Source: Burkholderiales bacterium
Lineage (GTDB): Bacteria > Pseudomonadota > Gammaproteobacteria > Burkholderiales > Casimicrobiaceae
Direction: 5' to 3'
NCBI GenBank assembly: GCA_025354165.1
Contig: JANXNI010000089.1
Span: 1-46,959 of the forward strand
Length of the DNA: 46,959 nucleotides
The translations under genes and the position numbers were made by a program. Below the pieces are notes generated by a model, which saw only the letters and a program-made list of their open reading frames with translations, had not been told where the DNA came from and searched no databases. Numbering within the stretch: the first letter of the stretch is position 1; each line of letters begins with the position of its first letter. Positions 1 to 46,959 of the stretch are shown in pieces.

Positions 1-1
1 C

Positions 2-7
2 TATAAT
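2..7 (+). promoter_or_regulatory. -10 box of the tRNA-Lys promoter
   Basis: A perfect TATAAT lies 10 bases before the first base of the tRNA. The matching -35 box falls outside the window. The spacing allows a short 5' leader for RNase P. Confidence 0.6.
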
Positions 8-17
8 GGAAGGCTTC

Positions 18-93
18 GGGACGTTAGCTCAGTTGGTAGAGCAGCGGACTTTTAATCCGTTGGTCGGCGGTTCGAGCCCGCCACGTCCTACCA
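18..93 (+). tRNA. tRNA-Lys (anticodon UUU)
   Basis: This is a complete 76-base cloverleaf. The acceptor stem GGGACGT/ACGTCCT has a G-U first pair. The D arm is GCTC/GAGC. The anticodon stem GCGGA/TCCGT carries loop CTTTTAA with anticodon TTT, and the T arm GGCGG/CCGCC has loop TTCGAGC. The discriminator is A and the CCA end is encoded. It delivers lysine to AAA/AAG codons. A -10 box precedes it and a rho-independent terminator follows, so it is probably the last or only gene of its transcript. Confidence 0.97.
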
Positions 94-141
94 CCGCCTT
101 TTGGCGTTAAAGATTCAAAAATAAAAAATAACAAAATAAAA

Positions 142-166
142 AGCCTGGCATTGCCGGGCTTTTTTG
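142..166 (+). terminator. Rho-independent terminator of tRNA-Lys
   Basis: The stem AGCCTGGC/GCCGGGCT, with one U-G pair and a 3-base loop, is followed by a run of six T residues. An A-rich stretch precedes it. It ends the tRNA transcript. Confidence 0.85.
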
Positions 167-221
167 CTTTTGGCGTCGACACATCGTGCGCGAATGACAC
201 CGCGCAGCGTGTGAGAACATT

Positions 222-341
222 TATCAGCTTTGTGATGAAAGCCTTATTTCATAGGGGCTAGAACGATAAAAAAACTTTTATCGACTTAAAGCATTTTGCG
301 CTTCCAGCCCCAGTGCAGTCTTGATTTCCTTAAAAAGCCAA
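222..341. repeat. ERIC-like intergenic palindrome, copy A
   Basis: This is one of seven related elements. The left arm begins TATCAGCTTTGTGATGAAAG and runs to CATAGGGGCTAG. The right arm has AGCCCC, which pairs with GGGGCT, and ends in AAAAAGCC. The centre carries TTATCGACTT, the reverse complement of the family core AAGTCGATAA. It lies between the tRNA terminator and the stop codon of the minus-strand CDF gene, ending about 16 bases from that stop. Confidence 0.75.
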
Positions 342-356
342 TGACAACACTGACGC

Positions 357-1337
357 TCAGGAAGTCCGAGCCTCATCACCCGCAGCGCTCGCCACCACCG
401 CCCCATGATCCAGATCCGGCCGCTTCCACGGATCCACATGGGTCATCAGGTTCAGCACGCGGTGCCGCTGCATCACGCGTCGCCGCGCCTCCACCGCAAT
501 GTCGTGCCCGGCCTCCACCGTCAGCGTCGCGTCCACCTCAATGTGCGCGTCGGCCACGATCATGTCGCCCATCTTGCGCGTCCGGATGTCGTGCACGTTC
601 TTCACGCCCGGCGTGTCCGCCACGGTCTTGCGAATCGCCGCCGCCTCTTCCTCGTTCACCGCGCGATCCATCAAATCGTGCAGCGCGTCCCAGCCAAAGC
701 CCCAGCCCATCTTCGCCACCATAAAGCCCACAATCAGCGCCGCAATCGGGTCCAGGATCGGATAGCCCAGCAAATTGCCGACGATGCCCACCGACACCAC
801 CAGGCTGGAGGCCGCGTCCGAGCGCGCATGCCACGCGTTCGCCACCAGCATGCTCGACTTCACGCGCTTCGCCACCTTCAGCATGTAGCGGAACAACAAC
901 TCCTTCGCCACCAGCGCGCCCAGCGCCACATACAGCGCCACCACATGTACCTGCGCAATCGCCGACGGGTTCTCAAGCTTCACCGCCGCCGACCACAACA
1001 TCCCCACGCCCACCGCCAGCAAAATCACGCCCAGCGCCAGCGAAGCCGCCGTCTCAAAGCGCTGATGCCCATACGGATGATCCTCGTCCGCGTCCTTCTG
1101 GCTCGCGTGGTTCGCCAGCAGCACCACAAAATCCGCCACCAGATCCGACAGCGAATGAATGCCATCCGCAATCAGCCCCTGCGACTTCGACATCACGCCC
1201 ACCACGATCTGCGCCGTAGACAACACCACATTCACCACCACGCTCACCCACGTCGAACGCGACGCCGCAGACGAGCGCTCAGCCGCCGAGATCGGCGAAT
1301 CGTCTTCGTTTTCTTCTTTGATGTCGGAGAAGGGCAT
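357..1337 (-). CDS. Cation diffusion facilitator (CDF) family transporter
   Basis: A 326-residue inner-membrane protein that should export divalent metal ions (Zn, Fe, Co or Cd) in exchange for protons. Six hydrophobic segments lie in the first 220 residues. The metal-site motif HSLSD is in the second membrane helix and HARSD in the fifth, as in YiiP/FieF-type CDF proteins. A cytoplasmic ferredoxin-like domain follows (about residues 225-310), with the conserved stretch VHDIRTRKMGDMIVADAHIE. An acidic N-terminal tail and a short Ala-rich C-terminal extension are the only additions. It starts at an ATG and is a single gene facing copy A of the repeat. Metal specificity cannot be read from sequence alone. 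Confidence 0.9.
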   Translation of the reverse strand: MPFSDIKEENEDDSPISAAERSSAASRSTWVSVVVNVVLSTAQIVVGVMSKSQGLIADGIHSLSDLVADFVVLLANHASQKDADEDHPYGHQRFETAASLALGVILLAVGVGMLWSAAVKLENPSAIAQVHVVALYVALGALVAKELLFRYMLKVAKRVKSSMLVANAWHARSDAASSLVVSVGIVGNLLGYPILDPIAALIVGFMVAKMGWGFGWDALHDLMDRAVNEEEAAAIRKTVADTPGVKNVHDIRTRKMGDMIVADAHIEVDATLTVEAGHDIAVEARRRVMQRHRVLNLMTHVDPWKRPDLDHGAVVASAAGDEARTS

Positions 1338-1457
1338 GGGCGGATTTGTATGTGGGTTTCGTTGCGGCGCAATGATAGGCCGCGTAGGTTAGTCGGGGCT
1401 GTTTAGTCGTTGCCTACCAATCGTGATCGTTACGAGTTCACGTCGGCACCGCCACAT

Positions 1458-1589
1458 TCAACTCCGCCGCCCGCTGAGCAGCGACGCTACCAATTCATCT
1501 TCGCTAAGCTGCTCACGGTGGCTCACCCCCGCACGCTCTGAAAGCTGCGCCTGCGAAAGCCCGCACGCTTCGCGAGCGATGCGAATTGA
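1458..1589 (-). pseudogene. Remnant of an XRE-type helix-turn-helix regulator
   Basis: About 43 codons read SIRIAREACGLSQAQLSERA..., which matches the first helices of an XRE/Cro DNA-binding domain. The reading then runs out after GVSHREQL, before the rest of the domain. No plausible start codon or ribosome site lies close by. It may be the remains of an antitoxin regulator at the edge of the toxin-antitoxin cluster. The 395-base gap between the CDF gene and hipA shows nothing else. Confidence 0.4.
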
Positions 1590-1732
1590 GTAACAGAGGC
1601 GGAGTAAATACGTGATTCTGCGGAGGCGCAATGTTAGGTATGGCCACAATTACAAACGCGGTTGCGCCCTATCACGGCCAGAAGATCGCCACTCTCGCAT
1701 CAACTGGGCGGCACAGTTAAGGCAGGACCAAT

Positions 1733-3001
1733 TCACGCAGCAAACGCACTAGCCATCAACGCCTGTTCCGACGCCGGAATCCCTAGACTGCCCGCCACAC
1801 TCCGCCACTCGCTAACAGCCGAGCGCACATCACTCAACACACGCGCCGCACCCCCAGCCGACAACCCGTAATCCTTACACGCATCCATCGCGATGGACAC
1901 GTCACACGCGGTCTCTACCTCGTTAATCGCCAGCGACAATTCGCGCCGCTCAATCGACGGATTCATGTCGTATGCGGGCGATAGCCGGATGCCATCCGCA
2001 CCAATGAAAAACCCGTGATTACGCAGATGGTCGTCCGTGTTGTGAATCAGGATATTGAACACAACGCGACGGAACAACTGCTCGCAATCCGCGCGCGTAT
2101 CGGCCCCTCGCGATTGCAACAAATCCACCAGTTCAAGATAACTCGCACCGGCCTCACCGTCCACCCGCTGCGTCAATGTCATCGCGGAAACAAACGCAAG
2201 CCGACGGCCCGCTGCCGTGCGATCAAACCGCTGCACCAGAAACGTCGTGTACGGGCTATCCGGCAAGCGCAGCGGCCTCGCATGCGGCACCTTGATCCCC
2301 GCGCGCTCGGCCAGGCGATGCGCCACCAGTTCCCACGCGGCCACGTCCCGCGTGTCCTGTCGGCTCGGAAACTTGGCCATGCACAGTGCGCCCGCCTCGT
2401 CGCGAACCGACGCCTTGGGCCGCGCACCGCCCAGCGATGAGCCGGGCGCAAACAATTGCGACAACCAGTACTCGTAGTCGGGGTGCTCCTCGTCGTTCAC
2501 ATGCGCCTCAAAGTTGAGGCTCGCCGCCTGCAACTCGCGCAGCGACGCAATCGGAGGCGCAGCAAGTCGCGCATTGCTATCGATGAAAGGCCCGCCCGCC
2601 GCCGCCCGAAAGCGCAGCGCCCCAAGCCGCGTTTCATCATGCACGCCCAGCAGGTAATCCCACTCCGTCAAGCTACGCGGTCGCCGCCCGTCATGCCGCG
2701 CCCGCGTGCTCTCGCGCCGCTGCATCAGCACGCGCCCCCAGCGATCCGGCGACGAATCGAGAAATATCCCAAACGACGCCCGATCAGCCGCCGGATACTG
2801 CGGCCCCGACACCAAAGCAAGGTCAGGATCAAACGCAAACGCCGCCGCCCCTCGCAGCCACGAGCGGTCGTACTCAAACGAGAAAATCTCACCCGCACCG
2901 GACGACTGACAATGCAATTCGCCCATCACGGCGGGCTGGGCAGTGGCTGCAAGCTGCTCAAGCTCAACACACACCTGAACCGTCTTCATCAAAGCGGCCA
3001 T
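1733..3001 (-). CDS. hipA: HipA-family serine/threonine kinase toxin
   Basis: A 422-residue type II toxin. HipA kinases phosphorylate aminoacyl-tRNA synthetases (GltX in E. coli), which stalls translation and induces persistence. The phosphate-binding loop is GSSLGGARPK (187-196). The catalytic block HNTDDHLRNH is at 320-329 and the metal-binding PAYDMNP at 342-348. The N-terminal domain (about 1-150) includes SFGIFLDSSPDRWG, typical of the family. It starts at an ATG 5 bases after the hipB stop. The ribosome site AAGGAG lies inside the last codons of hipB, so the two are translationally coupled. All key residues are present, so it looks active. The exact substrate is unknown. Confidence 0.92.
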   Translation of the reverse strand: MAALMKTVQVCVELEQLAATAQPAVMGELHCQSSGAGEIFSFEYDRSWLRGAAAFAFDPDLALVSGPQYPAADRASFGIFLDSSPDRWGRVLMQRRESTRARHDGRRPRSLTEWDYLLGVHDETRLGALRFRAAAGGPFIDSNARLAAPPIASLRELQAASLNFEAHVNDEEHPDYEYWLSQLFAPGSSLGGARPKASVRDEAGALCMAKFPSRQDTRDVAAWELVAHRLAERAGIKVPHARPLRLPDSPYTTFLVQRFDRTAAGRRLAFVSAMTLTQRVDGEAGASYLELVDLLQSRGADTRADCEQLFRRVVFNILIHNTDDHLRNHGFFIGADGIRLSPAYDMNPSIERRELSLAINEVETACDVSIAMDACKDYGLSAGGAARVLSDVRSAVSEWRSVAGSLGIPASEQALMASAFAA

Positions 3002-3006
3002 GCGCG

Positions 3007-3390
3007 CTACTCCTTCTCCCGTTCGCGAGACAGGGCTGGGGTGAGGGCGTCGTCGCTCACCACCGCAATCGACTCAGCAATCTTCTTCGAAGAGCGCCGC
3101 TGCGTCGGCAACGCCGCATCCTGCAATTTTCGCCCAAGCAAATCATCCGCCGCCAGCGTCGCCAAATCCTGCTCCAGCCGCAACACCTGCATCACCCGCG
3201 CATAAATGCCCAGCGCCACCGCCGGGTCGCCCAGCTCAACGCGATACACAGTCTTCCGCGAAACGCCAGCGCGCTGGGCGACCATCTCAGCCGAATACTT
3301 TCGGCGCAGACGTGCAAGCTTCAGGTTGCTGCCGACGGTTTCCAGCAGGCGCGTGAGGCGGGGTAGAAGTGAGGGTGCGGCGCGCGACAT
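3007..3390 (-). CDS. hipB: HipB-like XRE antitoxin and autorepressor
   Basis: A 127-residue DNA-binding antitoxin partner of HipA. The XRE helix-turn-helix covers about residues 18-75 (LKLARLRRKYSAEMVAQRAG... then KTVYRVELGD). HipB proteins bind HipA and dimerise on palindromic operators to repress the operon. A strong palindrome with an 8-base spacer sits 27 bases upstream. The last 12 residues come from a REP-type repeat, so the protein is longer than classical HipB (88 residues). A flexible region (about 90-115) connects domain and tail. The ATG start is the only good choice. Confidence 0.88.
   Translation of the reverse strand: MSRAAPSLLPRLTRLLETVGSNLKLARLRRKYSAEMVAQRAGVSRKTVYRVELGDPAVALGIYARVMQVLRLEQDLATLAADDLLGRKLQDAALPTQRRSSKKIAESIAVVSDDALTPALSREREKE
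3011..3047. repeat. GGGAGAGGG-type REP absorbed into the hipB 3' end
   Basis: The sequence matches the inverted-repeat family at 13190-13307, 20147-20193 and 21169-21213 (CTCTCCC...GGGAGAG followed by GGGGTGAGGG). Read on the minus strand it encodes LTPALSREREKE, the last residues of HipB, and also supplies the hipA ribosome site. Confidence 0.7.
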
Positions 3391-3416
3391 ATGCGTCGCA
3401 TTTTACTCAAATATAT

Positions 3417-3448
3417 GCATTTATGTGTAATTTGTGACACATAGATGC
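3417..3448. promoter_or_regulatory. Palindromic operator upstream of hipBA
   Basis: The sequence reads GCAT-2-ATGTGT-8-ACACAT-2-ATGC, a perfect inverted repeat with symmetric 2-base gaps and an 8-base centre. The 8-base spacer matches the TATCC-N8-GGATA layout of the E. coli HipB operator, though the half-sites differ. It is the likely HipB autoregulatory site. Binding is inferred, not shown. Confidence 0.7.
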
Positions 3449-3518
3449 TAAATTCAGCTTTTGCGACGTAGCACATTCCTGGTTGCGAAACGTGAGAGGG
3501 CACATTAAGAAATTTTCC

Positions 3519-3755
3519 CTACGTGGTCACTGACAAGCTCCGCTGCACTTGTCGCAGTACCGATGCCGCGTGTTCCCGGGTAACACCGGGAAACAGTTCT
3601 AAAAATTCGTCGACAGTCACGCCAGCGCGAAGGTTCTCAAACAACGATGCAACTGGCACGCGCGTGCCCACGAACACCCATGCTCCGCTGACTTTCTCAG
3701 GATTTCGCTCAACGGCGTCGCAATCGTCCCAGTGAATGTTTTGCGTCTTCAACAC
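3519..3755 (-). CDS. DUF433 domain protein, probable antitoxin-like partner
   Basis: A 78-residue protein. DUF433 proteins carry a small winged-helix-like fold and usually accompany PIN-like DUF5615 toxins. Visible motifs are the VFVGTRVPVASLFENL stretch (about 27-42) and DEFLELFPGVTREHAASVL (about 49-67). The start is a GTG that shares its G with the TAG stop of the DUF3883 gene (TAGTG), so translation should be coupled. No DUF5615 gene lies beside it; the partner here is the nuclease-like protein upstream. Its role as antitoxin or adaptor is inferred from the family only. Confidence 0.8.
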   Translation of the reverse strand: MLKTQNIHWDDCDAVERNPEKVSGAWVFVGTRVPVASLFENLRAGVTVDEFLELFPGVTREHAASVLRQVQRSLSVTT

Positions 3756-4588
3756 TAGCCAAAGCTCGCGCGATAAGTGATTGGATCAAGCTCACAGTGC
3801 TGGCTTAGCGCGCCGCTCAGTTCAAAGAGTCGCGGCGACTGACGAAATTCGAATAAGCGATAAAGCCGGAACTGGTCTTTTGCTTCGTGTGAAAGAGCCA
3901 ACTCGCTTTTTGTAACGAAAAACGGCGTTTCACGCGCAAAGGACGTTGTCTTGACTTCTATGAGGCGTTCACGCCCATCGGCCTCGAATGACAAGATGTC
4001 ATAGCCAAGCCCGTCGCCCTTGCTCTGCGAGACATGATCAACCCGATCTGCCAGTTTGGACAGACCAAGCTGATTCAATCTCCAATGTTCGAACTGAACA
4101 ACAAATTGTTCGCCAGCGAGTCCTAAGGACCGATTGTGAGCCTCCCGCTCGAGATAGTCTCTTTTGACGGCTCGACGTAAATAGGTTGCTTGTGCTTCCG
4201 CTGCGCGATGCTGCCTAGTCGGCGGTGACGTTTTAACGCTAGAAAACTCCGTCTGAATTGGGGCAACGGCTGGCTGTTGCACCGCAGACAAAGCGGCCTG
4301 ATCGAGCGACGGCTTCGATCCGATTCGTTCCTCCGCAACTTCAGCTAGCAAGCGCTGGTAATTTCCGCGAGGCTGGTAGCCGCGAATGCTTGGGAAACCA
4401 AGGTCAATCATCACCGCACTGATATTGCAATGCTTGAACTCTACTGAGCCTTCAGAGCGTTGCAGTAACTTCGTTCGCAATTGTCGACGGTGTTCCGCCT
4501 TGCTGTACTTTTGACCGGAAAGTTCGAGCGTAAGCATCAGCAGATAGTCCGCAACAATCGCTTCAACCTCCTCGCGAGTCCAATCCAT
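3755..4588 (-). CDS. DUF3883 domain protein with PD-(D/E)XK nuclease-like core
   Basis: A 277-residue protein. The N-terminal domain (1-90) has MLTLELSGQKYSKAEHRR and KHCNISAVMIDLG, a module often fused to nucleases in mobile and defence genes. A low-complexity linker (about 95-130) follows. The DUF3883 domain (about 155-245) shows the nuclease-type residues: E160 in GLAGEQFV, D197 in GYDI, and E211-V-K213 in LIEVKTT. I chose the ATG at 4588 because the 50 residues upstream in frame look non-coding. The gene is coupled to the DUF433 gene and lies in a toxin-antitoxin cluster. DNA cleavage or restriction is a reasonable guess, not shown. Confidence 0.8.
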   Translation of the reverse strand: MDWTREEVEAIVADYLLMLTLELSGQKYSKAEHRRQLRTKLLQRSEGSVEFKHCNISAVMIDLGFPSIRGYQPRGNYQRLLAEVAEERIGSKPSLDQAALSAVQQPAVAPIQTEFSSVKTSPPTRQHRAAEAQATYLRRAVKRDYLEREAHNRSLGLAGEQFVVQFEHWRLNQLGLSKLADRVDHVSQSKGDGLGYDILSFEADGRERLIEVKTTSFARETPFFVTKSELALSHEAKDQFRLYRLFEFRQSPRLFELSGALSQHCELDPITYRASFG

Positions 4589-4791
4589 AACTGCTTGACG
4601 CCTGCAATACCGTTTGTGTGGGAAGCCTACCCTATTCTGCAACGGCGAAAACTCACGGAGTACCAAAACCCACCTAACAAACCCTCCGTAGGCCGGTGAA
4701 GTGTGTGTGTGATTGATCTGCCCCCGCGACCCTAACAAGACATCTTCCGAGAGCCCGGTTCTCGCTCCCGTCTTCCGAACGATGACCTCCG

Positions 4792-5199
4792 CTACAAAAC
4801 CACCACCCCCGCTTCCTTCGCCGCCCGCTGCAACGCCTTGTCAAGCGTCGCGAGCGGCAGTGCTTTGCGTAGCGCGAGTTCGAGGTAACAGGTGTCGTAG
4901 CTGGTGAGACCGTAACGCACGGCAAGTTGCAGCAGGCTGTCCCACGCGCGGCGGCTGCCTTCGAGGTCGATCTGCACGGGCAGCGCCGCAATACGTTGGG
5001 CGGCAACGTTTGCGGCAGCGGGGCTGATCCGGTTGCGCCGCGCTGCGCCGATCAGCACATTGGTGACTTCCAGCGGCCAGATCGACGGGGCCTCGGCACC
5101 CTCGGCGACCAGCTTGTCGAGCAGGGTGTCGGTCGCCGCGGTCCTCTCGTCCTCGAAGCACCACGCCATCGTGACGGAGCAGTCCAGCACAAAGCTCAT
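4792..5199 (-). CDS. vapC: VapC-family PIN-domain ribonuclease toxin
   Basis: A 135-residue PIN domain covering the whole protein. The four acidic residues that bind Mg/Mn in VapC toxins are visible: D6 (VLDCS), E44 (PLEVTN), D102 (SYDTCYLELA) and D120 (ATLDKAL). VapC enzymes cut tRNA or rRNA when the antitoxin is degraded. The ATG start overlaps the antitoxin stop by 4 bases (ATGA), a standard arrangement. The catalytic set is intact. The 203-base gap beyond it, towards the DUF3883 gene, shows nothing recognisable. Confidence 0.92.
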   Translation of the reverse strand: MSFVLDCSVTMAWCFEDERTAATDTLLDKLVAEGAEAPSIWPLEVTNVLIGAARRNRISPAAANVAAQRIAALPVQIDLEGSRRAWDSLLQLAVRYGLTSYDTCYLELALRKALPLATLDKALQRAAKEAGVVVL

Positions 5200-5453
5200 C
5201 GTCTGCCTTGGGCTTTGAGCGCGTCAACAGTCAGGCCGTCCAGCCGCCACGAACGCGTGGTGTCGAGCAGAGCGTCGGCTGCGCGCCGGGCATCGTCGCG
5301 GTCGTGACGCGCGGTAGCGGACACCATGCGGGCGACCGCACGTCCACGACGGGTGATGATCACCTCGTCACCCGCCTCAACCCAGTCGAGCAGCGTGCCC
5401 AGCTTGTTTTTTGCCTCAAAGGCTCCGACTTCGTGGTGTGCGAGATTTGCCAT
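5196..5453 (-). CDS. vapB: Phd/YefM-type antitoxin of VapC
   Basis: An 85-residue antitoxin. The N-terminal part (VGAFEAKNKLGTLLDWVEAGDEVIITRRGRAVARMV) is the Phd/YefM DNA-binding fold. The C-terminal part (RAADALLDTTRSWRLDGLTVDALKAQGRR) should wrap and block the VapC active site. The ATG start is preceded by an AT-rich promoter with a tandem ATAAGCT repeat. The two genes overlap by 4 bases and form one operon. Confidence 0.9.
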   Translation of the reverse strand: MANLAHHEVGAFEAKNKLGTLLDWVEAGDEVIITRRGRAVARMVSATARHDRDDARRAADALLDTTRSWRLDGLTVDALKAQGRR

Positions 5454-5475
5454 GACGTGACCCGACCTAATTTTA

Positions 5476-5494
5476 ATAAGCTAGATTATAAGCT
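5476..5494 (-). promoter_or_regulatory. Promoter and tandem repeat upstream of vapBC
   Basis: On the minus strand a TATAAT -10 box (5490-5485) overlaps two direct copies of ATAAGCT that start 12 bases apart, 5476-5482 and 5488-5494. The overlap with the -10 box suggests an antitoxin binding site. No clear -35 box is seen. Confidence 0.45.
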
Positions 5495-5571
5495 GGCTGA
5501 TTTGGGCTGGTTGACACTTTGCATCGCGCATCTCGCGGGTGCGTTTACAAAAAAAATACTGAGAATTGCTA

Positions 5572-5620
5572 AATCATTCCCGTAAAACAAATATTAAATG
5601 TATGATTTACGGGAATGATT
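5572..5620. promoter_or_regulatory. 15-bp perfect inverted repeat over the ATPase start codon
   Basis: AATCATTCCCGTAAA and TTTACGGGAATGATT are perfect inverted copies separated by 19 bases. The right arm contains the ATG of the following gene and its closest purine-rich stretch ACGGGA. It could be a protein-binding operator or, as RNA, a hairpin that hides the translation start. Confidence 0.7.
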
Positions 5621-6796
5621 GCGAGGAACATCGAAAACATTGTGCGCGAGCGCCTTCGGAGCTCCGTCCCTGCTGTGGTGCTTTTGGGGCCACGTCAGGT
5701 AGGCAAGACAACGCTTGCCAGGAAGATTGCGGCAGACTGGCCGGGCGGCGCGGTTTATCTGGATATGGAGCGTCCAGCGGATGGTCGGCGGCTTGATGAT
5801 GCGGACGCGTATCTGCGGGCGCAGCACGGCAAGCTGGTGGTGATTGACGAGATTCAGCGGCTGCCGGGATTATTCGAAATTCTGCGCGGCATCATTGATG
5901 ACCGTCGCGCGGGGGGCGAGCGGTTTGGTCACTTTTTGTTGCTGGGTTCGGCGGCGCTTGAGCTGATGCGCCAGTCGTCCGAATCGTTGGCCGGGCGGGT
6001 CGCGTACATGGAGATTAGCCCGGTCGATATTCTGGACGCAGAACCGGCGGGTATTGATGCGCAAACGCTGTGGGTTCGCGGCGGTTTTCCCGAAAGTTTG
6101 CTGGCGGCGAACGACACGACGAGCCTTGACTGGCGGCGCGATTTCATTCGCTCGTACCTTGAGCGCGATGTGCCGATGTTTGCGCCGCGCATGCCGACCG
6201 AGACGCTGGGCCGCTTGTGGATCATGCTCGCGCATCAGCAGGGCGCGCTGCTCAATCAGGCGCGCCTCGCTGCGAGCCTTGGCATCGGCGCCAGCACGCT
6301 CACGCGATACGTTGATCTGCTGGTGGACTTGCAACTGGTGCGTCGGCTGCCTCCTTGGGCCGCCAACGTCGGCAAGCGTCTGACCAAAACGCCGAAGGTT
6401 TATGTGCGCGACAGTGGCGTCGTGCATGCACTGCTAGAGCTCGCCACGTGGAACGACGTGCTCGGACATCCGGTGGCGGGCACCAGCTACGAGGGCTTTG
6501 TAATCGAGAGCTTGATTCAGGCGGCGGGCAATGCACGGCGCGCGTATTTCTATCGAACCCACGACGGCGCAGAAATTGATCTCGTGTTCGAGCGCGGCGG
6601 CACGCCGGAGATCGCCATCGAAGTGAAGCGATCCTCCGCGCCGAGGGTAGAGCGCGGCTTTACGCTGGCGACGGCGGATCTCGCCGTGCAGTCGCGCTAC
6701 GTGGTCTATCCGGGCAGTGAATCATTTTCGTTGCGCGGTGGTGTTGAGGCGATAGGTCTGGCGGCGCTGGCAGCCAAGTTGCGCGCGACTGCGTAG
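5615..6796 (+). CDS. AAA ATPase with DUF4143 C-terminal domain
   Basis: A 393-residue protein of the AAA_14 plus DUF4143 family, common in accessory regions; its biological role is not established. Walker A is GPRQVGKTT (K31) and Walker B LVVIDEIQR (D78, E79). LLLGSAAL follows as sensor 1. The DUF4143 part (about 180-390) contains LLNQARLAASLGIGASTLTRYVDLL, a helix-turn-helix-like stretch. It ends with a restriction-endonuclease-like motif, E..D in GAEIDLVFER and EIAIEVK. The gene is on the plus strand, opposite to its neighbours. The start codon lies inside the inverted repeat. A chromosomal passenger with toxin-like or defence activity is possible. Confidence 0.88.
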   Translation: MIARNIENIVRERLRSSVPAVVLLGPRQVGKTTLARKIAADWPGGAVYLDMERPADGRRLDDADAYLRAQHGKLVVIDEIQRLPGLFEILRGIIDDRRAGGERFGHFLLLGSAALELMRQSSESLAGRVAYMEISPVDILDAEPAGIDAQTLWVRGGFPESLLAANDTTSLDWRRDFIRSYLERDVPMFAPRMPTETLGRLWIMLAHQQGALLNQARLAASLGIGASTLTRYVDLLVDLQLVRRLPPWAANVGKRLTKTPKVYVRDSGVVHALLELATWNDVLGHPVAGTSYEGFVIESLIQAAGNARRAYFYRTHDGAEIDLVFERGGTPEIAIEVKRSSAPRVERGFTLATADLAVQSRYVVYPGSESFSLRGGVEAIGLAALAAKLRATA

Positions 6797-6837
6797 CTAT
6801 CCGTTGATCGCCCATCGTCGCGCACCCGGCTGCCCCT

Positions 6838-7119
6838 TCAAGGCCATTTCCGGTGCGCGTGAATGACGGCGACGATCTCAACGCGCACGGCGTCAAACCG
6901 ATAGAACACGACGTAGTTCGTGTGCACAACCAGTTCACGCAAACCCGCGACTCCGTACCGTGTACTTTCCTTTCCGATTTCTGGAAAGGCTGGCAATACG
7001 GAAACACGCGCGTCTACCTCGATTTTGAACTTACGCGCAGCCGTCGGTTTGTCGGTCGCGATTGCGGTGATGATGGCTAACAGATCGTCGCGCGCTAACG
7101 CACTCCATTCAAGCCGCAC
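6838..7119 (-). CDS. ParE/RelE-family toxin
   Basis: A 93-residue protein with the ParE/RelE fold: MRLEWSALARDDLLAIITAIA at the start, then ARKFKIEVDARVSVLPAFPEIGKES and the conserved ending LRELVVHTNYVVFYRFD...VEIVAVIHAHRKWP. ParE members poison gyrase, while RelE members cut mRNA on the ribosome. The R..YVVFYR..V.I..V.H pattern is nearer ParE. It starts with GTG and overlaps the antitoxin gene by 11 bases. Confidence 0.88.
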   Translation of the reverse strand: MRLEWSALARDDLLAIITAIATDKPTAARKFKIEVDARVSVLPAFPEIGKESTRYGVAGLRELVVHTNYVVFYRFDAVRVEIVAVIHAHRKWP

Positions 7120-7546
7120 GCGCGGGCTTTCTCTCCGTTGCTTCGATGATGGCGTCGACCTCGGCCATCACGTCGCTATGCGCTATCGCAGGGCGCGGAT
7201 CCGCCAGCGCGCGCTCCAGCTTCATGCGCACGTAGGCTTCATGCGAGGATCGAAGCGCCTCGGCGCGGTCGGGCCGGGAACGGCGGGCAAGCACCGCCTC
7301 TTCCGGGCGCCAATCATGCGCATCAACACGATATTCCTGGATGCCCAACTCTTTCAACAACGAAAACGCTTTGATCGGGTTAGCGAATTCTCTTGGCGCT
7401 TTTTCGCGCTTGGTGATGAGGGTGGCGTCGCCGCCACGGGTTTCCGCCACGATGCGAAACTTTGATCCCAAGGCGCGAATCGTGACCGAAAGCAGCGCCC
7501 CTGTTTCAGCGCCGCTGCGGAACTGCTCTAGCGTTAGCTGGTGCAT
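7109..7546 (-). CDS. Antitoxin partner of the ParE-like toxin
   Basis: A 145-residue protein upstream of and overlapping the toxin gene. Residues about 1-75 (LSVTIRALGSKFRIVAETRGGDATLITKRE then FANPIKAFSLLKELGI) resemble the ParC-like N-terminal domain of large ParE antitoxins. The C-terminal part (about 95-145) has the charged helix AYVRMKLERALADPRPAIAHSDVMAEVDAII seen in antitoxins that bind ParE. It is longer than usual (most are 60-90 residues) because of the extra N-terminal domain. Two palindromic sites lie upstream. Confidence 0.75.
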   Translation of the reverse strand: MHQLTLEQFRSGAETGALLSVTIRALGSKFRIVAETRGGDATLITKREKAPREFANPIKAFSLLKELGIQEYRVDAHDWRPEEAVLARRSRPDRAEALRSSHEAYVRMKLERALADPRPAIAHSDVMAEVDAIIEATERKPARAA

Positions 7547-7556
7547 GTGATTGCCG

Positions 7557-7591
7557 GTTTAACGTTAATTGGGATCTAGTTTACGTTAAAC
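7557..7591. promoter_or_regulatory. Double palindromic operator of the parE pair
   Basis: TTAACGTTAA (7559-7568) is a perfect palindrome. GTTTACGTTAAAC (7579-7591) is a second, 5-base arms around CGT. Together they form an outer inverted repeat GTTTAACGT/ACGTTAAAC. The centres are about two helical turns apart, and the pair lies 11-45 bases before the antitoxin start, as expected for antitoxin autorepression. Confidence 0.65.
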
Positions 7592-7646
7592 AGAGTGTCT
7601 GCAATCATTCCGACTACGATCCCAAGTCGCTGCCTGGACGCATTCG

Positions 7647-8651
7647 CTACGCAGCAATCCCCGCCAACAACTCATAACTCCGCAGCCGCGCCGCATGGTC
7701 ATGCACGGCGCCTGCAATGATGAGTTCATCGGCTTGCGTTTGCGCGATGATTGCTTCGAGTTTGGTGTGAACGGATGCTGGCGAGCCGACGGCGGTGACG
7801 GTAAGCATTTGTTCCATGCCTGCGCGTTCCGATTGCGATCCGAGCGCGTTCATTTCAGCGACGGAGATCGGTTTGGGCAGCGGGCCGCGTTTGCCCGTTT
7901 GCATGCCGAGGAATCGTTGCTGGAGCGAGGTGAACAGATGCGCGGCCTGGTCGTCGCTGTCGGCGACGACGACGTTCACGGCGACCATCGCGTAGGGCTG
8001 GGTCAGCGCGCCCTCGCTGCCGTTTGGCTTGAAGCGGGCGCGATAAATCTCTAGCGCCTGCATGAGCATGGCGGGCGCGAAGTGCGAGGCGAACGCGAAC
8101 GGCAGGCCCAGGTGTGCCGACACTTGCGCGCTGTACAGGCTCGATCCGAGCAGCCAGATCGGCACGTCGCAACCGATGCCGGGGATGGCGCGCACAGGGC
8201 GGCGCTGATCGGGCGGCGGTTTGAAATACTCGGCGAGCTCGATGACGTCGCCGATGAAATCGTCTTCGGTTTGCGTGGCGAGCGTGCGGCGCAGCGCGCG
8301 CATGGTCATCTGGTCGGTGCCCGGCGCGCGGCCGAGGCCCAAGTCGATGCGGCCCGGATACAGTGTGGCGAGCGTGCCGAACTGTTCGGCGATGACGAGC
8401 GGCGCGTGGTTCGGCAGCATGACGCCGCCGGACCCGACGCGGATGCTCTTCGTGCCCGCCGCGAGGTAGCCGATGAGCACTGACGTGGCGGAGCTGGCCA
8501 CGCCGTCCATGTTGTGATGCTCGGCGACCCAGTAGCGGTTGTAGCCGAGCTTTTCGGCGTGTTGCGCAAGGTCGAGCGAATTTTTCAGCGCCTCGGCGGC
8601 GTTGCTGCCTTCAACGATGGGGGCGAGGTCGAGGACGGAAAGGGGAATCAT
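7647..8651 (-). CDS. Luciferase-like (LLM class) flavin-dependent oxidoreductase
   Basis: A 334-residue cytoplasmic TIM-barrel enzyme related to E. coli YhbW. LLM enzymes use FMNH2 or F420 to oxidise substrates; the substrate here is unknown. Motifs: [10 protein letters not shown] at the start, YWVAEHHNM (about 41-49), [15 protein letters not shown] (about 72-86) and [17 protein letters not shown] (about 99-115), all typical of the MsnO8/YhbW group. I chose the ATG at 8651; a TTG two codons earlier (8657) is also open. It is a lone gene. Copy B of the palindromic repeat starts 16 bases upstream of the start codon. Confidence 0.9.
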
Positions 8652-8666
8652 GGACAATTTTTCTTT

Positions 8667-8786
8667 TATAGCTTTTGGCTGAAACGGCGGTTACTTTGGG
8701 GCAAGGTGAGTAAAACGACTAAAGTTGACTTTAAAGGTTATTCGCTGCTATCCCAAATGAAGTAACGGATTCAGCGAAAAGCTGTA
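8667..8786. repeat. ERIC-like intergenic palindrome, copy B
   Basis: This is the best-paired copy. Left arm AGCTTTTGGCTGAA pairs with right arm TTCAGCGAAAAGCT, and GTTACTT with AAGTAAC. The centre reads AAAGTTGACTTT, one base from the family core. It lies between two minus-strand genes: the LLM gene start and the Lrp gene stop. Confidence 0.8.
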
Positions 8787-8875
8787 GTCATAATTTCACC
8801 CGGATTCTTGCCTTTGCGCACCTGCATGCTTCACACATTTGGCGTTCATGCACATGCACGAACGCTCAGGAAAAC

Positions 8876-9352
8876 TCAAATCGCAGTGTGACCCAACGGC
8901 AGCGCCGTTTTGTAACGCACCTGTTTCAATGTGAAGCTGGATCGGATCTTTTCAATGACGGGGATCGGCGTCAGCTGTTCCAGAATAAACGCTTCCAGCG
9001 CCTCAATGTCCGGCACCACGACGCGGATCAGGTAATCGCTGTCGCCGGTCATCAAGTAGCACTCCATCACCTCGTCGTGCTCGGCAATGCGCGCCTCAAA
9101 CTCAGCGAGCGCGTGCCGACTTTGCTCCTTCAGGCTGATCGAGATGAACACGTTGAGCCCGAGCCCCAGCGACTTCGCATTGGCAATCGCCACGTAGCGA
9201 TCAATCACGCCGGACGCCTCCAACGCCTTCACGCGCGCGAGGCAGGGCGAAGGCGACAGGTTCACGCGGCGCGCCAGCTCAACGTTGGTGAGCGAGCCGT
9301 CGGTTTGCAGTTCCTGAAGAATGCTTACGTCGATGCGGTCGAGATGGTTCAT
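8876..9352 (-). CDS. Lrp/AsnC-family transcriptional regulator
   Basis: A 158-residue regulator. The N-terminal helix-turn-helix (about 5-55) contains DGSLTNVELARRVNLSPSPCLARVKALEASGVI, and the RAM ligand-binding domain (about 65-150) contains MECYLMTGDSDYLIRVVVPDIEALEAFI. I chose the ATG at 9352 because the family begins a few residues before DRIDVSILQELQ. It is divergent from the E1 dehydrogenase gene, the arrangement of mdeR and the mdeAB genes of Pseudomonas putida. It may therefore control that gene in response to an amino acid or 2-oxoacid. Confidence 0.9.
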   Translation of the reverse strand: MNHLDRIDVSILQELQTDGSLTNVELARRVNLSPSPCLARVKALEASGVIDRYVAIANAKSLGLGLNVFISISLKEQSRHALAEFEARIAEHDEVMECYLMTGDSDYLIRVVVPDIEALEAFILEQLTPIPVIEKIRSSFTLKQVRYKTALPLGHTAI

Positions 9353-9463
9353 GCTGAGAAATCGCTCGTTTACAGCATAAAGCGCTGTGATGGCGCAAAG
9401 TTTAGGCGCAATCAGCAGCCCATGCTGCGTGCGAGCGGTCAAAATTCAAACTACCCTCGCGCC

Positions 9464-9524
9464 GTGGGAGCGGTTCTACCGCGACTTGCCTTGCGACCGG
9501 GAATCGCGGTAGAACCGCTCCCAC
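9464..9524. repeat. 21-bp perfect inverted repeat of the GTGGGAGCGG REP family
   Basis: Arms at 9464-9484 and 9504-9524 are exact reverse complements (GTGGGAGCGGTT... to ...ACCGCTCCCAC) around a 19-base loop. A single arm recurs at 42274-42294. The motif resembles the REP sequences of pseudomonads and xanthomonads. It sits in the divergent gap between the Lrp gene and the E1 gene. Confidence 0.85.
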
Positions 9525-9557
9525 AAACAGACATTCCAACTGCTAACTGAAATCTGC

Positions 9558-12203
9558 ATGTCCGCCACTCAAGCCGCCACCGAATTTTTGCCTCCGCCCA
9601 TCGATGCCGATCCGCAAGAAACCAGCGAATGGCTGGACGCGCTGGCGGCGCTGATCGCGGCGGGCGGTGCAGACGGGCCGGAGCGCGCGGCGTTTCTGCT
9701 CGACAAGCTCGTTGCCTTCGCGCGCAATCAGGGCGTGCGCTGGCAGCCGGAGCTGTGCACGCCGTATCAAAACACGATTGCGGTGAACGATCAGCCGACA
9801 TTTCCGGGCGATCTGGCGATTGAAGAGCGGCTCGGCTCCATCATCCGCTGGAACGCGCTGGCAATGGTGGCGCGGGCGAACGCGGCGTATGGCGAGCTGG
9901 GCGGACATATCGCGAGCTACGCCAGCGCGGCTGATTTGTTTGAGGTCGGCTTCAATCATTTTTTTCATGCGCGCGACGAGAAAAAAGCGCATCGCGGCGA
10001 TCTCGTTTTCTTTCAGCCGCACAGCGCGCCGGGCGTGTATGCGCGGGCGTTTCTCGAAGGGCGATTGACGGCGGATGACCTGAATTTTTATCGACGCGAA
10101 TTGGGCGCTGTCGCGGCGGGCGCGCGTGGATTGTCGAGCTATCCGCATCCGTATTTGATGCCGGATTTCTGGCAATTTCCGACGGGTTCGATGGGCATCG
10201 GCCCGATCAGCTCGATCTATCACGCGCGCTTCATGCGCTATCTCACGCATCGCAATTTGCTCGATTGCAGTGGTCGAAAAGTGTGGGGCGTGTTTGGTGA
10301 CGGCGAGATGGACGAGCCCGAGAGCATGAGCGCGCTCACACTCGCCGCGCGCGAACGGCTCGACAATCTGGTGTGGGTCGTCAACTGCAATTTGCAGCGG
10401 CTGGACGGCCCGGTGCGCGGCAACGGCCGCGTGATTGACGAGCTGGAAAAACTCTTCAGCGGCGCCGGCTGGAACGTGATCAAAGTGGTGTGGGGCTCGG
10501 ACTGGGACGGCCTCTTTGCGCGCGACGAAACGAACGCGCTGCTCGCCGCATTCGCCGACACCGTGGACGGTCAGATGCAGACTTTCGCCGCGAACGATGG
10601 GCGCTTTAACCGTGAACATTTCTTCGGGCAAAACGAAGCGCTCGCACGCCTCGCACAAGGCATGACCGACGAGCAGATTGATCGCCTCAAACGCGGCGGT
10701 CACGACCTCGTAAAAATTTACGCGGCCTACGCAGCGGCCGCGACGCACGCGGGCCAGCCGACGGTGATTCTGGCGCACACCAAAAAGGGTTACGGCATGG
10801 GCAGCGCCGGTCAGGGCAAGATGACCACGCATTCGCAGAAAAAGCTGGATGGTGACGCGCTCATCGAATACCGCAATCGTTTTAATCTGCCGCTGAATGA
10901 TGAGGCAGCGACGTCGCTTCAGTTTTACAAACCGGCGGACGATAGCGTCGAGATGAAATATCTTCACGCGCGTCGCGAAGCGCTGGGTGGTTATCTACCG
11001 AAGCGCGAGACCACGGCGGACGTGTTGCCCGTGCCTGCGATTGCAAGCTACGCGCAATTCGCGCTCGCGCCGGACGGCAAAGCGATGAGCACCACAATGG
11101 CCTTCGTGCGCATGCTCGGAAATTTGCTGAAAGACGCGACGCTCGGCCCGCGCATCGTGCCGATTGTGGCTGACGAGGCGCGCACCTTTGGCATGGCCAA
11201 TCTGTTCAAACAGATTGGCATCTACTCAAGCGTTGGCCAGCGCTACGCGCCGGAAGATATCGGCAGCGTGCTCTCGTATCGTGAGGCGATGAACGGCCAG
11301 ATTCTTGAAGAAGGCATCAGCGAAGCGGGCGCGATTTCGAGCTGGACTGCAGCGGCCACGAGCTACAGCGTGCATGGCCTCGCGATGCTGCCGTTCTACA
11401 TTTATTACTCGATGTTCGGCTTTCAGCGTGTCGCCGATTTGATCTGGGCCGCAGCGGATCAGCAGCCACGCGGTTTCCTGCTCGGCGCAACCTCGGGCCG
11501 CACCACGCTCGCGGGCGAAGGCTTGCAGCATCAGGACGGCACGAGCCATTTGTGGGCCGCGACCGTGCCGAATTGCAAAGCGTACGACCCCGCATTCGCC
11601 GCCGAAATGGCCGTCATCATCGATCACGGCATGCGTGAAATGGTGACCGAGCAGAAGAATGTTTTCTACTACGTCACGCTGATGAACGAGAACTACGCTC
11701 AGCCGGATTTGCCTGTGGAGAAACACGCTGGGGTGATTCGGGGGGCGTATGTGTTTGCGGAGTTTCCCGCCGATCCCGTTCGTGGTGAGCCCGTCGAACC
11801 ACCCGTCGCGAAACACGCCACCTTGCTAGGTTCCGGCGCGATCCTGACCGAAGTCATCAAAGCCGCGCAACAACTCGCAAACGAAGCCGTGAACGTCACC
11901 GTGATCAGCGTTACAAGCTGGAGCGAACTCGCGCGCGACGGCATGCGTTGTGAAGCGGAAAACAGCGGTGACGCATACATCGCCACGATACTCGCAGCGA
12001 CGCGCGGCCCGATCATCGCCGCCACCGATTACGTGCGCCTGGTCGCCGAAAGTGTCCGCGCCTACGTACCTGTCAACCGTCGCTATGTCACGCTCGGCAC
12101 CGACGGCTTTGGTCGCAGCGACACGCGCGCCGCGTTGCGCGATCACTTTGGTGTCGATGCTGCGCACATTCACGCAGCGGCATCGAAAGCAATGCACCGG
12201 TAG
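9558..12203 (+). CDS. AceE/MdeB-type 2-oxoacid dehydrogenase E1 component
   Basis: An 881-residue homodimeric E1 enzyme that uses thiamine diphosphate to decarboxylate a 2-oxoacid and passes the acyl group to lipoyl E2. The TPP/Mg motif is GDGEMDEPES (about 248-257) with NCNLQRLDGPV further on. Also visible are GGHIASYAS, GRTTLAGEGLQHQDG and LGTDGFGRSD near the C-terminus, all as in E. coli AceE. No E2 or E3 gene is adjacent. With a divergent Lrp regulator it recalls MdeB, the 2-oxobutyrate dehydrogenase E1 of P. putida, more than housekeeping aceE. Residues 738-749 come from an inserted repeat in frame. Exact substrate is unsettled. Confidence 0.88.
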   Translation: MSATQAATEFLPPPIDADPQETSEWLDALAALIAAGGADGPERAAFLLDKLVAFARNQGVRWQPELCTPYQNTIAVNDQPTFPGDLAIEERLGSIIRWNALAMVARANAAYGELGGHIASYASAADLFEVGFNHFFHARDEKKAHRGDLVFFQPHSAPGVYARAFLEGRLTADDLNFYRRELGAVAAGARGLSSYPHPYLMPDFWQFPTGSMGIGPISSIYHARFMRYLTHRNLLDCSGRKVWGVFGDGEMDEPESMSALTLAARERLDNLVWVVNCNLQRLDGPVRGNGRVIDELEKLFSGAGWNVIKVVWGSDWDGLFARDETNALLAAFADTVDGQMQTFAANDGRFNREHFFGQNEALARLAQGMTDEQIDRLKRGGHDLVKIYAAYAAAATHAGQPTVILAHTKKGYGMGSAGQGKMTTHSQKKLDGDALIEYRNRFNLPLNDEAATSLQFYKPADDSVEMKYLHARREALGGYLPKRETTADVLPVPAIASYAQFALAPDGKAMSTTMAFVRMLGNLLKDATLGPRIVPIVADEARTFGMANLFKQIGIYSSVGQRYAPEDIGSVLSYREAMNGQILEEGISEAGAISSWTAAATSYSVHGLAMLPFYIYYSMFGFQRVADLIWAAADQQPRGFLLGATSGRTTLAGEGLQHQDGTSHLWAATVPNCKAYDPAFAAEMAVIIDHGMREMVTEQKNVFYYVTLMNENYAQPDLPVEKHAGVIRGAYVFAEFPADPVRGEPVEPPVAKHATLLGSGAILTEVIKAAQQLANEAVNVTVISVTSWSELARDGMRCEAENSGDAYIATILAATRGPIIAATDYVRLVAESVRAYVPVNRRYVTLGTDGFGRSDTRAALRDHFGVDAAHIHAAASKAMHR
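11769..11804. repeat. Repeat inserted in frame in the E1 gene
   Basis: On the minus strand this contains TTCGACGGGCTCACCACGAA, a dispersed repeat of the TTCGACAGGCTCAGGACGAA type. Here it encodes ADPVRGEPVEPP (residues 738-749) between FAEFP and VAKHATLLGSG. E. coli AceE runs almost directly across this point, so an insertion of about 11-12 residues is inferred. A related, diverged copy lies at 21251-21272. Confidence 0.65.
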
Positions 12204-12281
12204 CAATTTAGAAATCGTGCAACGCGCGCAGCCGCCGATGCGAGGAGAATGGGCACTGCAACACAAAGCAAGGAGTTCACC

Positions 12282-13154
12282 ATGAAGTTGACCACCGAAC
12301 AAAAGGAGCAATTCGAACGCGACGGCTACCTGTTTTTCCCCGGCCTGTTCACGCCCGATGAAACACGCACACTGACGGATGCCGTGCCTGAGCTTTACGC
12401 GCGGCAGGAGGAATACAACGTGCGCGAGAAGGGGACAAACTCCGTGCGCACCAACTTCGCGGCGCATATGTACAGCGAACCCTTCGCGCGACTCGGTCGC
12501 CATCCGCGCATGATCGAACCGGTGGAGGATTTGCTCGGCGAAAAGCTCTACATGCACCAGTTCAAAATCAACGGCAAGATGGCGTTTGAGGGCGACGTGT
12601 GGCAGTGGCATCAGGACTACGGCACCTGGAAAAACGACGACCTGATGCCGACCGAGCGTGCGATGAACATCGCAATTTTTCTCGACGAGGTGAACGAATT
12701 CAACGGCCCGCTGATGTTCATTCCGGGCAGTCACAAGAAGGGCGTGATCGACGCCAAATATGACCTGACGACCACCAGCTATCCGTTGTGGACTGTCGAC
12801 AACAAGCTCATCACGCAGCTGGTGAATCGCGCCGGTGGCAGCAGGGGCGGCATCGTGTCGCCGAAAGGCCCGGCGGGTTCGATGATTCTGTTTCACTCCT
12901 GTCTGGTGCATGCATCGACGTCGAATCTTTCGCCGTTCAACCGCGTCGCGGTGTATCTCAGTCTGTGCGCCGTCTCCAACCACATCCGCCGCCACAAGCG
13001 CCCCGAGTACATCGCGCACCGCGATTTCACGCCGATTGAGTGCTTGCCGGATGATTGTTTGTTGAAGGACTATCCGGTCGATTTGCCGTGGAAGGATGGC
13101 GTGCCGCAGAGTGCGTTCGTCACTACGCCGGAGCCGTTCAAGATCGCTGCGTAG
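12282..13154 (+). CDS. Phytanoyl-CoA dioxygenase family Fe(II)/2-oxoglutarate oxygenase
   Basis: A 290-residue jelly-roll dioxygenase. Iron ligands are H110 and D112 (WQWHQDYGTW) and probably H210 (CLVHAS). The stretch WHQDYGTWKNDDLMPTERAM parallels the signature of ectoine hydroxylase EctD (WHSDFETWHVEDGMP), and FNGPLMFIPGSHKKG follows as in that enzyme. No ectoine genes are nearby, so the substrate is unknown. The ATG at 12282 has a strong AGGAG at 12271-12275. It follows the E1 gene by 78 bases and precedes an SAF-domain dehydrogenase, so the three may share a catabolic role. Confidence 0.88.
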   Translation: MKLTTEQKEQFERDGYLFFPGLFTPDETRTLTDAVPELYARQEEYNVREKGTNSVRTNFAAHMYSEPFARLGRHPRMIEPVEDLLGEKLYMHQFKINGKMAFEGDVWQWHQDYGTWKNDDLMPTERAMNIAIFLDEVNEFNGPLMFIPGSHKKGVIDAKYDLTTTSYPLWTVDNKLITQLVNRAGGSRGGIVSPKGPAGSMILFHSCLVHASTSNLSPFNRVAVYLSLCAVSNHIRRHKRPEYIAHRDFTPIECLPDDCLLKDYPVDLPWKDGVPQSAFVTTPEPFKIAA

Positions 13155-13189
13155 CGCTGCTCCCTATTTCGTGGAGCAAACAGTTCTGT

Positions 13190-13307
13190 CCCCTCTCCCC
13201 TTGCGGGAGAGGGTTAGGGTGAGGGGTTGGTGGCGGTACATCAACCCTAATTCGCCTATCCACAGTCACCCTCTCCTCAACCGTCTCCTCTCAAGGGAGA
13301 GAGAGCC
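13190..13307. repeat. Inverted pair of GGGAGAGGG-type REPs
   Basis: The first unit (13190-13232) reads CCCTCTCCCC..GGGAGAGGG then TTAGGGTGAGGGG. A second unit (13266-13307) lies in the opposite orientation, CACCCTCTCC...AAGGGAGAGAG. The paired layout is like a REPIN. Together they fill most of the 161-base gap before the dehydrogenase gene and form part of its upstream leader. Confidence 0.75.
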
Positions 13308-13315
13308 AAACCTAC

Positions 13316-14659
13316 ATGAATCTCTACTCAAAACTCCAACAACGCGCAGCACAGAACAAACCCATCCGCATCGGCCTCATCGGCGCCGGAAAATTCGGCT
13401 CCATGTACCTCGCGCAGGTGCCGCGCACGCCGGGTGTTCATCTTGTGGGCATCGCCGATCTGTCACCGGACGCTGCGCGAACCAATCTCGCGCGCGTCGG
13501 CTGGATCGTTGAACGTACTCAGGCAGAGTCGCTTGATGAAGCGATGAAACTCGGCAGCACGTTCATCTCGGAAGACTGGCGCGCACTGGTGTCGCATCCG
13601 GCGATTGACGTGATTGTTGAATGCACCGGTAACCCGATTGCAGCGGTGGAGCATTGCTTGGCCGCGTTCAATCATGGCAAGCATGTGGTGAACGTCACGG
13701 TCGAGGCCGACGCGTTTTGCGGGCCATTACTTGCTCGGCGCGCAGCCGAAAAGAACGTGATTTATTCACTCGCATTCGGTGATCAACCCGCGCTGATTTG
13801 CGACCTCGTCGACTGGGCACGCACCTGCGGCTTTCCGGTCGTCGCGGCGGGTCGTGGTCACAAATGGTTGCCGCATTTTTCGCAGAGCACGCCGGATACA
13901 GTATGGGGCTACTACGGTCTCACGCCCGAGCAGGCGACGCGCGGTGGTTTGAATCCAAAAATGTTCAACAGCTTTCTCGACGGATCGAAGCCGTCGATAG
14001 AAAGCACGGCCGTCAGCAACGCTACGGGCCTGTCGGTGCCAAGCAACGGCTTGCTCTATCCGCCCGCGAGCGTCGAAGACATTCCTTTCGTGACGCGGCC
14101 GCAGTCCGAAGGCGGCGTCCTCGAACACAAAGGCATGGTCGAGGTGATTTCATCGCTTGAAGCCGATGGCCGAAAAATTCCGTATGACATCCGCATGGGT
14201 GTATGGGTGACGGTGGAAGCGGAGACGGACTACATCAAAAATTGCTTTGAGGAATACAACGCGCACACCGATCCGTCGGGTCGCTATTTCACGCTTTACA
14301 AGCGCTGGCATTTGATTGGGTTGGAAGTGGGCGTTTCGGTCGCGTCCGTTGCGTTGCGCGGTGAGCCGACTGGCGTTGCAACGGTGTGGAATGCGGACGT
14401 AGTAGCTACCGCGAAGCGCGATCTCAAACCGGGTGAAATGCTTGATGGCGAGGGCGGCTACACGGTGTGGGGCAAATTGCTACCAGCGACGAAATCAGCC
14501 GCGATGGGGGGATTGCCGTTGGGGCTTGCACACAATGTAAAGGTGGTTCGCGAAGTGAAGCAGGGGCAAAGTTTGACGTGGGCCGACGTCGCGATGGACG
14601 AGACCACCGACGCTTACAAAGTGCGACGCGAGATGGAGACAATGTTCGCGCCTGCTTAA
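13316..14659 (+). CDS. NAD(P)-binding homoserine dehydrogenase-like protein with SAF domain
   Basis: A 447-residue enzyme. A Rossmann fold covers about 17-150 with the dinucleotide motif GLIGAGKFGSMYL near the start and VECTGNPIAAVEHCLAAFNHGKHVVNV (Gfo/Idh and homoserine dehydrogenase-like). A C-terminal SAF domain (about 360-430) contains AKRDLKPGEMLDGEGGYTVWGKLLP. Such proteins are often labelled homoserine dehydrogenase or FlgA-like, but the true reaction is not established. The ATG at 13316 follows a purine-rich GAGAGAGAG that belongs to the REP repeat. It probably acts with the upstream dioxygenase and E1. Confidence 0.8.
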   Translation: MNLYSKLQQRAAQNKPIRIGLIGAGKFGSMYLAQVPRTPGVHLVGIADLSPDAARTNLARVGWIVERTQAESLDEAMKLGSTFISEDWRALVSHPAIDVIVECTGNPIAAVEHCLAAFNHGKHVVNVTVEADAFCGPLLARRAAEKNVIYSLAFGDQPALICDLVDWARTCGFPVVAAGRGHKWLPHFSQSTPDTVWGYYGLTPEQATRGGLNPKMFNSFLDGSKPSIESTAVSNATGLSVPSNGLLYPPASVEDIPFVTRPQSEGGVLEHKGMVEVISSLEADGRKIPYDIRMGVWVTVEAETDYIKNCFEEYNAHTDPSGRYFTLYKRWHLIGLEVGVSVASVALRGEPTGVATVWNADVVATAKRDLKPGEMLDGEGGYTVWGKLLPATKSAAMGGLPLGLAHNVKVVREVKQGQSLTWADVAMDETTDAYKVRREMETMFAPA

Positions 14660-14685
14660 CGCTTACAAGTACCACGGCAGCACAA

Positions 14686-14714
14686 ATAAAAACGGCCAGG
14701 CAAAGCCCAGCCGT
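14686..14714 (-). terminator. Rho-independent terminator of rpoH
   Basis: On the minus strand a hairpin ACGGC/GCCGT with inner GGC/GCC and a 3-base loop is followed by TTTTTATTTG. It sits between the convergent dehydrogenase gene and rpoH. Confidence 0.8.
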
Positions 14715-14734
14715 CTCGCGTCAAACCGAAAACC

Positions 14735-15598
14735 TTAGTTCTCGATTTCCTTGCGCATTTGCTTCATCGCCTTCACTTCAATCTGGCGAATTCGCTCTGC
14801 GGATACGCCGTATTTATCGGCGAGCACTTGCAGCGTTTCTTCCTGATCCTCGGCGAGCCAGCGACGCGTGATGATGTCGCGTGAGCGCTCGTCCAAATTC
14901 GTCAGCGCGCGCTTCAGGCCTTCGCTCTGCACGCGCCCGGTTTCCTGTGCCTCGATGATGCGGGCGGGATCAACGTTTTCGTCGGCCTGCAAATAAGACG
15001 CAGGCGACGTTGATTCGCTCTCGCTGTCGTCAGGCGTGCCGTCCATCGCGATGTCACGACCTGAAAGCCGCATGTTCATCTCGAACACTTCTTCAGGCTT
15101 GACGTTCAATTCTTTCGCGATGCGCTTGGCTTCCGCCTGCGTGAGCGCATGTTCGCCGGAGCGCATTCCGCGCAAATTGAAAAACAATTTGCGCTGAGCC
15201 TTGGTTGTCGCGACCTTGACCATGCGCCAGTTTTTCAGGATGTATTCGTGGATCTCGGCGCGAATCCAGTGCAGCGCGAACGACACGAGTCGTACACCGC
15301 GCTCAGGATCAAAGCGACGCACGGCTTTCATCAGGCCGACATTGCCTTCCTGAATCAGATCACCCTGCGGCAGGCCATAGCCCATGTAATTGCGGCTGAC
15401 CGAGACGACGAGGCGCAAATGGCTCATCACCATCGAGCGGGCAGCGTCGACGTCTTGCGTGTATTTCCAGCGCATGCCGAGTTCTTGTTCCTGCTCAAGC
15501 GTGAGGAGCGGATATTTGTTGACGGCAGTGACGTACTGGTCAATCGTACCTAGTGCGGATGGCACCGGGAAATTTAATGTGGCTGTTGGATTGGACAT
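14735..15598 (-). CDS. rpoH: Heat-shock sigma factor sigma-32
   Basis: A 287-residue sigma-70 family factor (E. coli RpoH has 284). Region 2 contains MVMSHLRLVVSVSRNYMGYGLPQGDLIQEGNVGLMKAVRRFDPERGVRLVSFALHWIRAEI. The RpoH box QRKLFFNLR follows. Region 4 at the C-terminus is LQVLADKYGVSAERIRQIEVKAMKQMRKEIE. I chose the ATG at 15598, 10 bases after a GGAG; an ATG three codons earlier is only one base from that site. It directs transcription of chaperone and protease genes. A perfect CIRCE site and a structured leader upstream suggest HrcA control as well. Confidence 0.97.
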   Translation of the reverse strand: MSNPTATLNFPVPSALGTIDQYVTAVNKYPLLTLEQEQELGMRWKYTQDVDAARSMVMSHLRLVVSVSRNYMGYGLPQGDLIQEGNVGLMKAVRRFDPERGVRLVSFALHWIRAEIHEYILKNWRMVKVATTKAQRKLFFNLRGMRSGEHALTQAEAKRIAKELNVKPEEVFEMNMRLSGRDIAMDGTPDDSESESTSPASYLQADENVDPARIIEAQETGRVQSEGLKRALTNLDERSRDIITRRWLAEDQEETLQVLADKYGVSAERIRQIEVKAMKQMRKEIEN

Positions 15599-15826
15599 GG
15601 AAAACATACTCCGATTCAAAGGGCCGTCTAAAAAAACTAAAGCGGACGGTACGCCGTGTGTGACGCCAACCAACCGGCACATTTGCCGATTTGACCTGCG
15701 TCGCAAGGTATCCCTGTGACCCCCACGAGGGGGCGGCCGCGCAAGCATCGATCGCTTGCCAGTTCCGCCGAGCCGCTCCAACCGGAGTGACTCAAGTGCA
15801 TCAGGTGACTAGTTCGATTCACCATC
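15599..15826 (-). promoter_or_regulatory. Structured rpoH leader
   Basis: About 230 bases of probable 5' UTR. Read on the minus strand, hairpins are GCAAGC-7-GCTTGC (15759-15741), CCCCC-4-GGGGG (15733-15720) and CCGTC...GACGG (15649-15624), the last just before the ribosome site. ACTCCG near 15785 could pair with the CGGAGT of that site. This suggests thermosensor-type control, but only folding and probing would show it. Confidence 0.4.
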
Positions 15827-15853
15827 TTAGCACTCACAACATGAGAGTGCTAA
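15827..15853. promoter_or_regulatory. CIRCE element (HrcA operator) upstream of rpoH
   Basis: The sequence TTAGCACTC-N9-GAGTGCTAA matches the CIRCE consensus at all 18 arm positions. HrcA binds CIRCE to repress groESL and related operons. Just upstream on the minus strand is a possible -10 box TACAAT (15861-15856), which puts the start of transcription inside the element. Confidence 0.95.
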
Positions 15854-15866
15854 GAATTGTAATTAG

Positions 15867-15889
15867 TTCCCGACTCTTTTGCTCGGGAA
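15867..15889. promoter_or_regulatory. Second inverted repeat in the rpoH promoter region
   Basis: TTCCCGA-N9-TCGGGAA is a perfect 7-base inverted repeat with the same 9-base spacer as the CIRCE element next to it. It would overlay the -35 region of the predicted rpoH promoter. No known regulator is recognised. Confidence 0.45.
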
Positions 15890-16040
15890 TAGAAAAATTT
15901 CGCAAATGTAAGTGCTTGCTCACCTTATGGCTGTTCATGAGTGGTGTTGGTTTGACCTGTGACCGGTTCGGCCAGGTTCCCCGTTTCGTCGCCCCAATCT
16001 CCCGTTGGTCGCACGAAAGGGGTTCGCCCACCAATTTCAA

Positions 16041-16164
16041 TGCAGCATATTTGCGCTGTAATGACTGCTGCTCATGGCCTGTAGCTGAATTATCGTAAAA
16101 GTCGACTATTCATCGAATGGGCTGCTAGCCCCAATAAAACAACGCTTCTTAGAAAAAGCTGTTA
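16041..16164. repeat. ERIC-like intergenic palindrome, copy C
   Basis: The right arm GCTAGCCCCAATAAAAC...AGAAAAAGCTGTTA is close to copy G, and the core AAAAGTCGACTATT is intact. The left arm is degenerate. The terminal TTA of the element is the TAA stop codon of dut, read on the minus strand. Confidence 0.7.
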
Positions 16165-16608
16165 GCCGCGCCCAGTGCTGCCAAAGCCACCAGCGCCACG
16201 ATCGCTCGCCGTGAATTCGGTGACGGCGTCGAACTGAACTTGCTGAACCGGAACGATGACCAGCTGCGCAATGCGCTCAAGTGGCGTGATCGTGAACGCG
16301 GCGTGGCCGCGATTCCAGCAACTGACCATGAGCTCGCCCTGATAGTCGCTGTCGATCAGTCCGACCAGATTGCCGAGCACAATGCCGTGCTTGTGGCCAA
16401 GACCAGAGCGCGGCAGGATCAGCGCGGCGTATCCGGAGTTGGCGATGTAGATTGCAATGCCTGTGGGAATCAGCGTAGTGGCGCCCGGTTCGAGCACGAT
16501 GTCTGCATCAATGCAGGCGCGCAGATCAAGGCCGGCCGATCCAGCTGTAGCGTAAGCGGGCAAATTCTTCCGAGCGCTTTCACGCAGAACTTTGTATTGG
16601 ACTTTCAT
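16162..16608 (-). CDS. dut: Deoxyuridine 5'-triphosphate nucleotidohydrolase (dUTPase)
   Basis: A 148-residue trimeric dUTPase that hydrolyses dUTP to dUMP and pyrophosphate. This supplies dTMP synthesis and keeps uracil out of DNA. All five motifs are present: [37 protein letters not shown] and [12 protein letters not shown] chose the ATG at 16608 (MKVQYKVL) over an upstream in-frame extension of 11 residues. Its stop codon lies in the end of repeat copy C. Confidence 0.97.
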
Positions 16609-16665
16609 TGAAGACTCATTTTTCTTGGGGGCCGCTCCCACGACGCAACGCGCACAACGCCGTGA

Positions 16666-18015
16666 CTAATCCTTAAACATACTCGGTTCAAGATTGTGCC
16701 GCTGCAACAATTTGTAGAACTCGGTGCGATTGCGTCCGGCCATCTGAGCGGCCTGCGCGGCATTGCCCGCCGTGAGTTTCAAAATGCGCACGAGGTAATC
16801 GCGCTCAAATGTTTTGCGGGCGGATTCGAAGGACACCAGTGGTGTAGCGCTGTCGTCCAATCCGTTACGAATCAGTGAGAGCGGAATCATGTTGGTGGTC
16901 GACAGCGCAACCGCCTGTTCCAGTAAATTCTCGAGTTGGCGCACATTGCCCGGCCACGGCGCGGGGACCAGCGAGGCGAGCGCATCGGGTGCCAGCGTTG
17001 GCACCGGCTTGCGATAACGGGTTGCGATCTTCTTTAGAAAATGACTGGCCAGCAGCGGAATATCTTCACGCCGCTCAGCCAGCGACGGCAATTTGAGCGC
17101 CACCACATTGAGGCGATAAAAGAGATCTTCGCGGAAGGTGCGCTCGGCGCGCATCTGATCCAGGTTGCGATGTGTGGCCGACACAATGCGAACGTCGACA
17201 TTCACCGATTGCGTCGAACCGACCGGCCGCACGGCACCTTCTTGCAATACGCGGAGTAGTTTGGCTTGCAACGAAAGCGGCATGTCGCCAATCTCATCGA
17301 GAAACAGCGTGCCACCGTCTGCCGCCTGAAACAAGCCCTGCTGCGCCGTCGACGCGCCGGTGAACGCCCCTTTGGCGTAACCGAACAGCTCGCTCTCCAG
17401 CAATTGCTCTGGAATCGCTGCACAATTCACCGCAAGAAACGGTTTGTTAGCGCGGCTACTCGCAGCATGAATGGCGCGCGCCAGAAGCTCTTTGCCGGTG
17501 CCGGATTCGCCAAGAATCAAAACCGAGGCCATAGAGTCTGCGACGAGGCGCGCCCGCCGCAGCAGATCGTCCATCTTGGCACTGCGCGTCACGATTTCGG
17601 CCCGCCAGGTTTCGCCTGCACCCGAGGGCGCGCCGCCGTCGCGCGCCTCACCGGCGACCGCTGCGGCTTGCGCGACTTTTTTAAGCAATTCCTGCGGATC
17701 AAACGGCTTGGTCAAAAAACCGAAAACGCCGCGCTGCGTAGCCGCCACCGCATCAGGAATCGTTCCATGCGCCGTGAGAATAATCACGGGAAGCGTCGGA
17801 TGTTGCGCGTTAATTTGTTCGAAAAGCTGCATGCCATCGATGCCCGGCATGCGCAAATCGGTGACCACCACGGCGGGCCTCGCCACCGCAATTTGCGCCA
17901 GCGCCGATTCGCCACTCTCAGCGGAGCGCACGCGATAGCCGGCAGCGGATAAGCGCATGCCGATCAGTTTCAGCAAATCAGGATCGTCATCGACGAGAAG
18001 GATTTCGGCCGCCAT
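16666..18015 (-). CDS. glrR: Sigma-54-dependent response regulator, GlrR/QseF type
   Basis: A 449-residue NtrC-family regulator. The receiver domain (about 1-120) has phosphoacceptor D53 (VVTDLRMPG) and K103 in LTKPF. The AAA domain has Walker A GESGTGKE (169-176), the sigma-54 contact loop GAFTGA (216-221) and Walker [12 protein letters not shown] (234-244). A Fis-type helix-turn-helix closes the protein ([22 protein letters not shown]). It starts at an ATG 15 bases after the lipoprotein gene and is the third gene of a kinase-lipoprotein-regulator operon like E. coli qseE-qseG-qseF. Confidence 0.93.
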
Positions 18016-18030
18016 GCTTGATCTTCCGCC

Positions 18031-18651
18031 CTAGTTGCGACGACGTTCGCGGTCGAGCAATTGCTTTTCAATCGCTTTTAACGCATCGAGTTTTTGTTGC
18101 AAAGCGTCAGCCCTTTTTTGCTCTTCGCGCACCTGTCGCGTGCGCTCCGAAATCTGCAGGAGCATCACATCGGCCACCGGGCGCAAGGGGTGTGTCATCG
18201 CGAGGCCACCGGTCTTGGCAACCAGCGGCTCAAGTAATCCCGACAAGCGCGCGTCGTCACCCGCAGCGGGGCCCAGCAGCACCGATAGCCAAGCAAATCG
18301 CAAGCGATTGACCGATGACTTCTCTTTGTTAAACGCAGTCTGCGAGGCAGCAAATTCCTTGCGCAAATCGTCTGGTGATGCGCTCGCTGCTCGCGCCATT
18401 TCCAGCAACAGCGCGAGACTTTGCTCCTGATCTTCCGGCAACTTCAGCGGCTCCGGCACAGGGGTTGGGAGCGCGGGTGCTTCTTTCTCCACATAGACCG
18501 GAACATAGACCGTTTGCGTCACGACTTCAGGCGTTGGCGCTTTCGGTAGCAGCGCCCCATCGGGAACCGCCGCACAGCCGCCCAGCGCAAGCAGCGCTCC
18601 AACCGCAACGAGCGCTCCTGACAGCCCTAACCAGCCAACACTATTGCGCAA
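18031..18651 (-). CDS. qseG: QseG/YfhG-like lipoprotein of the glr operon
   Basis: A 206-residue lipoprotein. The probable start is the TTG at 18651, preceded by AGGGAG with 6-base spacing. It gives a signal peptide with an Arg at residue 3 and lipobox ALGGC. A Pro-rich segment (about 45-75) and a C-terminal coiled coil (about 160-206) with REEQKRADALQQKLDALKAIEKQLL follow. In enterobacteria QseG is an outer-membrane partner of the kinase QseE. The start overlaps the kinase gene by 11 bases. Longer in-frame starts upstream would lie inside the kinase gene and lack a signal. Confidence 0.75.
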   Translation of the reverse strand: MRNSVGWLGLSGALVAVGALLALGGCAAVPDGALLPKAPTPEVVTQTVYVPVYVEKEAPALPTPVPEPLKLPEDQEQSLALLLEMARAASASPDDLRKEFAASQTAFNKEKSSVNRLRFAWLSVLLGPAAGDDARLSGLLEPLVAKTGGLAMTHPLRPVADVMLLQISERTRQVREEQKRADALQQKLDALKAIEKQLLDRERRRN

Positions 18652-20116
18652 CAGAATCTCCCTGCGACACTGCGCCGACAAACGAGTCGCCGCGGGCCAA
18701 ATCAAAAGGCAGCCGAACGCGAAAACGTCCGCCCGGTTTGCCAGGATCGACCACGAACACATGGCCCTGATGCGCCAGCACATATTCGCGCACGATGGCA
18801 AGCCCGAGGCCAGAGCCCTTCACCTTGCCATTCGCGCTGGCGTCACCCCGAAAAAACGATTCGAACACACGTTCCTGTTCTTCCAGAGCAACCCCTGGGC
18901 CATCATCTTCAACATCAATCTGCGCCATCGCGCCATCGCTTGAACCGATGACGCGTACCTTGCCGCCGCGTGGCGTGTACTTGATAGCGTTGGATAACAG
19001 ATTATCCAACACCACGCGCAATTGCTCGCTGTCGCCCTGCAAAGTGATCGCCTCACCACGCACATCGACCGAAATCGCCCGCGACAACATCTCCAGCCGA
19101 TGCTCACGCACCACGCGCTCGATGATCGCTTTCATATCAATCTTCTCAACCTTCAGCGGCGCAGCGCTTTTGTGCTGTTGATATGAAAGCAAATCCTCGA
19201 TCAGCCGTTGCAACGACAGCGTGTTGTCACGAATGATGCGCACCACATCGTTTTGCTGCGGCGACATCTCTCCGACAATGCGATCCTTGAGAAGTTCGGA
19301 ACCTTCGCGCACAGCCGTCAACGGCGTCTTCAGTTCATGCGAAACGTGACGCAGAAAACGTGACTGATGCGTCTCCAGCTCCAGCAGGCGGCGACGCAGC
19401 CAGTCCAGGCGCTCACCGAGCGAGCGCAAATCGCGCGGCCCTTTGATCAAAATGCTTTCGCTGAATTCACCTCGCCCGAGCTTTCTGATGCTGCGATCAA
19501 TATTGCGCAACGGCCGCGAGATCAGAATCGAAAATCCCACCGCCAGAAGGAGGGCCGTCGCCGCTGCAACGCCCAAAAACCACGGCCAGTTCTCACGCGT
19601 CTTCGCCGCCATTTCGCGCAGCGTCACCACCTCGCGCTCGGTCACGCGTCCCAGCATCGCGGCCGCCTGCGCCGCGTTGTCGGCCAAATCAGCCGCAGAC
19701 TCGGCAAGCCTCGGACGCTCCGACACTTCAGGAATACCGTTCTTGAGCGCAGCCGCCAGCACAATGCGCTGACTGTTCAATTTTTTAAGCGCCGCCCGCT
19801 CTTCATCCGACAGCGGCAAGCTTTGCCCGCGAATCAACGTCTGATCAAGCTGCGCATCCAGCTTGCGATAGCCATCGATGAGCGACGCATCCTCCAGCAC
19901 GATGGACTGCCGAACCGCCCGCTCGATCTTCGACGTCACGTCGCGCAATTCGCGCGAAGCCGTGCTCGCTGCCTCCGCCTCACGCACTGAAAGCTGTGAG
20001 CGCTTGGCCAGACTGTCCAGCCCAAACGCCAACTCAGCCAGCGCCACCACTAACGGCACCGCGGAGAGTACGAAGCAGGCAAGGATGACGTTGGTCAGGG
20101 AGCGGGGGTAATACAC
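18641..20116 (-). CDS. glrK: Membrane sensor histidine kinase, GlrK/QseE type
   Basis: A 491-residue kinase. Membrane helices lie at about 9-31 and 177-200, flanking a helical periplasmic sensor region. A HAMP domain (about 200-250) is followed by the phosphoacceptor motif SHELKTPL (H260). The ATPase domain shows NLLSNAIKYTPRGG (N box), DDGPGVALEEQERVFESF (G1/F box) and GSGLGLAIV (G2). It starts at GTG; no ATG fits. It should phosphorylate GlrR encoded downstream. In E. coli the system controls the small RNA GlmY and responds to envelope stress. Confidence 0.92.
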   Translation of the reverse strand: MYYPRSLTNVILACFVLSAVPLVVALAELAFGLDSLAKRSQLSVREAEAASTASRELRDVTSKIERAVRQSIVLEDASLIDGYRKLDAQLDQTLIRGQSLPLSDEERAALKKLNSQRIVLAAALKNGIPEVSERPRLAESAADLADNAAQAAAMLGRVTEREVVTLREMAAKTRENWPWFLGVAAATALLLAVGFSILISRPLRNIDRSIRKLGRGEFSESILIKGPRDLRSLGERLDWLRRRLLELETHQSRFLRHVSHELKTPLTAVREGSELLKDRIVGEMSPQQNDVVRIIRDNTLSLQRLIEDLLSYQQHKSAAPLKVEKIDMKAIIERVVREHRLEMLSRAISVDVRGEAITLQGDSEQLRVVLDNLLSNAIKYTPRGGKVRVIGSSDGAMAQIDVEDDGPGVALEEQERVFESFFRGDASANGKVKGSGLGLAIVREYVLAHQGHVFVVDPGKPGGRFRVRLPFDLARGDSFVGAVSQGDSVAQ

Positions 20117-20146
20117 CGGGTTATTTTAGGGCTCGACCCCAAATCA

Positions 20147-20193
20147 GTCCCCTTGCTCCCTGTGGGAGAGGGTTAGGGTGAGGGGTTGGTGGG
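20147..20193. repeat. GGGAGAGGG-type REP, single unit
   Basis: GGGAGAGGGTTAGGGTGAGG is the same as in the 13190 unit, with CCCCTTGCTCCC as the opposite arm. It sits 31 bases upstream of glrK. Confidence 0.75.
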
Positions 20194-20606
20194 ATAGCGC
20201 CGCCTTCTGCGGAAAGAGCAAATTCCCCGTTTGCCCTGGGCCCATCGAAGGGTCTGGTGGCGCAAGACAATTGTTCACCACGAGCCGCTCATGCCGCAGG
20301 GCAGTCACTCTTCTCGCTCCGCTACGGACCGCCGGATCATACAAATGCGAGACGTTCCACTCCAAATCTCGGGGGCGAATACACGGGGAGCGCAGCGAAC
20401 CGATATTTGATCGCTGTGCGATGACGACTACGATTGCGCGGACGTGAGAATCCGAGCTGCGTCGCCGCATTGTTGTATCGGCACGGACACGTTATAAGAA
20501 GGGTGTGTGCGGTAAATCAGTGAATCGTCAGGTGGGCATGCGAATCACGATTTGCACTTTTAAAAAGCTGGGTGCGCGAAGCGCGTATTGAAAACGTGAG
20601 GCCGTC
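20194..20606. other. 413-base stretch with no recognised gene
   Basis: No reading frame here looks like a gene. GC content stays high. There is a probable leader for the following lipoprotein gene, and GTGAGG about 10 bases before its ATG is a possible ribosome site. No known RNA is recognised. Confidence 0.5.
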
Positions 20607-21128
20607 ATGACGAAACTGCTTGCGATTTTGGTTCTTTTGGTGACCTTATCGGGTTGTTTTCCGTACGTCACCAGCTATGTTCACCTCCAGGCGTCCGGCA
20701 CCACAAACGCTGGTGGCTGCGCGGGCCCTCCGATCTTTGCAAATTACGAAGCGAAAGGCGCTCGCTTCGCTGTCACTTTGGGGCCAAGCTTGTTTGCAGG
20801 TTCCGGTGCCGGTTATTTGCGAGTACGAGCGCCACAGAACATGGTCGTTTTAATGCACGAGGCAATCGGCTACCTCACGCCCGAAGGGCAGGCCCCAATC
20901 CGCTTCGAGTTGAGGCGCGTTGAGCGGTGGGAGGATCGTTTTGGACGTGAAAACCTTAAGCGCCAAGGCGTACTTGAGCACAGCTTCGAATTTGCTGCCC
21001 TGCCGCCAATCACGTTCTCTGGCACCCTGACGCTTCCGGCGGTGTATCTGGACGGAGTTGCAGTGGACTCACCATTATTCAAGTTTGATCCGCGGCCTTA
21101 TGCGGGTATAGCGCCGTTGAATTGCTAG
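20607..21128 (+). CDS. Hypothetical lipoprotein
   Basis: A 173-residue protein I do not recognise. The signal peptide MTKLLAILVLLVTLSGC gives a lipobox LSGC with Cys17 as the lipid-bearing residue. The mature part is beta-rich in appearance, with no charged catalytic motif, and has cysteines at Cys38 and at the C-terminal residue that could form a disulfide. It is a single gene between glrK and amn. Membrane anchoring is well supported; function is unknown. Confidence 0.75.
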   Translation: MTKLLAILVLLVTLSGCFPYVTSYVHLQASGTTNAGGCAGPPIFANYEAKGARFAVTLGPSLFAGSGAGYLRVRAPQNMVVLMHEAIGYLTPEGQAPIRFELRRVERWEDRFGRENLKRQGVLEHSFEFAALPPITFSGTLTLPAVYLDGVAVDSPLFKFDPRPYAGIAPLNC

Positions 21129-21168
21129 GTGTCACGAAGCGTGGCACCTGTAGTACGCGGACGCCACC

Positions 21169-21213
21169 GTCACCCTGGCCCTACCCCTCTGCCCTCAAGG
21201 GAGAGGGGACTGA
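21169..21213. repeat. GGGAGAGGG-type REP, single unit
   Basis: The element reads CACCCTGGCCCTACCCCTCT then CAAGGGAGAGGGGA, the reverse orientation of the copy at 20147. It lies in the gap between the lipoprotein gene and amn. Confidence 0.7.
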
Positions 21214-21250
21214 AAGGCGGTTCGCGTGCACTGCGAGCTGGATTCTCGCC

Positions 21251-21272
21251 CCTCGACACGTTCAGGACGAGA
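21251..21272. repeat. Diverged TTCGAC...GACGA-type repeat
   Basis: TCGACACGTTCAGGACGA resembles the TTCGACAGGCTCAGGACGAA repeat. The copy inside the E1 gene is more exact. It is short and could be chance. Confidence 0.4.
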
Positions 21273-21311
21273 ATGACGGCGTTGGGGCGGTAGCGTTACC
21301 GGATCGATACG

Positions 21312-22805
21312 TCACTGGAACGCAACTTCAGCAAAGCTGCGCAACTTCCGACTATGCAAGTGATCTGCGCCTGCATTTCTCATCAATTCCATCGCACGAA
21401 TCCCAATCAACAAATGCTGATTCACGCGTTCGCGGTAGAAATGATTGGCCATGCCGGGCAACTTGATCTCACCATGCAAAGGCTTATCGCTGACGCACAA
21501 CAACGTGCCGTATGGAACACGGAAACGAAAGCCATTCGCCGCAATCGTCGCGCTCTCCATATCAAGCGCGATCGCGCGGCTTTGCGAGAAGCGGCGCTCG
21601 GGTGAGCGCGCATTTCCGTGCATGGGTAGCAACTCCCAGTTGCGGTTATCGGTGCTCGCCACGGTGCCGGTGCGCATGATGCGTTTGAGTTCGTAGCCTT
21701 TGAGCTGCGTGATGTCGGCGACCGCAGATTCGAGCGCGACCTGCACTTCGGCCAGCGCCGGGATTGGCACCCATAGCGGCAAATCTTCATCAAGTACATG
21801 ATCTTCACGCACGTAGCCGTGGGCGAGCACGTAGTCGCCCAGCGCCTGCGTGGTGCGCAGACCCGCGCAGTGGCCGAGCATGATCCACGCGTGCGGGCGC
21901 AGCACGGCGATGTGATCGGTGATGGTTTTGGCATTGGCGGGGCCGACGCCGATGTTGACCATGGTGATGCCGGAGGCGTCTGCGCGCAGCAGGTGATACG
22001 CGGGCATTTGCGGCAGCCGTGGCGGCGCAGCGCCCAGCTCGTCACCAGCGACTGCGGGCAAACCTTTGCGACGCGTGACGACGTTACCCGGCTCGACGAA
22101 GGCGACGTATTCGCCGCTTTCATCGTTCATGAGTTCGTGGCCCAAGCGAACGAATTCGTCAATGTAGAACTGGTAGTTGGTGAACAACACGAAATTCTGG
22201 AACCACTCGGGCGCAGTGCCGGTGTAGTGGCGCAGGCGGTGTAGCGAATAATCGACGCGCGGTGCGGTGAACAGCGACAACGGCTGATGCGCGCCGGGCG
22301 GCGGTTCGTACGTTCCGTTGGCGATGCCGTCGTCCATCGCGGCGAGGTCGGGCAGATCGAACACATCGCGCATCAGTTCGCGACGTTCGCGCGTCAAATT
22401 GCCTTCGATGTGGTCATGTTCAGCGAACGAGAAGTGCACAGGGATCGGCTGCGCGCTGGTGCCGACTTCGAGCATCGTGCCGTGATTTTTTAAGAGCAGC
22501 CGAAATTGTTCGAGGTAATAGTTTTCGTAGAGATCGGGTCGCGTCAGCGTTGTCTCGTAGACGCCGGGCCCGTGCACGAAGCCATACGACAGGCGCGTAT
22601 CAGGGCGGGCATTGGTTCGCGTGTGTACGCGAACGAAGGGGTAACAGGCGCGGACGTGACCGCCCAATTCTTCGCCAGCAACAAAGTGTTGCAGGGCTTC
22701 GCGCAGATGCGCGATGGAGGTGTCGTAGATATGTTTGACTTGCGCGAGGGCGGCTGCGGGGTCGTCAAACTGGGCGGGAGCGATGAATATTGATTTTTTT
22801 GTCAT
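21312..22805 (-). CDS. amn: AMP nucleosidase
   Basis: A 497-residue enzyme that splits AMP into adenine and ribose 5-phosphate and helps set the adenylate pool. The N-terminal regulatory domain (about 1-180) includes YGFVHGPGVYETTLTRP. The nucleoside phosphorylase-like domain has GITMVNIGVGPANAKTITDHIAVLRPHAWIMLGHCAGLR and the ALDMESATIAANGFRFRVPYGTLLCVSDKPLHGE block that binds substrate, both matching E. coli Amn (484 residues). The start is the ATG at 22805. It is transcribed alone and divergently from dbpA. Confidence 0.95.
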   Translation of the reverse strand: MTKKSIFIAPAQFDDPAAALAQVKHIYDTSIAHLREALQHFVAGEELGGHVRACYPFVRVHTRTNARPDTRLSYGFVHGPGVYETTLTRPDLYENYYLEQFRLLLKNHGTMLEVGTSAQPIPVHFSFAEHDHIEGNLTRERRELMRDVFDLPDLAAMDDGIANGTYEPPPGAHQPLSLFTAPRVDYSLHRLRHYTGTAPEWFQNFVLFTNYQFYIDEFVRLGHELMNDESGEYVAFVEPGNVVTRRKGLPAVAGDELGAAPPRLPQMPAYHLLRADASGITMVNIGVGPANAKTITDHIAVLRPHAWIMLGHCAGLRTTQALGDYVLAHGYVREDHVLDEDLPLWVPIPALAEVQVALESAVADITQLKGYELKRIMRTGTVASTDNRNWELLPMHGNARSPERRFSQSRAIALDMESATIAANGFRFRVPYGTLLCVSDKPLHGEIKLPGMANHFYRERVNQHLLIGIRAMELMRNAGADHLHSRKLRSFAEVAFQ

Positions 22806-22853
22806 CCTATATTTTCCATGTTGTTGTCGCCCGTAGCCCTAACATACTCATAA

Positions 22854-24269
22854 ATGAAGCAAATATCGACTATTGACACGCCCAAAGCGGCTCACGAGGC
22901 GGGCTTTTCGGCGCTCCCACTTTCCGCCGCGATGCTCGCGAATCTGGATCGGCTCGGCTATCACACGATGACGCTGATTCAGGCCGCCAGCCTGCCCGTC
23001 GCGCTGATCGGCAAAGATCTGATCGCGCAGGCGAAAACCGGCAGCGGCAAAACGGCCGCGTTCGCGATTCCGCTGCTGGCGAAAATTGACGCAGCGCGCT
23101 TCGACGTGCAGGCGCTTGTGCTCTGCCCGACGCGCGAGCTGGCCGAGCAGGTCACGCAAGAGCTGCGCCGCCTCGCGCGCGCCGAAGACAACATCAAAAT
23201 TTTGACGCTGGCGGGCGGTGTCATGATGCGCGGACAGCGCACGAGCCTTGAGCACGGGGCGCATATTGCCGTCGGTACGCCGGGGCGCATCATGGATTTG
23301 CTGGATCGCGGCAATCTTGATTTGAGCGCAGTGAATACGCTGGTGCTCGACGAGGCGGATCGTATGCTCGACATGGGTTTTTACGATGACATCGCGTACG
23401 TGGCAAAGAAGGTGCCGACCGAGCGGCAAACGCTGTTGTTCTCCGCGACTTATCCCGAAGGCATCGCCAAACTCGCCGCGCAATTCCTGAAAAGTCCACA
23501 ACGCATTACGGTGCAGGCGCAGCACGAGAGCGACAAGATCCGCCAGCGTTTTTACGAGATTGAAGACAGCGAACGACTGATCGCCGTGACCAAACTGCTG
23601 AATCACTATCGCCCGATCAGCACGCTCGCGTTTTGCAATACCAAACAGCGCTGCAAAGATTTGGTGACGCTGTTGCAGGCGAGCGGTTTCAGCGCGCAGG
23701 CGTTGCACGGCGAGCTTGAGCAACGTGATCGCGATCAGGTGCTGGTGCAATTCGCCAATCGCAGCTGTTCGGTGCTCGTGGCGACGGACGTTGCCGCGCG
23801 TGGCCTAGACATTGCGCAGTTAGAGGCCGTGATCAATGTGGACGTGACGCAGGAGCCCGAGCTGCACATTCATCGCATCGGTCGCACCGGTCGTGGCGAA
23901 CATGAAGGCTGGGCGCTGAGTCTGGCGAGCCCGAAAGAAATGTTGCGCGTGACCAATATTGAGGACGAGCAGGGCCGTCCGATGGAATGGCACGATCTGG
24001 CGTCGCTCAAACCCGCGAGCGACGAGCCGCTGGTGCCGCCGATGGCGACGCTGCAATTGCAGATCGAGCGCAAAGAAAAAATTCGTGCGGGCGACGTGCT
24101 GGGCGCACTCACCGGCGACGGCGGTATCGCGGGCGACAAAGTCGGCAAGATTTCGATTGCCGCGTTTTCGACCTACGTTGCGGTCAGCCGCGATGTCGCG
24201 AAAGCCGCGCTTGCCCGCCTGCAAGCGGGCAAGATCAAGGGAAAAACGGTACGGGTGCGATTGTTGTAG
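22854..24269 (+). CDS. dbpA: ATP-dependent RNA helicase DbpA
   Basis: A 471-residue DEAD-box helicase that remodels 23S rRNA near hairpin 92 in late 50S assembly. Motif Q is FSALPLSAAM...YHTMTLIQ. Motif I is AKTGSGKT, Ia PTRELAEQ, Ib TPGR, II DEAD, III SAT, V RGLDIAQ and VI HRIGRTGR. The C-terminal RNA-binding domain (about 400-471) includes IRAGDVLGALTGDGGIAGDKVGKISI, the DbpA signature that separates it from RhlE or SrmB. The start is the ATG at 22854. Confidence 0.95.
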   Translation: MKQISTIDTPKAAHEAGFSALPLSAAMLANLDRLGYHTMTLIQAASLPVALIGKDLIAQAKTGSGKTAAFAIPLLAKIDAARFDVQALVLCPTRELAEQVTQELRRLARAEDNIKILTLAGGVMMRGQRTSLEHGAHIAVGTPGRIMDLLDRGNLDLSAVNTLVLDEADRMLDMGFYDDIAYVAKKVPTERQTLLFSATYPEGIAKLAAQFLKSPQRITVQAQHESDKIRQRFYEIEDSERLIAVTKLLNHYRPISTLAFCNTKQRCKDLVTLLQASGFSAQALHGELEQRDRDQVLVQFANRSCSVLVATDVAARGLDIAQLEAVINVDVTQEPELHIHRIGRTGRGEHEGWALSLASPKEMLRVTNIEDEQGRPMEWHDLASLKPASDEPLVPPMATLQLQIERKEKIRAGDVLGALTGDGGIAGDKVGKISIAAFSTYVAVSRDVAKAALARLQAGKIKGKTVRVRLL

Positions 24270-24326
24270 CGAGCGCCCTACCGCCAAACAGGGTCGCGGC
24301 ACCGTCGATTTTCGAAGACTTCTGCA

Positions 24327-24450
24327 TTACAGCTTGTTGCTGAAAGCACTGCTGCATGCGGGCTGAAGCCAATTTATGGCATAAGTCGATAATTATTGTT
24401 TTAATGCATTAACCCAAGTGAATTGGACGTTTCAGCTAAAAAGCTGTTAT
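24327..24450. repeat. ERIC-like intergenic palindrome, copy D
   Basis: Left arm ACAGCTTGTTGCTGAAAGC and right arm TTTCAGCTAAAAAGCTGT pair. The core is ATAAGTCGATAATT. It lies between convergent dbpA and the FMN-protein gene, ending 17 bases from the latter's stop. Confidence 0.8.
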
Positions 24451-24466
24451 CAACAAACAACGGTTC

Positions 24467-26068
24467 CTAGCTCGCCAGCGCAAACGACTCCGCGCGCGCT
24501 TTGCCCCAGTAGTAGGCAAACACCTTGTGTTCTGCGGTGTCGTTGAGCAGTTCGCCGGGTTTCAGGAATTTGTAGAGCCCCGCCAGCGACGCAACCTCGG
24601 TCGAGCTGATCCGGCGAATGATGTGCTCGGGCTTCACATCCTGCGGATGCGTGAGCCCAGCGGCGGCGAGCAGCTCGGACAAGGCATGCAGTGTGCTGTG
24701 ATGAAATTCATAAACGCGCTCGGCCTTGGTCGGCACCACGAGCGCGCGTTGACGCAACGCGTCCTGCGTCGTCACGCCGGTCGGGCAAGTGCCGGTGTGG
24801 CAGGTCTGCGCCTGAATGCAGCCCAGCGCGAACATGAATCCGCGCGCCGAATTGCACCAGTCCGCACCCATCGCCATCGTCCTGGCGATATCAAACGCGG
24901 TGATGATCTTGCCGCTTGCGCCCACTTTGATGCGATCACGCAGCCCCACGCCGACGAGCGTGTTGTGCACCAGCATGAGCGCTTCGCGCAGCGGCACGCC
25001 AACGTGATCAGTGAATTCGACCGGGGCTGCGCCAGTGCCGCCTTCAGAGCCGTCGACCACGATGAAATCCGGCGTAATACCGGTCTTGACCATTGCCTTG
25101 GCAATCGCAAAAAACTCCCACGGATGTCCGATGGCGAGCTTCATCCCGGCGGGTTTGCCACCCGAAAGCGCACGCATTTTCGCGATGAATTCCAGCATCT
25201 CGATGGGGGTGGAAAACACGCTGTGCTTGGCGGGCGAAACACAATCAACACCGATTTCAACGCCGCGCGCCTCAGCGATCTCTGGTGTCACTTTCGGGCC
25301 GGGCAACACGCCGCCGTGGCCCGGCTTTGCGCCTTGCGAGAGCTTTAGCTCCACCATCTTCACCTGCGGATCTTGCGCCTGATCGGCGAAGCGGGTCGCG
25401 TCAAATTTTCCGTCCGCTGTGCGGCATCCAAAGTAACCACTGCCGAGTTCCCAGATGAGATCGCCGCCGTGTTCGCGGTGGTAGCGCGAGATGGAGCCTT
25501 CGCCGGTGTCATGCGCGAATCCGCCGTTTTTTGCGCCCAGATTCAGCGCGCGAATCGCGTTCGCCGAGAGCGCACCGAAGCTCATCGCGGAGACATTGAA
25601 GACAGACGCGGAATATGGCTGAGCGGTGTGTTCGCCGACGGTGATACGAAAGTCAGACGTTGGCACCACGGTGGGTGAAACCGAGTGGTTCATCCATTCG
25701 TAACCCGCTTCGTAGACGTCCAGCTGGGTGCCGAACGGGCGCTTGTCAGAGTCCTTCTTTGCGCGCTGATACACAAGCGAGCGCGACGCGCGCGAGAACG
25801 GATACGCCTCGTTTTCGCTCTCGATAAAGTACTGCCGGATCTCGGGGCGGATGTATTCGAAAAGAAAACGAAAGTGCGCGAGGATCGGGTAGTTGCGGCG
25901 AATCGCCTGCTTCGTTTGCGTGATGTCGCGCAAGCCCACGAGCGAGAGCGTACCGCTGATCACGATGATCGGCCAGGTCACCCACGGTGCCTTGAAGAAA
26001 ACTTCGAGAACCAGACTCGCGATGAAAACGAACAGGACGGCAACGAGGGTGTAGTAGCGAGAGGGCAT
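24467..26068 (-). CDS. FMN-binding glutamate synthase-like protein (GltS central domain)
   Basis: A 533-residue membrane-anchored protein. Two hydrophobic segments near the N-terminus (about 5-50) precede a TIM-barrel domain like the FMN domain of glutamate synthase. Seen there are SFGALSANAIRALNLGA, GAKPGHGGVLPGPKVT, VVDGSEGGTGAAP and GASGKI. The CIQAQTCHTGTCPTG block has the spacing of 3Fe-4S ligands. There is no GltB amidotransferase domain, so the reaction is not glutamine-dependent glutamate synthesis; physiological role is unknown. I chose the ATG at 26068; an extension to 26119 is open but lacks support. Confidence 0.85.
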   Translation of the reverse strand: MPSRYYTLVAVLFVFIASLVLEVFFKAPWVTWPIIVISGTLSLVGLRDITQTKQAIRRNYPILAHFRFLFEYIRPEIRQYFIESENEAYPFSRASRSLVYQRAKKDSDKRPFGTQLDVYEAGYEWMNHSVSPTVVPTSDFRITVGEHTAQPYSASVFNVSAMSFGALSANAIRALNLGAKNGGFAHDTGEGSISRYHREHGGDLIWELGSGYFGCRTADGKFDATRFADQAQDPQVKMVELKLSQGAKPGHGGVLPGPKVTPEIAEARGVEIGVDCVSPAKHSVFSTPIEMLEFIAKMRALSGGKPAGMKLAIGHPWEFFAIAKAMVKTGITPDFIVVDGSEGGTGAAPVEFTDHVGVPLREALMLVHNTLVGVGLRDRIKVGASGKIITAFDIARTMAMGADWCNSARGFMFALGCIQAQTCHTGTCPTGVTTQDALRQRALVVPTKAERVYEFHHSTLHALSELLAAAGLTHPQDVKPEHIIRRISSTEVASLAGLYKFLKPGELLNDTAEHKVFAYYWGKARAESFALAS

Positions 26069-26108
26069 AGCGGGCCGATCACGTTGAGAAGTGAGCCCTG
26101 AAACTACA

Positions 26109-27260
26109 TTACAGGGCAAGCAACTCGAAATCTACCTGCGAAGGGATGCCCGGCGCAACAAGCATCGTGCGATTGTCACAATTGATGATCACGCCGAAGA
26201 CACTTTCCACCCGCAAATCGGGCGGCAAACTCATGTCCGGTGAGCGGCAAATCGCTCCGTACTTCGCGTCCTGACCTGTCGCGCCCGGTGCGCCCGTCTC
26301 GTCGCGCAGCAGCAGCCCAAGATACACGTCATCAATCTCATCCGGCCAATCGGCAATCTGGGTGTCGGCGCAGTGCAGACGCGGCTCGGTGGTCAGCATT
26401 TGCGCGAGCGGGGCCTGCTTTTCAGCGAGGCGCGGATCGCAAAAATGATTGGTGTGCGCGACCACGCCTTGATCCGGTGGAATCACCGCAGCGCCGCTTG
26501 GACTGTATTCCAGCGAGCACACCTTGCCGGTCGCATCACCGAGAATCGCGTTCGATGACGCTGCGAAGGCGAGCGATTGCGCGAGCGCAACGATGTCATC
26601 GACGCTCGCGCAATCAAGCGCCATACGCTGAAAAATATGCACCGGAATGCCGAGTTGCTGACGATCGTTGGTCGCGCGCAAAATGTTCAGGCCAATCGCT
26701 ACGCCGAGATCATTGACGCCGATTTTGGCGAGAATGCCCGCTTCGGTCAGCGTCAAAAATGACGGCCACGGCGCGTCGCGCAACACGCGCAAAGCCAACA
26801 CGTTTTTACGCTGATAACCGATCCAGTCCCAGTTCTGCGCGACCCGAGTCTGCCCATCGGAGCAGCGCGTCCTGCTGACCGCGACACTCGTACATTCACC
26901 GATGTCGAAGAGCCCGAGGGCCGCATTTTTACGACGCGCCTGATCGCTGTTCGTCGTCGCCATCCCCATAAAAGTAGGTGGCAGGATTTCAGTGCGGCAA
27001 TTGAGCGCGAGGATCTCGTTCACGGTGAAACCGCTGCCGATGGCAATGCCTTCAATCTCCTCCATCATGCCGCCGCCACATCCGGCAATGATTTCGCTGT
27101 ACTCGGCGGCACGTCGCTGCGCTTCGCTCCAGTCGATGCCGCAACTGGCAAACAGCGACGCGTAACAGCGCACGGAGCCCGTGACCTGCGCACGCGCAGT
27201 CTGGCCGTGCGTTCTGCCGCGTTCGAAAGGGGTGCCGGAGAGTTCGAGAACAGGAAACAT
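26109..27260 (-). CDS. C45-type acyltransferase / NTN hydrolase (penicillin acyltransferase family)
   Basis: A 383-residue protein resembling the isopenicillin N acyltransferase family, which self-cleaves at a Cys that becomes the nucleophile. The N-terminal LSGTPFERGRTHGQ is typical. The likely catalytic residue is C123 in GECTSVAV, and NHF and SLEYSP further on fit the fold. The natural substrate is unknown; bacterial relatives act on amides or N-acyl homoserine lactones. The ATG at 27260 (MFPVLELSG) is preferred to an in-frame extension of 26 residues. It is divergent from an SDR gene by 40 bases and precedes the FMN protein by 40 bases on the same strand. Confidence 0.82.
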   Translation of the reverse strand: MFPVLELSGTPFERGRTHGQTARAQVTGSVRCYASLFASCGIDWSEAQRRAAEYSEIIAGCGGGMMEEIEGIAIGSGFTVNEILALNCRTEILPPTFMGMATTNSDQARRKNAALGLFDIGECTSVAVSRTRCSDGQTRVAQNWDWIGYQRKNVLALRVLRDAPWPSFLTLTEAGILAKIGVNDLGVAIGLNILRATNDRQQLGIPVHIFQRMALDCASVDDIVALAQSLAFAASSNAILGDATGKVCSLEYSPSGAAVIPPDQGVVAHTNHFCDPRLAEKQAPLAQMLTTEPRLHCADTQIADWPDEIDDVYLGLLLRDETGAPGATGQDAKYGAICRSPDMSLPPDLRVESVFGVIINCDNRTMLVAPGIPSQVDFELLAL

Positions 27261-27300
27261 GGGTAGCGATTGTAGGTAGCTTCGCCCGTACACTAACCGC

Positions 27301-28011
27301 ATGAAAACTATTCTGGTCACCGGGGCGACGCGCGGCATTGGCTACGCGACGGCGAAACGATTGCTTGCGCGCGGCGAGCGCGTGTATGCGCTGGGCCGCG
27401 ACTTTTCTGCGTTTGATCTCGATGGAGAAAATTGCGAGCGTGTTGTGTTCGATTTACGCCAAACCGATGCCATCGGCATGATGTGTGCGCAATTACCCGC
27501 AATCGATGTGCTCATTAACAACGCGGCGATGCTGACCTCACAAACGTTCGCGAGCTACACGCCGAAAGATCGCCGTGATGTGATCGCCACCAATATCGAA
27601 GCGCCTGCCGAGTTGATTCGTTGTCTGGTGCCGAAAATGGTCGCGCGACCGAGGATTGATGGCATCTGCGGGCGTGTCGTCAATCTGGCCTCCGTCGCGG
27701 GTTTTGGCGGCCATCCGGACGTCTGGTACGGCGCCAGCAAAGGCGCGATTTTGAATATGACAAAGAGCCTCGCCAAACTCTACGGCCCGCACGGCGTGAT
27801 GATCAATGCGGTCGCGCCGGGTCCGACAAAAACCGGCATGTTCGATCAGTTGCCGCAGTCACGAAAGGATGAATTCAATCGACTGGTGTTTGCCGGACGA
27901 TTCGCCGAGGCCGATGAGATCGCCAAAGTGATCGAGTGGCTCGCGCTTGATGCGCCGGAGTACGTCAATGGGTCATGTGTGGATGCGGCAAGTGGTGGCT
28001 ATTTGCGCTGA
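27301..28011 (+). CDS. Short-chain dehydrogenase/reductase
   Basis: A 236-residue classical SDR. The cofactor motif TGATRGIG is at 7-14 and NNAA is at about 73-76. The catalytic triad is S131, Y143 and K147 (YGASK), and PGPTKTGM follows. It should reduce a ketone or oxidise an alcohol with NAD(P)H; the RD after the first fold would favour NADP(H). The substrate is unknown. It is divergent from the C45 acyltransferase gene. Confidence 0.9.
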   Translation: MKTILVTGATRGIGYATAKRLLARGERVYALGRDFSAFDLDGENCERVVFDLRQTDAIGMMCAQLPAIDVLINNAAMLTSQTFASYTPKDRRDVIATNIEAPAELIRCLVPKMVARPRIDGICGRVVNLASVAGFGGHPDVWYGASKGAILNMTKSLAKLYGPHGVMINAVAPGPTKTGMFDQLPQSRKDEFNRLVFAGRFAEADEIAKVIEWLALDAPEYVNGSCVDAASGGYLR

Positions 28012-28063
28012 GCGCAGCGGATAGTAAATCTTTAGCGGTTCCCTTAACTTCGCGCCGACCTGC

Positions 28064-28738
28064 CTACACCAGGCTCTTCTTCATCGCGTCCAGCATCACT
28101 TCAGGCGGCTGCGCACCCGACAGCGAAACCTTGTTGTTGAACACCAGAAAAGGCACGCCAGTGACGCCTTGTTGCCGTACGCTGGCGTCCTGACTGGCGA
28201 TCTGTTGCAGCGTTCCGCTTTCGGACAAAACAGTGCGCGTCGTGTCGGCATTCAGCCCACATTCAGAAGCGATGCCAACCAGCGTATCCATGTCGCCAAT
28301 AAATTCGCCATCAACGAAATACGCCTTGAACAGGCGCTCGACGATCGCGTCAGCGTGACGGCCGTCGTCAACGCTTTGCGCGTACGCGATCAACGCATGT
28401 GCGGCCAGCGTATTGGGCTGCTTTTTTATACCGTCGAAATTGAGATCAAGTCCCGCGTTACGACCCGCCGCCGCGACGCGCGCATAGATTTCTTTGGCCC
28501 GCTGCGGCCCGCCAAATTTCGCTTCGAGATAGCCTTTGCGATCAGTGCCTTCGAGCGGCAGATCGGGATTTAACTGAAACGGATGCCAGCGGATGTTGAC
28601 TTCGCCATCAGGATTGGCCTGTTTCCATTGATCAACGGCCGCCTCAACGTGGCGTTTGCCGATGTAGCACCACGGGCACACCACGTCGGAAACGATGTCG
28701 ATGGTCAGCGGAGCGGTCGTGGTGGCGGAGGTGTTCAT
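28064..28738 (-). CDS. DsbA-family oxidoreductase, FrnE type
   Basis: A 224-residue cytoplasmic thioredoxin-fold protein of the FrnE/2-hydroxychromene-2-carboxylate isomerase group. The redox motif is CPWC (C21, C24) followed by YIGKRHVE, and GVTGVPFLVFNNK supplies the cis-Pro region. No signal peptide is present, so it acts in the cytoplasm. Its start overlaps the stop of the DUF418 gene (ATGA), so the two are co-translated. Confidence 0.9.
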   Translation of the reverse strand: MNTSATTTAPLTIDIVSDVVCPWCYIGKRHVEAAVDQWKQANPDGEVNIRWHPFQLNPDLPLEGTDRKGYLEAKFGGPQRAKEIYARVAAAGRNAGLDLNFDGIKKQPNTLAAHALIAYAQSVDDGRHADAIVERLFKAYFVDGEFIGDMDTLVGIASECGLNADTTRTVLSESGTLQQIASQDASVRQQGVTGVPFLVFNNKVSLSGAQPPEVMLDAMKKSLV

Positions 28739-29937
28739 GGTTCGAGGGGAAGTTTTTCAGCGGATTTGAGCTTAATTTGCGGCGAAAACACACTTGTCAA
28801 CCGCCGCCAGACAATTTCCATCGGCCCGAAAGTATGGCCGCTCGCCAGCCATGCACGGATGAACGCGCAGAGCAGCAGGTAGGTCGCAATCGCGATGAGC
28901 GAATAAGCGCCACGCCCGAGCTCACCATACAGACCGATGAGACTCTTGTTGAACAATGCAGCAAACACGATCGACTGCCCGATGAACTGCGTCAGCGGCG
29001 CCCGGCCCGCTGCGGCGACCAGATTTTTCAAGCCATTGTCGCCGCGTTGCGCCCACACAGCAGCAATCGTCAACCACAGCCAAAGACCACCCAGACTGGC
29101 CCACAGGAGCGCCAGCGTCATCAGCGCCACGCCCCTGTCCTGCGTCATCAGGGCGTCCCATCCGCCGTAGCGCGCGGCCATGAGCTCAAGCGTTGTTCCG
29201 AACGAGAAGCACAACGCCCCAGAAATTACCACCCAGCGATTGCGCAATGGATCACGCAAAAAGCGCTGCAACGCGCCGGATTTGCCAGCCCAAATGCCGA
29301 GCAAGGCATGCGCCCAAAAATCAGGCACCAGCAACTGCACCACGCCACGATCCAGAAACTCCTGACGATGCGATTGCAGCGCTGATCGAAGGGACGACAG
29401 CGCGAATGAAGCCGTGGGCTCAACGACGGGCGTGGTCGCACCGTCCCACATGAACCACGACACGGCCATGCTTGAGTACATCGACGCCGTCGCCACATAC
29501 ACGGCGATCACGATGGCCAAAATGACGCGATCACCCAAGCGCAGCACCGACACCAGCACCAGGCCCATCACCGCGTAAACCGTCAGCACTTCGCCCGGCC
29601 ACAACAGCAGGCCGTGCGCCACGCCAATCAGCAGCAACGCCCACAGCCGCGCGCGCAAGCGGTTCGGCTGGCGATCAGCCGCTGGCAGGCGCTGCCATTG
29701 CCACGCCAACCCGACTCCGAACAAGAATGCCAGCACCGGATACGAGCGATGCGTGAACAACACGGCATTTGCGTACTCGGCCACTACATCGGCGGCATTT
29801 TTCGCGAGATCGAGCCCGTAAACCGATGACCAAACCGCAGCGAACGCATGCACGTTCACCAACGCCACGCCGAAGAGCGCGATGCCGCGCGCCAGATCGA
29901 TGGCGGGCAGGCGTTCGGCGGACGCAAAGTTAGTCAT
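28735..29937 (-). CDS. DUF418 (YeiB-like) membrane protein
   Basis: A 400-residue inner-membrane protein with about ten hydrophobic segments. The conserved opening RLPAIDLARGIALFGVALVN and the C-terminal block APLTQFIGQSIVFAALF, typical of the DUF418/YeiB family, are present. Family function is not known; an acyltransferase-like role has been proposed for relatives. It is upstream of and overlaps the DsbA-like gene. Confidence 0.88.
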   Translation of the reverse strand: MTNFASAERLPAIDLARGIALFGVALVNVHAFAAVWSSVYGLDLAKNAADVVAEYANAVLFTHRSYPVLAFLFGVGLAWQWQRLPAADRQPNRLRARLWALLLIGVAHGLLLWPGEVLTVYAVMGLVLVSVLRLGDRVILAIVIAVYVATASMYSSMAVSWFMWDGATTPVVEPTASFALSSLRSALQSHRQEFLDRGVVQLLVPDFWAHALLGIWAGKSGALQRFLRDPLRNRWVVISGALCFSFGTTLELMAARYGGWDALMTQDRGVALMTLALLWASLGGLWLWLTIAAVWAQRGDNGLKNLVAAAGRAPLTQFIGQSIVFAALFNKSLIGLYGELGRGAYSLIAIATYLLLCAFIRAWLASGHTFGPMEIVWRRLTSVFSPQIKLKSAEKLPLEP

Positions 29938-29954
29938 TCTCGTAGCGCATTTTT

Positions 29955-30084
29955 AACAACAACTTTTCGATGAAACGTCTATTTCACTAGGGCAGAGACA
30001 TGATATGATAGAAAGTCGACTTTATATTAAAACATCAGCTAGCCCATGAACAGACGTCGTTTTAGCAAAAAGCCATATGCGTTA
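29955..30084. repeat. ERIC-like intergenic palindrome, copy E
   Basis: Left arm AACTTTTCGATGAAACGTCT pairs with right arm AGACGTCGTTTTAGCAAAAA; CTAGGGC pairs with AGCTAGCCC. The core is AAAGTCGACTTT, fully palindromic. It lies between DUF418 and selU, 55 bases from the selU stop. Confidence 0.8.
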
Positions 30085-30139
30085 TGGTAGTGCGGAACCC
30101 ACAGGCGTTCCGCTATCGTTGGCGAGCAAACGATAGCGG

Positions 30140-31198
30140 CTACACCGCAACAAGCCCTTCGGCAGCCAGTCGCAGCGCAGCCGGCGTCAGCGACCCAATC
30201 GCCACATGACGCGCCGTCGCTAATGTCGGGTAATTGCGTTTGATCGCAGTCGTGTACAGCGGATCGTAATGATCCACCAGCAATGATTTGACCACGCCAT
30301 CAATGTTGCCCGCCGTCGCCAATGCCTGCCAGCGACCGAGCATTTCACCGCCACGCAGTGCCTTAAGCGGCGCCAGTTTTTTCATGAGCAATGCCGGATC
30401 AGCGACGAAGTGCTCGTACTCGCCGCGCAGATGCAGAACACGCGCCGCGACCGGCACGTCAAGCCACACGCATTGACCGGCCGCCATCTGGTCGCGCATC
30501 GATTCTGGCATTTGCACCAGACCGATTTTTTTGCTTTCCGACTCTACGAAAACAGGTCGCTCAGGGTCGAGGGCACGCAGTTCCGCCCACAGCGAACTAT
30601 CGAAACGCTTCTGTGTTGGCTGCGCCGCCGTCACGCTTTCTCCTAGCAGCGAACCCTTGTGATTCGCTAATCCTTCGAGATCAATTACCTGCGCACCGAC
30701 GTCGCGCAATGCATGCAACAGCGCGGTTTTTCCGGTGCCAGTGCAACCACAAATAGTGACGTAGTGAAACTGCTTCGGCAACGCTGTCAATTCAGTCGCA
30801 ACCCGCGCCCGGTAAGCTTTGTAGCCGCCTTCCAGCTGCACCGCTTTGAAACCAATCTCTCTGAGCACCAGCGTCAACGAGCGCGAGCGTTTGCCGCCGC
30901 GCCAGCAGTAAATGAGCGGTGCCCAGTCGCGCGGTTTATCGGCAAAGTGTTGCTCCAGCATCGCGGCGATATTGCGGGAAACGAGCGCGGCACCCATGCG
31001 TTTCGCGGCGAACGGCGATTGAACTTTGTTTAACGTGCCGACGCGGGCGCGCTCTTCGTTATTGAGCACCGGGTGGTTCACCGCCCCGGGGATAAAGTCC
31101 TCCGCGTATTCGCCCTCGGAGCGGGCGTCGATGATGTCGGGATAGTGGTCGAGATCGGCTACGGTGATTGATCCGGAGTTGGGGGCGGCTACGCTCAC
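30140..31198 (-). CDS. selU: tRNA 2-selenouridine synthase
   Basis: A 352-residue enzyme (also mnmH/ybbB) that replaces the sulfur of 2-thiouridine with selenium at the tRNA wobble position, using selenophosphate. The N-terminal rhodanese domain has the active Cys in YCWRGGKRS (C98). The C-terminal P-loop domain has GCTGTGKT (151-158) and later HKGSLLG and FVESESKKIG. It implies selenophosphate synthesis (selD) elsewhere in the genome. The GTG start overlaps the tesA stop (GTGA). Confidence 0.95.
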   Translation of the reverse strand: MSVAAPNSGSITVADLDHYPDIIDARSEGEYAEDFIPGAVNHPVLNNEERARVGTLNKVQSPFAAKRMGAALVSRNIAAMLEQHFADKPRDWAPLIYCWRGGKRSRSLTLVLREIGFKAVQLEGGYKAYRARVATELTALPKQFHYVTICGCTGTGKTALLHALRDVGAQVIDLEGLANHKGSLLGESVTAAQPTQKRFDSSLWAELRALDPERPVFVESESKKIGLVQMPESMRDQMAAGQCVWLDVPVAARVLHLRGEYEHFVADPALLMKKLAPLKALRGGEMLGRWQALATAGNIDGVVKSLLVDHYDPLYTTAIKRNYPTLATARHVAIGSLTPAALRLAAEGLVAV

Positions 31199-31833
31199 TT
31201 GAGTAGCTTCACGAGCGCGGGCCAGACAGTGTCGAGCAGGGCGGGTTGCGCTGCGGCTGTCGGGTGAATTCGATCAGCCTGAAATTTGGAGAGATCGGTG
31301 CCGATCTTTCCGAGCAATGCTGGCACCAGACCGGCGTTCACCGACTTCGCCACATCGACATACATCGCTTCAAATTGAGCGGTGTAACTCGGGCCAAAAT
31401 TCGGTGGCATCTGCATGCCGACAATCAACACTTTCGCGCCCGACGATTTCGATAATTGAGCCATCTTGAGCAGATTCGCCTTCGCCGTCGCCACCGGCGA
31501 GCCGCGCAATCCGTCGTTTCCGCCGAGCTCAATCACGACAACCGCCGGTTTGTGTTTTGCTAACAGCGTAGGTAGCCGGGAAAGCCCGCCCGCCGTGGTG
31601 TCGCCACTGATGCTGGCGTTCACAACTTCCGCTGGAATTTTTTCTTTGCCCAGCTTTTTAGTCAGCAGATCGACCCAACCTTCGCCCGAGGACAAGCCGT
31701 AACCTGCCGAAATCGAGTCGCCGACCACCAGAATCTGTGACGATTTAGCGAGCACGCCGGTCGAGGCAAACGCGCAAAGCGCAACCAAAAAGAGCGATTG
31801 CAGGAACCGAAAAACACGTTGTTCTGTCATCAT
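31195..31833 (-). CDS. tesA: Periplasmic lysophospholipase / arylesterase TesA
   Basis: A 212-residue SGNH hydrolase (TesA/ApeA/PldC). A signal peptide (residues 1-30) ends near GVLAK. Block I is GDSISAGYG (Ser nucleophile), block II holds ASISGDTTAGG, block III is GGND, and block V is DRIHP (Asp/His). It cleaves acyl-thioesters, aryl esters or lysophospholipids in the periplasm. The start is one of two adjacent ATGs (31833 or 31830) and is uncertain by a codon. It overlaps selU and is divergent from ybbA. Confidence 0.93.
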   Translation of the reverse strand: MMTEQRVFRFLQSLFLVALCAFASTGVLAKSSQILVVGDSISAGYGLSSGEGWVDLLTKKLGKEKIPAEVVNASISGDTTAGGLSRLPTLLAKHKPAVVVIELGGNDGLRGSPVATAKANLLKMAQLSKSSGAKVLIVGMQMPPNFGPSYTAQFEAMYVDVAKSVNAGLVPALLGKIGTDLSKFQADRIHPTAAAQPALLDTVWPALVKLLK

Positions 31834-31904
31834 CACAATCATTCTAAGGAGTGCTCGTTGCTGGATATGCAAGACACCCCACCAAAAAACAAGCAAACCG
31901 CGTC

Positions 31905-32630
31905 ATGACACCCGTTATCCCCGACACCGCAACCATCAAAGTCAGTTCGCAGCCTTCTTCCAACGCGCCACCCGCCATTCAAGCCGACACGCTATCGCGC
32001 GTGGTGCCGCTAGGCGAGCGGCAATTGACCATTCTTGACAATGTCTCGCTAACGGTTGCCGAGGGTGAAACGCTCGCCATCGTGGGCGCATCGGGCTCCG
32101 GCAAAACCACCTTGCTGGGTCTGCTCGCCGGGTTGGACCGACCGAACCACGGCAGCGTTGCCTGGCACGGCGAGACCGTGAGCAGTCTTTCGGAAGATGC
32201 GCTGGCCAAGCGGCGACAGGGTGCGATTGGCTTCGTCTTTCAGTCGTTCCAGTTGCTACCTGCGTTGACCGCGCTCGAAAACGTCATGCTGCCGCTGGAG
32301 CTTGCAGGGGCAAACGACGCGCAGACGCGGGCGCAGGACTGGCTAAACCGCGTCGGTTTGGGTGAACGTGTCGATCATTTGCCGAAGCAACTCTCGGGCG
32401 GCGAGCAGCAACGTGTTGCCATCGCGCGCGCTTTCGTCGCGAGCCCGAGCATTGTGTTTGCCGATGAGCCAACGGGCAATCTGGATACCGACACCGGCGC
32501 AGAAGTCGTCGAGCTGATGTTCACGCTCAATCGCGAACAGGGCACAACGCTGGTACTGGTAACGCATGATCTGGAGCTGGCTTCGCGTTGTCACAGGATG
32601 GTGCGACTGGCGCGCGGCAAGGTGATTTAA
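31905..32630 (+). CDS. ybbA: ABC transporter ATP-binding protein, YbbA/LolD-like
   Basis: A 241-residue ATPase. Walker A is GASGSGKTT, the Q-loop is FVFQSFQLLP, the signature is LSGGEQQRVAIARAF, Walker B is IVFADEPTG and the H-loop VTHDLELA. It is closest to MacB/LolD-type ATPases that partner FtsX-like permeases. It precedes the permease gene directly (TAAATG). I chose the ATG at 31905. A GTG at 31851 in the same frame follows AAGGA with no gap; the N-terminus is therefore uncertain. Confidence 0.88.
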   Translation: MTPVIPDTATIKVSSQPSSNAPPAIQADTLSRVVPLGERQLTILDNVSLTVAEGETLAIVGASGSGKTTLLGLLAGLDRPNHGSVAWHGETVSSLSEDALAKRRQGAIGFVFQSFQLLPALTALENVMLPLELAGANDAQTRAQDWLNRVGLGERVDHLPKQLSGGEQQRVAIARAFVASPSIVFADEPTGNLDTDTGAEVVELMFTLNREQGTTLVLVTHDLELASRCHRMVRLARGKVI

Positions 32631-35144
32631 ATGAATTTGATCTTGCGCTTCGTCCGACGTGAGTTGCGCTCCACCGAAGCGCGAATTCTCGTTTTGGCGC
32701 TCGCGCTCGCAGTCGCCAGCGTTGGCGCAGTCGCCATGTTTGCTGATCGGGTCAAAGTGGCGTTCGCCAATCAGGCGAACGTACTCCTCGGCGCAGATGC
32801 GATGATTTCCGGCGATCGGCCGCTACCCGAGGCATTCACGCAGCAAGCCCTTGCGATGGGCCTGAAAGTAACCCACTCGACACGCTTCGGCAGTATGGTA
32901 AGTGCGCCCGCAAAAGACGGCGGCGCGGCGAAAGACTCGGCGTTGTCGGACGTTAAAGCAGTGTCGTCGCCTTACCCTTTGCGCGGCGAAATTGAAGTGC
33001 ATGGCGCGAATGGTGAGCGCGTGCCGTTGAAGGCCAACGTCAATGCGGGCGAAGTATTTGTTGACGAGCGACTGGCCACGCGTCTTGGCATTAAAGCGGG
33101 CGACACGATTGAAGTTGGCAAACTAACGCCGCGCGTCGCGCAGGTGTTTGCTGAAGAGCCCGAGATTGCTGGCAACTTCATGTCGGCCTCGCCCAAAGTG
33201 CTGATGGCGAACGCCGATGTCGCAGCAAGCGAGTTGCTCGGCCCTGGCAGCCGCGCCACGTATCGCCTGCAAGTGGCGGGTGACCGTGCCCAGGAATTCG
33301 CAGACACGATCAAAGCCAAACTCGGCCCCGGCCAGCGGCTGGAAACAGTGCGCGAACTTCGACCGGAAGTCCGAAGCACACTGGAGAAGTCCGAGCAATT
33401 CCTTGGGCTGGCCGCTTCGTTTGCAGTGTTCCTGGCAGTGGTTGCCATCGTATTGGCGCTGCGTCGTTACCTCAAGCGCGAACTGGACACGGCCACCCTG
33501 TTCCGAACGCTCGGCGCAGGCCAGCGGCAAACGCTCATGCATTTCGTCGGTCAGTTTTTTGTGCTTGCGTTAATCGCTTGCGCGCTGGGCGTTGCCATTG
33601 CTTTTGCGGCGCAAGCGGGCCTGGCATTCGCGGTGCGTGGCCTGTTCGCATCGACGTTGCCGCCCGCTGGGTGGATGCCGCTGGTCAAGGCGTTCGCGAC
33701 CGGACTCGTGCTGTTGTTGGGCTTCGCCATTCCACCGTTGGTTGCGCTGTCTTCTACGCCGCCGGTACGAGCTTTGCGCCGCGACATGCCGACCGCCAGC
33801 GGCGGCGGAGCGCTCGCTGTTGCACTGGGCGGAGCAGCGGTTTTGTCGGTCGTGATGATGCAGTCGCAAGACCTGAAAACCGGTGCGATTTTCGTTGGCG
33901 GCATCGTTGCGCTGGTCGGTGCTGCCACCTTGTTGGCGGTGGCGTTGCTATGGCTTATTCGCCGCTTTGTGCGTTCCGGCAAACTCGCCATGCTGGGTGG
34001 CGCTCGCTCCTGGGCTTACGGACTGGCTAATCTTGATCGGCGGCGCTTGTCCACCGCGTTGCAAATCGCCTGCCTCGGGCTGGGCGTAATGACGCTTATC
34101 ACCGTCGGTTTCGTGCGCACTGATCTGTTCAGTGCCTGGCAAAAGTCCATTCCTGCCGATGCGCCCAATCGATTTCTTATCAACATCCAGTCAGAGCAGG
34201 TGGACGCGTTGCGCAAACTTCTGCCAACAACGCAAGGCACGAAGCCCGCAGCTTTCTATCCGATGGTGCGCGGCCGCCTGATCGCCGTGAACGACAAAAC
34301 GGTGAGCGCGAAGGATTACAGCAGTGAGCAAGCCAAACGCCTCATTGACCGTGAGTTCAATCTCTCTGCGTCAAGCACTTTGCCGCCCGGCAACAAAATT
34401 TTGTCGGGCGAGTACTTCTCGGCCACGGAACAAGGGGTGATGTCGCTCGAAGACGGCATCGCAAAGACGCTTAACCTGAACGTCGGTGACCGGATGACCT
34501 TCGACGTCGCGGGCGACAAGGTTGAGGTGAAAGTCACGAGCCTGCGCAAGGTCGATTGGGACAGTTTCAAAGTCAATTTTTTCGCGCTCGTGCCTGAGGC
34601 CACGCTTGCGCCGTTGCCCAAGAGCTACATCACTGCTGTGCACTTGCCTGCGGGCGACAACAAAACGCTGCCTACCGTCGTGGCCGCCGCACCGAACGTG
34701 CTGGTGATCGATGTCTCCGAAATCATGACGCGCGTTCGCAGCATCGTCGATCAGGTCGCGAGCGCGCTTGAATTCGTGTTCGCCTTCACGCTGGCTGCGG
34801 GATTGCTAACCCTCTACACCGCCGTCATCGCTACGCAGGACGAGCGCCGTTACGACACTGCCTTGATCCGCACACTGGGCGGCACGCGCAGCCAGATTCG
34901 CAGTGCACTGATCGCGGAGTTCTCAGCGCTGGGCGGCGCAGCGGGCTTGCTTGGTGTGCTCGGCGCGCTGGCGCTGACGTGGGTGCTGGCCACGCGAGTA
35001 TTAAAGATTGAGTTCTCGGCATCGCCCACGGTCTGGATCGTCGGTTTTGCTGCGGCCACGGGGCTTACGCTTCTCGCGGGCTGGCTAGGCACGCGATCCG
35101 TGCTCACCACACCACCGATTCAAGTGCTGAGGGAAGGCGCATAG
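32631..35144 (+). CDS. ybbP: ABC transporter permease, YbbP/FtsX-like
   Basis: An 837-residue permease. It has an N-terminal helix, a long periplasmic region, membrane helices around 260-390 with a first FtsX unit (AVFLAVVAIVLALRRYLKRELDTATLFRTLGAG) and around 405-505, a second periplasmic region, then a second FtsX unit (LEFVFAFTLAAGLLTLYTAVIATQDERRYDTALIRTLGGT). It should work with YbbA in lipoprotein or lipid handling; the substrate is not known. The gene begins directly after the ybbA stop (TAAATG). Confidence 0.92.
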   Translation: MNLILRFVRRELRSTEARILVLALALAVASVGAVAMFADRVKVAFANQANVLLGADAMISGDRPLPEAFTQQALAMGLKVTHSTRFGSMVSAPAKDGGAAKDSALSDVKAVSSPYPLRGEIEVHGANGERVPLKANVNAGEVFVDERLATRLGIKAGDTIEVGKLTPRVAQVFAEEPEIAGNFMSASPKVLMANADVAASELLGPGSRATYRLQVAGDRAQEFADTIKAKLGPGQRLETVRELRPEVRSTLEKSEQFLGLAASFAVFLAVVAIVLALRRYLKRELDTATLFRTLGAGQRQTLMHFVGQFFVLALIACALGVAIAFAAQAGLAFAVRGLFASTLPPAGWMPLVKAFATGLVLLLGFAIPPLVALSSTPPVRALRRDMPTASGGGALAVALGGAAVLSVVMMQSQDLKTGAIFVGGIVALVGAATLLAVALLWLIRRFVRSGKLAMLGGARSWAYGLANLDRRRLSTALQIACLGLGVMTLITVGFVRTDLFSAWQKSIPADAPNRFLINIQSEQVDALRKLLPTTQGTKPAAFYPMVRGRLIAVNDKTVSAKDYSSEQAKRLIDREFNLSASSTLPPGNKILSGEYFSATEQGVMSLEDGIAKTLNLNVGDRMTFDVAGDKVEVKVTSLRKVDWDSFKVNFFALVPEATLAPLPKSYITAVHLPAGDNKTLPTVVAAAPNVLVIDVSEIMTRVRSIVDQVASALEFVFAFTLAAGLLTLYTAVIATQDERRYDTALIRTLGGTRSQIRSALIAEFSALGGAAGLLGVLGALALTWVLATRVLKIEFSASPTVWIVGFAAATGLTLLAGWLGTRSVLTTPPIQVLREGA

Positions 35145-35160
35145 TGAGACTCGGAGCGAG

Positions 35161-35793
35161 ATGATGAACATTGAGCAGGTAGAGGCGCAGATCGCGCGCG
35201 CGCAGTCGTGGCGTGGCACGCCGCTCGGCGAAGCGGGCGACATGAGCGTACTCGAACGTCGGCAGTATCACGAAGCACTCGGTCGCACCGTGCGCCCTGC
35301 CGGCGTGTTGATTTTGCTGATCGAACGTCAACAACAGTTAAACGTAGTGCTCACCCAACGCACCGCGCATCTCTACGATCACGCCGGGCAAATCAGCTTT
35401 CCTGGCGGCCGTCAGGACGAAGGCGACGCCGATATCATCGCCACGGCGCTGCGTGAATCCGCCGAGGAAATCGGCACCGATTCGTCGCAAATTCAAATCG
35501 TCGGCACTTTGCCGCACTACGTCACCGTAACTGCTTACGACATCACGCCCGTCGTTGCCAAGTCGCATCCACAAAAATACGTATGTGAGGCGTTCGAAGT
35601 CGCTGACGCGTTTGAAGTGCCACTCGCGCATTTGCTGGATGACAAAAACTGGCGACGCGACAGCTTTCTTCGCGAAGGCCAACGCCGCGAATACTGGGCC
35701 GTACCGTTCAACGAGCGCTACATCTGGGGTGCAACGGCGGGCATGTTGCGGACATTTCGCGAAGTGCTGCTGCACGATTTGGTGACGACGTGA
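35161..35793 (+). CDS. nudL: CoA pyrophosphatase, Nudix family (NudL-like)
   Basis: A 210-residue Nudix hydrolase. The CoA-specific signature LTQRTAHLYDHAGQISFPGGR runs into the Nudix box GGRQDEGDADIIATALRESAEEIG (catalytic REXXEE-like). It should split coenzyme A into phosphopantetheine and 3',5'-ADP. The ATG at 35161 is followed at once by a second ATG. It precedes a truncated haemoglobin by a GTGA overlap. Confidence 0.92.
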   Translation: MMNIEQVEAQIARAQSWRGTPLGEAGDMSVLERRQYHEALGRTVRPAGVLILLIERQQQLNVVLTQRTAHLYDHAGQISFPGGRQDEGDADIIATALRESAEEIGTDSSQIQIVGTLPHYVTVTAYDITPVVAKSHPQKYVCEAFEVADAFEVPLAHLLDDKNWRRDSFLREGQRREYWAVPFNERYIWGATAGMLRTFREVLLHDLVTT

Positions 35794-36194
35794 GTATCGC
35801 CTTGAACCCCTCACCAGAAAGCCCATTCGTTCTTTTCAAAGGCGAAGAAGGCATTCGCATGCTGGTCGACGCGTTCTACGATCACATGGACCTTGACCCG
35901 GAATTCGCGGGCATCCGCAAGCTGCATCCTGAAACGCTGGACGGTTCGCGCGACAAGCTTTACTGGTTTTTATGTGGCTGGATGGGCGGCCCGAATCACT
36001 ACGTTGATCGCTTTGGTCACCCGAGATTGCGGGCAAGGCACATGCCGTTCCCGATCGGGTCGCCGGAACGTGACGCGTGGACAGCCTGCATGCGATTGGC
36101 GCTTGTGGATTGTGAAATCGACTTGAAACTCGCGGACTGGTTGATGGGGCAACTATCGGGTACGGCAGACTGGATGCGGAACCGGGCAGACTAG
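35790..36194 (+). CDS. Group II truncated haemoglobin
   Basis: A 134-residue 2/2 globin. Y30 (B10) is in DAFYDHM, the proximal His H84 is in RARHMPFPI, and the G8 Trp W97 is in ERDAWTACM, all hallmarks of group II (TrHbO). It may bind O2 or act in NO and peroxide detoxification. The GTG start overlaps the CoA pyrophosphatase stop (GTGA), so the genes are co-translated; the link between the two is unclear. Confidence 0.9.
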   Translation: MSIALNPSPESPFVLFKGEEGIRMLVDAFYDHMDLDPEFAGIRKLHPETLDGSRDKLYWFLCGWMGGPNHYVDRFGHPRLRARHMPFPIGSPERDAWTACMRLALVDCEIDLKLADWLMGQLSGTADWMRNRAD

Positions 36195-36243
36195 TCGACT
36201 TCGAGTAGCGGCAAAAAGAGCGCCGCGTGCCCGGCTTCAACGA

Positions 36244-36756
36244 CTAACGCACTGTTGTCAGCCAAAGCGCCGTTGCAGCGGGGGATCGCAAGACTATCTG
36301 CTGAGCATCTGCATATTGCTTTAACGCAAGCGGAAACTCTCTGCGATTTTTAGCGTAAGTTTTGAGCAACCAAAGCAAGATTGAGTCGCGACTGAGCGAG
36401 AGCTTGAACGACTCGTAGTTGCCATTGCAGCAGGGCACTTTGTGTGAACTGCGTCGAATCGTTCGCCGCAGTAACTGCCATGCAGTTCTGGCAAACGAGT
36501 AATCGAGCCAGACGATGACATCGGCGCGCCCCCAGACCAGATCGCGCACCACTGAGTAGGCACCGTCAATGACCCACGCGGGTTGGTTGGTTGCAACATC
36601 AACCCGTTCGCGAAATTCGACGTCCGAGCGTTCCTGCCACTGCGGTAACCAGTGCAGATTATCGAGTTCGGTGTGCGGAATTTGTAGCATTGCAGCCAGA
36701 CTGGCGGCCAGGGTGGATTTGCCGGAACCGGTCGAACCAATGATCGCGATGCGCAT
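36244..36756 (-). CDS. P-loop NTPase, topology modulation / adenylate kinase-like
   Basis: A 170-residue protein. Walker A is GSTGSGKST (8-16), followed by LDNLHWLPQW and WVIDGAYS, as in the FlaR/topology-modulation group of small kinases. WLDYSFARTAWQLLRRTIRR is the expected basic lid. The substrate is unknown. I chose the ATG at 36756, 11 bases after the VOC stop, because the family begins MRIAIIGSTGSGKS. It is co-transcribed with the VOC gene. Confidence 0.82.
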   Translation of the reverse strand: MRIAIIGSTGSGKSTLAASLAAMLQIPHTELDNLHWLPQWQERSDVEFRERVDVATNQPAWVIDGAYSVVRDLVWGRADVIVWLDYSFARTAWQLLRRTIRRSSHKVPCCNGNYESFKLSLSRDSILLWLLKTYAKNRREFPLALKQYADAQQIVLRSPAATALWLTTVR

Positions 36757-36767
36757 TTTCAGTGGGG

Positions 36768-37139
36768 TCAGCCGTTCTTCGGCGGCTCCCAAAGCTCAAA
36801 TTTATTGCCCTCAAGGTCGTACGCCCAGCCGAATCTACCTTGCTCCGACGCTTCCAGCTTGTCATCGACTCGCACATCAGCGAGGCGCAGTTGATCGAGC
36901 ATTTTGTCGAGGTTTTGCACCCGCCAATTCAGCATCATGTACTGACGGCGCGGCATGTAGTCGCTCTTTTCCTCGAACACGCTCCAGTACGTTTCGTCGC
37001 CCGTGTTTTGCGAGAAGGCCGCGCCGCCCCATTCGGTAATGTCGACGCCGAGGTGACGAAAATACCATTTGCGCAGCGCTTCTGCGTTCTTGGCGCGGAT
37101 GAATACGCCGCCCAGACCGACTACTTTTTCTCTAGCCAC
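36768..37139 (-). CDS. VOC (glyoxalase/bleomycin-resistance fold) family protein
   Basis: A 123-residue protein with one VOC module: GGVFIRAKNAEALRKWYFRHLGVDITEWGGA at the start and WAYDLEGNKFELWEPP at the end. The E in FELWEP is the usual metal ligand. The activity is unknown; resistance or dioxygenase roles occur in the family. It starts with GTG, 7 bases after GAGG, and precedes the kinase-like gene. Confidence 0.85.
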   Translation of the reverse strand: MAREKVVGLGGVFIRAKNAEALRKWYFRHLGVDITEWGGAAFSQNTGDETYWSVFEEKSDYMPRRQYMMLNWRVQNLDKMLDQLRLADVRVDDKLEASEQGRFGWAYDLEGNKFELWEPPKNG

Positions 37140-37316
37140 GAGGGCACCTCTTAAGATTCATTTGTGGGGCGCATTGCGTCGTCAAATGACACAAATGAGG
37201 GTACTCGCGCATTGTCAAAGGCGCTCATGTACCAGCGCGGTAATGAAGGTTGCTGCGCTCCGCGCTCCTAACACTGCATCCCCAAAAATAAATTTTATGA
37301 GGTGCCCGAAACGCTC

Positions 37317-37511
37317 TCATTTCTCGTTCATCATTTTTTGCAATTTGCGACCATAATGCAAGAGTATTCCAGTGAGCAGCACCGCGCCGACCACGGCGCC
37401 TGCCCACTTGCCCCAAGGCTGGCGCGTGAGTAATACGCCGCCGACCATGCCGAGCGCACCGCCCGAGAGCACGCCAGTAAGGATGCAGGAAAGGTAGAGG
37501 AAACCGCTCAC
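37317..37511 (-). CDS. Small membrane protein of unknown function
   Basis: A 64-residue protein with two hydrophobic segments: LYLSCILTGVLSGGALGMVGGVLLT (about 5-29, Gly-rich) and WAGAVVGAVLLTGILLHYG (about 36-54). A Lys-rich C-terminus follows. It starts with GTG, overlapping the thioredoxin-like gene stop (GTGA). The tight coupling suggests a role with that protein. No family recognised. Confidence 0.6.
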   Translation of the reverse strand: MSGFLYLSCILTGVLSGGALGMVGGVLLTRQPWGKWAGAVVGAVLLTGILLHYGRKLQKMMNEK

Positions 37512-38050
37512 TTGCGCGCCCTCATTTCATCAATCGCTTTCTTTGCCAATGCATCGACGTAGGCACCATAAAAATCAAAGCTGGAAATGCCGACGATAGG
37601 GTCGCCCAGCAACTGGCCTTTGTCATCCACCAGCATCACGGTTGGCGTGAACGTACCCTTGCGGCTTTTGGCGAAAGCGATGTTTTCGAGGGTCTTGCCG
37701 TCGAAGTCGATCAGCGATTTGCCATCGTCAACGGTGACCTGACGAAATTCCATAGCGGCTCGCCATTCTGCGTTGCGAAACATCGGAACGATGGCTTCGC
37801 GCAGCGCGCCGCGGCAATAGGGACAGCCCGTCAGGTTAAAAAAAATCAGGATTGGCTTGCGCGACGCGGCGGCGGTGGCACCGTCGGCCTTGAAATTTTG
37901 TGCGACGGGGAGGATGCGCTCCCACTCAAGGCTGCCCGGTTCCAGCGGCGGCGAAACCTCTGCGGGAGTAGTCGCCGCGAACGCCCATGAAAACCCCAGT
38001 GCGATAATCAAAAAGATAAATCCACGCAACCCAAATAAAACACACCGCAT
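37508..38050 (-). CDS. Exported thioredoxin-like protein
   Basis: A 180-residue thioredoxin-fold protein. The signal peptide MRCVLFGLRGFIFLIIALGFSWAFA is followed by FFNLTGCPYCRGALREAI, with redox motif CPYC (C76, C79). GTFTPTVMLVDDKGQ holds the cis-Pro. It resembles SoxW-type periplasmic thioredoxins. The ATG at 38050 has AGGG 8 bases before it; the start overlaps that of hemC on the other strand. An ATG at 38068 is possible but would reach further into hemC. Confidence 0.85.
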   Translation of the reverse strand: MRCVLFGLRGFIFLIIALGFSWAFAATTPAEVSPPLEPGSLEWERILPVAQNFKADGATAAASRKPILIFFNLTGCPYCRGALREAIVPMFRNAEWRAAMEFRQVTVDDGKSLIDFDGKTLENIAFAKSRKGTFTPTVMLVDDKGQLLGDPIVGISSFDFYGAYVDALAKKAIDEMRARK

Positions 38051-38975
38051 GAGCGAATCCCTCATCATTGCTACCCGTGAAAGCCCATTGGCACTTGCCC
38101 AAGCCCATCACGTCAAAGCCGAATTAGAGAGTGTAGTCCCCGGCCTGACGGTTGCCCTGTTGGGCATGACCACGCGCGGCGACCAGATTCTTGACAAACC
38201 GCTCGCGAAAGTCGGCGGCAAAGGGCTCTTCATCAAGGAGCTTGAGGTCGCAATGCAGGAAGGCCGCGCCCATCTCGCCGTGCATTCGCTGAAAGACGTG
38301 CCGATGGTGCTGCCGAAGGGGTTTGCGCTGGCCGCGATTTTGAAGCGTGAGGACGCGCGCGATGCGTTGGTGTCGAACCGGTTTGCCACGATGGCCGAGA
38401 TGCCTGCGGGCGCGGTGGTAGGGACGTCGAGCTTGCGTCGTGCGTCGGTGCTCAAACGCGCTTACCCCACGCTTGATTTTCAGCCCGTGCGCGGTAACGT
38501 GAACACGCGGCTGGCCAAGCTTGACGGCGGCGAGTTCGACGGCATCATTCTGGCCGCGGCAGGATTGATTCGATTGGGCTTGACGTCGCGTATTAGCAAC
38601 CGGATTTCGATTGAAGAATCGCTCCCCGCGCCGGGCCAGGCGGCCATCGCGATCGAAATCGTGAGTGACGACGAAGACACGGCCGAAATCGTATCTGAGC
38701 TGGATCACGCGCCGACCGCGATTGCCTGCATTGCCGAGCGTATGGTCAGTCGCCTGTTGGGCGGCAGTTGTGATTTGCCGCTGGCAGCCTACGCAGACTT
38801 TGTGGATGGCGACAAACCGCTGCGTCTGCGCGCGTTTGTAGCGAATCTTGACGGCAGTGTCTATTTGACCGCCGAGGCATTCGGCACGCCGGACGCACCC
38901 GAAGCGCTCGGTGAAATCGTTGCTGACAAGCTCAAGGTGCAAGGTGCCGACAAGATCATCGCAAGTCTGAAATGA
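38049..38975 (+). CDS. hemC: Porphobilinogen deaminase (hydroxymethylbilane synthase)
   Basis: A 308-residue enzyme that joins four porphobilinogen units to hydroxymethylbilane in haem synthesis. Visible: IIATRESPLALAQA at the start, LAVHSLKDVP (catalytic Asp), GTSSLRRASVLKR, VRGNVNTRLAKLD, and LGGSCDLPLAA with the Cys that carries the dipyrromethane cofactor. The ATG at 38049 forms CATG with the thioredoxin-like start on the opposite strand. No good ribosome site is seen. It overlaps hemD by 4 bases. Confidence 0.97.
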   Translation: MSESLIIATRESPLALAQAHHVKAELESVVPGLTVALLGMTTRGDQILDKPLAKVGGKGLFIKELEVAMQEGRAHLAVHSLKDVPMVLPKGFALAAILKREDARDALVSNRFATMAEMPAGAVVGTSSLRRASVLKRAYPTLDFQPVRGNVNTRLAKLDGGEFDGIILAAAGLIRLGLTSRISNRISIEESLPAPGQAAIAIEIVSDDEDTAEIVSELDHAPTAIACIAERMVSRLLGGSCDLPLAAYADFVDGDKPLRLRAFVANLDGSVYLTAEAFGTPDAPEALGEIVADKLKVQGADKIIASLK

Positions 38976-39784
38976 GCGCCGACTTTCATTTAGGCGCGAC
39001 GAGAGCGGAAACCGGCGGGCCGTTGTCAGCACTAAACGTGCTGATCACGCGACCGGTGATGCCCGCTTCACGCACCGCCGTGCGCGTGGCTGCGCTCGGC
39101 GCGACGCCGTTGATTTTTCCGACGCTCATCATCGAACCCCCCGCTGATAGCGTGCCGCTGAAAGTAGCACTCAGCAAGATTGCCGACTATTACGCCGCAC
39201 TATTTGTGAGCCCGAGCGCCGCCGAAATGGCGCTCGCTCCGATGTCGTCGACGCCTTTCAAATTGCCGGCGGCGTTGCACGTCTTCGCGCCCGGCCCCGG
39301 CACGGCGGAAGAGCTTTCGCGGCTGGGTGTTGAGCGTGTTGAAATGCCCGAGTCGTCGTTCGACAGCGAAGGGTTGCTTGCGCTGCCGTCAATGCAGGCG
39401 GCGGCGGTCAAAGGCAAGCGCGTCGTAATTTTTCGCGGTAATGATGGTCGCGAATTGCTGCGTGAGGAATTGCTCAGGCGTGGAGCAATCGTGGACGCGA
39501 TTACGGCGTACCACCGGCGCGCGCCGTCCATTCCTGCAACCGGTTTGCTGGAGCTCCTGCGGGGCGGAAAAGTCAACGCAATCTCCGCGATGAGCAGTGA
39601 TGCGATTACCAATCTCGTGCCGCTCGTTCCCGCTCAGGAGCGTGAAAAAATTCTGTTCCCGATTTCCGTGTATGCCAGCCATGCACGCATCGTCGAAAGC
39701 GCCCGCGCGCTGGGTTTCCGAAACGTCGTCGAAACGCAGGCAGGCGATGCTGGCCTAATCACGGCATTGCTTAACCGCTCCTGA
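38972..39784 (+). CDS. hemD: Uroporphyrinogen-III synthase
   Basis: A 270-residue enzyme that closes hydroxymethylbilane with inversion of ring D. The family is poorly conserved; LNVLITRPVMPASRTAVRVAALGATPLIFPTLIIEP, AVKGKRVVIFRGNDGRELLREELLRRGAIVDAITAYHRR and ISAMSSDAITNL are recognisable. Its start overlaps the hemC stop (ATGA), giving a two-gene haem operon. An hemX-like gene often found next is missing here. Confidence 0.93.
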   Translation: MSADFHLGATRAETGGPLSALNVLITRPVMPASRTAVRVAALGATPLIFPTLIIEPPADSVPLKVALSKIADYYAALFVSPSAAEMALAPMSSTPFKLPAALHVFAPGPGTAEELSRLGVERVEMPESSFDSEGLLALPSMQAAAVKGKRVVIFRGNDGRELLREELLRRGAIVDAITAYHRRAPSIPATGLLELLRGGKVNAISAMSSDAITNLVPLVPAQEREKILFPISVYASHARIVESARALGFRNVVETQAGDAGLITALLNRS

Positions 39785-39803
39785 TACCTGAACCGAGAAC
39801 ATC

Positions 39804-40775
39804 ATGTCCAAACCCGAAATCGTCGCCATCGCCCCGCTGCCCGGATTCCTGGCTAAGCCGTTGCATGAAAACTTTACCGTTCACGATTTGCATGGCGCGG
39901 CCGACACCGAAGCTCGGCGCGCGCTGATCGCGAAGATCGCACCCACCACACGCGGCATGGTCGCATTCGGTGGCTCGCAGCTCGCACCCGATCAGCTCGC
40001 GAATTTCCCCAAACTGGAAGTCATCAGCGTGATGGGCGTCGGCTATGACGGCATGCCGCTGACCGCTTGCGCAGGGGCAAAAGTCAAAGTAACGAACACG
40101 CCCGATGTATTGAACGATGAGGTCGCCGACACTGCGGTTGCGCTGACGCTTATGACGTGCCGCCAATTCGTCGACGCGCAGAAATTCGTCGAATCAGGCG
40201 GCTGGCTCAAGGGCCAGTATCCGCTCCAGCATTCGCTGTGGAACAAAACCGTGGGCATCATCGGGCTCGGGCGCATCGGCAAAGAAATCGCCGATCGGCT
40301 GCGCGCGCACAAGATGAACATTGCCTATTTTGGGCGCAACAAACAGGACGTGCCCTACACGTATTACGGCAAGCTGGTCGAGATGGCGGGCGACGTCGAC
40401 GTGCTGATCGCGATCACGCCGGGCGGTGCGGCGACAAAGCACATGGTGAATGCTGAAGTGCTCGAAGCGCTTGGGCCGACCGGCTATTTCATCAACGTCG
40501 CGCGCGGCACGGTGGTCGATGAAGTCGCGCTGGTGGCGGCCATTGAGAGCGGCGGTATCGCCGGTGCAGGGCTTGATGTGTTCGACGATGAACCGAAAGT
40601 GCCGAAGGCTTTGTTCAATCGCCCGAACGTGATTTTGTTGCCGCACGTAGCCAGCGCAACGCACGAAACACGGCAGGCAATGGCCGATCTCTGCGTCGAA
40701 AATCTTCTGCTGCATTTCGCCGGAAAGCCGGTGAAAACTCTGGTGCCGGAGTTGGCCGGGAAAGTAACGCCGTAG
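39804..40775 (+). CDS. D-2-hydroxyacid dehydrogenase
   Basis: A 323-residue NAD(P)-dependent dehydrogenase of the glyoxylate/hydroxypyruvate reductase group. The cofactor motif is GIIGLGRIGKEIA (about 151-163). Catalytic residues are R in NVARGTVVDE, E in DDEP and H in LPHVASATHET. It begins 19 bases after hemD and may be on the same transcript, but the role is unrelated. Copy F follows its stop. Confidence 0.9.
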   Translation: MSKPEIVAIAPLPGFLAKPLHENFTVHDLHGAADTEARRALIAKIAPTTRGMVAFGGSQLAPDQLANFPKLEVISVMGVGYDGMPLTACAGAKVKVTNTPDVLNDEVADTAVALTLMTCRQFVDAQKFVESGGWLKGQYPLQHSLWNKTVGIIGLGRIGKEIADRLRAHKMNIAYFGRNKQDVPYTYYGKLVEMAGDVDVLIAITPGGAATKHMVNAEVLEALGPTGYFINVARGTVVDEVALVAAIESGGIAGAGLDVFDDEPKVPKALFNRPNVILLPHVASATHETRQAMADLCVENLLLHFAGKPVKTLVPELAGKVTP

Positions 40776-40812
40776 GGACGTAGCGGAGCCAAGTTTAGTA
40801 GCTCGTGCCCGC

Positions 40813-40933
40813 ATCAACTTTTCTCTGAAACGCCCATTTAATAGGGGCTAACGCAGCATTTAGCCACAAGTCGATAACGAACAAAACGCGTTATCAGCCC
40901 TTATAGAAATGCCGTTGCATTGAAAAGCTGATA
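40813..40933. repeat. ERIC-like intergenic palindrome, copy F
   Basis: Left arm CAACTTTTCTCTGAAACG and AATAGGGGCTAA pair with TTATCAGCCC and GAAAAGCTGATAT. The core is CAAGTCGATAAC. It lies between the convergent dehydrogenase and S41 genes, ending 8 bases from the latter's stop. Confidence 0.85.
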
Positions 40934-40940
40934 TAAAAAA

Positions 40941-42260
40941 TTACTTCAGTAACGCCGTTTGAGCCGCTTCCAGCGCGCGATCTCGCTGCTCAACAAAATC
41001 AGCGCGTTTGCGCTCAACGGCGATATCGGGAATCACGCCGTGTCCTTCGATACGCCCGCCTTTGGCGTTGGTAAATCCGATTTCGCTAAACGCGAGTTCA
41101 CCGCCGCCCGGCAGCGCTGCGTAGCCCAAAAAGGCGAGCAAACACCCGCAGGAAACTTCGCCAACGACGATGGCGCGACCGGTTGATTGCAACGCACCCG
41201 CCGTGGCCTCAGACGCACTAGCGCTGTCGGCGTCCACGAGAACGGCGAGCTTGCCCGCGTAGGCGTCCGGCTTACCCGGAACGATAGCTTCGGGGGACGC
41301 AATTTTGACGAGACCGAACGCGAGTGTCACCGGTTTTCCGGTGCGTGTTTCGGTGCGTCCGATGACGGTCTTTGTCTTCAGGAAACTGCCGACGATGGCT
41401 TCTGCCATCGCGCCCGAGCCACCGCCGTTGCCGCGCAAGTCGAGCACCAGCGCGGGCGTGTCTTTCAAGGCATCGATAGCGCTCAATACGCTGCTGCGCA
41501 ATGATTCCTGAAACGAGGTGAAACGCACGTAGCCAATGCCCGAAGGCAGCACGCGGCTGGTCACAATCGGTCGTGTCGATAGCGTTTTCGGTCGTAGCCG
41601 CACGTCGAATTCGCTGCCGTCGACGCGTGCGAACGACAGCCCGAATGTTGCGCTAAGGGACTCACGAGCCGCCTCATTGGCGACCACGTTCAATCGGCGC
41701 AATGGCATGCGGAGCGCCGCTTGCGGCGACGACGTTTTGCGCGCGGCCTGCGCCCAGATTTGCCACTGCGTTTGCGCCTCTTTGCCATCGATACGCAGCA
41801 GACGCATTCCGGCACGCGCGCCCGACCAGTACGCGTCGGATTCAGGATGCACCGACAACACGACGAGCGCGCCATCAATCAGTCGGATATTGAGCCCGAG
41901 CGATAGCACCTGCTGCTCTTTTCGCTGCGCAACGGCTTTCGGCGATTCCACGCGCGTATGCACGTCGGCAAGCTCGCCCGCCATCTGATCCAGTCGCTCC
42001 CAGAACTCATCGTCGGTCGCGGCCGACAGCGCCAGAGGCTGCCATTTTTCTCGTGCTGCGCGCCAGTCCACGCCGTTCAAATCAGCGCGGTAATAGTGAT
42101 CGTTGACAGTGCTCCACACCGCATCAATCGCGGCCTTGCGCACGGCGGGCGTCGCGCCGGTACTTTGTTCGAATGACGAAACCGGCACATGGCGCCCGAT
42201 GATGTTGTATGGATCGATGCTGGCGCAGCCGCCGACGACGAGCGCCGTGGCCACCAACAT
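40941..42260 (-). CDS. S41-family peptidase-like lipoprotein
   Basis: A 439-residue protein. Starting from the ATG at 42260, the lipobox is VVGGC (Cys12). A tail-specific protease domain (about 280-420) has LVLDLRGNGGG and DADSASASEATAGAL with the catalytic Ser. The usual GK with the catalytic Lys appears as SCGCLLAF, so K is replaced and activity is doubtful. A PDZ-like region (about 130-190) precedes it. An ATG at 42332 is a longer choice, but it includes a REP and overlaps no better ribosome site. Confidence 0.8.
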   Translation of the reverse strand: MLVATALVVGGCASIDPYNIIGRHVPVSSFEQSTGATPAVRKAAIDAVWSTVNDHYYRADLNGVDWRAAREKWQPLALSAATDDEFWERLDQMAGELADVHTRVESPKAVAQRKEQQVLSLGLNIRLIDGALVVLSVHPESDAYWSGARAGMRLLRIDGKEAQTQWQIWAQAARKTSSPQAALRMPLRRLNVVANEAARESLSATFGLSFARVDGSEFDVRLRPKTLSTRPIVTSRVLPSGIGYVRFTSFQESLRSSVLSAIDALKDTPALVLDLRGNGGGSGAMAEAIVGSFLKTKTVIGRTETRTGKPVTLAFGLVKIASPEAIVPGKPDAYAGKLAVLVDADSASASEATAGALQSTGRAIVVGEVSCGCLLAFLGYAALPGGGELAFSEIGFTNAKGGRIEGHGVIPDIAVERKRADFVEQRDRALEAAQTALLK

Positions 42261-42273
42261 GAGCGCTGCACTA

Positions 42274-42294
42274 TCGCGGTGAAACCGCTCCCAC
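42274..42294. repeat. Single arm of the GTGGGAGCGG REP
   Basis: TCGCGGTGAAACCGCTCCC is the same arm as at 9504, with a TA-to-GA change. It falls between the upstream gene's stop and the preferred S41 start. Confidence 0.75.
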
Positions 42295-42315
42295 AACTTA
42301 AGTAAAACTGTCACA

Positions 42316-42669
42316 TCAACGCCGCGCGTCATCCTCATCATCGTAGCGCCGCGTGGTGATGGCGATTTTTGGTGCGTATGCCGTGGCCAGCGCGCGAATA
42401 AAGGTGAGCTTGCCGGCGATGACTTCGGACACCGCCTTGACACCGTCTTCGCTCACCACTTTGTCGACTACGGCCTTCTCAAAGCGTTCGCGGAGATCGG
42501 GCGCTACGTTGGCGCGAATGCGCCCCATGACAAAGGATTCGGCGTCATCGATGCTGGCGAATGACTTGGCGACGGGCATGCCTAGTGGCGAGCCCTCAAT
42601 GATCACCAGTCGATTGGAATCGCTCTCGTCCTGATGTTCCTGACGGTTCTTATCTGGCGCTTGTGACAA
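42316..42669 (-). CDS. Hypothetical protein
   Basis: A 117-residue soluble protein that I do not recognise. The N-terminal 20 residues are charged and disordered; the rest has two probable helices around IDDAESFVMGRIRANVAPDLRERFEKAVVDKVV and a basic C-terminus ending DDEDDARR. The start is TTG at 42669 with a near-perfect GGAGGT 6 bases upstream, the best ribosome site in the region. It precedes the S41 lipoprotein gene by 55 bases on the same strand. Confidence 0.65.
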   Translation of the reverse strand: MSQAPDKNRQEHQDESDSNRLVIIEGSPLGMPVAKSFASIDDAESFVMGRIRANVAPDLRERFEKAVVDKVVSEDGVKAVSEVIAGKLTFIRALATAYAPKIAITTRRYDDEDDARR

Positions 42670-42841
42670 GGATTACCTCCGGTTCGTCTGTGCCCGCAGC
42701 GTCCGGTCGAACGCTTCAGCGGTTCATGCAATTGAGCCACGTACGGCGCTTGCATTTGCGACCTATCATAGCGATATTGCGTGTATGCGGTGACGTCCTC
42801 CTAGCGGCGGTCACGCTTCACACCACCGGGAGAAATAAAAA

Positions 42842-43210
42842 ATGTCTGATGTCATCAACGTACCTAACCCACCGAATGCACCGAGCGATGGGCAACCGAG
42901 CGAAGCCACGATCCAGATCACGCACATCACCTATGCACTCTATGCGCTTGGGATGGTGACCGGCATCTTCGCCATTGCCGGGCTCATCGTGGCCTACATC
43001 AAGCGTGATGACGCGGTCGGCAGCTACCTCAGCTCCCACTACTCATGGCTGATCCGCACCTTCTGGTGGGGACTCCTGTGGACGACCATCGGCATCATTC
43101 TGGCCATCGTGGCAATTGGATTCGTTGTGCTCGCCGTGGTCTGGATCTGGTGGGTTTACCGCATCATCAAGGGCTGGCTGCGCCTGACCGAGAAGCGGGA
43201 AATCGCGTAA
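42842..43210 (+). CDS. DUF4870-like small membrane protein
   Basis: A 122-residue protein with three hydrophobic segments: ITYALYALGMVTGIFAIAGLIVAYI, WLIRTFWWGLLWTTIGIILAIVAIG, and FVVLAVVWIWWVYRIIKG. The pattern YIKRDDAVGSYLSSHYSWLIRTFWW is typical of DUF4870. A purine-rich GGGAGAAA lies 6 bases before the ATG. It is divergent from the TTG-start hypothetical gene and convergent with dacB. Function unknown. Confidence 0.8.
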   Translation: MSDVINVPNPPNAPSDGQPSEATIQITHITYALYALGMVTGIFAIAGLIVAYIKRDDAVGSYLSSHYSWLIRTFWWGLLWTTIGIILAIVAIGFVVLAVVWIWWVYRIIKGWLRLTEKREIA

Positions 43211-43231
43211 CCCGTTCGGGCGAGAAAGTTC

Positions 43232-44698
43232 CTAGTTTGACTTCGCGGGCTCAAGCTGCGGAGCCTTTGACGGAACCTGCGACTGCGTTTGATAAACCCA
43301 ATCCACCGCAGCGTCGAGCGCCCGTTGTCCGGCCTCGGCGTTGCCGTGATTGATCATGCCCACAAAAATCATCTTGCGATCACCAGGCAACAGCAGATAG
43401 CCCGCGAGCGCTTTGACGCCCGTGAGCGTGCCGGTTTTCAGGTACGCCGAACCGTCGGCCTGATGATTGATGAAGCGGTTGACCAGTGTGCCGTCGGTCG
43501 CCGCGAGCGGTAGCGATGACACAAAATCGCTTGAAAATGGCGCGGTCAGGCCGTATTCGAGAAGCTTGGCCATACTTTGCGCCGACACCCGTTCGTTGCG
43601 CGACAACCCCGAGCCGTTCTCGATCACTACATCGGAAATATCAAAACCGCGGCTCTTGGCCCATTCACGTATGCTGCGCCCAGCGCGTTTGGCCACGGCG
43701 GGCCGTTTGCTGAGTTCGGCGTCAATCGTGAGCAGCAGCTGCCGTGCCATCACGTTGTTGCTGAATTTATTGATGTCGGTCACCATCGAGGCGAGCGGTG
43801 CCGAGGTGTGGGTGTAGAGCACGCGCGCGTTCTTCGGCGTCGCCCCGTCTTTCATGATGCCTGTCCAGGTGCCGCCCGCGTCGCGCCACATGCGCGCAAA
43901 GGTGCCCGCGATCAAGCCGTTGTGATCGAACAGGCTCACATACCAGGCGCGATCCGCGCAATCACGCGGGTAAGTGCCGGTGAAGCTTGCCGAGGCCCGG
44001 TTGCCATCGTTCGTAAATACGGGCGTTACCAGCGACCGCCAGTCGCCACAATTGCCGCCGGTCGCACGCAAGCGGTTGGTCAGCGCCAGTCCGTCCGGGG
44101 GCGGGCCGTCAGTCGTGACTGTGACCGAATTGTCCGGTTGCGGCACAAATCGAAAGCCGACCGCCTGAAAGTTGAACAGCAAGGCATCGGGGCTGACGTT
44201 GTACGGCTTGAGCGCCTGACCGTCGAACTGGCCGGGGTCATAGTCAACGCTCGCGAATCGCGAGCGATCCAGCAAAATATCCCCGGCAATCTCGCGAATC
44301 CCGCGATCCCGCAGCGCCTTGATCGCGGTCTGCAAATGATCCGCGACGAACTTCGGGTCCCCGCTGCCATGCAGGTAGAGCGGGCCTTGCAGCACGCCGG
44401 CCTCAACCCGCGCTGTCGTGGAAAACGTCGTTTTCCAGGTGTAATTAGGCGTCAATACATCGAGCCCAACGAGCGTCGTCAATATCTTCATGGTTGACGC
44501 GGGATTCATTGGCACCGTGCTGCGATGTGCGATCAATGGCTCGACCTGGCCGACCTCGCGAACGTAAATGCTGACCGCGTTCATCGGAACGCCGACCTCG
44601 CGCATCGCCTTGGTGACCGGGTCGGGCAACGCGGCGTCAGCCGTCAATGTGGAAAGCAAAGCCGCGACGCTCGCCGCAACTACAGTGATTCTGGACAT
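43232..44698 (-). CDS. dacB: D-alanyl-D-alanine carboxypeptidase/endopeptidase (PBP4)
   Basis: A 488-residue class C penicillin-binding protein that trims or cuts peptidoglycan crosslinks in the periplasm. A signal peptide covers 1-22 (MSRITVVAASVAALLSTLTADA). The active-site motifs are SxxK as STMK (S68-K71), SxN as SNN (about 317) and KTG (about 427). The large insertion between the first two is standard for PBP4. ATG start; divergent from marR. Confidence 0.95.
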   Translation of the reverse strand: MSRITVVAASVAALLSTLTADAALPDPVTKAMREVGVPMNAVSIYVREVGQVEPLIAHRSTVPMNPASTMKILTTLVGLDVLTPNYTWKTTFSTTARVEAGVLQGPLYLHGSGDPKFVADHLQTAIKALRDRGIREIAGDILLDRSRFASVDYDPGQFDGQALKPYNVSPDALLFNFQAVGFRFVPQPDNSVTVTTDGPPPDGLALTNRLRATGGNCGDWRSLVTPVFTNDGNRASASFTGTYPRDCADRAWYVSLFDHNGLIAGTFARMWRDAGGTWTGIMKDGATPKNARVLYTHTSAPLASMVTDINKFSNNVMARQLLLTIDAELSKRPAVAKRAGRSIREWAKSRGFDISDVVIENGSGLSRNERVSAQSMAKLLEYGLTAPFSSDFVSSLPLAATDGTLVNRFINHQADGSAYLKTGTLTGVKALAGYLLLPGDRKMIFVGMINHGNAEAGQRALDAAVDWVYQTQSQVPSKAPQLEPAKSN

Positions 44699-44737
44699 GC
44701 TGAAATTATCGGTTACCCGAAGCCGCGAGTGGGCGTC

Positions 44738-44776
44738 TTGCTCCAGATCATATTAATTGTTCTAATACGAACCAAT
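44738..44776 (+). promoter_or_regulatory. Promoter and candidate MarR operator
   Basis: TTGCTC (44738-44743) and TCTAAT (44761-44766) form a -35/-10 pair with 17-base spacing. The imperfect inverted repeat ATTGTTC-6-GAACCAAT overlaps the -10. It is a candidate autoregulatory site. The inferred transcription start is close to the ATG. Confidence 0.4.
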
Positions 44777-45224
44777 GAATTCCGGCGTCACGATTCCCAC
44801 CTTCATGCCCACGCTGCGGCAATTGATTCGCTGCACTCAGGCGTTCGAGCGCTTTTCCGGCGCGCACGTCAAAAAAATGGGTTTGACCGAATCGCAATTC
44901 GACGTCATCGCCACGCTTGGCAACACCAGCGGCATGACCTGCAAAGAATTGGGCGAACGCACGCTGATCACCAAGGGCACGTTGACCGGCGTGCTTGATC
45001 GCATGGAAGCGCGCGGACTCGTCTCGCGCAAACCCGATGCCGACGACGCCCGGCGCACGCACATTGCGTTAACGCGCAAAGGTGCGGTGCTGTTTGACGA
45101 GGCTTTTCCAGCGCATATGCGGCATTTGCAGCGAGTGTTTGACCGCATTCCTCCGGTGGAACTTGTTTCGCTGCACAACCATCTAGGCGATTTGCGTCTG
45201 GCATTTGAAGAGACTTCGGCATGA
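44775..45224 (+). CDS. MarR-family transcriptional regulator
   Basis: A 149-residue winged-helix repressor. The DNA-recognition segment is about 47-95 (TSGMTCKELGERTLITKGTLTGVLDRMEARGLVSRK), followed by the wing RKPDADDARRTHIALTRKG. Helices at both ends form the dimer. The ATG at 44775 may give little leader; a second ATG at 44805 is possible. It overlaps the cytochrome b gene by 4 bases (ATGA) and so is in the same operon, an unusual partner for a cytochrome. Confidence 0.9.
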   Translation: MNSGVTIPTFMPTLRQLIRCTQAFERFSGAHVKKMGLTESQFDVIATLGNTSGMTCKELGERTLITKGTLTGVLDRMEARGLVSRKPDADDARRTHIALTRKGAVLFDEAFPAHMRHLQRVFDRIPPVELVSLHNHLGDLRLAFEETSA

Positions 45225-45925
45225 CAAAACCCGCGACTGACTTAGTGTCTGCGCCCGTCTGGGACGCTTTCGTGCGCTGTTTTCACTGGACTCTGGTCAC
45301 CTTGTTTACGATTTCGGTGGTTAGTGGCGAGGTCGGCGGCGAATGGATCGCTTGGCACATGCGAAGCGGCTACGCCATCCTCGCGCTCGTCGTGTTCCGT
45401 CTGATCTGGGGATTTGTTGGCGGCGAATACGCGCGCTTCACCTCATTCCTGACGGGGCCGGTTCGCAGCTTCAAATTCGCCAAAGGCCTGCTCGGCAAGA
45501 GCCACCAACCTGTGATCGGCCACAACCCGGTCGGCGGCTGGATGGTCGTGGTGCTGCTCGTGTTGCTGGCAACCCAAGCCGTGCTCGGCCTGTTCAGCAA
45601 CGACGAAATCGCCACCACCGGGCCGCTGGCGCGGTACGTGTCGGAAGAAACCTCGCTCACGCTCATGAGCCGTCACCGCACCATTGGCGACGTGCTCCTG
45701 ATCCTCGTCGGCGTACACATTGCGGCGGTACTCTTTCATGTTTTCGTGAAAAAGGACGGCATCCTTCGCGCCATGTTTAGCGGCCGCAAAGCGCTGCCGC
45801 CGACCCTTGCCAGCGAAGCCAGCTCTGCGCGCAAAGCCTCGCATCCGCTCGGTTTCGTCGTTTTGTCCATCGCCATTGCCGCTGTCGTCATCGCCGTCAA
45901 CTGGCCCGCGTTATTCAAGTCCTGA
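45221..45925 (+). CDS. Cytochrome b561-type membrane protein
   Basis: A 234-residue di-haem cytochrome b of the Ni/Fe-hydrogenase/cytochrome b561 type. Four or five membrane helices. Candidate haem ligands: H22 (CFHWTLV), H46 (WHMRSGY), a His in SRHRTIGD and one in VGVHIAAVLFH. It may feed electrons from quinones to the cytochrome c' encoded next. It overlaps marR (ATGA) and ends 47 bases before cytochrome c'. Confidence 0.88.
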   Translation: MTKPATDLVSAPVWDAFVRCFHWTLVTLFTISVVSGEVGGEWIAWHMRSGYAILALVVFRLIWGFVGGEYARFTSFLTGPVRSFKFAKGLLGKSHQPVIGHNPVGGWMVVVLLVLLATQAVLGLFSNDEIATTGPLARYVSEETSLTLMSRHRTIGDVLLILVGVHIAAVLFHVFVKKDGILRAMFSGRKALPPTLASEASSARKASHPLGFVVLSIAIAAVVIAVNWPALFKS

Positions 45926-45972
45926 TTTGTTTGTTCCTGTCTAATCTGTCATCGTTTCTTAATGGAGTACCT

Positions 45973-46425
45973 ATGAAAAATTTCACCAAAATCGCCATCG
46001 CGACCGCCGCCATCGCCGTCGCCACATCCGCGCTAGCGCAGCCGAAGCCGGAAGCGTTCGTCAAGCATCGTAAAGCCGCGCTCACGCTCATGGGCTGGTA
46101 CTTCGGCTCAATGGGCCCTGTGGCCAAAGGCGAAAAGGCGTTCAACAAAGACGAGCTCACCAAGACAACCGCACTCGTGGCCACGATGGCCAAACTGCCA
46201 TTCGACAGCTTTGTTGCGGGCACCGAAAACATCGGCAACACCGAGGCGCTTCCAGCCGTCTGGAGCAACAACGCGAAATTTAAAGAGCTGGCCACCAAGT
46301 TAGGCGTAGAAACCGACAAACTCGCTGCCGTTGCCGCAGCGGGCGATGCTGACGGCTTTAAAAAGCAGTTCGGCGTAGTCGGCGGCACCTGCAAAGCCTG
46401 TCACGACGACTTCCGCAAGAAGTAA
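45973..46425 (+). CDS. Class II cytochrome c (cytochrome c')
   Basis: A 150-residue periplasmic protein. The signal peptide is about 1-22 (ALA-Q). The haem motif CKACH is near the C-terminus (C140, C143, H144) as in the four-helix cytochrome c' fold. These proteins bind NO and carry electrons. I chose the ATG at 45973, preceded by GGAG with 5-base spacing, over an in-frame extension of 14 residues. Confidence 0.93.
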   Translation: MKNFTKIAIATAAIAVATSALAQPKPEAFVKHRKAALTLMGWYFGSMGPVAKGEKAFNKDELTKTTALVATMAKLPFDSFVAGTENIGNTEALPAVWSNNAKFKELATKLGVETDKLAAVAAAGDADGFKKQFGVVGGTCKACHDDFRKK

Positions 46426-46452
46426 CCACGTCGGGGCCTGAACCCACCTTGA

Positions 46453-46478
46453 AACGCCCGCTTTTGCGGGCGTTTTTG
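46453..46478 (+). terminator. Rho-independent terminator of the cytochrome operon
   Basis: AACGCCCGC-TTTT-GCGGGCGTT followed by TTTTG is a long hairpin with a U-tract, 28 bases after the cytochrome c' stop. Confidence 0.9.
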
Positions 46479-46559
46479 TTTGCGCAGCGCAGATCGTCAT
46501 GCGAACAACGAGACCGCCGCTCGCCGGGCGGGCACTGCGCGCCTCGTGCGCTACCGTGA

Positions 46560-46581
46560 AGCGCCGGTTTTTTGCGGCGCT
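46560..46581. other. Perfect hairpin AGCGCCG/CGGCGCT
   Basis: A 7-bp stem with an 8-base T-rich loop, not followed by a T-run. Purpose unknown. No gene is seen from 46479 to the next repeat. Confidence 0.4.
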
Positions 46582-46733
46582 ATCCCATTTCCAAATCAAT
46601 ACTGACCTTGTCGTCATCGCCTTGCCATACTCCCGCGCCGTCTATGGATCCGCATCGCGTCATGATTGATTTAGAAAAGGAATGAGTAGGCCGGAGCGCT
46701 GAAACCGACCCACTCAAAACTTGGCGCGAAACC

Positions 46734-46856
46734 ATCAGCTTTTGGCTAAAAGCACCGCTGCATAGGGGCTAGAGGCTGGATTGACCATTTGTTGATAAAT
46801 GGCGATTTGGCGTGCTAGCCCCCACAAAACCAGCGATTCCGCTGAAAGCCGCTAAT
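46734..46856. repeat. ERIC-like intergenic palindrome, copy G
   Basis: Left arm ATCAGCTTTTGGCTAAAAGC and CATAGGGGCTAG pair with CTAGCCCC and GCTGAAAGCCGCTAAT. The core is TTGTTGATAAAT. It shares the 12-mer CATAGGGGCTAG with copy A. Confidence 0.85.
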
Positions 46857-46947
46857 CGGTTATCCGTCAATTCAACGAGTTAACCGATCCTCACTGACGT
46901 TCAATTGTCAGAAGTCAGGTGGAAGTCAGAATCGACCCGGAGTTTTC

Positions 46948-46959
46948 ATGTTTCATGAT
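46948..46959 (+). CDS. Possible start of a gene running off the window
   Basis: An ATG preceded by GGAG with 5-base spacing is followed by three codons (TTT CAT GAT) before the window ends. Nothing can be said about its product. Confidence 0.3.

Follow-up and report, generated by a model that had tools for sequence, protein, structure and literature searches.

A family of 120-bp intergenic dyads is dispersed through the genomes of a single genus of uncultured Burkholderiales, and on balance we favour the reading that each is a DNA-level docking site for a putative protein, probably with an architectural function. The family was recognized from seven copies in the window, a 46,959-nucleotide stretch of a Casimicrobiaceae genome (contig JANXNI010000089.1). 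Bacterial palindromes scattered between genes are usually classed as RNA hairpins or as debris of mobile elements; the sequences of this family contradict a hairpin and show selection in place, together with even spacing in two species. These results open to direct testing a long-standing question, namely whether sequence-defined, evenly dispersed organizing elements exist in bacterial chromosomes. More tentatively, with the chances a little short of even, we propose a genus-specific system of chromosome landmarks, comprising about 475 dyad sites of 120 bp, one per 10–12 kb, over-evenly spaced, under purifying selection in place and bound by a putative protein whose specificity drifts between species. 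If true, bacteria would have an equivalent of the architectural or insulator elements that lie dispersed in other chromosomes. The shift in consensus across the genus further suggests that systems of this type may escape notice elsewhere, every lineage carrying a motif of its own that would not be recognized.

Structure of the element

All seven copies of the original prediction are present in the window, with ends shifted by 0 to 7 bp, and the shared arm and inner blocks that it named were correct. Its length range of 120–130 bp was too wide: the figure of about 120 bp stands, and the units are of 120 bp with one of 121 bp. The copies, to none of which a strand is assigned (strand.), are as follows.

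Copy 1: 223..342, strand., 120 bp; between tRNA-Lys (18-93, +) and a cation-efflux gene (357-1337, -)
Copy 2: 8667..8786, strand., 120 bp; directly upstream of an LLM-class oxidoreductase gene (7647-8651, -)
Copy 3: 16044..16163, strand., 120 bp; upstream of rpoH (-)
Copy 4: 24328..24448, strand., 121 bp; between convergent dbpA (22854-24269, +) and a glutamate-synthase-like gene (-)
Copy 5: 29958..30077, strand., 120 bp; between two - strand genes
Copy 6: 40813..40932, strand., 120 bp; between convergent 2-hydroxyacid dehydrogenase (+) and S41 peptidase (-) genes
Copy 7: 46734..46853, strand., 120 bp; close to the contig end, inside a longer recent duplication common to contigs C24 and C32

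The conserved blocks form a dyad, in which position i corresponds to position 121-i, centred on GTCGAC. Each element consists of two halves of 60–61 bp arranged head to head, and each half contains CAGCTTTT, TGAAA, GGGGCTA and a four-base A/T block, with GTCGAC at the dyad itself. Halves placed exactly 60 bp apart gave the best score for 89 of 100 elements in genome G000 and for 50 of 54 in the first sample from its sister species G001, while the halves of G005 elements are 60 or 61 bp long. The information content is about 87 bits in G000 and 75 bits in G005, against about 14 bits needed for site-finding, and because this excess is so large the element could descend from a copying element.

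A sequence model built from 30 of 36 copies, six of them from the window, gives the window copies E values of 3.7e-14 to 3.1e-23, taking the better-scoring strand for each. The exclusions were two near-duplicates of copy 7 (L002 and L003), two copies with degenerate right halves (L006 and L021) and two that fitted poorly (copy 3 and L027). A 120-position weight matrix found 29 matches in contig C72 (361,871 bp) and none scoring between 5 and 45 bits, whereas random sequence matched in length and dinucleotide content scored at best about -23 to -26 bits. Chance similarity is ruled out by the model E values and by this comparison.

Distribution and relation to known repeats

The count of 79 elements in 783.6 kb extrapolates to about 475 copies per 4.7-Mb genome, or about 490 once half copies and those carrying other indels are added; lone halves were few in a half-site scan of four contigs. 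Thus the expectation of a dispersed intergenic family with hundreds of copies is borne out by extrapolation, and the sequence model finds the family in relatives as well as in these seven places. It is present in 16 of the 17 genomes of the genus, with a consensus that shifts by species, and G016 is the genome with zero matches. The same model gave no match in 47 other genomes of Casimicrobiaceae (0/47) or among 293 other genomes drawn from Burkholderiales (0/293).

None of the catalogues searched contained the family. No Rfam entry matched at the copies above its gathering score, and a permissive search of Rfam with six element loci gave no hit that reached that score and none overlapping the elements. 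With copy 7 as the sole query, no match was detected at E<=1 in an E. coli collection (20,395 records; distant-mode BLAST), nor any in plasmids or phages, and viral contigs gave no match to one exact IUPAC pattern. The family was also not found in a literature search, whose reach excluded most subscription papers.

The build of the element had been likened to that of ERIC (or IRU), an enterobacterial intergenic palindrome of 127 bp. The two share a length class, an imperfect overall palindrome, an intergenic location and a copy number of tens to hundreds; published ERIC copy numbers are 30 for E. coli K-12, 150 for Salmonella and 711 for Photorhabdus (PMC10969869). However, kinship and an ERIC-like hairpin are both unsupported: copy 7 is without a match in E. 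coli genomes, target-site duplications (TSDs) are absent, and the halves are conserved as sequence while the arms lack any excess of pairing. The elements of the present family are, in addition, evenly spaced. The resemblance to ERIC is superficial.

Symmetry without pairing

The symmetry of the element is a consensus dyad and not base pairing maintained within copies. Watson–Crick pairing between the arms was 0.583 against 0.582 in permuted copies (n=129, from 139 copies, being those with no length change between halves and a score above 60), and a weak excess was confined to positions 39–53 (0.368 versus 0.346, z 2.3). The 25 most strongly coupled column pairs among 155 copies were all 1–3 bp apart and none spanned the dyad. 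An earlier analysis of the consensus dyad and pairing had taken 26 of the 36 copies. Selection is therefore not for a hairpin, because arm pairing equals the permuted expectation and dyad-opposed couplings are absent; the idea that selection acts on an RNA hairpin or a cruciform was accordingly rejected, and a REP-type short arm hairpin (CAGC/GCTG) showed no covariation.

Conservation at orthologous sites

Comparison of 16 orthologous pairs between G000 and G001 showed identity at 579 of 704 constrained positions (0.822) and at 344 of 768 free positions (0.448; Wilcoxon P 2e-4), with the two classes drawn from a third species and duplicate pairs removed before counting. This replaced a first test of seven pairs in which the classes came from G000 itself. 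Identity at four-fold sites was 0.586 of 5,948. Because constrained positions are 82% identical, against 45% for free positions and 59% for four-fold sites, this comparison indicates that purifying selection holds the elements in place. Matches at corresponding places are found for several of the window copies: the copy 2 site in G001; the region upstream of rpoH, as for copy 3, in G001, G005, G012 and G014 and weakly in G003, G013 and G015; and the region 3' of the same gene as copy 6 in G001, G005, G006 and G012.

Conservation is incomplete. Eight of 24 testable sites lack an element at the matching place in G001, and turnover is therefore real. Some copies may be replacements, because identity is lower at free positions (45%) than at four-fold sites (59%).

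Placement and spacing

None of 78 element midpoints fell inside a gene, as called by a crude codon-usage script with approximate gene starts. Elements occupied 25 of 101 convergent, 38 of 452 tandem and 12 of 104 divergent gene pairs (chi-square P 1.8e-5), so that convergent pairs are favoured, and the nearer gene end was a 3' end in 28 of 38 cases tallied by hand from gene-finder output. There is one element about every 10–12 kb, and most lie at the 3' ends of genes.

In both species tested, G000 and G005, the elements are spaced more evenly than at random. The coefficient of variation (CV) for G000 was 0.61 (n=74), lower than in all 5,000 random placements within intergenic gaps, and five spacings were under 3 kb where 17.7 were expected. 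In G005 the CV was also 0.61 (55 elements in 680 kb), lower than in all 20,000 placements under a null that was uniform and not restricted to gaps. For G001, whose contigs are fragmented, the CV was 0.74 (n=60) as a descriptive value. The original prediction mentioned none of four features: the strict length, the evenness of spacing, the bias towards gene 3' ends and convergent pairs, and the conservation in place.

Alternative explanations

The elements could instead be a selfish or semi-selfish replicator of the MITE or REPIN type, moved in trans by a transposase (e.g. a Y1/RAYT enzyme); even spacing would then stem from target immunity, and the intergenic placement at 3' ends from a bias in insertion or survival. 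We consider this unlikely but deserving of serious weight. Hundreds of dispersed symmetric copies with a species-shifted consensus would fit such a history, as would at least one element difference inside an otherwise aligned gap (G001 C156:30292). The Y1_Tnp domain (PF01797) occurs in 15 of the 17 genomes of the genus and is absent from G016, the sole genome without element matches; however, it is also absent from G009, which has element matches (23/56 scored), leaving 15 of 16 element-bearing genomes with the domain. The look at sequence level covered two of 44 listed Y1 loci, and no element lies within about 0.5 kb of Y1 at either of them. The sole G000 match is frame-broken, with no element in the surrounding 1,251 bp read, and the Y1 gene on G001 contig C10 has its nearest element about 2.6 kb away in one direction, the contig running out after about 0.5 kb in the other.

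REPINs resemble the element in being, according to PMC3116915, inverted doublets of conserved ends with a fixed internal length and hundreds of extragenic copies. The same paper calls compensatory changes common in REPINs, whereas in our element the arms show neither compensatory changes, apart from the weak excess at positions 39–53, nor a covarying short end hairpin, the conserved blocks reach the centre, and linkage to Y1 was absent at the two loci. A hairpin kept within copies, as in MITEs, was likewise not seen in the arm pairing (n=129) or the top 25 couplings (n=155). Correia/NEMIS, RUP, CIR and RPE are also dispersed, are about 100–200 bp long and mostly have inverted repeats, but most of the MITE-type repeats listed in the part of PMC2229807 available have TSDs, TA ends and long stem-loops, whereas our element has neither TSDs nor a pairing constraint. 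No TSD of 2–9 bp was detected in 133 copies, direct-repeat identity being within about 0.04 of permuted values at offsets of -3 to +3. Constrained positions are, moreover, held in place across strong divergence, and selection in place together with the absent TSD rules out a decaying MITE as a full account.

It is improbable that the elements are strong DNA gyrase sites, about 130 bp bound symmetrically around a central cleavage site and spread to manage supercoiling. The intervals of about 10 kb and the placement at 3' ends and between convergent genes would suit such sites, but gyrase is a universal enzyme and matches to the family come from a single genus. Size and symmetry of the 120-bp dyad also match the E. 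coli gyrase motif, described in PMC6379681 as 130 bp and symmetric about the cleavage site; that motif is degenerate and its GC content has a period of 10.75 bp, whereas the elements are strongly base-specific. The 10.75-bp periodicity was not found in the element flanks. A/T periodicity was strongest at 9.35 bp over the whole element and at about 7.4 bp in the flanks, with little power at 10.2–10.8 bp; helical wrapping is therefore unsupported, and a gyrase-like form of it was dropped despite a significant period of 9.3 bp. No element lies within 5 kb downstream of either G005 23S gene (the nearest are at about 6.8 and 18.4 kb), which counts against gyrase sites, and an association with rRNA was rejected on this result. 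The BIME-2 repeats, which are intergenic like our element, are gyrase-bound and have been suggested to contribute to genome organization (PMC6379681), but they are REP clusters and not a single 120-bp dyad, and differ in period and sequence.

Least probable is an RNA-level element, in which a 120-nt hairpin acts as a terminator, mRNA 3'-end stabilizer or RNase III/E processing site: placement at gene 3' ends would suit it and three of the seven copies are more stably folded than their shuffled versions (z -4.0 to -5.2), but the other four do so only weakly (z -0.9 to -2.5), the arms lack covariation beyond that weak excess, copies 2–4, the sole copies inside the scanned stretch, have no terminator-like site, and terminators are not expected to be evenly spaced.

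A proposed protein docking site

We return to the docking-site reading. The two halves of the dyad would receive an oligomeric, sequence-specific DNA-binding protein or a pair of proteins, putatively reading several blocks per half (CAGCTTTT, TGAAA, GGGGCTA and the A/T block) and GTCGAC at the dyad. Selection would keep the set of elements at intergenic places about every 10–12 kb, mostly at gene 3' ends, where, evenly dispersed, they would probably have an architectural role in anchoring the chromosome or marking its boundaries. The family probably spread first near the base of the genus, by transposition or copying, and would have been domesticated afterwards.

Known sites of a comparable kind are parS and matS, dispersed DNA sites that a dedicated protein reads and selection maintains. 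By description, our element resembles them in these respects, its dedicated protein being putative. The parS and matS sites are short and not evenly spread over the whole chromosome, whereas the element is longer and spread evenly.

The element family

As in the original prediction of a seven-copy, ERIC-like intergenic family, all seven copies are present in the window, and all were recovered by R1, a sequence model without base pairs made from 30 of 36 copies.

223-342, element copy 1
8667-8786, copy 2
16044-16163, copy 3
24328-24448, copy 4
29958-30077, copy 5
40813-40932, copy 6
46734-46853, copy 7

The expected length of 120-130 bp stood near 120 but not as a range, the refined copies being 120 bp and one 121 bp. 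The window spans the whole of contig C10 in a 4.72 Mb genome of 97 contigs (G000), four of which (783,595 bp) hold 79 elements. Extrapolation gives ~475 per genome, in line with the hundreds foreseen, or ~490 once additional copies with indels and half copies are included. Of 1,501 first-look candidates, 150 were scored genome-wide with R1 (many places counted twice, once per strand), all at E < 1e-15. Scores are bimodal: an ungapped scan of contig C72 gave 29 above 45 bits and none within 5-45 bits.

The suggested model search extended the family far beyond seven copies and into relatives of the same genus. R1 matched 15/16 other genus genomes and 0/23 outside the genus. R2, a multi-species model, matched 16/17 genus genomes (G000 included), 0/47 in the rest of the family and, in a draw of 300 order genomes, 6/7 genus members and 0/293 others; searches spanning >40 genomes used stricter filters that could miss weak relatives, and per-genome match numbers are at-least values, not copy counts. 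The sole genus genome without matches, G016, lies nearest the outgroups in a two-protein tree, with G009 next, positions that fit gain of the family near the genus base or loss in G016. Both are small (2.5-2.6 Mb) and lack Y1_Tnp; element matches occur in G009 and none in G016. RpoH of G000 is 98% identical to that of Burkholderiales MAG 339R_metabat_247.

There was no Rfam match at the window copies, no match of copy 7 to plasmids, phages or E. coli genomes, and none in viral contigs scanned with one exact pattern. Our literature searches found neither the family nor any evenly spaced, selected 120-bp dyad. ERIC, Correia, RUP, CIR and RPE (PMC2229807; PMC10969869) and REPINs (PMC3116915) share size, symmetry and dispersal with the element but differ in target-site duplication, hairpin maintenance or transposase linkage. 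The family is real, genus-wide and missing from the catalogues searched, and it does not behave like the usual classes of repeat.

Anatomy and the hairpin question

The element is a dyad in which position i lies opposite 121-i; it reads ATCAGCTTTTnGCTGAAAgcaccgctgcATaGGGGCTA - free - WWWW - free - WWGTCGAcWW, with the mirror image on the other side. Halves exactly 60 bp apart scored best in 89/100 G000 elements, and a three-block scan found the same distance in 88/101. In the third species, G005, halves are 60 or 61 bp (both long in 24 elements, neither in 13, one in 18), the variable base directly following the GGGCT block by eye in element alignment A3. CTTT, GGG and the TC at the dyad are nearly invariant, positions 47-48 and 56-57 are A or T only, and 39-45 and 50-53 are essentially free. 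Total information is ~87 bits (G000) and ~75 bits (G005), against the ~14 that suffice to locate 475 sites. Arm consensus differs by species and the A/T profile is alike (correlation 0.94, G000 versus G005), with significant A/T periodicity at 9.3 bp (reached in 0.25% of shuffles) and little power at 10.2-10.8 bp.

Watson-Crick pairing of facing positions approximated the permuted-partner expectation in sets of 26 and 129 copies (arms 0.583 versus 0.582, n=129), with a weak excess only at positions 39-53 (0.368 versus 0.346, z 2.3). RNAalifold retained three pairs, without compensatory change, and folding of the seven window copies was mixed (z -0.9 to -5.2). When all pairs of columns were compared in 155 copies, coupling was strongest for neighbours 1-3 bp apart and none of the top 25 pairs crosses the dyad, a pattern expected of DNA recognition and not of base pairing. 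Arm pairing at the permuted level and the lack of cross-dyad couplings rule out a maintained hairpin.

Placement and conservation

By a crude gene finder, no element midpoint fell inside a gene (0/78), though coding DNA makes up 85-87%; some elements share a few bases with the end of a gene. Elements occupy 25/101 convergent, 38/452 tandem and 12/104 divergent gene pairs (chi-square P 1.8e-5), and in tandem pairs lie closer to the 3' end in 28/38 (P 0.005). Spacing in G000 averages 9.9 kb with a CV of 0.61 (n=74); in 5,000 random placements confined to the intergenic gaps of this DNA the CV averaged 0.97 and was never below 0.68; 5 spacings were <3 kb versus 17.7 expected. G005 (55 elements in 680 kb, mean spacing 12.5 kb) also has a CV of 0.61, below all 20,000 uniform placements (mean 0.98). 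For the sister species, G001, the CV of 0.74 (n=60) is a descriptive value from fragmented contigs.

Aligned DNA of G001 and G000 is 81.6% identical, and four-fold sites 58.6% (5,948 sites). Among 24 G000 elements with alignable flank, several compared on a single flank, 16 are matched by an element at the equivalent G001 site and 8 are not; one G000/G001 difference falls in a gap that otherwise aligns (G001 C156:30292). When positions are classed by their state in G005, the 16 ortholog pairs are identical at 579/704 constrained and 344/768 free positions, compared with 0.764 and 0.354 in non-orthologous pairs; by Jukes-Cantor, the constrained rate is about one fifth of that at free positions. 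Residual orthology at free positions indicates that copies descend in place, while their greater divergence than four-fold sites makes some replacement of copies possible. An element lies upstream of rpoH in 8/17 genomes searched (G000, G001, G005, G012 and G014; weakly in G003, G013 and G015). This descent, the slow constrained positions and the absence of any flanking direct-repeat excess in 133 copies argue against a plain mobile element.

Copy 7 and similar copies on contigs C32 and C24 (L002, L003, L004) also have flanking DNA in common (window 46734-46959 for copy 7 with its flank), and reflect a recent segmental duplication rather than separate insertions. The element at G000 C4:28135 sits at a G000/G001 synteny break, its two flanks matching different G001 contigs; from this case, elements might mark rearrangement breakpoints.

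Possible function

The even spacing and the bias to gene 3' ends and convergent pairs suggest a whole-chromosome role. The element would be read as DNA by a putative symmetric protein assembly, with which the data are compatible, would be kept where it stands, and would serve the whole chromosome, for example as an anchor or boundary. Chromosome architecture is our best-supported guess at function, not a demonstration.

The strongest rival is a REPIN- or MITE-like replicator that shows target immunity. Matches to Y1 transposase occur in 15/17 genus genomes, and G016, with neither Y1 nor elements, is suggestive; however, G009 carries elements yet has no Y1 match, both Y1-less genomes are small, the arms lack compensatory changes, and neither of two Y1 loci examined has an element close by. 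The sole G000 Y1_Tnp match (C58:14400-14648, L350) is frame-broken, with no 120-bp element in the surrounding 1,251 bp. In G001, the gene for a RAYT-like Y1 transposase at C10 ~59400-60100 (in L333) is preceded, by eye, by a GTAG-type short palindrome that might be its REP; the exact palindrome word tried had no match in 783.6 kb of G000, 702.4 kb of G001 or 680 kb of G005. A transposase-like reading frame lies, by eye, just downstream of this gene. Gyrase sites were considered because the E. coli motif is 130 bp and symmetric (PMC6379681; PMC12393610), comparable to the 120-bp dyad, but the elements lack the 10.75-bp phasing and both G005 23S genes are free of elements over the first 5 kb downstream.

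Other features of the window

13184-13301, 20144-20192 and 21164-21214, another family of short repeats (TCCCCTTGCGGGAGAGGGTTAGGGTGAGGGG-like) in direct and inverted copies, unrelated to the 120-bp element
1733-3001, HipA-like gene
3007-3390, small reading frame adjoining it on the same strand, the two possibly forming a HipBA-type pair
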